Positions 1 through 64,000 of a DNA stretch of 64,000 nt are shown one piece after another (positions within the stretch are counted from its first letter, which is position 1; every line of letters begins with the position of its first letter). This DNA comes from Microglena sp. YARC. Its lineage: Eukaryota; Chlorophyta; Chlorophyceae; Chlamydomonadales; Chlamydomonadaceae. Location: the NCBI GenBank assembly GCA_022414725.1, contig CM039464.1:31976158-32040157 (forward strand). The letters are read 5' to 3'. A model generated the notes under the pieces. It was not told the origin of the DNA. It saw only the letters and a list, made by a program, of their open reading frames with translations, and searched no databases. Both the position numbers and the translations under genes were made by a program.

Positions 1-960
1 AACATCATCATCAACATCATCAACATCATCAACATCATCAACATCATCAACATCATCAACATCATCAACATCATCAACATCATCAACATCATCAACATCA
101 TCAACATCATCATCAACATCATCAACATCATCAACATCATCAACATCATCAACATCATCAACATCATCAACATCATCAACATCATCATCATCAACATCAT
201 CAACATCATCAACATCATCAACATCATCAACATCATCAACATCATCAACATCATCAACATCATCAACATCATCAACATCATCAACATCATCAACATCATC
301 AACATCATCAACATCATCAACATCATCAACATCATCAACATCATCAACATCATCAACATCATCAACATCATCATCAACATCATCAACATCAACATCAACA
401 TCAACATCAACATCAACATCAACACCAACACCAACACCAACACCAACACCATCACCATCACCACACCATCACCACCACCAACATCAACATCACCATCACC
501 ATCACCATCACCACGTCAACATCACCATCACCACACCATCACCACACCATCACCACACCATCACCACACCAACACCATCACCATCACCATTACCATCACC
601 ATCACCATCACCATTACCATCACCATCACCATCACCATCACCATCACCATCACCATCACCATCACCATCACCATCACCATCACCATCACCATCACCATCA
701 CCATCACCATCACCATCACACCATCACCACCATCACCATCACCATCACCATCACCATCACCATCACCATCACCATCACCATCACCATCACCATCACCATC
801 ACCATCACCATCACCATCACCATCACCATCACCCCATCACCATCACCATCACCATCACCATCACCATCACCATCCCCACTCCCACGACCACCCCCATTCC
901 CATCACCATCACCCGCACCCCCATCACCATCACCATCACCATCGCCATCACCATACCCAC
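1..960. repeat. AACATC/CACCAT microsatellite tract
   Basis: About 420 bp of AAC-ATC-ATC units grade through CAACAC into about 500 bp of CACCAT units. The tract is C-rich and purine-poor on the + strand and ends just before the first recognisable exon of the vWA gene. It probably fills the intron (or upstream region) before that exon. Long open frames across it, on both strands, are products of the 3-bp periodicity and not genes. Confidence 0.95.
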
Positions 961-1001
961 CATCACCATCATAACCATCATTGCCATGTAAATGACCCCC
1001 A

Positions 1002-4000
1002 ATGCTCCTTGCAGATGAAGTGATTGCCGCTCTGAGGAGGGAGGGGCTTGAGAGTAGTAACCTGATCATAGCGGTGGACTTCACTATGGTGAGAGAGGGT
1101 ACGGGCTACTGGGTTCAGGGTTCAGGGTACGGTAGACTTCACTGTGGTGAGACAGGGTACGGACTACATGGTACAGGGTTCAGGGTTCAGGGTACGGTGG
1201 ACTTCACTATGGTGAGAGAGGGTTCAGGGTACAGGGAACAGGGAACAGGATACAGAATACAGGGTATGGGATGCAGGGTACAGGGTACAGGGTTCAGGAT
1301 ACACAATACAGGGTATGGGATACAGGGTACAGGAATACAGGGTTCAGGGTACAGGGAACAGGATACAGAATACAGGGTATGGGGTACAGGGTACAGGGTT
1401 AAAGGTTTCAGGGTACAGGGTACAGGGAACAGGGAACAGGATACAGAATACAGGGTATGGGATGCAGGGTACAGGGATACAGGGTTCAGGGTCCAGGGAA
1501 CAGGATATAGAATACAGGGTATGGGATACAGGGTACAGGGTTCAGGGTACAGGGTACAGGAACAGGATACAGAATACAGGGTATGGGATACAGGGTACAG
1601 GGTTACAGGGTACAGGTTCTAGGGAACTGGATACAGAATACAGGGTATGGGAAACAGGGTACAGGGAACAGGATACAGAATACAGGGCATGGGATGCAGG
1701 GTACAGGGATACAGGGTTCAGGGTACAGGGTCCAGGGAACTGGATACAGAATACAGGGTACGGGATACAGGGTACAGGGTTACAGGGTTCAGGGTACAGG
1801 GTCCAGGGAACAGGAAACAGAATACAGGGTATGGGATACAGGGTACAGGGATACAGGGTCCAGGGTCCAGGGAACAGGATACAGAACACAGGGTATGGGA
1901 TACAGGTCACAGGGTTCAGGGTACCTACATTTGCACTCTTCTATCTTTTTTGTGTTCGGGGAGACCGGCCATGTGTTTGTATATATTCTAGCTTGATGCG
2001 ATCTTGCTTGCTTGCCTTGCTGCAATCATGCTTGCTTGCTGCAATATTGTCTTTCTTTTTCTGAGGATTTGTTTCAAGACCCCTCCAGTAGAGCGGGCTT
2101 GTCTTGGGCCAACAATGGGATGTCCATGACAATGTAATGTAATGTTATATAGATGTACATGGCCAGTCCATTTGCTTGCATTGGGGGCAACCACCAATGC
2201 TTGCTGAAAAATAATTAAATACATGGTACGCCTTATTACGAGGCGTGAGGTTGAGGGGGCCAGACCATTTGCTTGCACTGGGGGTGACCACCAATGTTTT
2301 TTGCTGGTAATATATTTGTAATGGCGGGGTGCGTCACTACACCAGGGCACTACATTTTGACATTTTGGGTTACGTGAAACACGTAGATATGGTCTAAAAG
2401 TTACGTGCTTGCACTGGGGCCAACCACCAATGCTTGTGCTGGTAATATATGTGATCGCAGGGTCCGGCACTACATCAGGGCACTACATTTTTGTCGGAGT
2501 GCGCTCACTACACCAGGGCACTACATTTTGACATTTTGGGTTACGTGAAACATGTAGATGGGGTCTAAAAGTTACGTGCTTGCACTGGGGCCAACCATCA
2601 ATGCTTGCTGAAAAATAAATAAATGAATACATAGTGCACCTTATTACAAGGCGTGAGGTTAAGGGGGCCAGCCCATTTGCTTACACTGGGGCCGACCACT
2701 AATCCTTGCTGAAAACAAATGAATAAATAGTACGCCTTATTACAAGGCGTGAGGTTGAGGGGGCCAGCCCATTTGCGTGCACTGGGGCCAACCACCAATT
2801 GTACGCATAAACTTTAATAGGGTGTGAGGTTGAGGGGGCCAGCCCGTTTGCTTACACTGGGGCCAACGACCAACGACTAACACTACCACCACTACCTCTA
2901 CCACTACCCCTGCCACTACCACCCCTACCACTACCACCCCTACCACTACCCCTACCCCTACCACTGCTATTACCACCACCAACACTACCACCACTAACCC
3001 TACCACCAACACTACCACTGCCTCTACCACTCCTATCACCACCACGACCAGTACCACTACCACCACTGACCCTACCACCACCACCACCTCTAACCCTACC
3101 ACCACCACCACCACCACCACCACCACCACCACCAATAACACCAATACCCTTACCACCACCAATACCCCTACCACCACCACCACCACCACCACCACTACCC
3201 CTACCACCACAACTACCATCACTACCGCTACCACCACCACTAACCCTACTACCACAACTACCACTACCACCCCTACCACAACCACCACCACAACTACCCC
3301 ACCACCCCTACCCCTACCGCCACCACTACCCCTACCCCTACCCCTACCACCACCACCACTACCACCACTACCCCTACCCCTACCCCTAACCCCACCACTT
3401 ACACTACCACCACGACTACCACCACCACTACCACCACCACCACTACCCTACCACCGCCACTTCCACCTCCACAGAGTAATCGATCGACAGGGAAGAAGTC
3501 TTTTGGTGGACTGTGCCTCCACCAAAACGGCAAGGCACAGACAGGGCCCTATGAAAGGGCGATCAACATCATTGGCAAGACATTGAACAACTTTGATGAG
3601 GACAACTTGATACCTTGCTATGGTTTCGGAGACAGTAAGTCGTGGTACTGCCAGCCTGGAATATCATAGGCAAGGCGCTGAACAACTTTGATGAAGGCAA
3701 CTTGATACCTTGCTATGGTTTCGGAGACAGTAAGTCACGGTCCTGACAACCTGGGATAATAAATTGTGCATGTGTATGGACCGGTATATCATTTGAGGTA
3801 GACCAAAGGAGAGTATTATGTTGTATATAAATGGTAACTTTAGCCTAGTTAGACTGCCGGCATCATATGATAACATATTGCTGTTCCCTGCCTATGGAAG
3901 GCTCCCATCACACGACGCATGCAACACCAGAATCCAACTCCCAACACACAATTCATTTAGCCTATTTTTATCTCCCTCGCCTGCTTACCCTAAGCATTCA

Positions 4001-7000
4001 CACCTTGCATGCAGCATCAACCAGAGACAAGGGCGTGTTCTCATTTTTGGGGGGCGACCGACCAGCCAAGCCCTAAACCCTAAACATTCACAGCTCGCAT
4101 GCAGCATCGACCAGAGGCAAGGGCGTTTTCTCATTCTTTTCGGGCGATCGTCCAGCCAAATCCTAATCCCTTAACCCTAAACATTCACTCCTTGCATGCA
4201 GCATCAAACAGGGACAAGGGCGTGTTCTCATTCTTTTCGTCATGGTTGCCAGGCTCAGTTGGAGGCATCAGCCGTGTCAGCCGAACCTTAAACCCTAAAC
4301 CCTAAACTCTTAACATTCACACCTTGCATGCAGCATCAACCAGAGACAAGGGCGTGTTCTCATTCTTTCCGGGCGACCGACCAGCCAAAGGAATGGAGGA
4401 AGTCGTCCAACGGTATAGAGACCTGGTGCCCAAAGTGAAACTGTCAGGACCTACCTCATTTGCAGCAGGTATGACCAAGTTTTCTGAAAGATGTTTTGGC
4501 ACTATAAGGCATTATTTGGCAGTGTTTGGCCGCGTTTGCAAAAGATCCTGGTCCCCAAAGTGAAGTTATCAGGACCCACCTCATTTGCAGCAGGTAAGAG
4601 TATGGTCATAAAATTTTGTTCCAACGTTACAGAGACCTTTTTTTCTTCTTTGCACTGTTGGGCACTGTTGCACTACTGGGCACTTTTTGGCAGTTTTGCC
4701 TGCGTTAGCCAGCGTTTGCGAAAGATCCTGGTGCACAAAATGAAGCTGTCAGGACCCACCTCATTTGCAGCAGGTAAGCCTAGCGCGATAGATTAATTTT
4801 CCAACAACACAGACACCTTTTTTACGTCTTTGGCCACTAATGGGCACTTTTTGGCAGCGTTTGCCAGCTTTAGGCAGCGTTTGCGAAAGATCCTGGTGCC
4901 GAAAGTGAAACTATCAGGACCCACCTCATTTGCAGCAGGTAAGACTAATCCAATAAAATAATGGTCCAACAATACTGTGAGTCTGTGACCTGGTGCCCAA
5001 AGTGAAACTGTCAGGACTACCTCATTTGCAGCAGGTATGACCAACTTTTCTTTGGACACTATTTGGCACGTTTTGGCAGCGTTTGCAAGAGATCCTGGTT
5101 CCCCAAGTGAAACTGTCAGGACCTACCTCATTTGCAGCAGATAAGACTAACGCAATAAAATTGTGTTCCAACGTTACGGAGACCTTTTTTTATTCGTTGG
5201 GCACTAAGGTGCACTTTTTGGCAGCGTTTGGCAGCATTTGCGAAAGATCCTGTGCCGAAAATGAAACTGTCAGGACCTACCTCATTTGCAGCAGGTAAGA
5301 CTACCGCAATAAAATAATGTTTCTAAGGTATAGAGACCTGATGCCGGAAGTTAAGCTGTCAGCACCTACCTCAATTGCAGCAGGTATGACCCAGTTTTCT
5401 TTGGGCACCATTGGGCACTTAATGGCAGCTTTAGGCAGCGTTTACGAAAGATCCTGGTGCCCAAAGTGAAGCTGTCAGGACCTGCCTCATTTGCAGCAGG
5501 TATGGCCCAGTTTCCTTTGGGCACATTTGGGCACTTTTTGGCAGTGTTTGGCAGTGTAAGGCAGTGTTTGCGAAAGATTCTGGTTCCAAAAGTGAAGCTG
5601 TGAGGACCCATCTCACTTGCAGCAGGTATGGCCCAGTTTCCTTTGGGCACTATTGGGGGTGGCCAATTTACGTTAAAAAAACCTGTTGGGGGTGTTTAGC
5701 GAGGCCATGTATAGTGAGTCCACACCCCGCTATGATCATTTAATCACATGGTACTTACTCTTTTTGTCGGAGCCCCCTCTTCAAGGGCGCGGGAGCCCCC
5801 ATGTTTACCCATTTGTCCGTCTGACCAACCGACCGTCTGACCGAGATGAAGGCTGACACGTCAGCCAACGGTCTCGTAACTAACTCGCTTCCGTTGACAC
5901 CTGTTGCTCAGTCGTGAAAACTCTCCGCCATTTTTTAGCGTCGCATGCGACGCTGCATATAACTTGTCCACCTTGTATGTATGTGTATGTATGTTACAGT
6001 CCAGGGGTAGGCCAAAGGGACTTGCCCAACCGTGATATGAAGGGCTTAAAAATAAAAAGTATGTTTGCTCCCATCTGTGTACAATAAAAAATAAAAAATA
6101 AAAAATAAAAATAAAAATTAAAAATAAAAATAAAAATTAAAAATAAAAATTAAAAATAAAAAGTATGTTGACTCCCATCTGTGTACAATAGCATGCCAAT
6201 AGTTTGGGAGGTGTTTAGCGAGGCCATACTTGGTGTAGTGCGCTGTAGCATGACTCTACGTCATCCAAGAACCGGCTGCTCACACAAACAAGAAATCATG
6301 TCGGCCGACGTGAACCACAAAGCAAAGAGCAAACCTCTCCCTAATCAGGCACTCCTACATCCCCCTCCCTACAAGCACAACCACACATACACCCCCCTCC
6401 CTACAAACACACCCCACCCTACCCCCCTCCCTACAAACACAAACACACATACACCCCCCTCCCTACAAAGCACTTACTATGTGTCCTCCTTTTTTATCCC
6501 CAGCTGTGTACAACAGCATGCAGATAGTTGCCAAGAGTGGATTCAAATACCATATTCTGCTCATCGTGGCTGATGGACAGGTGCGCAGGTTTAGGGTTTT
6601 AGGGTTTAGTGTTTAGTTGCCAAGAGTGGATTCAAATACCATATTCTGCTCATCGTGGCTGATGGACAGGTGCGCAGGTTTACGGTTTTAGGGTTTAGTG
6701 TTTAGTTGCCAAGAGTGGATTCAAATACCATATTCTGCTCATTGTGGCTGATGGACAGGTGCGCACAAGCAGTCTAAGTAGTTATGTTTTGCTTCACTAT
6801 CACTTTCCTGTCCTACCATTTTAATCATTGTGGCTGATGTACAGCTTAGCCTAAGCAGTACTGTTTTGCTTTACTATCACTTCCCTGCCCTACTATTTTG
6901 CTCTTTGTGGCTGATGTACAGCTAAGCCTAAGCAGTACTGTTTTGCTTCACTATCACTTTCCTGTCCTACCATTTTAATCATTGTGGCTGATGTACAGCT

Positions 7001-10000
7001 AAGCCTAAGCAGTACTGTTTTGCTTTACTATCACTTCCCTGCCCTACTATTTTGCTCTTTGTGGCTGATGTACAGCTAAGCCTAAGCAGTACTGTTTTGC
7101 TTTACTATCTTCCCTGCCCTACCATTTTAATCATTGTGGCTGATGTACAGCTAAGCCTAGGCAGTACTGTTTTGCTGTCCACGCACCACACACACCACAC
7201 ACAACATACACCCATACACACGACACACCACACACCATACACACCACACACCACACGCACCATACACCCATACACACCACACACCATACACACCACACAC
7301 CATACACCATACACACCACACACCACACACACCATACACTAGGCTTGTTCAAAAGTATTAGTCATCTTTTAAAATTTGCCACATGTCAATCACCCTCCTA
7401 AACCACTTGGGTGACATTTATGGATATAACACAAATGATGGCTTATATTATGCATGTGTCATCATGTGTTGTGAAGCAATGACTAGGGAGCTGTAAACCA
7501 GTTCCTCCATTTTTCCCCTTAGGATTGTCAAATTAACACGGGTGTTGGGGCATGTCAGAAGTACCCTATATTACACAAGGCACACCAGCACCAAATGTAT
7601 TGTTGCCTCCATAGGTGTACTTGGGGGGTCAGACTGGTAAGCATGTTGTGCTACTCTGATGCTGTTGTGTGTCGTGGGCACACACATTGACCTAAATGGG
7701 TATGGACCCCAGCATGTAGGCCCCTATATGAGCACTTGACCCATTGCATGGAGCTCCATCCTCAATAGTCAGTTCAAATTTGAATGGGTGCCACATGTGC
7801 ATGCAAGATGAGTCTATTATACCCACCATGTGATAAACAGCTGTATCCCTCCACGCCCAAACACGCTGCGGAGGTCCGAAAAGCGCTAAAGTGTGAAAAT
7901 AGGTTTGGAGCCTCGCAATAGATCACCCGAAAAACTTCACCACTGGACTTGGCTCGGTTATTAGAGAAAGGTTTTACCTAGCGCTGAAAGTTTGGACCCC
8001 AAACTCCCAGAATGGCACAGTGTGGGTGACGAAATATGTAGACAGGCTCCATAGGTTACTTTATTTCGGAAGCGACTGATACTTTTGAACACACCTATGC
8101 GAAGGACGAGGGGTCAAAAGCACATAACTCGCGCAGGGCGGCATTCCATTCAGTGTGGAGTCAGTGAGGTGGGTATTAAGGCAGTACCTTGTACTGCCAT
8201 GTCAACATTCTCAAAAAGCCTTGCCCCGAGTATTGGGCAGCTTTCCCGTGTCACGACATTTACAAGGCTTATATATGACTTCATGAGAACTTCTGATTTA
8301 ACGACTAGCCAAAGAAAGTGGATAGGAGAGAACTCGACCATTACCCTAACTAAAATTCGAAATCATTTCATAAAGTATCACCATAGGAAGATTTCCCTTT
8401 GCGTCATAAAACGTTGGCGTGCTGAGGGTGCCAAGAATCAACCGAATTATACGGACAAACCCCGATCTGGGCGTCCCAAGGTTACTGACGGAGCCATTAG
8501 GAAGGAGGCAAAGCGTTTAGCTAAGCAAGGGAACACGGCTGGAGATATTACGAACATTCTTCACGACAGGAAAGGCGTGGAGGTCTCAATATCGTCTACC
8601 CGTCGCATCTTGGGTAGCGGGCGCAAGCCGCTAACGTGGGCCTTGGTGCAGCCTAAAAGGCAACTCAGCCAAATCAACAAGAACTTGAGGATCGACTTTT
8701 GCGCCAAGCATCTACATGCACACACGTCAAAGTGGGTGTTCATTGATGCCAAATTCCTGTATGTTTACCAGTACCCAAAGGGTAAACTGAGGTTTGCATG
8801 GCAGAACTTGAGGTACAAGGGTGCTTCAAAGCTCTCAGCCAAGCCTGGTGGTCCGTGGGTCTACCTGTTTTATGGAGCTGTAGGGCTCAACTTCAAGTCA
8901 GACCTCTACTTTGTACTCCCTTCACCCCCTATTGGAACCAATGCCAAGAGGAACAAGGTCAATTTCAAGAGTGAGCACTTCATTGAAATGCTTGGGAAGA
9001 TGTACAAGGAGATTCAGAAGGCTTACCCTAACAGAGGGTTCAAGATGCTTTGGGACCATGCTAGGCAACATGATAGCAAGATGAGCAAGGCAGCTGTCCA
9101 AGACATTCAGCACAACATCTTGCAGTCCTACCCACCACAATCGTGGGACATCAACATCATTGAAAATTGCTGGGGCATGTTGGACCAGCAGCTCCTCAAG
9201 TCTAGGGCCAAGTGCAGTGCTGACTGGTATAGGAAGATCCGTGCAGCTTGGGGGAGGGTCCAACAAGGTTCAATCAACAAGCTGGTGGATGGAGTGAGAG
9301 ACAGGCTCCAACTTATAGTGGAAAGCAATGGGGAGTGGGTACCCCACCACTAGGAACAAGGAATCTTTGGTTTAATCCCCATGTTACAGCCTCTACACCG
9401 GACCATCCCATGGTGGTTGTGTTATGTGTTTGTGAGGGGTGACACACTACAAGCATGGTCTACCTTATTCTTCTATACATATTTGGGACATACATATAGC
9501 CATAGTTCTACGACAACATGCTTGGGATGCATTCCCTTCTTGCCCTCCTTGTAGCCACACATCTGAAAACAGGAATTCTGTGGGCACTACCATCCTCACA
9601 TGTATGTATATTGAGCTGCCATGTAAGCCATGTGGCCATGTATGTCACTTGGACCTCTTGCTAGTTTTGAGGCCTTTCCCATGCTTTTTGCTTATGGACA
9701 TACTGATGTAAAAGGATAACACTCCAAGCCTTCAACCTTTTGTGTCCTTCTACCTTTCTAAACTTAGCCTTAGCCAACCCAAAAGTGTCTCCTATTTTGT
9801 GAAGCTTGCAGATTATAGGGGCAAACCAACCCAAATGATTTTGAATTACAGCTATGACACCTTCGAGATAACTATTGAATTTGCATGGGGTGTATGACAT
9901 GCCAAGTGTCCCTGTGATTTTTGTGTGCAATTACATACAAAATGACCCTTCAGCCATGTAGAAAACAGGCATCAATACTAAATAAGTGTTGTTAGAGGAG

Positions 10001-13000
10001 ATCAACAAAGAGGCCTGATAACACCACCTTGCCATACACATCAGTACATACCCTAAATGTATAATTCACATTGTGCATCATTCAATAAGCCATGCTTGAC
10101 TTGCACAAAAACAAGTTTGAAGAAAGATGTATACCCCACCATAGGTAAACTGATAGGCTTGTTCAAAAGTATTAGTCATCTTTTAAAATTTGCCACATGT
10201 CAACCACCCTCCTAAACCACTTGGGTGACATTTATGGATATAACACAAATGATGGCTTACATTATGCATGTGTCATCATGTGTTGTGAAGCAATGACTAG
10301 GGAGCTGTAAACCAGTTCCTCCATTTTCCCCCTTAGGATTGTCAAATTAACACGGGTGTTGGGGCATGTCAGAAGTACCCTATATTACACAAGGCACACC
10401 AGCACCAAATGTATTGTTGCCTGCATAGGTGTACTTGGGGGGTCAGACTGGTAAGCATGTTGTGCTACTCTGATGCTGTTGTGTGTCGTGGGCACACACA
10501 TTGACCTAAATGGGTATGGACCCCAGCATGTAGGCCCCTATATGAGCACTTGACCCATTGCATGGAGCTCCATCCTCAATAGTCAGTTCAAATTTGAATG
10601 GGTGCCACATGTGCATGCAAGATGAGTCTATTATACCCACCATGTGATAAACAGCTGTATCCCTCCACGCCCAAACACGCTGCGGAGGTCCGGAAAGCGC
10701 TAAAGTGTGAAAATAGGTTTGGAGCCTCGCAATAGATCACCCGAAAAAACGTCAACCACTGGACTTGGCTCGGTTATTAGAGAAAGGTTTTACCTAGCGC
10801 TGAAAGTTTGGACCCCAAACTCCCAGAATGGCACAGTGTGGGTGACGAAATATGTAGACAGGCTCCATAGGTTACTTTATTTCGGAAGCGACTGATACTT
10901 TTGAACACACCTACACCCATACACACCACACACCACACACCACACACACGACTCCCCGCACCTTGTACCCCACAGCCCGTACCCCACACCCCGAACCTAC
11001 CATTGTGCTGTCCTACCATTTTGCTCATCATGGCTGTTGGACAGGTGAGCCTGAACAATCATGTTTTTCTGTCCACACCCCACACACCCCACAAACACCA
11101 TACACCCATACTCACCACACATACACACCACACACACGGCTCCACGCTCCTCGCACCTTGCACCCCACAGCCTGTACCACACACCCCACACCCCAAACCT
11201 ACCATTTTGCTGTTCTACCATTTTGCTCATTGTGGCTGATGGACAGGTGACCCTAAGCAGTAATGTTTTGCTGTCCACACACCACACACACCACACACAC
11301 GACTCCCCACTCCCCACACCTTGCACCCCACACCCCGTACCACACCCCCCACACCCTACACATATCATTTTGCTCATCGTGGCTAATGGACAGCTAAGCC
11401 TTGTCAGCCTAGACAGTAATGTTGTGCTGTCCACACCCCACACACCACACCACACACACTTAACACGCGGCTCCCTGCTCCCCGCCCCTTGCACCCCGTA
11501 CCCCATACCACACACCACACACCTACAGGTCAGTCTAATCAGTAATGTTTTGCTGTCCACATCACATGCACACCACACACACCACACACACGGCTTCCCG
11601 CTTCCCGCACTTTGCACTCCACAACCCGTACCCCGTACCCCACACCTATCGCTTTGCCGTCCTACCATTGGCCTCATCGTGCCTGATAGACAGCTAAGCC
11701 TTATCAGCCTAAGCAGTAATGGTTTGCTTCCCACTCTCCTCACACACCACACACACCATACAACACAACACGCACACCACACACTATGCACACCACTCCC
11801 CACACCTTGCACCCCACACCCTGTACTCACAGGTGCGCATAAGCAGTCTAAGCAGTAATGGCTTGCTGTCCAACCATCTTGTTAATCGTGGCTGATGGGC
11901 AGCTAAGCCTTATCAGCCTAAGCAGTAATGTTTTGCTGTCCATACCTCACTCACCCATACACACCACACACCACACACACGGCTCCCCGCACCCCACACC
12001 CCGTACCCCACACACCCCACCACACACATACCATTTTGCTGTCCATACCCCCCACACACTCCACACACCATACACCTATACACACCACACACACACACAC
12101 GGCTCCCCGCACCCCCACACCCCGTACCCACACACCCCACCCCACACATATCATTTTTGCTGTCCATACCCCACACACACTCCACACACCATAACACCTA
12201 TACACACCACACACACCACACACACGGCTCCCCGCACCCCCCACACCGTACCCCACACACCCCACCCCACACATACCATTTTGCTGTCCTACTATTTTGC
12301 TTATTGTGGCTGATAAACAGGTCAGCCTAGGCAGTAATGTTTTGCTGCCCACACTCCACACACTCCACACACACCATACACCCCATACACCCCTCACACC
12401 CATACACCCCATACACCGGCTCCCTGCACCTTCCACCCGCACCCCACACACCACCCCACACTCGTACCCACACCCCATACACCCCATACACCCTTACACC
12501 CTTACACCCCATACACACGGCTCCCTGCACCTTCCACCCCCGCACCCCACACACGCACCCCACACTCCACACACACCACACACCCCATACACCCCTTACA
12601 CCCTTACACCCCATACACACGGCTCCCTGCACCTTCCACCCCGCACCCCACACACGCACCCCACACTCCACACACTCCACACACCCCACACACCCCATAC
12701 ACCCCTTACACCCTTACACCCCATACACACGGCTCCCTGCACCTTCCACCCCGCACCCCACACACGCACCCCACACTCCACACACACCACACACCACACA
12801 CACACCATACACCCCTTACACCCTTACACCCATACACACGGCTCCCTGCACCTTCCACCCCGCACCCACACCCGTACCCCACACTCGTACCCCACACCCC
12901 ATACACCCCATACACCCCTTACACCCTTACACCCCATACACACGGCTCCCTGCACCTTCCACCCCCGACCCACACACGCACCCCACACTCCACACACTCC

Positions 13001-16000
13001 ACACACCCCACACACCCCATACACCCCTTACACCCTTACACCCCATACACACGGCTCCCTGCACCTTCCACCCCGCACCCCACACACACACCCCACACTC
13101 CACACACACCACACCACACACACCCCATACACCCCTTACACCCTTACACCCCATACACACGGCTCCCTGCACCTTCCACCCCGCACCCCACACCCGTACC
13201 CCACACTCGTACCCCACACCCCACCCCTACCATTTTTCTGTCCTACCATTTTGCTCATCGTGGCTGATGGACTGGTGGGCTTAATCAGCCTAGGCAGCAA
13301 TGTTTCGCTGTCCGCAACCCACACCACACCACACACACTTAACACACAGCTCCCTGCTCCCCGCACCCCGTACCCCGCAACCCACCTCCCACACCCATCA
13401 TTTGATGAGCAGGCAAACCTAAACAATCATGTTTTGCTTTCCGGCCACATAATGCTCAAGTAGACTTTAACATGTAATGTAATCTAATGTAATGTAATGT
13501 AATGTAATGTAATGTAATGTAATGTAATGTAATGTAATGTATGCACTGATTTAGGGTTTTAGGGTTGATTTAGGTTTAGGGCTGCCATGCATTGCTGCAT
13601 TGAATCTTGGTTGGACCAGGCTCTTCAGCTCCACTGTTTTTTTCTTCGTGCGACGTGTCGTAAATTGAGCAACTCGGTGCGACCCCAATAGGACGCGCTG
13701 CCCCCTGAACCCCGCGGAGCGCAAAGCACAGAGCATGAGGGTTCGGTTGGGGGTGGGAGGACGGGGGGGGGGGGGGGGGGGGGGGGCATTTATGACTAGT
13801 TTGAACCAGACCCATACTCCAGCATGCATGCAGCGACGGAATGGCGATGCGTCGCACAGCAACAAACGTTTATAGCTCAAGTGGCCACAATCATATTCCT
13901 GGTCACACAAAAAGTGTTCAGCTACAAGACTATTCCTGGTCACACAAAAGTGATCAGCTACAAGACTATTCCTGGTCACACAAAAGTGATCAGCTACGAG
14001 ACAATTCCTGGTCACACAAAAAGTGTTCAGCTACAAGACTATTCCTGGTCACACAAAAGTGATCAGCTACGAGACAATTCCTGGTCACACAAAAAGTGAT
14101 CAGCTACAAGACTATTCTTAGTCACACAAAAAGTGTTCAGCTACAAGGCTATTCCTAGTCACACAAAAGTGATCAGCTACGAGACAATTCCTGGTCACAC
14201 AAAAGTGTTCAGCTACAAGGCTATTCCTGGTCACACAAAAAGTGTTCAGCTACAAGGCTATTCCTGGTCACACAAAAAGTGTTCAGCTACAAGACTATTC
14301 CTGGTCACACAAAAAGTGTTCAGCTACAAGACTTTTCCTGGTCACACAAAATGTGTTCAGCTACAAGGCTATTCCTGGTCACACAAAAAGTGTTCAGCTA
14401 CAAGGCTATTCCTGGTCACACAAAAAGTGCTCAGCTACAAGACTATTCCTGGTCACACAAAAAGTGTTCAGCTACAAGGCTATTCCTGGTCACACAAAAA
14501 GTGTTCAGCTACAAGGCTATTCCTGGTCACACAAAAAGTGTTCAGCTACAAGACTATTCCTGGTCACACAAAAAGTGTTCAGCTACAAGACTATTCCTGG
14601 TCACACAAAAAGTGTTCAGCTACAAGGGTATTCCTGGTCACACAAAAAGTATTTACCCCTCCAACTAGTAATTATGTCCGTTGATCTTGTTTAGTGTACT
14701 TCTGTAGTGCCATAATCCCTCCAACTACTTAATATGTATGTTGTTCTTGTTTAGTGTACTTCTGTAGTGCCATAATCCCTCCAACTAGTAATTATGTATG
14801 TTGTTCTTGTTTAGTGTACTTCTGTAGTGCCATAATCCCTCCAACTAGTAATTATGTATGTTGTTCTTGTTTAGTGTACTTCTGTAGTGCCATAATCCCT
14901 CCACCTACTCATTCTGTATGCTGTTCTTGTTCAGTGTACTTCTGTAGTGCCCAAATCCCTCTACCTAGTCATTACATCTGTCGTTCTTGTTTAGTGTACT
15001 TCTGCAGTGCCATCAGTAGACATCGGCCTTCTTCCATTGAATTACACAACTATTAGGGAGGGTGATTTTCGCCCTTCACAAACTCAAATACAAACACATA
15101 CATCAACATAATGCCAACACCAGCACAAATACATGCATAAACATCAATACAAACACAAACATACACACAAATACATACACTTACATAAACATAATACAAA
15201 CACAAACACAAACACAAGTACATGCACATACACGTACATAAACATAAATGCCAACACAAACACAAATACATGCACATACATAAACACAAACACAAACACA
15301 AACACAAACATGACCACAAATACATAAACACACCCGCGTACACAAACACAAAAGAAAACACATAGACATACAAACACACAATCACAATTGCCAACACTAA
15401 CACAAACACCGAGGGGGGCACAAAAAAGTGCTCGACCCCATCCCAAAACCGTGTGAAGACACCCTTCTGCAGACCCACAAATGCATAAACCTGATGATTT
15501 GCGTTTGTTCACAGGTCACCAACGAAACTGCAACTATCGATGCTATTGTAGCTGCGAGGTGCGTTGTTGCGTCAGATCTTACATTCACTGCTTTTATTTT
15601 CAGCTACCTACATTTTCAGCTACCTATTACTTTATTTTCAGCTACCCTTTAGTTTATTTTCATCTACTGGTTAGTTTATTTTCAGCTACCCATCAGTATA
15701 TTTTCAGCTACCCATCAGTTTATTTTCAGCTACACGTTAGTCTATTTTCAGCTACCCGTTAGTTTATGCAATGGGTGCCACCTCCTGGGGTGAAAATGTT
15801 GTTAATTAATTTATTTAGTTAACGTTAGTTAGTTTATTAAGTTAGTTTCTACGAGAGAAGGAGTACCATCTCCTGGGGTGAAATGTAGTTTTTTTAATTA
15901 GTTTATTTAGTTACTTTATTTAATTCATTCCTGCAAGTGAAGGGGTACCACCTCCTGGGGTGAATTTTTAGACTCTTCTAAACCCTGAACCCCTAAATCT

Positions 16001-19000
16001 TAAACCCCTAACCCCTGTGCAGTGACTATCCCCTCTCCATCATCATGATTGGCGTGGCCCTGAACCCTAAACCATAAACCATAAACCATAAACCATAAAC
16101 CCTAACCCCTGTGCAGTGACTATCCCCTCTCCATCATCATGATTGGCGTTGGGGACGGCCCTTGGGACACGATGCAACACCATGCACACCATCATCACAT
16201 GTAGTCAAAATAAATAAATAAATACAACTGCAAAGCAGCAAGACAAAACCAAAAGAAGTAAGGCCTCTTCGACCATTTTCCAAATCAGAAACCACACTGT
16301 TAAGCAGCGAGGTAAACCTAAACCCTAAACCCTAAACTGTTAAGCAGCGAGGTAAACCTAAACCCTAAACCCTAAACTGTTAAGCAGCGAGGTAAACCTA
16401 AACCCTAAATCCTAACCTGTTAAGCAGCGAGGTAAAACCAAATGCATGAGTGCTTCTTCTAAACCCTGAACCCCCTGAAACCTAAACCCCCCTAAACCCT
16501 AAACCCCTAAACCCTGTGCAGTGACTATCCCTTCTCCATAATCATGATTGGTGTGTCCCTGAACCCTAAACCCTAAACCTTAAACCTTGTGCAGTGACTA
16601 TCCCTTCTCCATAAATAATCATGATTGGTGTGTCCCTAAACCCTAAACCCTGTGCAGTGACTATCCCCTCTCCATAATCATGATTGGTGTGGCCCTGAAC
16701 CCTAAACCCTAAACCCTAAACCCTGTGCAGTGACTATCCCCTCTCCATAATCATGAATGGTGTGGCCCTGAACCCTTAAACCTATACCCTGTGCAGTGAC
16801 TATCCCCTCTCCATCATCATGAATGGTGTGGCCCTGAACCCTAAACCCTATACCCTGTGCAGTGACTATCCCCTCTCCATAATCATGAATGGTGTGGCCC
16901 TGAACCCTAAACCCTATACCCTGTGCAGTGACTATCCCCTCTCCATAATCATGAATGGTGTGGCCCTGAACCCTAAACCCTATACCCTGTGCAGTGACTA
17001 TCCCCTCTCCATCATCATGATTGGCGTGGGGGACGGCCCTTGGGACACGATGCAACACTTTGATGACCACCTCCCTGAGAGGAAATTCGACAACTTCCAG
17101 TTTGTCAACTTCACAGAGATTTCTCGGGTAAAGACGCAGTCGTGTACCCGTCCTGTTGTGTGCCTGTGGGTGTGTGAGTGAGTGTGTGGGTAAGTGTGTG
17201 TGTTTGTGAGTGAGTGTGTGTGTGTGAGTAGCTGTTGTGACAGCTGAGATGATAGGTGAGGGGTCCGTCATGGGTCCCTCTCTGAGAGGAAATTCGACAA
17301 CTTCCAGTTCGTATCCTTCACAGAGATTTCTCGGGTAAGGATGCAGTCATGTACCATACCTGATGTGTGAGGGGGTAGGTGGGTTTGCGGGGTGTGGAGT
17401 GTGGGTGGATGTGGGTGTGTTGGAGCGGTGTGTGTGTTTGTGTGTGTGTGTTTGTATGTGTGCGTGTGAGTGTGTGTGTTCCAGTTCGTCAACTTCACAG
17501 AGATTTCTCGGGTAAGGATACAGTTGTGTACCGTAGCTGTTGTGTGTGGGAGGGTGTGTGGGTGGGGTGTGTGGGGTATGGGTGTGTGGGTGGGGTGTGT
17601 GGGTGTGGGTGTGTGTGTGGGGGGGGAGGGGGGGGGGGGTATGAGTGAGTGTGCATGTGTGTGTGGTGTGGTGTGTATGAGAGAGAGTGTGTGTGTGTGT
17701 GTGTGAATGAGTGAGTGTGTGTATAAGAGTGAGTGTGTGTATGTATGTGTATGTGTGTGTTTGTGTGTATGTGTGTGTGTTTGTGTGTGTGTGCGTGTAT
17801 GAGTGAGTGTATGTGGGTGTATGTATGTGGGTGTGGGTGTATGAGTGGGTTGTGTGTATGAGTGAGTGTGTGTGTGGTGTGTGTGTGTATGAGTGAGTGT
17901 GTGTATGTGTGTGGTGTGTCTGTGCGTTTGTGTGTGTTTGTGTGTGAGTACGAGTGAGTGTGTGAGTAGCTGTTGTGACAGCTGAGATGATAGGTGAGGG
18001 GTCCGTCATGGGCAGGGAAAGGCAACTAACATAAGTGTTTGAAAAACTAATATTAACTAATATTATTCTAGTGTCACAATAATATTAGTTTTTCAAATAA
18101 ATTCAAAATTCAGGTGAGACAGCTCGTCAGTATAATATTAACTAGCATTCACCCATGTTATTCATTTTCTAATATTAACTATCTTAGCCTTTCCCTACTC
18201 ATGGGTCCCTCCCTTGGTCCCACATGGCATCACGCACGTGGGTGTCTCGTAGCTATTCAGCTACTAAGCTGCTTCCTCGCACATAGTCAGCCGACTGTGC
18301 ATGCCAGCTATCTTTGGGCCCACACGGCATCACACACGTGGGTGTCTTGTAGCTATTCAGCTACTAAGCTACTTCCTCGCACATAGTCAGCCGACTGTGC
18401 ATGCCAGCTATCTTTGGGCCCACACGGCATCACACACGTGGGTGTCTTGTAGCTATTCAGCTACTAAGCTACTTCCTCGCACATAGTCAGCCGACTGTGC
18501 ATGCCAGCTATCTTTGGGCCCACACGGCATCACACACGTGGGTGTCTCGTAGCTATTCAGCTACTTAGCTACTTCCGTGCTACATACCCATCATCTTCTC
18601 TTGTGCTACTATCTTCTGCAGGCTCCATCATTTGTAATTATATCACCTTCTCCTTATGATCCAGAACACACACACACACACACTCACCTTGACTCCCCTC
18701 CCCCCCCTCCCACTCACCCCCAACCCCACACCCACACCCACCCACACCCACACTCTCACCTTGACTCCCCCTCCCCCCCTCCCACTCACCCCCAACCCCC
18801 ACACCCACACCCACACCCACACCCACCCACACCCACACTCTCACCTTGACTCCCCTTCCCCCCCTCCCACTCACCCCCCAACCCCCACACCCACACCCAC
18901 CCACACCCACACTCTCACCTTGACTCCCCCTCCCCCCCTCCCACTCACCCCCCAACCCCCACACCCACACCCACACCCACCCACACCCACACTCTCACCT

Positions 19001-22000
19001 TGACACTTCCGTTCAGCCCCTGGGCAATCCACTTTCCGCCGCGCACCCCAAAAGAGTTCCATCTTACATCAAGCACCTCCATGCATCGCGTGTTCTGGAG
19101 TATGCGGCTAAAGGCGCCACCCGAACCACCCACTCCCCCCCACCCACACACACGCACACATACATACACACACACTAATATCAAGCACCTCCATGCATCG
19201 CGTCTGTTGAAGCGTCTGGCTGTTGCATCCCTTTTAGTCATTCAGGTGCAGGGGTGGTATGTGTGTGCCATGGCTGTGTGGGTACGGGTGGGGGTGGTAT
19301 GTGGGGTGGGGGGTACAGATGGGGGGTGTATGTGGTCATGCACATGCAGTTGTGGGGGTGGTACAGGTGGTGATGGTGGTATCCCCACATATCCTCCATG
19401 CTTCGCGTCTGCTGAAGCATCCGGCTGAGCACAATGCACACACACACATTAGATCACCGTCTCCTTGATGATCCAACAGTACCAGTCAACCTGACATGTT
19501 TGTATTTGTATTTATGTATTTGTATTTCTGTACTTGTGTATCTGTATATGTATTTCTATATTTTTATTTAAGTATTTACCACCAGAGCAAGCACAGCCAC
19601 CACCACTAGCAGAAATGTCTCAGGTAAGGAAGCGGTCATGTGCCGTAGCAGTCAACCCGACAGCTTTGTATTTGTATTTCAGTATTTATATTTGTATTTC
19701 AGAATTTACCACCAGTACAAGCACAGCCACCACCACCTACTCCACCACTACCACCACTGCCACCTACACAGCCATCACCACCAGTACAAGCACAGCCACC
19801 ACCACCTACTCCACCACTACCACCACTGCCACCTACACAGCCATCACCACCAGTACAAGCACAGCCACCACGACCTACTCCACCACTACCACCACTGCCA
19901 CCTACACAGCCATCACCACCAGTACAAGCACAGCGACCACGACCTACTCCACCACTACCACCACTGCCACCTACACAGCCATCACCACCAGTACAAGCAC
20001 AGCCACCACGACCTACTCCACCACTACCACCACTGCCACCTACACAGCCATCACCACCAGTACAAGCACAGCGACCACGACCTACTCCACCACTACCACC
20101 ACTGCCACCTACACAGCCATCACCACCAGTACAAGCACAGCGACCACGACCTACTCCACCACTACCACCACTGCCACCTACACAGCCATCACCACCAGTA
20201 CAAGCACAGCCACCACCACCTACTCCACCACTACCACCACTGCCACCTACACAGCCATCACCACCAGTACAAGCACAGCGACCACGACCTACTCCACCAC
20301 TACCACCACTGCCACCTACACAGCCATCACCACCAGTACAAGCACAGCCACCACGACCTACTCCACCACTACCACCACTGCCACCTACACAGCCATCACC
20401 ACCATTACAAGCACAGCCACCACGACCTACTCCACCACTACCACCACTGCCACCTACACAGCCATCACCACCAGTACAAGCACAGCCACCACGACCCACT
20501 CCACCACTACCACCACTGCCACCTACACAGCCATCACCACCAACAACAACACAACCACAAGTGCCATTAGGTTCAAAAGTATCAGTCGCTTCCGAAATGA
20601 AGTAACCTATGGAGCCTGTCTACATATTTCGTCACCCACACTGTGCCATTCTGGGAGTTCGGGGTCCAAACTTACAGCGCTAAGTAAAACCTTTCTCTAA
20701 TAACCGAGCCAAGTCCAGTGGTGACTTTTTTCCGGGTGATCTATTGCGAGGCTCCAAACCTATTTTCACACTTTAGCGCTTTCCGGACCTCCGCAGCGTG
20801 TTTGGGCATGGAGGGATACAGATGTTTCTCACATGGTGGGTATACTAGACTCATCTTGCATGCACATGTGGCACCCATTCAAATTTGAACTGACTATTGA
20901 GGATGGAGCTCCATGCAATGGTTCAAGTGCTCATATAGGGGCCTACATGCTGGGGTCCATACCCATTTAGGTTAATGTGTGTGCCCACAACACACACCAG
21001 CATCAGAGTAGCACAGCATGCTTACCAGTCTGACCCCCCAAGTACACCTATGGAGGCAACAATACATTTGGGGCTGGTGTGCCTTGTGTAATATAGGGTA
21101 CTTCTGACATGCCCCAACACCCGTGTTAATTTGACAATCCAAAGGGGGAAAATGGAGGAACTGGTTTATAGCTCACTAGTCATTGCTTCACAACACATGA
21201 TGACACATGCATAATATAAGCCATCATATGTGTTATATCCATAAATGTCACCCAAGTGGTTAAGGAGGTTGGTTGACATGTGGCAAATTTTAAAAGATGA
21301 CTAATACTTTTGAACAAGCCTACATCTTCTGAGAAGCTACCCCCCACCCCCCTCTCATTGCATGTCAGCGCTAGAAGTACAGTCATCAAAGGATGGAGGC
21401 TATCTTTCCCACCACTACAGCCACAGCCTCCATGACCCACCCCACTCCACCCCACCCTGCCCCACCCCACCCCCTCTTTGCATGGCAGCGCTACAAGTAT
21501 AGCCCTCAAAGGATGGAGGCTGTCTTTGCTTTGAAAGCTCTGATGGAGGTGCCCGAGCAGTTCAAGGTGGGCCATCGCGTCTGTCGTATATATTTGTATG
21601 TATATGTTGCTGAACCTCACACATGTTGTACCTCACCCCATGCATGGTCATCACACATGTTGCTGTACCACACACATGTTGTACCTCACCCCATGCATGG
21701 TCCTCACGCATGTTGCTGTACCTCACACATAGTGTACCTCACACATGTTGCTGTACCTCACACATGGTGTTGTACCTCACCCCATGCATGGTCTTCACAC
21801 ATGTTGCTGTACTTCACACATGATGTACCTCACCCCATGCATGGTCCTCATACATGTTGTAACTCACACATGCTGTACCTCACCCCATGCATGGTCCTCA
21901 CACATGTTGCTGTACCTCACACATGGTGTACCTCACCCCATGCATGGTCCTCATACATGTAACTCACACATGCTGTACCTCACCCCATGCATGGTCCTCA

Positions 22001-22696
22001 CACATGTTGTTGTACCCTGGTGCTTGATTGCAGCTGAACCAGTGGTCGGACATGTTGGGCAAGGCTCCCCTCAACAAACTGCGCATTCTGCTTCACCATA
22101 TATGTTTTGCATTCCTGCCTTGCAACTCTAGAACCAACAACCCATGCATGTTTCCTGAGGGGGGGGCAAGAATAAATTTTGCAGACCGCATGTTCGGAAA
22201 TTGTTTTTTCACCCCTGACCCCCCCCCCCTACCCCCCCTATATCTCGGCCGCCCGTGTGAATATTTTGTCTTGCCCCCCCCCCCTCGCATGTACCCTTGT
22301 AAAGTATCTGCATAGCACGAACTCCGGACCCCCGTCGTTTACAATTTGTTGGGGTTCAGTTCACCATTGCTTGTTTCTTAAGCTGCCTGTCCTGTTTTGA
22401 AGGTTGGGCAAGTCACTTTAGCCTATTCGGCTACTCCTGGACTGTGAACATACATACACAGACACATGAAGAGGTTGCACCATCACAAGAGACAGGTGTG
22501 ATGGGGGTAGTTATTGTGTTCGTGCTTGTATGTGTACGTGTGCCTCTTCTCCCAATATATTTTTATAATATACACACATGCTTTGTGCCCTGGTGCTTGA
22601 TTGCAGCTGATCCAGCGTTTGGACATGTTGGGCAAGGCCCCTCAAAAGCCAATGCCAGCTATCATCACACCTGTCAACCCACCGGGTTCCACGTGA
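1002..22696 (+). CDS. RGLG/copine-like von Willebrand A domain protein, eight exons
   Basis: Exons read as 1015-1088, 3475-3634, 4334-4468, 6504-6580, 15515-15558, 16995-17127, 21489-21566 and 22607-22696 (stop TGA). Every junction is GT-AG and phases agree (0,1,1,0,2,0,0), giving 267 residues counted from ATG 1002. Seen: MIDAS motif D26-x-T28-x-S30 (DFTMSN, split by intron 1), GPTSF with T123, [11 protein letters not shown] near 143-153, and [10 protein letters not shown] with D181, then [12 protein letters not shown]. These are hallmarks of the RGLG ubiquitin-ligase/copine vWA domain, a metal-dependent protein-binding fold. RGLG proteins normally carry a C-terminal RING finger. Here the last exon ends [10 protein letters not shown]...PPGST then stop, with no RING cysteines, so this is either a RING-less paralogue or an alternative end. 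The 5' end may lie outside the window: a good acceptor at 1012-1014 suggests an earlier exon. Introns are 0.7-8.9 kb of repeats. Family assignment is strong; exact ends are inferred. Confidence 0.88.
1015..1088 (+). CDS. vWA gene exon 1 (start of vWA domain)
   Basis: Encodes [17 protein letters not shown] then AVDFTM; the alternation ESSNLI...DFT is typical of the RGLG vWA start. Acceptor CAG at 1012-1014 follows a C/T-rich stretch and the donor is GTGAGA at 1089. An in-frame ATG at 1002 could instead start the protein (MLLAD...), but RGLG relatives have more residues upstream, so I favour a continuing exon. Confidence 0.8.
1089..1925 (+). repeat. Exon 1 donor echoes plus CAGGGTA/TTCAGGG minisatellite
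   Basis: Two decayed copies of the exon 1 end and its donor (GACTTCAC...GGTGAGA) lie at 1132-1155 and 1197-1220, 60-65 bp apart. They run into about 700 bp of heptamer-based repeat (TACAGGG, TTCAGGG, TATGGGA). The heptamers resemble degenerate plant telomere TTTAGGG units. Overlapping open frames here are repeat artefacts. Confidence 0.85.
1926..2145 (+). repeat. SINE-like repeat R4 with AATGT tail
   Basis: The segment GGGCTTGTCTTGGGCCAACA followed by an AATGT-type tail near 2130-2145 matches the copy at about 49600-49925, including the upstream CTTGCTGCAAT stretch. The simple-sequence 3' tail suggests a SINE-like retroelement; no pol III boxes could be confirmed. Confidence 0.5.
2150..2875 (-). 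repeat. Cluster of R2 SINE-like repeats
   Basis: Repeated copies of a roughly 80-bp unit: an A/T-rich AAATAAATA stretch, then CGCCTTATTACGAGGCGTGA, GTTGAGGGGGCC, and TTTGCTTGCACTGGGGCCAA, ending CCACCAAT. Read on the minus strand the unit ends in an ATTT-type tail, as SINEs do. Full or partial copies lie near 2158-2205, 2219-2300, 2598-2690, 2700-2800 and 2815-2875. A further 120-bp duplication (CACTACACCAGGGCACTACA) lies at about 2320-2440 and 2490-2600. Confidence 0.65.
2880..3470. repeat. CCACTACC/CCACCA microsatellite before exon 2
   Basis: About 590 bp of imperfect ACC/CCACTACC units, strongly C-rich on the + strand, running straight into the acceptor of exon 2 at 3472-3474. It may serve as an overgrown pyrimidine tract. 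The minus-strand valine-rich open frame is an artefact. Confidence 0.9.
3475..3634 (+). CDS. vWA gene exon 2
   Basis: Encodes [12 protein letters not shown], then [20 protein letters not shown] and [11 protein letters not shown]-x-AI-x-IIG and [14 protein letters not shown] are highly characteristic of RGLG/copine vWA domains. Acceptor CAG at 3472-3474, donor GTAAGT at 3635. Length 160 nt, ends in phase 1. Confidence 0.92.
3663..3740 (+). repeat. Decayed echo of exon 2 end plus donor
   Basis: ATAGGCAAGGCGCTGAACAA through TTTCGGAGACAGTAAGT repeats the last 67 bp of exon 2 with its donor and several substitutions. The offset from the original is about 95 bp. Confidence 0.85.
3779..3897 (+). 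repeat. Dispersed repeat R3
   Basis: Contains GGTAACTTTAGCCTAGTTAG and CATCATATGATAACATATTG; matches copies at about 48690-48870 and 62336-62483. It is rich in CATATGATATCATAT palindromes. Element class unknown. Confidence 0.65.
4003..4240 (+). repeat. Three acceptor-side echoes of exon 3
   Basis: Copies at about 4003-4072, 4091-4160 and 4191-4240 repeat GCATGCAGCATCAACCAGAG and AAGGGCGTGTTCTCATT, that is intron end, acceptor and first 40-60 bp of exon 3. They are separated by CCCTAAACCCTAAACATTCA spacers, plant-type telomere heptamers. Confidence 0.85.
4334..4468 (+). CDS. vWA gene exon 3
   Basis: Joined to exon 2 the reading is [20 protein letters not shown], then [20 protein letters not shown] and SFAA. 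The VFSF-x-PGDRP and [17 protein letters not shown] motifs match RGLG proteins; T123 of GPTSF is the second MIDAS contact. Acceptor 4331-4333, donor GTATGA at 4469, phase 1 on both sides. Confidence 0.92.
4510..5630 (+). repeat. Nine donor-side echoes of exon 3
   Basis: Nine copies of the exon 3 end (GTGCCCAAAGTGAAACTGTC, ACCTACCTCATTTGCAGCAG) followed by GTAAG or GTATG. Their donor junctions fall near 4593, 4773, 4938, 5034, 5142, 5297, 5383, 5499 and 5626. Spacers contain degenerate GGCAGCGTTTGGCAG sequence. Most copies keep an open [10 protein letters not shown] frame and a usable donor, but lack a clear acceptor, so I read them as decoys or decay products. Confidence 0.88.
5641..6503. repeat. 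Rest of intron 3: R1 fragment, A-rich tract, C-rich minisatellite
   Basis: An 18-bp direct repeat, GGTGTTTAGCGAGGCCAT, lies near 5692 and 6209 and brackets about 500 bp. Inside are a truncated R1 copy (5975-6060, minus orientation) and AAAAATAAAAAT units (6085-6165). Short acceptor echoes of exon 4 (CATCTGTGTACAATA) lie at 6071-6088 and 6174-6202. A CACATACACCCCCCTCCCTA minisatellite (about 6350-6470) precedes the exon 4 acceptor. No gene is recognisable. Confidence 0.6.
6504..6580 (+). CDS. vWA gene exon 4
   Basis: Reads [19 protein letters not shown] then IVADGQ. The [11 protein letters not shown] strand corresponds to YHVL-x-IIADGQ of RGLG vWA domains. Acceptor 6501-6503 follows CTTTTTTATCCCC; donor GTGCGC at 6581; ends in phase 0. 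Confidence 0.92.
6581..7335 (+). repeat. Donor-side echoes of exon 4, first block
   Basis: Two near-perfect 89-bp copies (6615-6669 and about 6704-6758) repeat GCCAAGAGTGGATTCAAATA through GCTGATGGACAGGTGCGCAG, separated by TTTAGGGTTTTAGGGTTTAG. Shorter copies (TTGTGGCTGATGTACAG) follow near 6840, 6910, 6985, 7065 and 7140 at about 75 bp. A CACACCATACA microsatellite occupies 7170-7339. Confidence 0.88.
7342..8095 (+). mobile_element. 755-bp TIR element, copy 1
   Basis: Left end GGCTTGTTCAAAAGTATTAG; the right end is the near-complement GACTGATACTTTTGAACACA. TA lies on both sides. There is no internal coding capacity. By eye it is about 99% identical to copy 2, with about ten differences, so duplication was recent. 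The TA target and TIR architecture indicate a Tc1/mariner-mobilised MITE. Confidence 0.82.
8199..9353 (+). CDS. Tc1/mariner-IS630 superfamily transposase (DD35E), intact
   Basis: A 384-residue frame from ATG 8199; an upstream ATG at 8097, overlapping the TA of the neighbouring MITE, would add 34 residues. It catalyses cut-and-paste DNA transposition. Seen, numbering from ATG 8199: N-terminal helix-turn-helix region with [12 protein letters not shown] at about 34-45; linker [10 protein letters not shown] (87-96), the GRPR-like hinge between two HTH motifs; a second HTH; first catalytic Asp D183 in WVFIDAKF; second Asp D286 in [10 protein letters not shown]; catalytic Glu E322 in [11 protein letters not shown], with 35 residues between D286 and E322. 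The length is normal for the superfamily and no stops or frameshifts were seen, so it may be active. It sits in intron 4 of the vWA gene in the same orientation. Whether it acts on the flanking 755-bp elements is inferred from shared TA targets only. Confidence 0.93.
   Translation: MSTFSKSLAPSIGQLSRVTTFTRLIYDFMRTSDLTTSQRKWIGENSTITLTKIRNHFIKYHHRKISLCVIKRWRAEGAKNQPNYTDKPRSGRPKVTDGAIRKEAKRLAKQGNTAGDITNILHDRKGVEVSISSTRRILGSGRKPLTWALVQPKRQLSQINKNLRIDFCAKHLHAHTSKWVFIDAKFLYVYQYPKGKLRFAWQNLRYKGASKLSAKPGGPWVYLFYGAVGLNFKSDLYFVLPSPPIGTNAKRNKVNFKSEHFIEMLGKMYKEIQKAYPNRGFKMLWDHARQHDSKMSKAAVQDIQHNILQSYPPQSWDINIIENCWGMLDQQLLKSRAKCSADWYRKIRAAWGRVQQGSINKLVDGVRDRLQLIVESNGEWVPHH
9354..10153 (+). other. 3' part of transposase segment, no gene recognised
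   Basis: About 800 bp of unique-looking, non-repetitive sequence between the transposase stop and MITE copy 2. No second open frame with family motifs was seen. Confidence 0.5.
10156..10911 (+). mobile_element. 755-bp TIR element, copy 2
   Basis: Same structure as copy 1: TIRs GGCTTGTTCAAAAGTATTAG and GACTGATACTTTTGAACACA, TA at 10154-10155 and 10912-10913. Small indels against copy 1 occur near the right end (the AAAAACG/AAAAAC stretch). Confidence 0.82.
10914..13435 (+). repeat. Exon 4 donor echoes (second block) in CA-rich minisatellite
   Basis: Echoes of the exon 4 end and donor (CTCATCGTGGCTGATGGACA, then GGTGAGCCT...AGCAGTAATGTTTTGCTGTCC) recur near 11030, 11232, 11378, 11676, 11886, 12305 and 13259, separated by CACACCACAC tracts. 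From 12410 to 13220 a minisatellite of about 107 bp (ACGGCTCCCTGCACCTTCCA, CACCCCATACACCCCTTACA) repeats about eight times. Very long overlapping open frames in all frames are artefacts of this repetition. Confidence 0.85.
13440..13545. repeat. AATGT pentamer tract
   Basis: GTAATGTAATGTAATGTAATG pentamers for about 80 bp, as in the tail of the R4 element near 49855-49925. The preceding AAGTAGACTTTAACATG may be an element remnant. Confidence 0.7.
13546..13893. other. Low-copy intron segment with 24-nt G run
   Basis: Starts with TTTAGGGTTTTAGGGTTGAT telomere-like sequence. A homopolymer of 24 G lies at 13763-13786, preceded by GGTTGGGGGTGGGAGGAC. No exon-like motif is recognisable. Confidence 0.5.
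13894..14651 (+). repeat. 37-bp minisatellite, about 20 copies
   Basis: Unit ATTCCTGGTCACACAAAAAG plus TGTTCAGCTACAAGACT, 37 bp, tandem without spacers. Variants alternate GACT/GGCT and AAAAG/AAAG. It is not CRISPR, because no unique spacers occur. It lies within intron 4 of the vWA gene. Confidence 0.92.
14655..15015 (+). repeat. 60-bp minisatellite, six copies
   Basis: Unit of exactly 60 bp: CCCTCCAACTAGTAATTATG, TATGTTGTTCTTGTTTAGTG, TACTTCTGTAGTGCCATAAT. It directly abuts the 37-bp array. Divergence increases to the right. Confidence 0.92.
15075..15415. repeat. CACAAA/ACATACA microsatellite
   Basis: A/C-only tract of ACAAACACAAACACAAATAC type leading toward the acceptor of exon 5 at 15512-15514. 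Minus-strand open frames here are artefacts. Confidence 0.85.
15515..15558 (+). CDS. vWA gene exon 5 (44 nt micro-exon)
   Basis: Encodes [14 protein letters not shown] plus two bases. With exon 4 it reads [19 protein letters not shown], matching the RGLG segment ADGQVT...T-x-x-AIV-x-AS. Acceptor TTGTTCACAG, donor GTGCGT at 15559. Phase 2, completed by the first T of exon 6 to give Ser168. No echoes were seen at this exon. Confidence 0.88.
15590..15965 (+). repeat. TTTTCAGCTACCC 20-mer array and CCTCCTGGGGTGAA repeats
   Basis: About eight units of AGTTTATTTTCAGCTACCC (15590-15765), then three roughly 80-bp units containing GGTACCACCTCCTGGGGTGA (about 15775, 15870, 15945) spaced by TTAGTTTATTTAGTTA. 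Confidence 0.8.
16017..16990 (+). repeat. Nine acceptor-side echoes of exon 6 with telomere-like spacers
   Basis: Copies of GTGCAGTGACTATCCCCTCT plus CCATCATCATGATTGGCGTG begin near 16017, 16109, 16515, 16587, 16650, 16725, 16793, 16857 and 16923; the last three and the real exon share a 66-bp period. Spacers are CCCTGAACCCTAAACCCTAA. The 16109 copy extends 70 bp into the exon. A separate four-copy GTTAAGCAGCGAGGTAAACC array lies at 16295-16440. Confidence 0.9.
16995..17127 (+). CDS. vWA gene exon 6
   Basis: Reads [20 protein letters not shown], then [19 protein letters not shown] and [13 protein letters not shown] and [12 protein letters not shown] are diagnostic for RGLG-type vWA domains; D181 is the third MIDAS contact. 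Acceptor 16992-16994, donor GTAAAG at 17128, ends in phase 0. It is the last and only full-length member of a ten-unit acceptor array. Confidence 0.94.
17128..18015 (+). repeat. Exon 6 donor echoes and GT-rich tract
   Basis: Echoes of the exon 6 end with donor GTAAGG lie at about 17277-17343 (GAGAGGAAATTCGACAACTT...TCTCGG) and 17481-17520. A weaker one (AGAAATGTCTCAGGTAAGGA) lies at about 19608-19640. The rest is GTGTGTGAGTG/GGGTGTGG microsatellite. A 50-bp direct repeat (GAGTAGCTGTTGTGACAGCT, GAGGGGTCCGTCATGGG) occurs at 17224-17273 and 17963-18013. Confidence 0.85.
18038..18097. repeat. AT-rich inverted repeat (hairpin)
   Basis: TTTGAAAAACTAATATT (18038-18054) is the exact reverse complement of AATATTAGTTTTTCAAA (18081-18097), with a 26-nt loop. 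Related AATATTAACTA motifs follow to 18180. It could be a small foldback element; no target duplication was identified. Confidence 0.75.
18201..18580 (+). repeat. 100-bp tandem repeat, about four copies
   Basis: Unit contains ATGCCAGCTATCTTTGGGCC, CACACGTGGGTGTCTTGTAG and TTCCTCGCACATAGTCAGCC. Successive copies start at 18301, 18401 and 18501, exactly 100 bp apart. The sequence is unrelated to the 25-46 kb satellite despite the equal period. Confidence 0.92.
18661..18998 (-). repeat. C-rich minisatellite with minus-strand donor echoes
   Basis: On the minus strand each unit begins AGTCAAGGTGAGAGTGTGGG, repeating the end and donor of the LRR exon at 18999-19107. Copies lie near 18685, 18757, 18843 and 18917. 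The rest of each unit is CCCACACCCACACCCACC and CCCCCTCCCACTCACCCCC on the + strand. Confidence 0.75.
18999..19107 (-). CDS. Orphan exon of an RI-type leucine-rich repeat protein
   Basis: On the minus strand: acceptor TTTAG, then an open frame reading [20 protein letters not shown] and [16 protein letters not shown], donor GTGAGA at 18998. The pattern L-x-x-N-x-x-x-x-x-LDV-x-x-N-x-x-G-x-x-G-x-x-x-IA-x-GL is the ribonuclease-inhibitor/NLR type leucine-rich repeat, one 28-residue unit plus flanks. It lies antisense inside intron 6 of the vWA gene. No partner exons were found on the minus strand nearby, so it may be a captured gene fragment or one exon of a nested, highly expanded gene. Confidence 0.55.
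19180..19430 (-). repeat. Acceptor-side echoes of the LRR exon
   Basis: Minus-strand copies with CAGACGCGATGCATGGAGGT at about 19180-19230 and CAGACGCGAAGCATGGAGGA at about 19385-19430 repeat the LRR exon start. GTGGGGGTGGTATG-type sequence lies between. Confidence 0.7.
19500..20545 (+). repeat. 69-bp minisatellite, about 12 copies
   Basis: Period exactly 69 bp (23 codons): CACCAGTACAAGCACAGCCA, CCACGACCTACTCCACCACT, ACCACCACTGCCACCTACAC, AGCCATCAC. Because 69 is divisible by three, three forward frames and a reverse frame stay open (Thr/Ser/Ala-, His- or Gly/Cys-rich). The position inside intron 6 and read-through into a MITE argue against coding. The only sequence change is CCACC/CGACC/CGACG within the unit. 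Confidence 0.92.
20570..21320 (-). mobile_element. 755-bp TIR element, copy 3 (inverted)
   Basis: Inverted copy of the elements at 7342 and 10156. The left edge is GGTTCAAAAGTATCAGTCGC with a 4-bp deletion in the TIR (missing TGTG); the right edge is GACTAATACTTTTGAACAAG. TA lies at 20568-20569 and 21321-21322. It is more diverged than copies 1 and 2, so an older insertion, and has no transposase beside it. Confidence 0.82.
21340..21480 (+). repeat. Acceptor-side echo of exon 7
   Basis: CATGTCAGCGCTAGAAGTAC plus AAAGGATGGAGGCTATCTTT (about 21360-21405) repeats the intron end and first 45 bp of exon 7 with substitutions, including an in-frame stop. A C-rich CCACCCCACTCCACCCCACC spacer follows. 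Confidence 0.82.
21489..21566 (+). CDS. vWA gene exon 7
   Basis: Encodes [20 protein letters not shown] then VPEQFK. The [14 protein letters not shown] pattern is the terminal helix of RGLG vWA domains. Acceptor GGCAG at 21484-21488, donor GTGGGC at 21567. Exactly 26 codons, phase 0 on both sides. Confidence 0.9.
21600..22015 (+). repeat. CCTCACACATGTTG/CCCCATGCATGG minisatellite
   Basis: Units of roughly 35-60 bp with GTACCTCACCCCATGCATGG and TCCTCACACATGTTGCTGTA. Overlapping open frames ([14 protein letters not shown] type) are artefacts. Confidence 0.88.
22021..22310 (+). repeat. Decayed echo of exon 8 start
   Basis: TGGTGCTTGATTGCAGCTGA then CATGTTGGGCAAGGC repeats the intron end and first 40 bp of exon 8. 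Downstream it diverges into CCCCCCC-rich sequence. It could act as an alternative last exon (open for about 90 codons), but those residues do not look like the family. Confidence 0.7.
22311..22462 (+). repeat. SINE-like repeat R1 (plus orientation)
   Basis: R1 consensus in this orientation: TAGCACGAACTCCGG, GGGGTTCAGTTCATC (resembling a pol III B box), AGCCCTTCCTGTCACGGTTG, GGCAAGTCCCTTTAGCCTAT, TTGGCCTACCCCTGGACTGT, then a CATACATA tail. This copy keeps all blocks and ends in ACATACATACACAG. Confidence 0.7.
22607..22696 (+). CDS. vWA gene exon 8, C-terminus and stop
   Basis: Reads [20 protein letters not shown] then TPVNPPGST and TGA at 22694-22696. Acceptor 22604-22606; phase 0 with exon 7 gives [19 protein letters not shown] relatives have a similar short hydrophobic segment after the vWA domain, then a linker and RING; no RING follows here. 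Confidence 0.75.
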   Translation: MIQRLDMLGKAPQKPMPAIITPVNPPGST

Positions 22697-23420
22697 TCGA
22701 AACCAAGCCACAACCTGCCAACCCACCGTGTTCCAAGAGATCAAGACCAAGCCACAACCTGTCAACCCACTGGCGTCCGCGTGATTGAGACCAAGCCACA
22801 ACCTGTCAACCCACCGGCGTCCGCGTGATTGAGACCAACCCACAACCTGTCAACCCATGGGCTTCCACGTGATCGAGACCAAGCCACAACCTGTCAACCC
22901 ACCGGCGTCCCAGTGATTGAGACCAAGCCACAACCTGTCAAACCACCAGCGTCCGCGTGATTGAAACCAAGCCACAACCTGTTAACCCATCGGCGTCCGC
23001 GTGATTGAGACCAGGCCACAACCTGTCAACCAACCGGCTTCCACGTGATCGAGACCAAGCCACAACCTGTCAACCCACCGGCTTCCACATGATTGAGACC
23101 AAGCCACAACCTGTTAACCCATGGGCTTCCAAGTGATCGAGACCAAGCCACAGCCTGTCAACCCACCGGGGTCTGCGTTATTGAGACCAAGCCACAACCA
23201 GTCAACCCACCGGCTTCCACGTGATCGAGACCAAGCCACAACCTGTCAACCCACCGGCTTCCACGTGATCGAGACCAAGCCACAACCTGTCAACCCACCG
23301 GCTTCCACATGATCGAAACCAAGCCACAACCTGTCAACCCACCGAGTTCCACGTGATCGAGACTAAGCCACAACCTGTCAACCCACCGGCTTCAACGTGA
23401 TCGAGACCAAGCCACAACCT
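22697..23420 (+). repeat. 44-bp minisatellite built from the stop-codon region
   Basis: About 17 units of TGATCGAGACCAAGCCACAA plus CCTGTCAACCCACCGGCTTC and CACG. The unit is the end of exon 8 (CCTGTCAACCCACCGGGTTC, CACGTGATCG) repeated, including the TGA. It would lie in the 3' UTR. Copies vary at GGCTTCC/GGCGTCC/GAGTTCC. Confidence 0.9.
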
Positions 23421-23454
23421 GCCACCACCAGCTTATTCAACTTCAAGTTGTCAG

Positions 23455-23740
23455 AGAGAGGCACACACCTTGAATTGCCACTGTTGGCCCAATCCAAGCC
23501 ACTGCTGGCCCAAGCCAAGCCACTGTTGGCCTACGCCAAGCCACTGTCGGCCCAAGACAGGCTACTGTTGGCCCAAGCCAAGCCACCTTTGGCCCCAGAC
23601 AGGCCACTGTTGGCCCAAGCCAAGCCACTGTTGGCCTAAGCCAAGCCACTGTCAGCCCAAGACAGGCCACTGTTGGCCCAAGCCAAGCCACCTTTGGCCC
23701 AAGACAGGCCACTGTTGGCCCAAGCCCACACCAAGTCCTT
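23455..23740 (+). repeat. 21-bp minisatellite
   Basis: About 13 units of CCACTGTTGGCCCAAGCCAA plus G, with CCACCTTTGGCCCAAGACAG variants. All frames are open because 21 is divisible by three. No coding support. Confidence 0.9.
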
Positions 23741-23815
23741 GGTGTCGGAAGTCTAATGTCAGGCAACATTGCCACACCTGAGCGTCACCCCTGCGCGACG
23801 CTCAGTGCACCTGTG

Positions 23816-23990
23816 ATGTACAGTCTAGGGGTAGGCCAAATAGGCTAAAGGGACTTGCCCAACCGTGACAGGAAGGGCTAAAAAGAAAAAGCATTGTTGA
23901 ACTGAACCCCAAATAATTGTTTTACCGACGGGGAGTCTGAGACCGTGCTGCAGTGATAATTTAATTCTGCAATTATAATAAAAATTGTCA
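23816..23990 (-). repeat. SINE-like repeat R1 (minus orientation)
   Basis: Contains ACAGTCTAGGGGTAGGCCAA, AGGGACTTGCCCAACCGTGA, GAACTGAACCCCAAATAATT and TTTTACCGACGGGGAGTCTG. This is the complement of the R1 consensus. Confidence 0.7.
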
Positions 23991-24049
23991 TCTTACATGG
24001 GATGATACTTTAATTGAGCATTATAAGCTGGTTTGACTGACGCCGATGC

Positions 24050-24560
24050 CATATGAATATATGTACGAGATAGCTGGGCACGAGTATGTACGAGTAAGTA
24101 CGAGAATGTGCGAGATAGCTGGGCACGAGTATGTACGAGTAAGTACGAGAATGTGCGAGATAGCTGGGCATTTATTTGATACAGCCGAGCCAATAATATG
24201 TTGATGTCATACGAATATATGATCTAGCTGAGCATGTATATGATCTAGCTGAGCCAATAATATGTTGATGTCATACGAATATATGATCTAGCTGAGCATG
24301 TATATGATCTAGCTGAGCCCATAATATGTTGATGCCATATGAATATATGATCTAGCTGAGCATGTATATGATCTAGCTGAGCCAATAATATGTTGATGCC
24401 ATATGAATATATGATCTAGCTGAGCATGTATATGATCTAGCTGAGCCAATAATATGTTGATGCCATATGAATATATGATCTAGCTGAGCCAATAATATGT
24501 TGATGCCATATGAATATATGATCTAGCTGAGCCAATAATATGTTGATGCCATACGAATAT
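24050..24560. repeat. ATATGATCTAGCTGAG tandem repeats
   Basis: Two 59-bp units (GCACGAGTATGTACGAGTAA, about 24075-24165), then about seven units combining GAATATATGATCTAGCTGAG and CCAATAATATGTTGATGCCA. This is the target tract of the hAT-type MITE that follows; sequence resumes at 25066 with ATGATATAGCTGAGC. Confidence 0.85.
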
Positions 24561-24563
24561 ATG

Positions 24564-25065
24564 TAGGGCTGTCAAGCTTTATACTGCCCGGTATTTATTT
24601 TACCGTGTACCGTACTATATACGGTACGGTAAAACATGCTAACCGTACGGTATTTTTGGGATCCATCGTACGGTAAACACGATATATCGTGTTTACCGTA
24701 CGATATATCGTGTTTGGTCCAAATCGGCTTTGGCTTGGGCTTGCGACTCGGCAGGTCGGCGGTTCGATTCTCGTGAGAAGCACCTGAGTCTGGGTCAGGG
24801 AATTTATACCGTACGATATATTACGATATATCGTACGGTAATAGACCACGATATTACCGTGTTTTTCTATCTCCCTCAGTATTGGTTCATTTGACTTGAT
24901 TTTAAGTGTATGGACGTGTAAACGGTATTTCCTGTTATATCCCCTTGGTCTTATACTGATTTTCCCCCAAAAGGGTATAAAAATACCGTACGGTATCGAT
25001 ACCGTACGGTATATCACGATATATAGTACGGTAATTGAAAATACCGTACGGTATTGACAGCCCTA
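24564..25065. mobile_element. hAT-type MITE A, 502 bp
   Basis: TIRs TAGGGCTGTCAA (left) and TTGACAGCCCTA (right). Flanking 8-mers AATATATG and ACTATATG differ at one base, an imperfect 8-bp target duplication typical of hAT elements. The inside is full of palindromic TACCGTACGGTA and ACGATATATCGT and has no transposase. A tRNA-like B box (GGTTCGATTCT, about 24762) lies inside. Confidence 0.82.
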
Positions 25066-25069
25066 ACTA

Positions 25070-25330
25070 TATGATATAGCTGAGCAGTTATAGACCAGGA
25101 CAAATATTGAAGTGTTTGTCCTCCGTCCGATGCTTCTATTCTGGTTTGCTAGTAGTCGGGGACCAGTTCATCAATAGTGGTAGTTTCAATTAAGCCCCTC
25201 CAGTTTATATACACTTTTAACGATGTTTCTTGTTTTTTTGAGGTTGGGCTAGTCTCTTCAGCCTAGCGGGTGGCCCTGGACTTTAACATACACATTACGA
25301 GTTCGTGGCATAAGAGGATTTTGTTTTGGG
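25070..25330 (+). other. Satellite left flank with R1 fragment
   Basis: Low-copy sequence with a partial R1 at about 25238-25290 (GAGGTTGGGCTAGTCTCTTC, GTGGCCCTGGACTTTAACAT). The satellite starts about 40 bp after it. Confidence 0.55.
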
Positions 25331-28300
25331 GCCATCCATGCTGTTGCTACATGCCAACACTTGTTGATCACACGTCTTCGTCTAAGTTATTGTGTCGTCA
25401 TACATGCTGTTGCTACATGCCACACTTGTTGATCACACGTCTTCGTCTAAGTTATTGTCGCCGGACAGTCTATAATTATATTGTTAATTTGTAGGGCCAT
25501 ACATGCTGTTGCTACATGCCAACACTTGTTGATCACACGTCTTCGTCTAAGTTATTGTCGCCGGACAGTCTATAATTATATTGTTAATTTGTAGGGCCAT
25601 ACATGCTGTTGCTACATGCCAACACTTGTTGATCACACGTCTTCGTCTAAGTTATTGTCGCCGGACAGTCTATAATTATATTGTTAATTTGTAGGGCCAT
25701 ACATGCTGTTGCTACATGCCAACACTTGTTGATCACACGTCTTCGTCTAAGTTATTGTCGCCGGACAGTCTATAATTATATTGTTAATTTGTAGGGCCAT
25801 ACATGCTGTTGCTACATGCCAACACTTGTTGATCACACGTCTTCGTCTAAGTTATTGTCGCCGGACAGTCTATAATTATATTGTTAATTTGTAGCCATAC
25901 ATGCTGTTGCTACATGCCAACACTTGTTGATCACACGTCTTCGTCTAAGTTATTGTCGCCGGACAGTCTATAATTATATTGTTAATTTGTAGGGCCATAC
26001 ATGCTGTTGCTACATGCCAACACTTGTTGATCACACGTCTTCGTCTAAGTTATTGTCGCCGGACAGTCTATAATTATATTGTTAATTTGTAGGGCCATAC
26101 ATGCTGTTGCTACATGCCAACACTTGTTGATCACACGTCTTCGTCTAAGTTATTGTCGCCGGACAGTCTATAATTATATTGTTAATTTGTAGGGCCATAC
26201 ATGCTGTTGCTACATGCCAACACTTGTTGATCACACGTCTTCGTCTAAGTTATTGTCGCCGGACAGTCTATAATTATATTGTTAATTTGTAGGGCCATAC
26301 ATGCTGTTGCTACATGCCAACACTTGTTGATCACACGTCTTCGTCTAAGTTATTGTCGCCGGACAGTCTATAATTATATTGTTAATTTGTAGGGCCATAC
26401 ATGCTGTTGCTACATGCCAACACTTGTTGATCACACGTCTTCGTCTAAGTTATTGTCGCCGGACAGTCTATAATTATATTGTTAATTTGTAGGGCCATAC
26501 ATGCTGTTGCTACATGCCAACACTTGTTGATCACACGTCTTCGTCTAAGTTATTGTCGCCGGACAGTCTATAATTATATTGTTAATTTGTAGGGCCATAC
26601 ATGCTGTTGCTACATGCCAACACTTGTTGATCACACGTCTTCGTCTAAGTTATTGTCGCCGGACAGTCTATAATTATATTGTTAATTTGTAGGGCCATAC
26701 ATGCTGTTGCTACATGCCAACACTTGTTGATCACACGTCTTCGTCTAAGTTATTGTCGCCGGACAGTCTATAATTATATTGTTAATTTGTAGGGCCATAC
26801 ATGCTGTTGCTACATGCCAACACTTGTTGATCACACGTCTTCGTCTAAGTTATTGTCGCCGGACAGTCTATAATTATATTGTTAATTTGTAGGGCCATAC
26901 ATGCTGTTGCTACATGCCAACACTTGTTGATCACACGTCTTCGTCTAAGTTATTGTCGCCGGACAGTCTATAATTATATTGTTAATTTTGTAGGGCCATA
27001 CATGCTGTTGCTACATGCCAACACTTGTTGATCACACGTCTTCGTCTAAGTTATTGTCGCCGGACAGTCTATAATTATATTGTTAATTTGTAGGGCCATA
27101 CATGCTGTTGCTACATGCCAACACTTGTTGATCACACGTCTTCGTCTAAGTTATTGTCGCCGGACAGTCTATAATTATATTGTTAATTTGTAGGGCCATA
27201 CATGCTGTTGCTACATGCCAACACTTGTTGATCACACGTCTTCGTCTAAGTTATTGTCGCCGGACAGTCTATAATTATATTGTTAATTTGTAGGGCCATA
27301 CATGCTGTTGCTACATGCCAACACTTGTTGATCACACGTCTTCGTCTAAGTTATTGTCGCCGGACAGTCTATAATTATATTGTTAATTTGTAGGGCCATA
27401 CATGCTGTTGCTACATGCCAACACTTGTTGATCACACGTCTTCGTCTAAGTTATTGTCGCCGGACAGTCTATAATTATATTGTTAATTTGTAGGGCCATA
27501 CATGCTGTTGCTACATGCCAACACTTGTTGATCACACGTCTTCGTCTAAGTTATTGTCGCCGGACAGTCTATAATTATATTGTTAATTTGTAGGGCCATA
27601 CATGCTGTTGCTACATGCCAACACTTGTTGATCACACGTCTTCGTCTAAGTTATTGTCGCCGGACAGTCTATAATTATATTGTTAATTTTGTAGGGCCAT
27701 ACATGCTGTTGCTACATGCCAACACTTGTTGATCACACGTCTTCGTCTAAGTTATTGTCGCCGGACAGTCTATAATTATATTGTTAATTTGTAGGGCCAT
27801 ACATGCTGTTGCTACATGCCAACACTTGTTGATCACACGTCTTCGTCTAAGTTATTGTCGCCGGACAGTCTATAATTATATTGTTAATTTGTAGGGCATA
27901 CATGCTGTTGCTACATGCCAACACTTGTTGATCACACGTCTTCGTCTAAGTTATTGTCGCCGGACAGTCTATAATTATATTGTTAATTTGTAGGGCCATA
28001 CATGCTGTTTGCTACATGCCAACACTTGTTGATCACACGTCTTCGTCTAAGTTATTGTCGCCGGACAGTCTATAATTATATTGTTAATTTGTAGGGCCAT
28101 ACATGCTGTTGCTACATGCCAACACTTGTTGATCACACGTCTTCGTCTAAGTTATTGTCGCCGGACAGTCTATAATTATATTGTTAATTTTGTAGGGCCA
28201 TACATGCTGTTGCTACATGCCAACACTTGTTGATCACACGTCTTCGTCTAAGTTATTGTCGCCGGACAGTCTATAATTATATTGTTAATTTGTAGGGCCA

Positions 28301-31300
28301 TACATGCTGTTGCTACATGCCAACACTTGTTGATCACACGTCTTCGTCTAAGTTATTGTCGCCGGACAGTCTATAATTATATTGTTAATTTGTAGGGCCA
28401 TACATGCTGTTGCTACATGCCAACACTTGTTGATCACACGTCTTCGTCTAAGTTATTGTCGCCGGACAGTCTATAATTATATTGTTAATTTGTAGGGCCA
28501 TACATGCTGTTGCTACATGCCAACACTTGTTGATCACACGTCTTCGTCTAAGTTATTGTCGCCGGACAGTCTATAATTATATTGTTAATTTGTAGGGCCA
28601 TACATGCTGTTGCTACATGCCAACACTTGTTGATCACACGTCTTCGTCTAAGTTATTGTCGCCGGACAGTCTATAATTATATTGTTAATTTGTAGGGCCA
28701 TACATGCTGTTGCTACATGCCAACACTTGTTGATCACACGTCTTCGTCTAAGTTATTGTCGCCGGACAGTCTATAATTATATTGTTAATTTGTAGGGCCA
28801 TACATGCTGTTGCTACATGCCAACACTTGTTGATCACACGTCTTCGTCTAAGTTATTGTCGCCGGACAGTCTATAATTATATTGTTAATTTGTAGGGCCA
28901 TCCATGCTGTTGCTACATGCCAACACTTGTTGATCACACGTCTTCGTCTAAGTTATTGTCGCCGGACAGTCTATAATTATATTGTTAATTTGTAGGGCCA
29001 TACATGCTGTTGCTACATGCCAACACTTGTTGATCACACGTCTTCGTCTAAGTTATTGTCGCCGGACAGTCTATAATTATATTGTTAATTTGTAGGGCCA
29101 TACATGCTGTTGCTACATGCCAACACTTGTTGATCACACGTCTTCGTCTAAGTTATTGTCGCCGGACAGTCTATAATTATATTGTTAATTTTTAGGGCCA
29201 TACATGCTGTTGCTACATGCCAACACTTGTTGATCACACGTCTTCGTCTAAGTTATTGTCGCCGGACAGTCTATAATTATATTGTTAATTTGTAGGGCCA
29301 TACATGCTGTTGCTACATGCCAACACTTGTTGATCACACGTCTTCGTCTAAGTTATTGTCGCCGGACAGTCTATAATTATATTGTTAATTTTGTAGGGCC
29401 ATCCATGCTGTTGCTACATGCCAACACTTGTTGATCACACGTCTTCGTCTAAGTTATTGTCGCCGGACAGTCTATAATTATATTGTTAATTTGTAGGGCA
29501 TCCATGCTGTTGCTACATGCCAACACTTGTTGATCACACGTCTTCGTCTAAGTTATTGTCGCCGGACAGTCTATAATTATATTGTTAATTTTTAGGGCCA
29601 TACATGCTGTTGCTACATGCCAACACTTGTTGATCACACGTCTTCGTCTAAGTTATTGTCGCCGGACAGTCTATAATTATATTGTTAATTTGTAGGGCCA
29701 TCCATGCTGTTGCTACATGCCAACACTTGTTGATCACACGTCTTCGTCTAAGTTATTGTCGCCGGACAGTCTATAATTATATTGTTAATTTGTAGGGCCA
29801 TCCATGCTGTTGCTACATGCCAACACTTGTTGATCACACGTCTTCGTCTAAGTTATTGTCGCCGGACAGTCTATAATTATATTGTTAATTGTAGGGCCAT
29901 ACATGCTGTTGCTACATGCCAACACTTGTTGATCACACGTCTTCGTCTAAGTGTCGCCGGACAGTCTATAATTATATTGTTAATTTTTAGGGCCATACAT
30001 GCTGTTGCTACATGCCAACACTTGTTGATCACACGTCTTCGTCTAAGTTATTGTCGCCGGACAGTCTATAATTATATTGTTAATTTTTAGGGCCATACAT
30101 GCTGTTGCTACATGCCAACACTTGTTGATCACACGTCTTCGTCTAAGTTATTGTCGCCGGACAGTCTATAATTATATTGTTAATTTTTAGGGCCATCCAT
30201 GCTGTTGCTACATGCCAACACTTGTTGATCACACGTCTTCGTCTAAGTTATTGTCGCGGACAGTCTATAATTATATTGTTAATTTGTAGGGCCATACATG
30301 CTGTTGCTACATGCCAACACTTGTTGATCACACGTCTTCGTCTAAGTTATTGTCGCCGGACAGTCTATAATTATATTGTTAATTTTAGGGCCATACATGC
30401 TGTTGCTACATGCCAACACTTGTTGATCACACGTCTTCGTCTAAGTTATTGTCGCCGGACAGTCTATAATTATATTGTTAATTTGTAGGGCCATCCATGC
30501 TGTTGCTACATGCCAACACTTGTTGATCACACGTCTTCGTCTAAGTTATTGTCGCCGGACAGTCTATAATTATATTGTTATTTGTAGGGCCATACATGCT
30601 GTTGCTACATGCCAACACTTGTTGATCACACGTCTTCGTCTAAGTTATTGTCGGCGGACAGTCTATAATTATATTGTTAATTTGTAGGGCCATACATGCT
30701 GTTGCTACATGCCAACACTTGTTGATCACACGTCTTCGTCTAAGTTATTGTCGCCGGACAGTCTATAATTATATTGTTAATTTTTAGGGCCATACATGCT
30801 GTTGCTACATGCCAACACTTGTTGATCACACGTCTTCGTCTAAGTTATTGTCGCCCGGACAGTCTTAATTATATTGTTAATTTTTAGGGCCATCCATGCT
30901 GTTGCTACATGCCAACACTTGTTGATCACACGTCTTCGTCTAAGTTATTGTCGCCGGACAGTCTATAATTATATTGTTAATTTGTAGGGCCATCCATGCT
31001 GTTGCTACATGCCAACACTTGTTGATCACACGTCTTCGTCTAAGTTATTGTCGCCGGACAGTCTATAATTATATTGTTAATTTGTAGGGCCATCCATGCT
31101 GTTGCTACATGCCAACACTTGTTGATCACACGTCTTCGTCTAAGTTATTGTCGCCGGACAGTCTATAATTATATTGTTAATTTTGTAGGGCCATCCATGC
31201 TGTTGCTACATGCCAACACTTGTTGATCACACGTCTTCGTCTAAGTTATTGTCGCCGGACAGTCTATAATTATATTGTTAATTTTTAGGGCCATACATGC

Positions 31301-34300
31301 TGTTGCTACATGCCAACACTTGTTGATCACACGTCTTCGTCTAAGTTATTGTCGCCGGACAGTCTATAATTATATTGTTAATTTTTAGGGCCATCCATGC
31401 TGTTGCTACATGCAACACTTGTTGATCACACGTCTTCGTCTAAGTTATTGTCGCCGGACAGTCTATAATTATATTGTTAATTTTTAGGCCATACATGCTG
31501 TTGCTACATGCCAACACTTGTTGATCACACGTCTTCGTCTAAGTTATTGTCGCCGGACAGTCTATAATTATATTGTTAATTTGTAGGGCCATCCATGCTG
31601 TTGCTACATGCCAACACTTGTTGATCACACGTCTTCGTCTAAGTTATTGTCGCCGGACAGTCTATAATTAATATTGTTAATTTGTAGGGCCATCCATGCT
31701 GTTGCTACATGCCAACACTTGTTGATCACACGTCTTCGTCTAAGTTATTGTCGCCGGACAGTCTATAATTATATTGTTAATTTGTAGGGCCATCCATGCT
31801 GTTGCTACATGCCAACACTTGTTGATCACACGTCTTCGTCTAAGTTATTGTCGCCGGACAGTCTATAATTATATTGTTAATTTGTAGGGCCATCCATGCT
31901 GTTGCTACATGCCAACACTTGTTGATCACACGTCTTCGTCTAAGTTATTGTCGCCGGACAGTCTATAATTATATTGTTAATTTTGTAGGGCCATACATGC
32001 TGTTGCTACATGCCAACACTTGTTGATCACACGTCTTCGTCTAAGTTATTGTCGCCGGACAGTCTATAATTATATTGTTAATTTTTAGGGCCATCCATGC
32101 TGTTGCTACATGCCAACACTTGTTGATCACACGTCTTCGTCTAAGTTATTGTCGCCGACAGTCTATAATTATATTGTTAATTTTTAGGCCATACATGCTG
32201 TTGCTACATGCCAACACTTGTTGATCACACGTCTTCGTCTAAGTTATTGTCGCCGGACAGTCTATAATTATATTGTTAATTTTTAGGGCCATACATGCTG
32301 TTGCTACATGCCAACACTTGTTGATCACACGTCTTCGTCTAAGTTATTGTCGCCGGACAGTCTATAATTATATTGTTAATTTTGTAGGGCATCCATGCTG
32401 TTGCTACATGCCAACACTTGTTGATCACACGTCTTCGTCTAAGTTATTGTCGCCGGACAGTCTATAATTATATTGTTAATTTGTAGGGCCATCCATGCTG
32501 TTGCTACATGCCAACACTTGTTGATCACACGTCTTTCGTCTAAGTTATTGTCGCGGACAGTCTATAATTATATTGTTAATTTTTAGGGCCATACATGCTG
32601 TTGCTACATGCCAACACTTGTTGATCACACGTCTTCGTCTAAGTTATTGTCGCCGGACAGTCTATAATTATATTGTTAATTTTTTAGGGCCATATCCATG
32701 CTGTTGCTACATGCCAACACTTGTTGATCACACGTCTTCGTCTAAGTTATTGTCGCCGGACAGTCTATAATTATATTGTTAATTTTTAGGGCCATCCATG
32801 CTGTTGCTACATGCCAACACTTGTTGATCACACGTCTTCGTCTAAGTTATTGTCGCCGGACAGTCTATAATTATATTGTTAATTTTAGGGCCATACATGC
32901 TGTTGCTACATGCCAACACTTGTTGATCACACGTCTTCGTCTAAGTTATTGTCGCGGACAGTCTATAATTATATTGTTAATTTGTAGGGCCATCCATGCT
33001 GTTGCTACATGCCAACACTTGTTGATCACACGTCTTCGTCTAAGTTATTGTCGCCGGACAGTCTATAATTATATTGTTAATTTTGTAGGGCCATCCATGC
33101 TGTTGCTACATGCCAACACTTGTTGATCACACGTCTTCGTCTAAGTTATTGTCGCCGGACAGTCTATAATTATATTGTTAATTTTAGGGCCATACATGCT
33201 GTTGCTACATGCCAACACTTGTTGATCACACGTCTTCGTCTAAGTTATTGTCGCCGGACAGTCTATAATTATATTGTTAATTTTTAGGGCCATAAATGCT
33301 GTTGCTACATGCCAACACTTGTTGATCACACGTCTTCGTCTAAGTTATTGTCGCCGGACAGTCTATAATTATATTGTTAATTTGTAGGGCCATACATGCT
33401 GTTGCTACATGCCAACACTTGTTGATCACACGTCTTCGTCTAAGTTATTGTCGCCGGACAGTCTATAATTATATTGTTAATTTTTAGGGCCATACATGCT
33501 GTTGCTACATGCCAACACTTGTTGATCACACGTCTTCGTCTAAGTTATTGTCGCCGGACAGTCTATAATTATATTGTTAATTTTTAGGGCCATACATGCT
33601 GTTGCTACATGCCAACACTTGTTGATCACACGTCTTCGTCTAAGTTATTGTCGCCGGACAGTCTATAATTATATTGTTAATTTTTAGGGCCATCCATGCT
33701 GTTGCTACATGCCAACACTTGTTGATCACACGTCTTCGTCTAAGTTATTGTCGCCGGACAGTCTATAATTATATTGTTTAATTTTGTAGGGCCATACATG
33801 CTGTTGCTACATGCCAACACTTGTTGATCACACGTCTTCGTCTAAGTTATTGTCGCCGGACAGTCTATAATTATATTGTTAATTTTTAGGGCCATACATG
33901 CTGTTGCTACATGCCAACACTTGTTGATCACACGTCTTCGTCTAAGTTATTGTCGCCGGACAGTCTATAATTATATTGTTAATTTTTAGGGCCATACATG
34001 CTGTTGCTACATGCCAACACTTGTTGATCACACGTCTTCGTCTAAGTTATTGTCGCCGGACAGTCTATAATTATATTGTTAATTTTTAGGGCCATCCATG
34101 CTGTTGCTACATGCCAACACTTGTTGATCACACGTCTTCGTCTAAGTTATTGTCGCCGGACAGTCTATAATTATATTGTTAATTTTTAGGGCCATACATG
34201 CTGTTGCTACATGCCAACACTTGTTGATCACACGTCTTCGTCTAAGTTATTGTCGCCGGACAGTCTATAATTATATTGTTAATTTTTAGGGCCATACATG

Positions 34301-37300
34301 CTGTTGCTACATGCCAACACTTGTTGATCACACGTCTTCGTCTAAGTTATTGTCGCCGGACAGTCTATAATTATATTGTTAATTTTTAGGGCCATCCATG
34401 CTGTTGCTACATGCCAACACTTGTTGATCACACGTCTTCGTCTAAGTTATTGTCGCCGGACAGTCTATAATTATATTGTTAATTTGTAGGGCCATCCATG
34501 CTGTTGCTACATGCCAACACTTGTTGATCACACGTCTTCGTCTAAGTTATTGTCGCCGGACAGTCTATAATTATATTGTTAATTTTTAGGGCCATACATG
34601 CTGTTGCTACATGCCAACACTTGTTGATCACACGTCTTCGTCTAAGTTATTGTCGCCGGACAGTCTATAATTATATTGTTAATTTTTAGGGCCATACATG
34701 CTGTTGCTACATGCCAACACTTGTTGATCACACGTCTTCGTCTAAGTTATTGTCGCCGGACAGTCTATAATTATATTGTTAATTTTAGGGCCATACATGC
34801 TGTTGCTACATGCCAACACTTGTTGATCACACGTCTTCGTCTAAGTTATTGTCGCCGGACAGTCTATAATTATATTGTTAATTTGTAGGGCCATACATGC
34901 TGTTGCTACATGCCAACACTTGTTGATCACACGTCTTCGTCTAAGTTATTGTCGCCGGACAGTCTATAATTATATTGTTAATTTGTAGGGCCATACATGC
35001 TGTTGCTACATGCCAACACTTGTTGATCACACGTCTTCGTCTAAGTTATTGTCGCCGGACAGTCTATAATTATATTGTTAATTTGTAGGGCCATACATGC
35101 TGTTGCTACATGCCAACACTTGTTGATCACACGTCTTCGTCTAAGTTATTGTCGCCGGACAGTCTATAATTATATTGTTAATTTTTAGGGCCATACATGC
35201 TGTTGCTACATGCCAACACTTGTTGATCACACGTCTTCGTCTAAGTTATTGTCGCCGGACAGTCTATAATTATATTGTTAATTTTTAGGGCCATACATGC
35301 TGTTGCTACATGCCAACACTTGTTGATCACACGTCTTCGTCTAAGTTATTGTCGCCGGACAGTCTATAATTATATTGTTAATTTTGTAGGGCCATACATG
35401 CTGTTGCTACATGCCAACACTTGTTGATCACACGTCTTCGTCTAAGTTATTGTCGCCGGACAGTCTATAATTATATTGTTAATTTTTAGGGCCATACATG
35501 CTGTTGCTACATGCCAACACTTGTTGATCACACGTCTTCGTCTAAGTTATTGTCGCCGGACAGTCTATAATTATATTGTTAATTTTTAGGGCCATACATG
35601 CTGTTGCTACATGCCAACACTTGTTGATCACACGTCTTCGTCTAAGTTATTGTCGCCGGACAGTCTATAATTATATTGTTAATTTTTAGGGCCATACATG
35701 CTGTGCTACATGCCAACACTTGTTGATCACACGTCTTCGTCTAAGTTATTGTCGCCGGACAGTCTATAATTATATTGTTAATTTTTAGGGCCATACATGC
35801 TGTTGCTACATGCCAACACTTGTTGATCACACGTCTTCGTCTAAGTTATTGTCGCCGGACAGTCTATAATTATATTGTTAATTTGTAGGGCCATACATGC
35901 TGTTGCTACATGCCAACACTTGTTGATCACACGTCTTCGTCTAAGTTATTGTCGCCGGACAGTCTATAATTATATTGTTAATTTTTAGGGCCATACATGC
36001 TGTTGCTACATGCCAACACTTGTTGATCACACGTCTTCGTCTAAGTTATTGTCGCCGGACAGTCTATAATTATATTGTTAATTTGTAGGGCCATACATGC
36101 TGTTGCTACATGCCAACACTTGTTGATCACACGTCTTCGTCTAAGTTATTGTCGCCGGACAGTCTATAATTATATTGTTAATTTTTAGGGCCATACATGC
36201 TGTTGCTACATGCCAACACTTGTTGATCACACGTCTTCGTCTAAGTTATTGTCGCCGGACAGTCTATAATTATATTGTTAATTTTTAGGGCCATACATGC
36301 TGTTGCTACATGCCAACACTTGTTGATCACACGTCTTCGTCTAAGTTATTGTCGCCGGACAGTCTATAATTATATTGTTAATTTTTAGGGCCATACATGC
36401 TGTTGCTACATGCCAACACTTGTTGATCACACGTCTTCGTCTAAGTTATTGTCGCCGGACAGTCTATAATTATATTGTTAATTTGTAGGGCCATACATGC
36501 TGTTGCTACATGCCAACACTTGTTGATCACACGTCTTCGTCTAAGTTATTGTCGCCGGACAGTCTATAATTATATTGTTAATTTTTAGGGCCATACATGC
36601 TGTTGCTACATGCCAACACTTGTTGATCACACGTCTTCGTCTAAGTTATTGTCGCCGGACAGTCTATAATTATATTGTTAATTTTTAGGGCCATACATGC
36701 TGTTGCTACATGCCAACACTTGTTGATCACACGTCTTCGTCTAAGTTATTGTCGCCGGACAGTCTATAATTATATTGTTAATTTTTAGGGCCATACATGC
36801 TGTTGCTACATGCCAAACACTTGTTGATCACACGTCTTCGTCTAAGTTATTGTCGCCGGACAGTCTATAATTATATTGTTAATTTTGTAGGGCCATACAT
36901 GCTGTTGCTACATGCCAACACTTGTTGATCACACGTCTTCGTCTAAGTTATTGTCGCCGGACAGTCTATAATTATATTGTTAATTTTTAGGGCCATACAT
37001 GCTGTTGCTACATGCCAACACTTGTTGATCACACGTCTTCGTCTAAGTTATTGTCGCCGGACAGTCTATAATTATATTGTTAATTTTTAGGGCCATACAT
37101 GCTGTTGCTACATGCCAACACTTGTTGATCACACGTCTTCGTCTAAGTTATTGTCGCCGGACAGTCTATAATTATATTGTTAATTTTAGGGCCATACATG
37201 CTGTTGCTACATGCCAACACTTGTTGATCACACGTCTTCGTCTAAGTTATTGTCGCCGGACAGTCTATAATTATATTGTTAATTTTTTAGGGCCATACAT

Positions 37301-40300
37301 GCTGTTGCTACATGCCAACACTTGTTGATCACACGTCTTCGTCTAAGTTATTGTCGCCGGACAGTCTATAATTATATTGTTAATTTTTAGGGCCATACAT
37401 GCTGTTGCTACATGCCAACACTTGTTGATCACACGTCTTCGTCTAAGTTATTGTCGCCGGACAGTCTATAATTATATTGTTAATTTTTAGGGCCATACAT
37501 GCTGTTGCTACATGCCAACACTTGTTGATCACACGTCTTCGTCTAAGTTATTGTCGCCGGACAGTCTATAATTATATTGTTAATTTTAGGGCCATACATG
37601 CTGTTGCTACATGCCAACACTTGTTGATCACACGTCTTCGTCTAAGTTATTGTCGCCGGACAGTCTATAATTATATTGTTAATTTTTAGGGCCATACATG
37701 CTGTTGCTACATGCCAACACTTGTTGATCACACGTCTTCGTCTAAGTTATTGTCGCCGGACAGTCTATAATTATATTGTTAATTTGTAGGGCCATACATG
37801 CTGTTGCTACATGCCAACACTTGTTGATCACACGTCTTCGTCTAAGTTATTGTCGCCGGACAGTCTATAATTATATTGTTAATTTTTAGGGCCATACATG
37901 CTGTTGCTACATGCCAACACTTGTTGATCACACGTCTTCGTCTAAGTTATTGTCGCCGGACAGTCTATAATTATATTGTTAATTTTTAGGGCCATACATG
38001 CTGTTGCTACATGCCAACACTTGTTGATCACACGTCTTCGTCTAAGTTATTGTCGCCGGACAGTCTATAATTATATTGTTAATTTTTAGGGCCATACATG
38101 CTGTTGCTACATGCCAACACTTGTTGATCACACGTCTTCGTCTAAGTTATTGTCGCCGGACAGTCTATAATTATATTGTTAATTTTTAGGGCCATACATG
38201 CTGTTGCTACATGCCAACACTTGTTGATCACACGTCTTCGTCTAAGTTATTGTCGCCGGACAGTCTATAATTATATTGTTAATTTGTAGGGCCATACATG
38301 CTGTTGCTACATGCCAACACTTGTTGATCACACGTCTTCGTCTAAGTTATTGTCGCCGGACAGTCTATAATTATATTGTTAATTTTTAGGGCCATACATG
38401 CTGTTGCTACATGCCAACACTTGTTGATCACACGTCTTCGTCTAAGTTATTGTCGCCGGACAGTCTATAATTATATTGTTAATTTTTAGGGCCATACATG
38501 CTGTTGCTACATGCCAACACTTGTTGATCACACGTCTTCGTCTAAGTTATTGTCGCCGGACAGTCTATAATTATATTGTTAATTTTTAGGGCCATACATG
38601 CTGTTGCTACATGCCAACACTTGTTGATCACACGTCTTCGTCTAAGTTATTGTCGCCGGACAGTCTATAATTATATTGTTAATTTTTTAGGGCCATACAT
38701 GCTGTTGCTACATGCCAACACTTGTTGATCACACGTCTTCGTCTAAGTTATTGTCGCCGGACAGTCTATAATTATATTGTTAATTTGTAGGGCCATACAT
38801 GCTGTTGCTACATGCCAACACTTGTTGATCACACGTCTTCGTCTAAGTTATTGTCGCCGGACAGTCTATAATTATATTGTTAATTTTTAGGGCCATACAT
38901 GCTGTTGCTACATGCCAACACTTGTTGATCACACGTCTTCGTCTAAGTTATTGTCGCCGGACAGTCTATAATTATATTGTTAATTTTTAGGGCCATACAT
39001 GCTGTTGCTACATGCAACACTTGTTGATCACACGTCTTCGTCTAAGTTATTGTCGCCGGACAGTCTATAATTATATTGTTAATTTTTAGGGCCATACATG
39101 CTGTTGCTACATGCCAACACTTGTTGATCACACGTCTTCGTCTAAGTTATTGTCGCCGGACAGTCTATAATTATATTGTTAATTTTTAGGGCCATACATG
39201 CTGTTGCTACATGCCAACACTTGTTGATCACACGTCTTCGTCTAAGTTATTGTCGCCGGACAGTCTATAATTATATTGTTAATTTTTAGGGCCATACATG
39301 CTGTTGCTACATGCCAACACTTGTTGATCACACGTCTTCGTCTAAGTTATTGTCGCCGGACAGTCTATAATTATATTGTTAATTTTTAGGGCCATACATG
39401 CTGTTGCTACATGCCAACACTTGTTGATCACACGTCTTCGTCTAAGTTATTGTCGCCGGACAGTCTATAATTATATTGTTAATTTTTAGGGCCATACATG
39501 CTGTTTGCTACATGCCAACACTTGTTGATCACACGTCTTCGTCTAAGTTATTGTCGCCGGACAGTCTATAATTATATTGTTAATTTTTAGGGCCATACAT
39601 GCTGTTGCTACATGCCAACACTTGTTGATCACACGTCTTCGTCTAAGTTATTGTCGCCGGACAGTCTATAATTATATTGTTAATTTTTAGGGCCATACAT
39701 GCTGTTGCTACATGCCAACACTTGTTGATCACACGTCTTTCGTCTAAGTTATTGTCGCCGGACAGTCTATAATTATATTGTTAATTTTTAGGGCCATACA
39801 TGCTGTTGCTACATGCCAACACTTGTTGATCACACGTCTTCGTCTAAGTTATTGTCGCCGGACAGTCTATAATTATATTGTTAATTTTTAGGGCCATACA
39901 TGCTGTTGCTACATGCCAACACTTGTTGATCACACGTCTTCGTCTAAGTTATTGTCGCCGGACAGTCTATAATTATATTGTTAATTTTTAGGGCCATACA
40001 TGCTGTTGCTACATGCCAACACTTGTTGATCACACGTCTTCGTCTAAGTTATTGTCGCCGGACAGTCTATAATTATATTGTTAATTTTTAGGGCCATACA
40101 TGCTGTTGCTACATGCCAACACTTGTTGATCACACGTCTTCGTCTAAGTTATTGTCGCCGGACAGTCTATAATTATATTGTTAATTTTTAGGGCCATACA
40201 TGCTGTTGCTACATGCCAACACTTGTTGATCACACGTCTTCGTCTAAGTTATTGTCGCCGGACAGTCTATAATTATATTGTTAATTTTTTAGGGCCATAC

Positions 40301-43300
40301 ATGCTGTTGCTACATGCCAACACTTGTTGATCACACGTCTTCGTCTAAGTTATTGTCGCCGGACAGTCTATAATTATATTGTTAATTTTTAGGGCCATAC
40401 ATGCTGTTGCTACATGCCAACACTTGTTGATCACACGTCTTCGTCTAAGTTATTGTCGCCGGACAGTCTATAATTATATTGTTAATTTTTAGGGCCATAC
40501 ATGCTGTTGCTACATGCCAACACTTGTTGATCACACGTCTTCGTCTAAGTTATTGTCGCCGGACAGTCTATAATTATATTGTTAATTTTTAGGGCCATAC
40601 ATGCTGTTGCTACATGCCAACACTTGTTGATCACACGTCTTCGTCTAAGTTATTGTCGCCGGACAGTCTATAATTATATTGTTAATTTTTAGGGCCATAC
40701 ATGCTGTTGCTACATGCCAACACTTGTTGATCACACGTCTTCGTCTAAGTTATTGTCGCCGGACAGTCTATAATTATATTGTTAATTTTTAGGGCCATAC
40801 ATGCTGTTGCTACATGCCAACACTTGTTGATCACACGTCTTCGTCTAAGTTATTGTCGCCGGACAGTCTATAATTATATTGTTAATTTTTTAGGGCCATA
40901 CATGCTGTTGCTACATGCCAACACTTGTTGATCACACGTCTTCGTCTAAGTTATTGTCGCCGGACAGTCTATAATTATATTGTTAATTTTTAGGGCCATA
41001 CATGCTGTTGCTACATGCCAACACTTGTTGATCACACGTCTTCGTCTAAGTTATTGTCGCCGGACAGTCTATAATTATATTGTTAATTTTTAGGGCCATA
41101 CATGCTGTTGCTACATGCCAACACTTGTTGATCACACGTCTTCGTCTAAGTTATTGTCGCCGGACAGTCTATAATTATATTGTTAATTTTAGGGCCATAC
41201 ATGCTGTTGCTACATGCCAACACTTGTTGATCACACGTCTTCGTCTAAGTTATTGTCGCCGGACAGTCTATAATTATATTGTTAATTTTTAGGGCCATAC
41301 ATGCTGTTGCTACATGCCAACACTTGTTGATCACACGTCTTCGTCTAAGTTATTGTCGCCGGACAGTCTATAATTAATATTGTTAATTTTTAGGGCCATA
41401 CATGCTGTTGCTACATGCCAACACTTGTTGATCACACGTCTTCGTCTAAGTTATTGTCGCCGGACAGTCTATAATTATATTGTTAATTTTAGGGCCATAC
41501 ATGCTGTTGCTACATGCCAACACTTGTTGATCACACGTCTTCGTCTAAGTTATTGTCGCCGGACAGTCTATAATTATATTGTTAATTTTTAGGGCCATAC
41601 ATGCTGTTGCTACATGCCAACACTTGTTGATCACACGTCTTCGTCTAAGTTATTGTCGCCGGACAGTCTATAATTATATTGTTAATTTTTAGGGCCATAC
41701 ATGCTGTTGCTACATGCCAACACTTGTTGATCACACGTCTTCGTCTAAGTTATTGTCGCCGGACAGTCTATAATTATATTGTTAATTTTTTAGGGCCATA
41801 CATGCTGTTGCTACATGCCAACACTTGTTGATCACACGTCTTCGTCTAAGTTATTGTCGCCGGACAGTCTATAATTATATTGTTAATTTTTAGGGCCATA
41901 CATGCTGTTGCTACATGCCAACACTTGTTGATCACACGTCTTCGTCTAAGTTATTGTCGCCGGACAGTCTATAATTATATTGTTAATTTTTAGGGCCATA
42001 CATGCTGTTGCTACATGCCAACACTTGTTGATCACACGTCTTCGTCTAAGTTATTGTCGCCGGACAGTCTATAATTATATTGTTAATTTTTAGGGCCATA
42101 CATGCTGTTGCTACATGCCAACACTTGTTGATCACACGTCTTCGTCTAAGTTATTGTCGCCGGACAGTCTATAATTATATTGTTAATTTTTAGGGCCATA
42201 CATGCTGTTGCTACATGCCAACACTTGTTGATCACACGTCTTCGTCTAAGTTATTGTCGCCGGACAGTCTATAATTATATTGTTAATTTTTAGGGCCATA
42301 CATGCTGTTGCTACATGCCAACACTTGTTGATCACACGTCTTCGTCTAAGTTATTGTCGCCGGACAGTCTATAATTATATTGTTAATTTTTAGGGCCATA
42401 CATGCTGTTGCTACATGCCAACACTTGTTGATCACACGTCTTCGTCTAAGTTATTGTCGCCGGACAGTCTATAATTATATTGTTAATTTTTAGGGCCATA
42501 CATGCTGTTGCTACATGCCAACACTTGTTGATCACACGTCTTCGTCTAAGTTATTGTCGCCGGACAGTCTATAATTATATTGTTAATTTTTAGGGCCATA
42601 CATGCTGTTGCTACATGCCAACACTTGTTGATCACACGTCTTCGTCTAAGTTATTGTCGCCGGACAGTCTATAATTATATTGTTAATTTTTAGGGCCATA
42701 CATGCTGTTGCTACATGCCAACACTTGTTGATCACACGTCTTCGTCTAAGTTATTGTCGCCGGACAGTCTATAATTATATTGTTAATTTGTAGGGCCATA
42801 CATGCTGTTGCTACATGCCAACACTTGTTGATCACACGTCTTCGTCTAAGTTATTGTCGCCGGACAGTCTATAATTATATTGTTAATTTTTAGGGCCATA
42901 CATGCTGTTGCTACATGCCAACACTTGTTGATCACACGTCTTCGTCTAAGTTATTGTCGCCGGACAGTCTATAATTATATTGTTAATTTTTAGGGCCATA
43001 CATGCTGTTGCTACATGCCAACACTTGTTGATCACACGTCTTCGTCTAAGTTATTGTCGCCGGACAGTCTATAATTATATTTGTTAATTTTTTAGGGCCA
43101 TACATGCTGTTGCTACATGCCAACACTTGTTGATCACACGTCTTCGTCTAAGTTATTGTCGCCGGACAGTCTATAATTATATTGTTAATTTTTTAGGGCC
43201 ATACATGCTGTTGCTACATGCCAACACTTGTTGATCACACGTCTTCGTCTAAGTTATTGTCGCCGGACAGTCTATAATTATATTGTTAATTTTTAGGGCC

Positions 43301-46300
43301 ATACATGCTGTTGCTACATGCCAACACTTGTTGATCACACGTCTTCGTCTAAGTTATTGTCGCCGGACAGTCTATAATTATATTGTTAATTTGTAGGGCC
43401 ATACATGCTGTTGCTACATGCCAACACTTGTTGATCACACGTCTTCGTCTAAGTTATTGTCGCCGGACAGTCTATAATTATATTGTTTAATTTTTAGGGC
43501 CATACATGCTGTTGCTACATGCCAACACTTGTTGATCACACGTCTTCGTCTAAGTTATTGTCGCCGGACAGTCTATAATTATATTGTTAATTTTTAGGGC
43601 CATACATGCTGTTGCTACATGCCAACACTTGTTGATCACACGTCTTCGTCTAAGTTATTGTCGCCGGACAGTCTATAATTATATTGTTAATTTTGTAGGG
43701 CCATACATTGCTGTTGCTACATGCCAACACTTGTTGATCACACGTCTTCGTCTAAGTTATTGTCGCCGGACAGTCTATAATTATATTGTTAATTTTTAGG
43801 GCCATACATGCTGTTGCTACATGCCAACACTTGTTGATCACACGTCTTCGTCTAAGTTATTGTCGCCGGACAGTCTATAATTATATTGTTAATTTTTAGG
43901 GCCATACATGCTGTTGCTACATGCCAACACTTGTTGATCACACGTCTTCGTCTAAGTTATTGTCGCCGGACAGTCTATAATTATATTGTTAATTTTTAGG
44001 GCCATACATGCTGTTGCTACATGCCAACACTTGTTGATCACACGTCTTCGTCTAAGTTATTGTCGCCGGACAGTCTATAATTATATTGTTAATTTTTAGG
44101 GCCATACATGCTGTTGCTACATGCCAACACTTGTTGATCACACGTCTTCGTCTAAGTTATTGTCGCCGGACAGTCTATAATTATATTGTTAATTTTTAGG
44201 GCCATACATGCTGTTGCTACATGCCAACACTTGTTGATCACACGTCTTCGTCTAAGTTATTGTCGCCGGACAGTCTATAATTATATTGTTAATTTTTTAG
44301 GGCCATACATGCTGTTGCTACATGCCAACACTTGTTGATCACACGTCTTCGTCTAAGTTATTGTCGCCGGACAGTCTATAATTATATTGTTAATTTTTAG
44401 GGCCATACATGCTGTTGCTACATGCCAACACTTGTTGATCACACGTCTTCGTCTAAGTTATTGTCGCCGGACAGTCTATAATTATATTGTTAATTTTTAG
44501 GGCCATACATGCTGTTGCTACATGCCAACACTTGTTGATCACACGTCTTCGTCTAAGTTATTGTCGCCGGACAGTCTATAATTATATTGTTAATTTTTAG
44601 GGCCATACATGCTGTTGCTACATGCCAACACTTGTTGATCACACGTCTTCGTCTAAGTTATTGTCGCCGGACAGTCTATAATTATATTGTTAATTTTTAG
44701 GGCCATACATGCTGTTGCTACATGCCAACACTTGTTGATCACACGTCTTCGTCTAAGTTATTGTCGCCGGACAGTCTATAATTAATATTGTGTTTAATTT
44801 TTAGGGCCATACATGCTGTTGCTTACATGCCAACACTTGTTGATCACACGTCTTCGTCTAAGTTTATTGTCGCCGGACAGTCTATAATTATATTTGTTAA
44901 TTTTTAGGGCCATACATGCTGTTGCTACATGCCAACACTTGTTGATCACACGTCTTCGTCTAAGTTATTGTCGCCGGGACAGTCTATAATTATATTGTTA
45001 ATTTTTAGGGCCATACATGCTGTTGCTACATGCAACACTTGTTGATCACACGTCTTCGTCTAAGTTATTGTCGCCGGACAGTCTATAATTATATTGTTAA
45101 TTTTTAGGGCCATACATGCTGTTGCTACATGCCAACACTTGTTGATCACACGTCTTCGTCTAAGTTATTGTCGCCGGACAGTCTATAATTATATTGTTAA
45201 TTTTTAGGGCCATACATGCTGTTGCTACATGCCAACACTTGTTGATCACACGTCTTCGTCTAAGTTATTGTCGCCGGACAGTCTATAATTATATTGTTAA
45301 TTTTTAGGGCCATACATGCTGTTGCTACATGACAACACTTGTTGATCACACGTCTTCGTCTAAGTTATTGTCGCCGGACAGTCTATAATTATATTGTTAA
45401 TTTTTAGGGCCATACATGCTGTTGCTACATGCCAACACTTGTTGATCACACGTCTTCGTCTAAGTTATTGTCGCCGGACAGTCTATAATTATATTGTTAA
45501 TTTTTAGGGCCATCCATGCTGTTGCTACATGCCAACACTTGTTTGATCACACGTCTTCGTCTAAGTTATTGTCGCCGGACAGTCTATAATTATATTGTTA
45601 ATTTTTAGGGCCATACATGCTGTTGCTACATGACAACACTTGTTGATCACACGTCTTCGTCTAAGTTATTGTCGCCGGACAGTCTATAATTATATTGTTA
45701 ATTTTTAGGGCCATACATGCTGTTGCTACATGACAACACTTGTTGATCACACGTCTTCGTCTAAGTTATTGTCGCCGGACTGTCTATAATTATATTGTTA
45801 ATTTGTAGGGCCATACATGCTGTTGCTACATGCCAACACTTGTTGATCACACGTCTTCGTCTAAGTTATTGTCGCCGGACAGTCTATAATTATATTGTTA
45901 ATTTTTAGGGCCATACATGCTGTTGCTACATGACAACACTTGTTGATCACACGTCTTCGTCTAAGTTATTGTCGCCGGACAGTCTATAATTATATGGTTA
46001 ATTTTTAGGGCCATACATGCTGTTGCTACATGCCAACACTTGTTGATCACACGTCTTCGTCTAAGTTATTGTCGCCGGACAGTCTATAATTATATTGTTA
46101 ATTTTAGGGCCATACATGCTGTTGCTACATGCCAACACTTGTTGATCACACGTCCTCGTCTAAGTTATTGTCGCCGGACAGTCTATAATTATATTGTTAA
46201 TTTTTAGGGCCATACATGCTGTTGCTACATGATAACACTTGTTGATCACACGTCCTCGTCTAAGTTATTGTCGCCGGACAGTCTATAATTATATTGTTAA

Positions 46301-46577
46301 TCTACATGCACTTATTGATCACACCAGGGTAATTCAAAGCGCGCGCTTTTGTGCTTTTGAGCGCTGACTTTTTGACACCCTCTGCGCTTTAAGCGCAGTT
46401 TTTTGCAACTCCCTGTGGTCGCAGCAAGCAATTTTTGCCTTTTTTGCACTACAAAGCGCAGTTGTTTTGTTTTCAAGTGCGCTAAAGCGCTGGCCAATTC
46501 GGCCATTTGAAGTACCCTGGATCACACGTCTTCGTCTAAGTTATTGTTGCTGGACAGTTTATAATTATATTGTTATT
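25331..46577 (+). repeat. 100-bp satellite array, about 210 monomers
   Basis: Monomer of exactly 100 bp: GCCATACATGCTGTTGCTAC, ATGCCAACACTTGTTGATCA, CACGTCTTCGTCTAAGTTAT, TGTCGCCGGACAGTCTATAA, TTATATTGTTAATTTTTAGG. Copies are nearly identical and head to tail. Three subtypes form domains: TTTGTAGGG with CCATACATG on the left (25.5-29.2 kb); mixed copies with CCATCCATG in the middle (29.4-33.7 kb); TTTTTAGGG with CCATACATG dominant on the right (33.8-46.3 kb). Monomers at both edges are degenerate. Short open frames of 60-115 codons arise because the 100-bp period rotates frames; none is a gene. Centromeric or other structural roles cannot be decided from sequence. Single-base indels at homopolymers may be sequencing errors. 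Confidence 0.98.
46325..46519. mobile_element. hAT-type MITE B, 195 bp, inside the last satellite monomer
   Basis: TIRs CAGGGTAATTCAAA (left) and TTTGAAGTACCCTG (right), one mismatch. Perfect 8-bp target duplication GATCACAC at 46317-46324 and 46520-46527, which is satellite sequence. Interior rich in AAGCGC/GCGCTT; no coding capacity. Confidence 0.92.
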
Positions 46578-46640
46578 TTTTCAAGGTTGGGCGATTCCCT
46601 TTAGCCTACTTGACCTCCACTGGACTGTAGCATTCTAGCA
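46578..46640 (+). repeat. R1 fragment at the right edge of the satellite
   Basis: CAAGGTTGGGCGATTCCCTT, TAGCCTACTTGACC and ACTGGACTGTAGCAT match R1, in the same orientation as the fragment at the left edge (25238-25290). Confidence 0.65.
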
Positions 46641-48200
46641 AACACACACAAGAACTGAGGGGGAACAATTGTTACAAGGTTCTGTGCGCCTGAAATTCGG
46701 TGGCTACACGTCTGCATCATACAATACTTCCACCCGTGTGATAGCCACGGGAACCAGGGTGTATGACAGGGTGGCACACAGATACCGACACACACACACA
46801 CACACACACGCAAAGACAAATGTGTTATGGACACCCACCAATTTCCATGTTCCAAATAAAAACGCCATACCCCAAAACATATAGAATACCGCAGTCTTGC
46901 CTGTTTCGAATGACATAGATTTAGTTGTGATTTGTGAATACCATATAAGGCCACGATTTCGTCCTAGCTACTTTTTAATTTAGTGATGAGGGGTTTCTCC
47001 TTTTGAAATAAGTGGTCCTCATTTACACCCACGAAAAAGAAAATAATTGTGAATACCACACAAGGGCACGATTTCGTCCTAGCTACTTTTTGTATTTATG
47101 TTTTATTTGTGAATGGGATTTCACCCCAGGAGGTGGGTCTCCCGACACAAAACAGCGACACCGAGGATTCAGTAAGATGGCGTCGCCACTCTTACAGAAG
47201 AGTAGGCGCACTTACGGTGTTCCATATAAGGCGCCCACTGTTTTCTGGGGAGCAGGCCCGCCCAACCCACGACCAAACGAACATTCACCACTACCCCTGT
47301 TCACCACTACCCTAAACCCTAAACCTAATATTGTTGCATCCGTGTAATACAGTTACTCACAGGACGTGAAGGTAAGGACACCATAGCGTAAGCCGGAGCT
47401 AGCTGAAGTCACCGTAGGACCACCTCAGGTGCCTACTAGTAGTAGTCCCTTAGTCCCGAAAAAAACGAACTGACTACTGGCAGCCATTGCAGGGAAACAC
47501 TACACAGTGCACGCAGGAACAGTTAAGCAGATTTCTAATACTTCAACTCCACAGTCCACACCAGTTTTTTTAAGTTAAGGTTCAGGTCCCAAGCACATAT
47601 GTGTTTAGGATATGTATTAGTAGGATATATATTAGTAGGATATGGCGATGCTCCATTGCTCGAATCCTCGAATTCAACGTTTTCTAAATTTATAAATTTC
47701 TACTATTTAATAAGTCTTAATTAGTTTACAGTTAGTAACTATTAATAGTTCAAACCTTAGCTGAATAGCAATAACTTATCAAACCCGATATATATTAGTA
47801 GGATATGTCCAGATCAGTGATCTTTTAAGGATTTTGGCCCAGACTTTAATAATCGACACTGCTCGAAGCTCAGGTCTGGGTTTTGAGGAGACGAAACATT
47901 ACAAACGGTATGCACAATTTTCTTACATTCTGGCTCATGCAAAAAACTCATGTCTCGATCACATCTGGGGTTCAGGGTTTTTATCCACCTGAGTTAGGGG
48001 AAGTTACCTTGATGGTATGGGCTGGCTCTCCAATACCTAAATAGCCCAAGGGCTGTACCTGCATGTTTCCATCTGAGCTTCAAATGGAAACATACATGTT
48101 GGCTCACGAGCCTTGAGCTGTATCCCCTGAAACAGCGTGAAACGTAGCTTTTGAACAACTCTGATCCATCCACACACAACGTTACTAATTCCGACAGACC
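46641..48200. other. Low-copy intergenic region, no gene recognised
   Basis: An imperfect duplication of TGTGAATACCATATAAGGCC plus ACGATTTCGTCCTAGCTACT occurs at about 46931-46980 and 47047-47095. A short telomere-like CCCTAAACCCTAAACC lies near 47310. AT-rich ATATATTAGTAGGATATG repeats occur near 47600-47650 and 47790. Short open frames on both strands show no family motif. Confidence 0.5.
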
Positions 48201-48423
48201 GCGCCGCGTAGACCGCAGACCGCGCGGGCCAGAGGGTGTGGGCTTCTGGCACACGTGCGAAGGCGTCCAATATCTGGCACGCTGTCAGGGTCTGGATTGA
48301 ATTACGGGGGCGGGGCCGACGAACGGTTTTTCCTGGCTGCCCCTCCGCACCATATCTTAACCACATGCCCAGTCATTAGGGCGGCGGTGCACCATCATCC
48401 TCAGTTTAGCGTTATTCCCGTCC

Positions 48424-48609
48424 TTGGACGACCGCTTCGACCGTTCAGAGCGATCCAATCCACCTGAGTATCGTGAATTACCGCCAGAAAGGGATTTTAG
48501 CCCATCGCACCTGGAGATTAGCGCGAATTATCCAGACCCTTATCCAGCTGTCCCGACGTTCCCTACCGAGCCCAGCCGGATAAGCCAGCCGACCATCGGA
48601 AGGTCTTAG
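48424..48609 (+). CDS. Unrecognised low-complexity open frame, possible 5' exon
   Basis: About 61 codons without ATG, reading DDRFDRSERSNPPEYRELPP and PSHLEISANYPDPYPAVPTF. The surrounding 48.1-48.7 kb is the only GC-richer, non-repetitive stretch between the satellite and the RAP gene, so it may hold a promoter or 5' exon of the downstream gene. The peptide is Pro/Arg/Ser-rich and disordered-looking. No family assigned; may be noncoding. Confidence 0.25.
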   Translation: MDDRFDRSERSNPPEYRELPPERDFSPSHLEISANYPDPYPAVPTFPTEPSRISQPTIGRS

Positions 48610-48689
48610 CCAACCACGTAGGTGGGAACTCTACCCTCACATGCAAATTGCTTACGTCCGTCCTTGTTTTAACATATGGGTTGGTTAGG

Positions 48690-48870
48690 GTCCTTTGATA
48701 TGAGTTGTGCCTAGGGACCTGCATGTCATATGATGTAGGCAGAGGCTAGTATGATATCATACGATATCATACAAACTGCATCATATGATATCGTACATGC
48801 ATGGTAACTTTAGCCTAGTCAGACTGGCGGCATCATATGATATCATATTGCCGTCTACTAGTAATACCCC
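48690..48870 (+). repeat. Dispersed repeat R3
   Basis: GGTAACTTTAGCCTAGTCAG plus GCGGCATCATATGATATCAT; preceded by several ATGATATCATACGATATCAT palindromes. Best preserved of the three R3 copies. Confidence 0.68.
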
Positions 48871-48879
48871 ACTTCATCA

Positions 48880-48999
48880 TGAAAGGTCAAGTGGTGGCTC
48901 CAAGCCTAAGGGACCCACCCATATCTCAGACGCAGCAATTGACACAGCTGACTACGCTATCCAGAGGCTAATGGCTCAGGGCACCATGCATGCACTATA
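48880..48999 (+). CDS. Possible exon, unrecognised
   Basis: In the frame ending TAG at 48997-48999 the peptide includes SDAAIDTADYAIQRLMAQG, which looks coding and amphipathic. An acceptor could be the CAG before or within GACGCAG; no clear donor follows. It may be an exon of the RAP gene or a fragment. Low certainty. Confidence 0.2.
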
Positions 49000-49076
49000 G
49001 ACCATGCCATGCATCTGTGTGAACCTGTGAACATGAATTGCTGATTCTGGGTCGCATGCATACATGGGGGTCGCAT

Positions 49077-49600
49077 GCAACCAACCAACCAACCAACCAA
49101 CCAACCAACCAACCAACCAACCAACCGACCAACCAACCAATGCATGCATTAGTCTCGCACATACACAGATAAATACATTAATACATAAATAATGAAATAA
49201 ATAGTCGCCTTGTTACGAGGCCTGAGGCTGAGGGGACAGCCCGTTTGCTTGCACTGGGGCCAACCACCAATTACACCAATGTACACGCATACACACACAT
49301 ACACACATGTACACACACAACCACACATATGCACACGTATACACGCATATGCACACATATACACACATATACACGCATACTCACATATACACGCATATTT
49401 ATACGTGCACACATATACACACATACACACACAGATGCACACATATACACACATATACACGCACACACAAACATACACGCATATTCACACATACACACAC
49501 GTATACACACATATACACACATACACATGTGCACACATATGCACACATATTCACACATACACACACATACACACATGCACACACATATACACACATTCCT
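49077..49600. repeat. CCAA tract, R2 copy and ACACAT microsatellite
   Basis: AACCAACCAACC (49077-49140); R2 in minus orientation at about 49185-49275 (GCCTTGTTACGAGGCCTGAG, TTGCTTGCACTGGGGCCAAC); then about 320 bp of ACACATATACACACATA. Open frames on both strands are artefacts. Confidence 0.85.
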
Positions 49601-49925
49601 TGCTCATTCCTTGCACGTATTTGAAGTCCAAGCTTTGCTGCGACTTGCTTTTCTTCTCTCTATGGTTATCCGTACCTCTGCCCATGTCGCGACACGCACT
49701 GCCACCTGCATGCCGCTTGGGACATGGTGCAACCTATTGGTTCCTTGCACGTATCTAAAGTCCAAGCTTTGCTGCAATTTATAAATTTTCTCGCCTTGTA
49801 TCATGCCCATGTATGTATGGAGTGGGCTTGTTTTAGGTCAACAATGGCCTGCCTTTAGCAATGTAATGTAATGTAATGTAATGTAATGTAATGTAATGTA
49901 ATGTAATGTAATGTAATGTAATGTA
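49600..49925 (+). repeat. SINE-like repeat R4 with AATGT tail
   Basis: A 46-bp segment (TCCTTGCACGTATTTGAAGT, CCAAGCTTTGCTGC) is duplicated at about 49610 and 49740. Then GAGTGGGCTTGTTTTAGGTC, AACAATGGCCTG and an AATGT pentamer tail of about 13 units (49858-49925). Matches 1926-2145. Confidence 0.65.
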
Positions 49926-50021
49926 TCTCCTCTTCGGTGCCCATGCCGTAGGTCATTTGCCAGTTAAGTGTTAAAGCTGTCAGCGTCAATTCATTTTGAG
50001 GTTATCGGCATTGAAGACCAA

Positions 50022-50245
50022 CATGCAGCTAGGTCTTACACACCCCTCAGCCGCGCTTGCGGACAAGCTCGCTACCCCTGCTAGGAGGGTGGCCGTAGCT
50101 GATGGTCGGCCCAAGCACACCCTGAGTTCTGCCCCGTGCAGCTTGCTACAGCCCATCAGGGGAAGCTGCATGGTAGCTGCAGCCACCAGAATGATACAGC
50201 CCAGCAGGGGAAGCTGCTTGGTAGCTGCAGCCACAAGCCCAGGAA
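50022..50245 (+). CDS. Possible first exon with transit-peptide-like start
   Basis: ATG 50022 opens MQLGLTHPSAALADKLATPA then RRVAVADGRPKHTLSS: Ala/Ser/Arg-rich with few acids, as in chloroplast transit peptides. That would suit an organellar RAP protein. A 57-bp tandem duplication follows (CAGCCCATCAGGGGAAGCTG and CAGCCCAGCAGGGGAAGCTG), each copy with a TG-GTAGCT donor-like site. The link to the downstream exons is inferred only. Confidence 0.3.
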
Positions 50246-50249
50246 GTTT

Positions 50250-50579
50250 CTGGCAATCGCAGGCAGGGGGGGGCAAAGGGGGGCCTAGTGGGGGGCAAAG
50301 GAGGGGGGGGACCAAGAGGCGCCTAGTGGAGGGACAAAGGAGGGAAGGGACCAAACCTCACGTGAGGCTCCTCGTGGTGGGGACACTCAGGGTCAGAGGT
50401 GGTGGAGGGAGAGGAGGAGGAAGAGGAGGAGGGGGGGAGGGAGAGGGCAGTTCCGTGAGACTGAACGAGAGGCAGGGGTTGGGCAGCGTAGGGGGGGCCT
50501 GGGCGAGGAAGGGGGGGAAGGTCGGAAGGGGGGGGGTGCACAGGAGGGGGAAAGTGATCGGGATTGGACTGGAGTTCAG
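50250..50579. other. G-rich low-complexity stretch
   Basis: GGGGGGGCAAAGGGGGGCCT and GAGGAGGAAGAGGAGGAGGG tracts. Open frames on both strands result from composition. No motif recognised. Confidence 0.45.
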
Positions 50580-51096
50580 AGGTCCTCTGGCGTGTCCTCG
50601 CCCGCACCTGGACGGGGTTCGGACCGAGGCCCCCCTGGTCCTGAACGGGCCGCCCCTGGACCTGGACGGGGTTGGGGCGGAGGCGATGTGACGGGCCGGG
50701 GTCGAGGGGATAGGATGGGACGGGGAGAGATGAGGGCGAGGGGAGGGGGTGATGGTATGAGGCAAAGTCGAGAGGGTGATGGGGGGATAGGATGGGGAGG
50801 GGAAGGGGTCGAGGGATAGGATGGGACGGGGAGAGATGAGGGCGAGGGGAGGGGGTGATGGCATGAGGCAAAGTCGCGAGGGTGATGGAGGGGATTGGGC
50901 GGGCAGGGGAGAGATGAGGGGAAGGGGAGGGGGTGATGGTATGAGGCAAAGTCGAGAGGGTGATGGAGGGAGAGGGTATAGGAGCAGCTCCCGAGATGAG
51001 AGGGGCAGCAACAGGGATTACAAGGCACCCGAGAGGCAAGTCGATGGTGGGTCGGAGCGACAGGAGAAAGGAGACCAAGGGGAGCCCATAAACATG
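50580..51096 (+). CDS. RAP gene RG-rich exon region
   Basis: Arg/Gly-rich coding-like sequence: SSPAPGRGSDRGPP, then GRGRGDRMGRGEMRARGGGD, and at the 3' end GYRSSSRDERGSNRDYKAPE to GEPINM, with donor GTAGGT at 51097 (phase 0). A roughly 70-bp internal unit (GGGGAGAGATGAGGGCGAGG, GGTGATGGTATGAGGCAAAG) occurs three times (about 50713, 50818, 50905) in two frames with a TAG at 50817-50819. Either a short intron removes the middle or only the part after about 50900 is coding. RGG-like regions often bind RNA, consistent with the RAP context. Confidence 0.5.
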
Positions 51097-54000
51097 GTAG
51101 GTTTGGTCGGAGATCAAATAATAATAATATTAATAATACTAATAATATGACAACATGGATTACAAGGCACCCGAGAGGCAAGTCGATGGTGGGTCGGAGC
51201 GACAGGAGAAAGGAGACCAAGGGGAGCCCATAAACATGGTAGGTTTGGTCGGAGATCAAATAATAATAATACTATTAATAATACTAATAATATAGCAACA
51301 TGGTTGACAAGGCACCCGAGAGACACATCCATGGTGGGTCAGAGCGACAGGAGAATCAAGATCAAGGGGAGTCCGGAAACATTTTTTAAGTTTGGTCGGA
51401 GATCAAATAATAATTATAATAATGATAATAATACATATTATATAATACATAATACATAATAATAATGGTTGGTATGGTAAGCGATCAAATAATAATCATA
51501 ATAATAATCATAATAACAATAGAATAATAATAACAACAGCAATAATAATAATGATAAAAAAATAATAAGAAGAAGAAGAAGAAGAAGAACAAGAATCAAG
51601 CATAGAAGGTTGGGTCAGAGATCTCCCCCCTCAACACATTTTTTCGACTTGTTTTATGGTTTGGGGGCTTGCGACACCTTGAGGTCCCGATTTCATCATA
51701 CGGTACACGAGCAACTGTCCAACTGCCCCCCCATTAGGCTGTGGTGGTGTGGAGCAGCAGGAGAGAGGAGAAAAAGGGGAGTCCAGTGACATGGTAGGTT
51801 CTTTTTGATTTGCAGTAACATGGTAACAGTAATTTTTGATTTACAGTAACATGGTAACAGTTTTTATTTACAGGAACATGGTAACAGTAATTTTTGATTT
51901 ACAGTAACATGGTAACAGTTTTTATTTACAGGAACATGGTAACAGTAATTTTTGATTTACAGTAACATGGTAACAGTTTTTATTTACAGGAACATGGTAA
52001 CAGTAATTTTTGATTTACAGTAACATGGTAACAGTTTTTATTTACAGTAACATGGTAACAGTATTTTTTGATTTACAGTAACATGGTAACAGTTTTGATT
52101 TACAGTAACATGGTAACAGTAATTTTTGATTTACAGTAACATGGTAACAGTTTTTATTTACAGGAACATGGTAACAGTAATTTTTGATTTACAGTAACAT
52201 GGTAACAGTAATTTTTGATTTACAGTAACATGGTAACAGTTTTTATTTACAGTAACATGGTAACAGTAATTTTTGATTTACAGTAACATGGTTACAGTTT
52301 TTATTTATTGTAACATGGTAACAGTTGTTTTTTATTTACAGTAACATGGTTATTTTTGATTTACATGTTGTAAATAAATAAATAGTGCACCTTATTACGA
52401 GGCGTGAGGTTGAGGGGGGCAAGCCCGTTTGCTTGCACTGGGGCCAACCACCAATTTTGTATGATTTATATTTTGTCTCATGCGCCTTTGCTGGTTTTTG
52501 AAGGTTGGGCAAGACCCTTTAGCCTATTTGGCCACCCCTGTACAGTATACAGACACATATACCGATATACGTGCTGCTTAAGCTAAATAGACTTGCCCAA
52601 CCTCAATATTGGGATGGCTACTTAGGCCAAATAGGCTAAATAGACTTGCCCAACCTCAATATTAGGACAGACTGTATACAAAACTAGCACCGGTGGCCTG
52701 AACCCCAACAAATAGTATACAATGGGGGCCCGGAGTTAGTGCTATGCAGATGATTTAACTTTAATTTAACTTTAATTTAATTTAAATTCAAGACAAAATC
52801 ATGACTATTACATAAAATATGATGTGTGACAACAACTGCTTGCACTCCGTGTGCATTAACTCAGTGACTACCTCCCACTCACCTGCTCTTACACCAGTGC
52901 TTACTTTACATTTATGAGACAAAATCATGACTATTATATAAAATGTGATGTGTGAGAACACCTGCTTGCACTACGTGTGCATCAACTCAGTGACATGTTA
53001 TCATGACTATTCAAAGTACATGTGTGAAAACAGATGCTTGCACTCCACGTGCATCAACTTGCTGACTACCTCCCACTCACCTGCTCTTACACCACTTCTT
53101 ACTTTAAATTTATGAGACAAAATCATGACCAGTCTAAGTTCATGTGATGTGTGACATCACCTGCTTGCACATCATGCGTATCAACTTGCTGACATGTTTA
53201 TCATTACTCGTCTAAGTACATGTGATGTGTGACAACACCTGCTTGCACTCCATGTGCATCAACTCAGTGACATGGTTATCATGGCTATCCTTATTTGCAT
53301 TTGATCCTTATTGCCAAATCTAGCACCTGCTCCTTTGTCATTCCACAGGCAAGTTCCTCAGAGCTGAACAGGCGTATCATGCAGTGTGAGAGCATCCCTG
53401 AATTGGACTCCCTTGTGAAGGAGAACCTCCACCTCTTCACCTTCACCAACACAATACCACCATCTCACGCATTCAATCAGGCATTTGATCCTTTGTCATT
53501 CCACAGGCGAGTCCATCAGAGCTGAACGGGTGTATCATGCAGTGCGAGAGCATCGCTGAATTGGCATCCCTTGTGAAGGAGAACCTTCACCTCTTCACCT
53601 TCATCAACACAAGGTGCAGTGATTATGTTTTCAAATCTGAAAGTGGGTTTATCGTAGCTGTAAGGTTGCAGGCCTCCTCCAGGGACAACGTTTTGGTCCT
53701 TTCTGTAGCTTTTTGTAGCTTTTTAGGGCCATTTAGGGCAGCAACAAAAATATACTGTTTTTGTATACTTTTTTATAGTGATAATTTCGTTGAAACGGGG
53801 TCAAAACTAGCGATCACCATAAATAGGGGAAATACAAATCCCTGACAAGGTGATCTGGTTCAATATGCTACTGGTCTGATGCCTCTCTGGCAAAAAAAGT
53901 CCACTATGTAAATTCGTTTATATTCCCTCCCTCATTTGAATGTCCTCATTTTGCAGTCGTGAATTGGCCTGTATGTATGAATGTATGTAAGTATGTATGT

Positions 54001-56210
54001 ATGTATGTTTGTATGTATGTATGTATGTATGTATGTATGTATGTATGTTACAGTCCAGGGGTCGTCCAAATAGGGTAAAGGGACTTGCCTAACCATGAAA
54101 GGAGGGGCTAAAAAGAAAATCATTGATGAACTGAACTTAAATAATCGTTTTACCGACGGGGGTCCGGAGTTCGTGCAACAGTTATAATTTAATTATACAA
54201 TTGTAATTAAATCGACATCCCACATGGACCCTGACAAGTCGGACCTCCCCCCTTCCCCCAACAGCACCGCCATCTCCCGCACTGCCAAGCTCGCCACCAC
54301 ACCAGCACACCACCACCACCTCACCACCACCTCGCCAACTAACCACCACACCAGCACACCACCACCACCTCACCACCACCTCGCCAACTAACCACCACAC
54401 CACCACCACCTCGCCAACTAACCACCACACCACCACCACCTCACCATCACCTCGCCAACTAACCACCACACCACCACCACCTCACCACCACCTCGCCAAC
54501 TAACCACCACACCACCAGCCTGGCCTGCGATCTGCGCAGCTTCACGTGCTCCATACTTTCACCACCATACACCGCATACCCCCATACACCATACATCACA
54601 CACCACCACCCCCTTCCCCGAACAGCACCGCCATCTCCCGTACTGCCAAGCTGGAGCGTACAGGTCGTGCCGCCGCGCTCATCCTAGCAGACGCGATCCT
54701 CGGTGAGAAAGTGGCAAGCCAGCTGGCTGAGATGGAGCCCCGAAACCACTCCAGCATCCTGTGGAGCTACGCCAAATTAGGTGGGTGAATCACAGTAAAT
54801 AAAATAAATAAATACAATTAGGTGGGTTGATCACAGTAAATAAAATAAATAAATAAAATTAGGTGGGTTAATCAGTTAATCACAGTAAATAAAATAAATA
54901 AATAAAATTAGGTGGGTTAATCACAGTAAATAAAATTAATAAATAAGTAGTACGCCTTATTACTAGGGTTGGGATGACATATGAACGTATGATCATAAGT
55001 TCACATAATCATACGTATATTCACACGTATGATTGTTTCTCGAAATGTATATTCATACGTATGTACTAACGTATGAGTAGTGTACGTCGAAAAGTACAGC
55101 ACGCTTCCCGGCATTTAACTTTCTCGGTTTTCATTCAATATTTGATTTAGATAGCTCATTGGAAAGCTACTGACCACCTCTATCACAATATGCAATAAAA
55201 ATAAACTTTACAGTGTGCCATTTTGTTTAAATTTGGCCCAAAGTTTGATTTAGATAGCCAGATATCAGGCACAGCGCTTCTGGTCGTGATTTATGTTCCG
55301 AGATTTGGATAATCTAAACTCGTCCGATTATTATTTTGAGACTTGATATGAGATGCCAATGAAATTAGCTATGCGGCAATATCTTAAACCCCATGTAAAA
55401 GTATTTTCTCGAGAAGAGTACAATTTTCCTCATACGCTTTCATACGTTTATATGCATACGTTTATATGCACGTTTATTCACGTTTATATGCATACGTTTA
55501 TATGCATACGTTTATACGGCATATAAAAATCAAAATATACGTTTGCTTCCCAACCCTACTTATTACGAGGCGTGAGGTTGATGGGGCAGCCCGTTTGCTT
55601 GCACTGGGGCCAACCACCAATATAATCACATTAAGATATTAAGCTGTTGGACTTTGCAGCACCTTTTCCTTTTCTGTTTAGCCCTTCCTGCCACGGTGAA
55701 GCAAGTCCCTTTAGCTTTATTTAATTGTACGATTCTCATCACATGTATTAATGAAGTACTCGCCACCGGTAAACCGATTGCTTGGGGTTCAGTTCATCAA
55801 TGCTGATTCTTCTTAGCCCTTCCTGTCACGGTTGGAAAGCCTATTTGGCCTACCCTTGGACTGTAGCATACATTTGAATAGGCAGAACAAAACGAAGTGA
55901 GCAGTGCAATGTGAGCCTAACAAAGATGGCTGGTTCCTGAGGTGACAAACAAGGACAGTTGGCTTGGCACCAGAGAACACAGTGAGCAGTGCAACGTGAA
56001 CCTAACAAAAATGAGTGAATCCTGGAATGCTCCCGTTGATAAGACTTGGCCTAGTCGTCTGCTGCCCATGGTGTACCAGCTCACGCAGCAGACGATAGTC
56101 TTATCAACACTGCTTCATGGGTCTCGATGTTGAAAGTAAGGTAAGTAATAGGTCTATAGCTAACATCTCTGACCCCTGTTTGACCTCCAAACATCCAAGC
56201 CACACTTTAG

Positions 56211-56258
<48 letters not shown>

Positions 56259-57073
56259 CAAGGAACACTCATTTGAACACATGTTTGTTGTAGGCATCAC
56301 CCCAGCAAAGATCTCACCCCAAGATCCTGGCCGAAGAAGGACATGAGGAAGCTCCAGGCTCAAGGGATTGCTAACATCTCCCATGTTTCAACACAAACTT
56401 TAGGTATCACCCCCCGCAACCAACACACGTTTGAACACACACTTGAACACATGTTTGTTGTAGGCATCAACCCCAGCAAAGATCTCGTCCCCAAGATCCT
56501 GGCCATGGCGAAGAAGGACATGGTGGTGTTCCAGGCTTGAGGGATTTTTAGCATTTCCCATGTTTGAAACCAACCTTATGTCATCACCTCAGGCAACAAA
56601 CACACGTCTGAACACACATTTGAACACATGTTTGTTGTAGGCATCACCCCCAGCAACGATCTCGTCCCCAAGATCCTGACCATGGCGAAGAAGGACATGA
56701 TGAAATTCCAGGCCCAAGGGATCGCTAACACCCTTTGGGCACTAGCCAAGATGGACTACCAAGACTCCACGGGCTTCGTGACCTCCATGCTCAAGGGTGC
56801 GAGGAACAAGACAAGCAGCAAGCTGGGGGATTTTGAGCCGCAGCACGTGGGCCAAACCCTCTGGGCCCTGGCCACTCTGAAACATGACGACCCTGAGTTT
56901 GTGGGGGAGCTGCTGGAGGCGGCAACGCCCAAGCTGAAGCACTTCAGCCCACAGAATCTAGCCAATACGGCGTGGGCTCTGGCCACGCTGGACTACCGTG
57001 GCGATGACAGGTAGGTGGAGGATGTGCAGACACTCCCTGGGTAGAAAATAAGCAGAAAGAAGTGAGGTGTGGA

Positions 57074-57106
<33 letters not shown>

Positions 57107-57723
57107 TCTATTGGTGTGCGTGGGCTCTGGCCACGCTGGACTACCGTGGCGGTGACAGGTAGGTGGAGGCTGGGCAGGCACTCCCTGAGGTAGAAAATAA
57201 GCAGAAACAAGTGAGGTGGAAGTGTGTGTGTGTGTGTGTGTGTTCTATTGGTGTGCATGGGCTCTGGCCACGCTGGACTACCGTGGCGGTGGCAGGTAGG
57301 TGGAGGATGGGTAGGCAGTCCCTGAGGTAGAAAATAAGCAGAAAGAAGTGAGGTGTGGAAGTGTGTTTGTGTGTGTTCTATTGGTGTGCGTGGGCTCTGG
57401 CCACTATGGACTATCGTGACGGGGAGGGGGAGGGGGAAGATGTGCAGACACTCCCTGGGGTAGAAAAAAAAGCAGAAAGAAGTGAGGTGTGGAAGTGTGT
57501 GTGTGTGTTCTAATGGTGTGCGTGGGCTCCGGCCACTCTGGACTACCGTGGCGGGGAGGGGGAGGGGGAGGAGACCCCAACCAACCCCTCCTGCTCCTCC
57601 TCCCCCCCTCCCTCCCTCCCCCCCCCCCCTCTCACTCCCTCCCCCCCTCTCACTCCCTCCCCCCCTATCCCTCCCTCCCCCCCCCCCCCTCCCTCCCTCC
57701 TCCCTCCCCCCCCTCTCACTCCC

Positions 57724-57768
<45 letters not shown>

Positions 57769-60700
57769 ACTGTCAGGTTCCTGTCCACAATGGTGTCTAC
57801 AGCCATGCCCCCCCCCCCCCCTCCCCCTTCCCCCCCCTCTCCCTCCCCCCTCTCCCTCCCCCCCCCTCTCTCCCTCCCTCCCCCCCTCCCTCACTCCCTC
57901 CCCCCCACCCCCACTGCCAGGTTCCTGTCCACAATGGTGTCCACAGCCATGACCCCAAAGCTGAATCTGTTCAACGCCCAAGATGTGGCGAACACCCTGT
58001 GGGCCCTAGCTACACTAGGCTACCAGGACAGCGCTTTCCTCATCAAGCTAGTCGCCCAAACACGACTGAAGCTACAAGACGCGGACTTCAACCCACAGAA
58101 CATGGCCAACAGTGCGTGGGCCCTAGCTGTCCTGGGCCACTACGACTCCCGCTTCCTGTACGAGCTCACAGACAGGGCCAAGCCAAAGCTCCCCAGCTTC
58201 TCTGCGCAGAATGTATCAAACTTGGCCTGGAGTCTAGCCACCTTCTCCCTGCTTGAGGAGGGCTTGATGGCACAGCTCCAGGAGCAGGTACGATGAGTAC
58301 AGCTCAAATGCAGGTTTGGGAGGGGCTGTTATATCGGAACCATCTAGATTTGGACTCATGAGACGTTGATTTGGGCTGATTAGACTTATAGAGTCTAGCC
58401 ACCATCTTCCTACTGGAGGAGGGCTTGATGGCACAGCTCCAGGAGCAAGTACAATGGGTACAGCTCAAATGCATGTTTGGGAGGGGCTGTTAAATCGGAA
58501 CCATATAGATTTAGGGTCATGAGACGTTGATTTGGGCTAATTAGTTGTATATTTGGGCTTATTCAACTTAGAGTCTAGCCACCTTCTCCCTACCGGGGGC
58601 AGGGTTGATGGCACAGCTCCAGGAGCAGGTGTGATGGGTACAGCTCAAATGCAGGTTTAAGAGGGGCTGCTATATCAGAACCATACAGATTTGGGCTCAT
58701 GAGACGTTGATTTTGGCTAATTAGACGTAGAGTCTAAGCATCTTCTTCCTACTGGAGTAAGGGTTGATGGCACAGCTCCAGGAGCAGGTACGATGTTTGT
58801 TCAAAATATGAAGATTCACGTCTTCAATGCAGGTTTGGGAGGGGCTGTTATATTGAAAACATATAGATTTTGGCTCATGAGACGTTGATTTGGGCTAATC
58901 AGACTAAGAGTCTAGCCCCCTTCTCCCTGCTTGAGGAGGGCTTGATGGCACAGTTCCAGGAGCAGGTACGATGGGTACAGCTCAAATGCAGGTTTGGGAG
59001 GGGCTGCTATATTGGAAACACATAGATTTTGGCTCATGAGACGTTGATTTGGGCTAATTAGACTTATAGAGTCTAGCCACCTTCTTCCTACTAGAGGAAG
59101 GGTTGATGGCATAGCTCAGGGAGCAGGTACCATGGTTTCTCAAAACCTTGCGTTTCACATCTCAAATGCAGATTTTGGGGTGGCTGTTATATCGGAAACA
59201 TAGATTTGGGCTCATGTTATGTAGATTTTGCCTCATGAGACGTAGATTTCAAGATTTGGGCTAATGAAATGTAGATTCTGTACCCTTGAAAAACCTAAAC
59301 CCTTGCAGTTGCTCTCCCTGAAGTGAAGCACTCCTCAGCATGTGGCAACTACTGCTCTCAGCGTGGCTGCGTTGGAAACATACATTTGGGCTCATGAAAT
59401 GCAGATTCTGAAGCACCCTTAGACAACTCTTTCAGTTGCTCTCCCTGAAGTCAAGCACTCCTCAACACATGGCAACCACAGCTCTCCGCGTGGTTACTTT
59501 GGAAGCATAGATTTTGGCTCATGAGGCGTAGATTCCGAAGTACCCTTGAAACCCCCCAAACCCTAAACTCTTGCAGTTGCTCTCCCTGAAGTCAAGCACT
59601 CCTCAGCACGTGGCAACTACTGCTCTCAGCGTGGCTGCGTTAGAAACATACATTTGGGCTCATGAAATGCAGATTCTGAAGCACCCTTAGACAACTCTTT
59701 CAGTTGCTCTCCCTGAAGTCAAGCACTCCTCAACAAATGGCAACCACAGCTCTCCGCGTGGTTACTTTGGAAGCATAGATTTTGGCTCATGAGGCGTAGA
59801 TTCCGAAGTACCCTTGAAACCCCCCAAACCCTAAACTCTTGCAGTTGCTCTCCCTGAAGTCAAGCACTCCTCAACACGTGGCAACCACAGCTTTCAGTGT
59901 GGTTACGTTGGAAATATAGATTTGGGCTCATGTAACGTAGAGTTTGGCTCATGAAATGCAGATTCTGCATTTTTTCTGTACTATCTCTCTAGATAGTTTT
60001 TTTTTTTTTTTTTTACGAATAAAATAAAGTACCCTTGAAAGATTATGACGCACCCTTAAACAACACCTTGATGATCCTTGCAGTTGCTCTCCTGAATCAT
60101 TCATCGCCGTTCCATCCTTGCTGTTGCTGTCCCTGAAGTCAAGCACTCCTCAGCACGTGGGAACCGCTGCTCTCAGTGTGGTTACATTGGCAACATACAT
60201 TTTGCCCCGTGTAACGTAGATTTTGGCTAATGAAATGCAGATTCTGAAGTACCCTTGAACACCCCTTGCAGTTGCTGTCCCTGAAGTCAAGCACTCCTCA
60301 GCACGTGGCAACCACAGCTCTCAGCATGGCCAAGCTCGGCTGCCCCTTGAACCCTGCTTTGGGCTCAGCCCTAGCTACAGGACAGCCTGGCAGCTTTAGC
60401 ACCAAGGACGTGTGTGACCTGGCGTGGGCTCAAGCTGTTTCAGGGAACCCCCAGCAGCCTTGGCTGTTGGCCCTCGTGCTCGGTCACGTTTTTGGAGAGG
60501 GGGAGGGAGAGGGAGGGGGCGATTTGGAGGGCCTGGACCCGGATTTCAAAGTACAGCTGTTCCAGTACACGTCCGAAGTCATGGAAGGGGACCAGGAGGG
60601 CCTACGTGAGCAACTAGCTGGCGAGGAGGGGGCCCAACTCCAGCTATTGCACGCATCTTGCCAGGGTGTGTGGGAGGAGCGGGTCCAGTCGAAAAGCTCT

Positions 60701-62643
60701 ACAGCCACAACTTATGTGGATAGCGTCACCCAGGTATGCAACCAGCTTCCGGGGTGGGAGGTCCTAGGACAAGAGCGCTTGACAGACGACAAGTTGTACT
60801 CCATGTCTGTGGCAGTACAGGTGCAGCCTCAGTCTGGGCAGGGCAAGCCGATGAAAGTGGCGGTGGAGGTAGTTGGCCCACGGCACTACAGTCGCAGTAC
60901 GCCCTACAAGCAGCTTGGGGCATCAGCGGCTAAGGATCGAGCTTTGGAGCGAAGGGGGTGGAGTGTGTTGAGCGTTCCTTTCTTTGAATGGGCGGCTGAC
61001 AAGGAGGAAGAGGAGAAGAAGGTGTTTCTCACAAAGGCTCTTGCGGCACTGAAGGTGCGATGTGTTCTTGTGTGCATGTTACATTCCAGTGTTCGACAAG
61101 TTTGGCTGGAGGGAATTGCTAGAACTCCCCGTGGAGTGTATTGCGCGTTCCTTTCTTTGAATGGGCGGCTGACTTGGAAAAGCTCATGGCTGTAGACACC
61201 ATAGTGGACAAGAACCTGACAGCATGGGTGGGGGGGGAGGGAGGGGGGGGGGGGAGAGGAAGGGGTCATGGCTGTAGACACCATAGTGGACAGGAACCTG
61301 ACAGCATTGGTGGGGGAGGGAGGAAGGGGGGGGGAGGGAGAGGAAGGGTCATGGCTGTGGACACCATAGTGGACAGGAACCTGGCAGCATGGGTGGGGGA
61401 GGGAGGGAGGGAGGGGGGGGGGGGGGGGGGAGAGGAAGGGGTCATGGCTGTAGACACCATAGTGGACAAGAACCTGACAGCATTGGTGGGGGAGGGAGGA
61501 AGGGGGGGGGAGGGAGAGGAAGGGGTCATGGCTGTAGACACCATAGTGGACAGGAACCTGACAGCATGGGTGGGGGAGGGAGGGAGGAAGGGGGGGGGGG
61601 GAGAGGAAGGGGTCATGGCTGTAGACACCATAGTGGACAGGAACCTGACAGCATGGGTGGGGGAGGGAGGGAGAGGAGGGGGGGGGGAGAGGAAGGGGTC
61701 ATGGCTGTAGACACCATAGTGGACAGGAACCTGACAGCATGGGCGGCTGACATGGAGAAGGAGGAGAAGAAGGAGTTTCTCACCAAGGGCTGTGCAGCTC
61801 TTAAGGTGGGTTGTGTGTGTGTCTGTTTGTATGTTGGTGTGGGGGGTGTATGGGGGTCTGTATGTTACAGTCCATGGGCAGTGTTGTCCATGTGTGTATG
61901 TATGTATGTATGTATGTATGTATGTATGTATGTATGTTACAGTCCAGGGGTAGGCCAAATAGGCTAAAGGGACTTGCCCAACCGTACAGGAAGGGCTTAA
62001 AAAGAACAAGCACTGATGAACTGAGCCCCAAACAATCGTTTATCCGACGGGGGCCCTGAGTTCGTGCTACATTGATAATTTAATTCTACAATATGTGTGT
62101 GTGTGTGTTTTACAGTTATGTTGTTACCAGGATCGTCTGGGTCGACAACGAGTTACATGGCAGAGGAAAGTCTGGTACTTATTTTATCTTTTGTTGTTAT
62201 TTGTTTACTACATATGGTTAGGGACCGGCATCTCATATGATGCGGTGCTTCTGGTGGTGGCTTGTGTACATAGGTGGGGGTGGCATGTGGCGGTGGCGTC
62301 TGTTCAAGCCTTAGCTATATTTATTTTACTGTGATGCTAGTTGGGACCGGCATATCATATGATGTTGACCAAAGGCGGGAATGATATCATATGGTCTTGT
62401 ATATACATGGTAACTTTAGCCTAGTCAGACAGCCGGCATCTTGTGGTATCATGTTATCATATTGCCGTTCCCTACATATGATACCCCATGGGCAGCAGAC
62501 TGAAGTACAAGAACATCATAGATTCCTCCAAATATTGAAAACTGCTGACATTCCTCCTTCGCTCTGTTTTTTCTATGCAGTACAAGAACATCGTAGGCAA
62601 TGCTTCACAGAAGGCAAGCAAGGCAGAGGAAACTGTAGCATGA
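50580..62643 (+). CDS. OPR/HPR-like helical repeat protein with C-terminal RAP domain
   Basis: Exons: RG-rich exon(s) ending 51096; 53507-53613; 54626-54780; 56641-57010; 57921-58287; 60272-61054; 62581-62643 (TGA). All junctions GT-AG, phases agree (0,2,1,2,0,0); 614 residues from 53507 onward. Seen: at least nine 36-38-residue repeats of the form F-x-x-Q-x-x-A-N-x-x-WALA-x-L (for example FNAQDVANTLWALATLGYQD), about residues 55-400. A RAP domain follows at about 528-574 (VAVEVVGPRHYSRS, then KDRALERRGWSVLSVPFFEW), then an acidic/lysine tail. RAP proteins with such solenoids bind organelle RNA and act in chloroplast or mitochondrial rRNA/mRNA processing; the exact target is unknown. The usual EVDGPSHF motif is EVVGPRHY, so Asp is Val. 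The RG-rich N-terminal part and the start are uncertain. Introns are packed with junction echoes, MITEs and SINE-like repeats. Confidence 0.85.
51097..51405 (+). repeat. Donor-side echoes of the RG-rich exon
   Basis: Copies of GATTACAAGGCACCCGAGAG through GGGGAGCCCATAAACATGGT at about 51155-51250 (nearly perfect) and 51300-51385 (decayed), about 142 bp apart. A third, very decayed copy (AGGGGAGTCCAGTGACATGG) lies at about 51733-51805. AATAATAATACTAATAATA spacers. Confidence 0.85.
51405..52345 (+). repeat. AT-rich tract and ACATGGTAACAG minisatellite
   Basis: AATAATAAT/AAGAAG sequence to about 51600; about 130 bp of low-copy DNA; then from about 51810 about 16 units of 32-38 bp, AATTTTTGATTTACAGTAAC and ATGGTAACAGT. 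The unit seems to start from the decayed donor echo TGACATGGTAGGTTCTTTTT. Confidence 0.85.
52370..52760. repeat. R2 copy followed by R1 copies in both orientations
   Basis: R2 minus at 52370-52457 (CACCTTATTACGAGGCGTGA). R1 plus fragment at about 52490-52560 (GAAGGTTGGGCAAGACCCTT). R1 minus at about 52570-52760, with an internal 50-bp duplication of AATAGACTTGCCCAACCTCA. Confidence 0.65.
52795..53290 (+). repeat. Tandem repeat of about 120 bp, four partial copies
   Basis: Units contain AAAATCATGACTATTACATA, TGATGTGTGACAACACCTGC and TTGCACTCCGTGTGCATCAA, CTCAGTGAC; some add CTACCTCCCACTCACCTGCT. Lies just upstream of the exon at 53507. Confidence 0.8.
53340..53500 (+). repeat. Full-length echo of the next exon (53507-53613)
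   Basis: Acceptor CCACAG at 53343-53348, then 107 bp very similar to exon 53507-53613 (ASSSELNRRIMQCESIPELD versus ASPSELNGCIMQCESIAELA), but the donor is lost (ACAATACC instead of ACAAGGTG). This copy actually has the more regular peptide, so it may still be used with another donor; I read it as an acceptor-side echo. Confidence 0.7.
53507..53613 (+). CDS. RAP gene exon (CESIAELASLVKENLHLF)
   Basis: Reads IMQCESIAELASLVKENLHL then FTFINT, the start of the helical region. Acceptor 53504-53506, donor GTGCAG at 53614. 107 nt, phase 2. With the next exon it reads FINTSTAISRTAKLER. Confidence 0.75.
53614..54215 (-). repeat. Intron remainder with R1 copy and ATGT tail
   Basis: Low-copy sequence to 53960, then an ATGT tetramer tract (53968-54048) joined to R1 in minus orientation (ACAGTCCAGGGGTCGTCCAA to about 54205). 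The tetramer is the reverse-complement tail of R1. Confidence 0.7.
54240..54545 (+). repeat. Acceptor-side echo of next exon plus CCACCACC minisatellite
   Basis: CCCCTTCCCCCAACAGCACC then GCCATCTCCCGCACTGCCAA (about 54247-54290) repeats the intron end and start of the exon at 54626. It decays into CTCGCCAACTAACCACCACA repeats to about 54520. Confidence 0.85.
54626..54780 (+). CDS. RAP gene exon (first helical repeat)
   Basis: Reads STAISRTAKLERTGRAAALI, LADAILGEKVASQLAEMEPR and NHSSILWSYAKLG; SSILWSYAKLG is the first WAxA-type repeat helix. Acceptor CCGAACAG at 54618-54625, donor GTGGGT at 54781. 155 nt, phases 2 and 1. Confidence 0.88.
54775..54945 (+). repeat. Donor-side echoes AAATTAGGTGGGTT
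   Basis: Four copies at about 40-55 bp of AATTAGGTGGGTTAATCACA plus GTAAATAAAATAAATAAATA, carrying only the last seven exon bases and the donor. Confidence 0.85.
54946..55625 (-). repeat. R2 copy split by MITE C
   Basis: R2 halves at 54946-54963 (GTACGCCTTATTAC) and 55559-55625 (CTTATTACGAGGCGTGAGGT...CCACCAAT). They join cleanly once the 595-bp MITE and one target copy are removed. Confidence 0.88.
54964..55558. mobile_element. hAT-type MITE C, 595 bp
   Basis: TIRs TAGGGTTGGGA and TCCCAACCCTA. Perfect 8-bp target duplication CTTATTAC at 54956-54963 and 55559-55566, within an R2 repeat. Interior AT-rich with CATACGTATATTCA and CATACGTTTATATG repeats; no transposase. Confidence 0.92.
55660..55880 (+). 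repeat. Two overlapping R1 copies
   Basis: Truncated R1 at 55662-55720 (GCCCTTCCTGCCACGGTGAA) and a second at about 55760-55875 (GGGGTTCAGTTCATCAATGC, TTGGCCTACCCTTGGACTGT, then AGCATACATTT). Confidence 0.68.
55881..56257. other. Low-copy intron segment and 47-nt C run
   Basis: A short duplication (GAGCAGTGCAATGTGAGCCT / GAGCAGTGCAACGTGAACCT) near 55897 and 55982, an imperfect palindrome AGACGATAGTCTTATCAAC near 56090, then 47 consecutive C at 56211-56257. The homopolymer length is likely uncertain in the assembly. Confidence 0.5.
56260..56640 (+). repeat. Two acceptor-side echoes of the exon at 56641
   Basis: Copies at about 56260-56385 and 56420-56555 repeat GAACACATGTTTGTTGTAGG and the first 80-100 bp of the exon (AAGATCTCGTCCCCAAGATC, GCGAAGAAGGACATG). 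The second ends with an in-frame TGA in CCAGGCTTGAGGGA; the first has a deletion. Confidence 0.88.
56641..57010 (+). CDS. RAP gene exon, three helical repeats
   Basis: 370 nt. Repeats: FQAQGIANTLWALAKMDYQD; FEPQHVGQTLWALATLKHDD; FSPQNLANTAWALATLDYRG. Acceptor TTGTTGTAG at 56632-56640, donor GTAGGT at 57011; phases 1 and 2. These 36-38-residue units are the OPR/HPR-type solenoid seen in algal organelle RNA factors. Confidence 0.93.
57011..57560 (+). repeat. Donor-side echoes of the 56641-57010 exon
   Basis: Four copies of about 125 bp repeat GCGTGGGCTCTGGCCACGCT, GGACTACCGTGGCGGTGACA and GGTAGGTGGAGG, plus the intron start (CACTCCCTGAGGTAGAAAAT, AAGCAGAAAGAAGTGAGGTG). They begin near 57118, 57255, 57388 and 57522. 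The donor decays in later copies (GGGGAGGGGGAG). Confidence 0.9.
57561..57920 (+). repeat. Extreme C-rich tract with one acceptor echo
   Basis: About 350 bp of CCCTCCCCCCTCTCACTCCC sequence including 42 consecutive C (57725-57766). An echo of the next exon's start (ACTGTCAGGTTCCTGTCCAC, ATGGTGTCTACAGCCATG) lies at 57767-57806, then another 100-nt pyrimidine tract leads to the true acceptor at 57918-57920. Confidence 0.9.
57921..58287 (+). CDS. RAP gene exon, three helical repeats
   Basis: 367 nt. Repeats: FNAQDVANTLWALATLGYQD; FNPQNMANSAWALAVLGHYD; FSAQNVSNLAWSLATFSLLE. Acceptor CACTGCCAG, donor GTACGA at 58288; phases 2 and 0. The first bases complete Arg211 with the previous exon (DDRFLSTMVSTAM). 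Confidence 0.93.
58288..59150 (+). repeat. Five donor-side echoes of the 57921-58287 exon
   Basis: Units of about 170 bp, starting near 58395, 58570, 58731, 58908 and 59075, repeat AGTCTAGCCACCTTCTCCCT, GAGGAGGGCTTGATGGCACA and GCTCCAGGAGCAGGTACGAT, plus AGCTCAAATGCAGGTTTGGG and ATGAGACGTTGATTTGGGCT from the intron. Confidence 0.9.
59290..60271 (+). repeat. Seven acceptor-side echoes of the RAP exon
   Basis: Copies of CTTGCAGTTGCTCTCCCTGA, AGTCAAGCACTCCTCAGCAC, GTGGCAACCACAGCTCTCAG begin near 59306, 59431, 59575, 59700, 59842, 60079 and 60118. Several are preceded by AACCCTAAACTC. Spacers contain AGATTTTGGCTCATGAGGCG, shared with the echoes at 58.3-59.1 kb, so the two arrays have mixed. A 16-nt T run lies at about 59998. 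Confidence 0.9.
60272..61054 (+). CDS. RAP gene exon carrying the RAP domain
   Basis: 783 nt, 261 codons, phase 0 at both ends; acceptor TTGCAG, donor GTGCGA at 61055. Residues 1-60 hold two more degenerate repeats (STPQHVATTALSMAKLG and FSTKDVCDLAWAQAVSG). An acidic linker GEGEGEGGGDLEGLDPDF follows, then helices, then the RAP domain at about 195-241: VAVEVVGPRHYSRSTPYKQL, then AKDRALERRGWSVLSVPFFE. A lysine/glutamate tail follows. RAP is a compact domain related to Vsr-like nuclease folds and thought to contact RNA. Confidence 0.93.
61128..61806 (+). repeat. Donor-side echo of the RAP exon, interrupted by an inverted array
   Basis: The left half at about 61128-61184 repeats GTTCCTTTCTTTGAATGGGC and GGCTGACTTGGA. 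The right half at about 61738-61806 repeats GGCGGCTGACATGGAGAAGG to TTAAGGTGGGT, the last 65 bp of the exon plus donor. Between the halves sits the inverted array 61185-61737. Confidence 0.85.
61185..61737 (-). repeat. Seven inverted copies of the 57921 exon's acceptor junction
   Basis: Seven units of 83-93 bp begin CATGGCTGTAGACACCATAG, TGGACAGGAACCTGACAGCA, followed by GGGGGAGGGAGGAAGGGGGG. The reverse complement is TGCTGTCAGGTTCCTGTCCA, CTATGGTGTCTACAGCCATG, preceded by a C-rich tract. That is the pyrimidine tract, acceptor and first 35 bp of exon 57921-58287. Starts: 61185, 61267, 61350, 61443, 61527, 61613, 61700. Confidence 0.9.
61890..62095 (-). repeat. R1 copy with ATGT tail
   Basis: ATGT tetramers at about 61897-61937 joined to ACAGTCCAGGGGTAGGCCAA and the whole R1 body to AATTTAATTCTACAATA; one of the most complete copies. 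A GTGTGTGTG run follows. Confidence 0.78.
62096..62335. other. Intron segment, no gene recognised
   Basis: Holds an open frame of about 79 codons without family motifs, and a short R3-like TAGGGACCGGCATCTCATAT near 62218. Confidence 0.4.
62336..62483 (+). repeat. Dispersed repeat R3
   Basis: GGGACCGGCATATCATATGA, GGTAACTTTAGCCTAGTCAG, CATGTTATCATATTGCCGTT. Third R3 copy. Confidence 0.68.
62490..62530 (+). repeat. Acceptor-side echo of the terminal exon
   Basis: GCAGACTGAAGTACAAGAAC then ATCATAGATT resembles the terminal exon start GCAGTACAAGAACATCGTAG 75 bp downstream. Confidence 0.55.
62581..62643 (+). CDS. RAP gene terminal exon
   Basis: Reads YKNIVGNASQKASKAEETVA then TGA at 62641-62643. 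Acceptor TTTTTTCTATGCAG; phase 0 with the RAP exon (LAALK/YKNIVG). The Lys/Ala/Glu-rich tail suits a C-terminus. Inferred from phase and echo; no family homology expected. Confidence 0.6.
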   Translation, partial: YKNIVGNASQKASKAEETVA

Positions 62644-62815
62644 GATTGACTGCCGCTTCACCTGATTCAATGGAGGAGACGTGGGCACTTCAAGACCAAC
62701 TTAATGCTATCTCTTGTTAGACTATCCGTATATGCTATTATATGCACGTGCAGTACAGCAGTACCACGGCAAGGCTTCCACATAAGTGCCAGCCTGACGG
62801 CTGAGGCTTATCATA

Positions 62816-62820
62816 TGTAA
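62816..62820 (+). promoter_or_regulatory. Possible polyadenylation signal TGTAA
   Basis: TGTAA lies 173 bp after the RAP gene stop. TGTAA is the usual polyadenylation signal in chlorophyte algae. The motif is short, so support is only positional. Confidence 0.35.
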
Positions 62821-62834
62821 CTATACAAGATCTC

Positions 62835-63010
62835 AGTATGTATGTACGTTACAGTCCAGGGCTAGGCCAAATAGGCTAAAGGGACTTGCCCAACCGTAGT
62901 AGGAAGGGCTTAAAAATTAAAAAGCACTGATGAACTGAAACCCAAACAATCGTTTTACCGACAGGGGCCCTGAGTTCGTGCTACAGTGATCATTGAATTG
63001 TATCATATAA
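62835..63010 (-). repeat. R1 copy
   Basis: GTATGTATGTACGTTACAGT, then CCAGGGCTAGGCCAAATAGG to TTCGTGCTACAGTGATCATT. Nearly full length, short tetramer tail. Confidence 0.75.
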
Positions 63011-63186
63011 TCCAGTATACATGTTTGTCATCGCGGTGTATAATACATCCATGTTTCATTACACATATACGTAGGTGGTGTAATAAGAAATAGCTTACAT
63101 TTTTAAGGGGGCGGCAATTATCATCTCTACCGGTATACATGATGAAATATATTCCAGTAGATTTGTTTATGGAAGGATCCCTACCA

Positions 63187-63240
63187 TTTTCCCTTCAGCC
63201 TACTTGGCATACTCCTGGACTGTAACATACATACCCACTT
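63187..63240 (+). repeat. R1 3' fragment
   Basis: TTTTCCCTTCAGCCTACTTG, GCATACTCCTGGACTGTAAC, ATACATACC. Truncated copy keeping only the tail end. Confidence 0.6.
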
Positions 63241-63426
63241 ACAAATAAAAGGATTTCCACCCAGGGGCAGGTCACCTAGCACAAACCAGGAACCCATACT
63301 TTACTTGAACTTGAACTTGGGTTACATAGCTACAGCCAGAAATTTGGCTGCTCGCCGTCTTCGGCGGAAAAAATGCAATTACCCAGAATTAAATGTAGAA
63401 ATAAACGTAGAAATACTACCGCTGTA

Positions 63427-63735
63427 TGTTGTTACAGTCGAGGGGTAGGCCAAATAGGCGTAAGGGACTTGCCCAACCGTATAGGAAGGGCTTAAAAAGA
63501 AAAAACACTGATGAACTGAGCCCCAAACAATCGGTTAACCGACGGGGGCCCTGAGTTCGTGCTACAGTGATAATTTAATTCTACAATAAACTACCTCAGT
63601 AGTACGAACTCAAGGCCTCCGTCGGTAAAACGATTGTTTGGATTTCAGTTCATCAAAGCCTTTTCTTTTTAGCCCTTCCTGTCACGATTGGGCAAGTCCC
63701 TTAAGCCTATTTGGACCGCCCCTAGACTGTGCCGT
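63427..63735. repeat. Two R1 copies head to head
   Basis: Minus-orientation R1 at 63427-63590 and plus-orientation R1 at about 63597-63735 form an imperfect palindrome with arms of about 140 bp around ACTACCTCAGTAGTACGAAC. RNA from it could fold into a long hairpin. Confidence 0.8.
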
Positions 63736-64000
63736 ATACACAACCCATAGGATTTTGTGAGTTTTAATTTTTTGTTGACGAATTATTTATGTATTTATTA
63801 TTGTTGGAAAAACTAAATTCCCAAATAGGGAATGCTACGAACAGCAGATTTTAGGCATCTGCTCTGCCTGGCTATTGAGCGAAACCTAGAGCAACCTAGT
63901 GTACCTAACAGGTGAAATCGTTCGCTGTTCACCGTCCTCCTGCCCAGGGCGAAATTCCTTTCAAAAAGTTCAAAAAATAAACATAGAATCCAGCGCGCCT
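63736..64000. other. Window end, no feature recognised
   Basis: Low-copy sequence; nothing supportable was seen on either strand. Confidence 0.4.

Follow-up and report, generated by a model that had tools for sequence, protein, structure and literature searches.

Genes and repeats of the window

The window, that is, the whole 64,000-nucleotide stretch of DNA analysed here (C3:31976158-32040157 of an assembly of 568,105,699 bases in 2390 contigs), carries two genes on its + strand, one of the copine/RGLG type and the other with a RAP domain. Exon models of both genes were rebuilt, and together include 26 internal junctions. The exons of the copine/RGLG-type gene lie at 1015-1088, 3475-3634, 4334-4468, 6504-6580, 15515-15558, 16995-17127, 21489-21566 and 22607-22696, position 22696 being the end of the stop codon; the small exon of 44 nt at 15515-15558 was newly located and its ends were read by eye. 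Those of the RAP-domain gene lie at ~51000-51096, 53507-53613, 54626-54780, 56641-57010, 57921-58287, 60272-61054 and 62581-62643, the first of these being the least certain.

The joined copine protein is 49-62% identical to copine/RGLG proteins among the 120 matches listed, and its relatives in the protein search include U-box copines, for example that of Chlamydomonas eustigma. From within exon 57921-58287 to its end, the RAP protein is identical to EukProt P0001 (409 aa), save for one 10-residue insertion, and the source of P0001 is evidently the same species as that of the window. After P0001, seven of the next 11 matches were named, and all seven belong to Chlorophyta (Chlamydomonas sp. 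UWO 241, Scenedesmus, Prototheca). As judged by protein homology, the host is probably a green alga.

The two genes are separated by 21 kb of a satellite (25399-46301) with a 100-bp unit, ~209 copies and 98% matches, which was masked in the counts given below. A long dispersed sequence at 7339-10748, in introns of the copine gene, occurs a second time in direct orientation, and an inverted copy was seen by eye near 20690-21325.

Echoes of splice junctions within introns

A template of 45 exonic and 45 intronic nt was built for each junction and compared by local alignment with its own intron, reversed templates serving as the control. Junction-spanning echoes, which include the exon edge, the splice site and adjoining intron, were found at 19 of the 26 window junctions at a local score of at least 35, whereas at a looser score of at least 16 the reversed templates matched at four of the 26 (12 matches; acceptors 16995, 54626 and 57921 and donor 51096). 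With a score of at least 24 and at least 8 nt on each side, echoes are present at 18 of 26 window junctions versus 1 of 26 for the control, and under strict scoring at 16 of 26 window junctions and 34 of 94 junctions of the unselected genes described below, versus 0 of 120 for the control. The window search returned no junction-spanning echo for acceptors 3475, 6504, 15515 and 62581 or for donors 15558, 21566 and 53613. At acceptors 6504 (copy near 6178-6205) and 62581 (copy near 62506-62525), exon-side echoes almost without an intron part were recognised by eye, and with these two the total agrees with the 21 of 26 echoed junctions given by the first-pass annotation. The junction echoes are thus real, and they resemble their own exon edge.

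All of the echoes are on the + strand. In the copine gene, donor 1088 has two echoes (1130..1253) and donor 3634 has one (3685..3758), with a tandem unit of 95 bp. Acceptor 4334 is preceded by three (3987..4239), and donor 4468 is followed by nine (4549..5653), eight of which have GT. At donor 6580, two near-identical echoes are followed by five weak ones without GT (6625..7173), seven in all rather than the 14 or more reported earlier; the earlier copy numbers for donor 4468, acceptor 16995 and acceptor 60272 were reproduced. Acceptor 16995 has nine echoes, all with AG, in a CCCTAAA-rich array (15991..16963), donor 17127 has two strong echoes (17290..17556), and acceptors 21489 (21337..21407) and 22607 (21999..22074, ~560 bp upstream) have one each.

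In the RAP-domain gene, the least certain exon ends at donor 51096, where the reversed control matched too; this donor has two strong echoes, one of them without GT (51194..51430), and weaker ones to 51800. Single echoes precede acceptors 53507 (53317..53393), 54626 (54223..54291, in a C-rich region) and 57921 (57732..57812, in a C-rich tract), the last two being junctions at which the reversed control also matched. The echo of donor 54780 (54856..54915) contains 7 exonic nt only. Acceptor 56641 has two strong echoes (56263..56508), donor 57010 has four with GT in two (57118..57572), and donor 58287 has five with GT in all (58405..59190). Part of one echo of donor 58287 (58936..58965, position by eye), flanked by AG and GT, corresponds to the 10-residue in-frame mini-exon EGLMAQFQEQ of P0001, its use as an exon being a prediction of that gene model. 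The seven echoes of acceptor 60272 (59261..60165) are of alternating types, as expected from unequal exchange of double units, and donor 61054 has one echo (61761..61827).

As seen from both TRF arrays and ungapped direct repeats, the window introns contain head-to-tail copies of one unit. An ungapped seed-and-extend scan found 1232 local repeat segments in the window versus 0 after base shuffling; gapped BLAST self-alignment fused arrays and overlooked some repeats close to the diagonal.

Telomere-like CCCTAAA / TTTAGGG repeats adjoin three of the junction arrays, at 16323-16980, 4071-4302 and 6580-6620 (the last by eye, with an extra T). The telomere-like motif CCCTAAACCC shows no clear enrichment, having 21 matches in five clusters in 217,011 bases (loci L051 and L058 being one place), as compared with a mean of 2.7 and a maximum of 40 for permuted motifs.

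Divergence and extents of the echoes

For the unselected genes, one echo was taken at each of 44 junctions, and the differences from the true exon number 43, 45 and 69 at codon positions 1, 2 and 3, of ~546 sites each (P=0.017). This distribution is what would be expected of an unconstrained echo if the true exon also underwent silent changes, and it fits neutral decay. The corresponding figures for all strong window echoes, 34, 36 and 92, are inflated because copies have changes in common. Among the window echoes alone, the differences are 25, 23 and 40, a mild third-position excess that fits the absence of constraint less well and would fit copies made from the exon at different times. Overall, the echoes look free of coding constraint. 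At the 19 window junctions, identity is 0.92 on the exon side and 0.85 on the intron side, as fits one decaying lineage in the former and two in the latter.

Under strict scoring, none of 50 echoes contains a whole exon, and the length of the exonic part varies widely (median 41.5 nt, two longer than 120 nt) with no recurrent breakpoint found. The fraction of a repeated piece that is exonic is non-uniform and skewed toward the intron (KS P=0.00015), which is not fully explained.

Unselected genes of the same assembly

Comparison genes were obtained by Pfam searches of the assembly for RAP (PF08373), chaperonin (PF00118) and adaptin (PF01602) domains and were picked regardless of repeats. Junction calls relied on splice consensus and reading frame, no junction being assigned below the score or margin limits; one-sided and paired calls agreed at 14 of 15 donors and 15 of 15 acceptors. 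The resulting 94 junctions comprise 51 in six chaperonin genes (stretches of 7-10 kb) and 43 in 3-kb loci. Thirty-seven 3-kb loci were used, leaving out L003 (the window itself), loci within the six 10-kb stretches, L009 (as a junction source), and L014, L021, L045, L059, L060, L064, L065, L066 and L068.

At a score of at least 24, an echo is present at 45 of the 94 junctions (48%, gene-bootstrap interval 34-62%) versus 3 of 94 for reversed templates, and at a score of at least 35 at 41 of 94. Some genes have few or none, the chaperonin gene CCT_L044 having 0 of 7 junctions in ungapped repeats. The echo pattern thus reaches beyond the window and occurs on several contigs of the assembly.

Junctions in repeats as compared with chance

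Whether junctions lie in repeats more often than expected by chance depends on the null, and several nulls disagree. By area there is no excess. In the window, 17 of 26 junctions lie in local repeats versus an intron coverage of 0.587 (P=0.32), with a repeat-coverage profile that is roughly flat across the junction, and for the unselected genes the proportion is 36/94 (0.38) versus an intron coverage of 0.39. Area coverage is too lenient a null, since a random intron base is likelier to fall in a much-copied array than is a fixed point such as a junction. When corrected for size, with each intron point weighted by one over its copy number, the expectation falls to 9.2 in the window (P=0.00025) and to 19.1 in the unselected genes (P ~0.0001 or less; gene-bootstrap ratio 1.88, 1.44-2.36). 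Omission of dispersed repeats did not lower the excess in the unselected genes (36 versus 17.9). Random re-placement of the 48 arrays of the window covered 4.5 +/- 1.8 of 26 junctions, with a maximum of 12 in 5000 trials, versus 17 observed, and simulated random growth (eight runs per setting) covered 4.8-9.4 of 26 at intron coverages of 0.46-0.71.

Part of this excess is a matter of detection, since decay affects both members of a purely intronic pair but spares the conserved member where the true exon edge is one of the two, so that old duplications stay visible longer at an edge; by calculation, the advantage is ~1.3-fold. A uniform neutralisation of exons by 8%, which reduced the unselected count from 36 to 34.3, was judged insufficient, the echoes being of different ages, and an age-matched version was used, in which each true exon was mutated by the divergence of its own echo. 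The window count then fell to 13.9 (P=0.022). The neutralised counts were 11.1 versus 9.1 (P=0.28) in the chaperonin stretches and 16.1 versus 10.0 (P=0.013) in the 3-kb loci, which gives 27.2 versus 19.1 (1.4-fold, P=0.018) for all unselected junctions and 41.1 versus 28.3 (P=0.0015) with the window included; all of these P values assume independence of the junctions, which does not hold fully.

When exons were masked and the control consisted of matched pseudo-junctions at three distances, there was no excess in the window and the chaperonin 10-kb stretches (n=75; 19, 19 and 22 versus 15.2, 19.5 and 20.5), whereas it was kept in the 3-kb loci (n=43; 14, 16 and 15 versus 7.5, 9.6 and 10.3). 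The partners of far intron points fall outside short loci, and hence the latter excess could be an edge effect. One adaptin gene was re-read in 10 kb, where seven of eight junctions were covered unmasked versus 2.9 expected, and 3, 3 and 2 of eight when masked. As its unmasked excess is the same in the 10-kb context as in the 3-kb loci, it is not an edge effect there. When only near interior points (60-400 nt) were taken, masked at +14 and without truncation correction, the expectation was 25.7 versus 24 for the unselected genes and 10.7 versus 10 for the window.

By our estimate, the true junction preference lies between none and ~1.6-fold after correction (higher in the masked 3-kb loci), and is 1.9-fold uncorrected. 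The window was chosen for being striking and the other genes were not, and there may be a moderate junction preference. The first-pass annotation had held that random intronic duplication should not pick out junctions so often, a premise that is correct in part. The repeats themselves far exceed those of shuffled sequence; as for the junctions, this expectation fails by area, holds in the size-corrected and neutralised counts, and meets a mixed result once exons are masked.

Stop-codon edges

In the window, the copine stop codon lies within a 44-bp array on the + strand (22669..23421), which amounts to a coding-edge echo without a splice site, and the RAP stop has no echo. Twelve stop codons of unselected genes were examined (L001, L004, L005, L009, L010, L020, L031, L040, L044, L070, L071 and L072), and three of these (L020, L031 and L044) have an echo in the 3' flank, although mean local-repeat coverage of the 12 flanks is ~0.12 versus 0.39 in introns. 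Repeats therefore seem to be concentrated in introns and not around genes at large. Stop edges were dropped for L002, L006, L008 and L073, where a strong donor precedes the stop, for L007, which has a low-complexity tail of 237 residues and showed nine echoes, and for L039, which has a short flank and shares its stop with L070; that of L071 was kept although four donors scoring 4.0 precede the stop, the limit being 4.4. As stop edges without a splice site are echoed too, the common feature may be the conserved coding edge rather than the splice site, and in this small sample (n=12) stops do not differ clearly from splice junctions.

Origin of the echoes

The explanation given preference, with a probability of roughly 0.57, is tandem duplication that is blind to position and is best recorded where one copy stays conserved. 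Introns would grow by frequent short tandem duplications of tens to roughly 150 bp without targeting of splice sites, and the arrays would then grow, decay and be lost. A duplicated piece across an exon edge would be tolerated because one copy of the junction can still yield the right mRNA; the spare edge would decay as neutral DNA while selection holds the true one. Old duplications would then be recognisable longer at coding edges than in the intron interior, and splice junctions and stop codons would come to resemble the seeds of duplication. The molecular route may be slippage, microhomology-mediated repair or unequal exchange, and both the tolerance of duplications and the choice of the junction copy used are likewise proposed rather than observed. 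This explanation builds on four observations: echoes exist, they recur across the unselected genes, their mismatches are distributed as neutral decay would have it, and they occur at stop codons as well. Further support comes from the area counts, in which junctions and intron points are covered alike, from the lack of a masked excess in the window and the chaperonin 10-kb stretches, from the calculated detection advantage of conserved edges and from the broad spread of exonic extents. Against it stand the size-corrected, neutralised, re-placement, growth-simulation and masked 3-kb excesses, the seven of eight covered junctions of the adaptin gene and the skew of exonic shares toward the intron.

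Several of the same results are what would be expected if breaks or replication trouble at exon edges, arising from R-loops, nucleosome or base-composition boundaries or transcription, founded duplications more often there. The excess left after corrections (27.2 versus 19.1 in unselected genes) and that in the masked 3-kb loci argue for such direction to coding edges, as do the position of the window above the re-placement and growth nulls and the echoing of stop edges despite their repeat-poor 3' flanks. However, the masked excess is missing from the window and the chaperonin 10-kb stretches, the chaperonin junctions alone give P=0.28, the strict-scored extents have no fixed breakpoint and the window was chosen for being striking, so that this alternative is a possibility to be entertained only tentatively. 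Also unlikely is the wider proposal that coding edges, splice junctions and stop codons alike, are genuine moderate hotspots founding tandem duplications, from which introns would grow outward, with some echoes exonised into in-frame mini-exons.

A link to splicing itself, through spliceosome-linked breaks or repair templated by cDNA or pre-mRNA, had been suggested in the first-pass annotation, and in its favour exon and intron sequence are found together in echoes at many junctions. It is improbable, as the presence of intron means that spliced cDNA was not the template, the exonic extents are broad without a recurrent breakpoint, and stop-codon edges are echoed as well, if in a small sample of 12 unselected stops. 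A junction-directed or splice-linked process is unneeded for much of the pattern, and no positional signature of one is left here. Equally hard to credit is the other earlier suggestion, that selection retains spare splice sites as backups or decoys. GT or AG is kept in 49 of 54 strong window echoes, and the P0001 model takes one echo as a mini-exon; yet this retention is near the 0.85 expected from the per-site exon-side identity of 0.92, strong echoes without GT occur (two at donor 57010, one at donor 51096), and mismatches are found at all codon positions. Least probable of all is an artefact of assembly or of wrong exon models. Long near-identical arrays are hard to assemble and exon 51000-51096 is uncertain, but divergence from the true edge amounts to at least several per cent for most echoes, the exons agree with conserved proteins and with a prediction made independently, and the pattern recurs on several contigs.

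Relation to known systems and to intron growth

Ordinary intronic minisatellites consist of head-to-tail units of tens to ~150 bp and show higher-order patterns. The arrays described here share these features; unlike ordinary minisatellites, many of them include a conserved exon edge, usable as a dated reference. Introner elements, by definition, are similar intron sequences spread as mobile copies over many unrelated positions; the echoes described here each match their own exon edge.

Tandem duplications at exon edges are described in three reports. In the potato RdRp gene, a single recent tandem duplication across an intron-exon boundary made a new intron (PMC4974935); there too the duplicated piece covers exon edge and intron with splice signals, whereas the copies found here are many, old and partial, and lie within introns that already exist, in many genes. 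Human genes located in segmental duplications have internal tandem repeats at exon-intron boundaries, with 27 intron modifications in recent paralogs (PMC2812944). These repeats likewise span the boundary, vary in copy number and can shift splicing, while the present ones involve about half of the tested junctions, within single genes of a single genome. In Drosophila, novel intron positions arose when coding sequence surrounding a splice motif was tandemly duplicated (PMC2891723), a similar duplication but a case of intron gain, whereas here existing introns seem to be lengthened. Among titles and abstracts, most subscription papers being outside the scope of the search, none was found that describes such echoes at a large share of the junctions of one genome.

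With about half of the tested exon edges keeping spare copies in the adjoining intron, the echoes form a natural record of intron lengthening, in which the starting sequence is given by the conserved edge and the echo serves as a neutral clock. Gene predictors can mistake an echo for an exon, as in P0001, and overlaps of repeats with junctions need controls for size bias and conservation before a mechanism is claimed.

Introns in this genome are not all long. In a pair of Arf-like genes ~11 kb apart (G000:C1:93233238-93234017 and C1:93244390-93245168), which was left out of the counts, exon matches are some 80-125 bp apart, and from these predicted exons compact genes with short introns appear to coexist with expanded ones.
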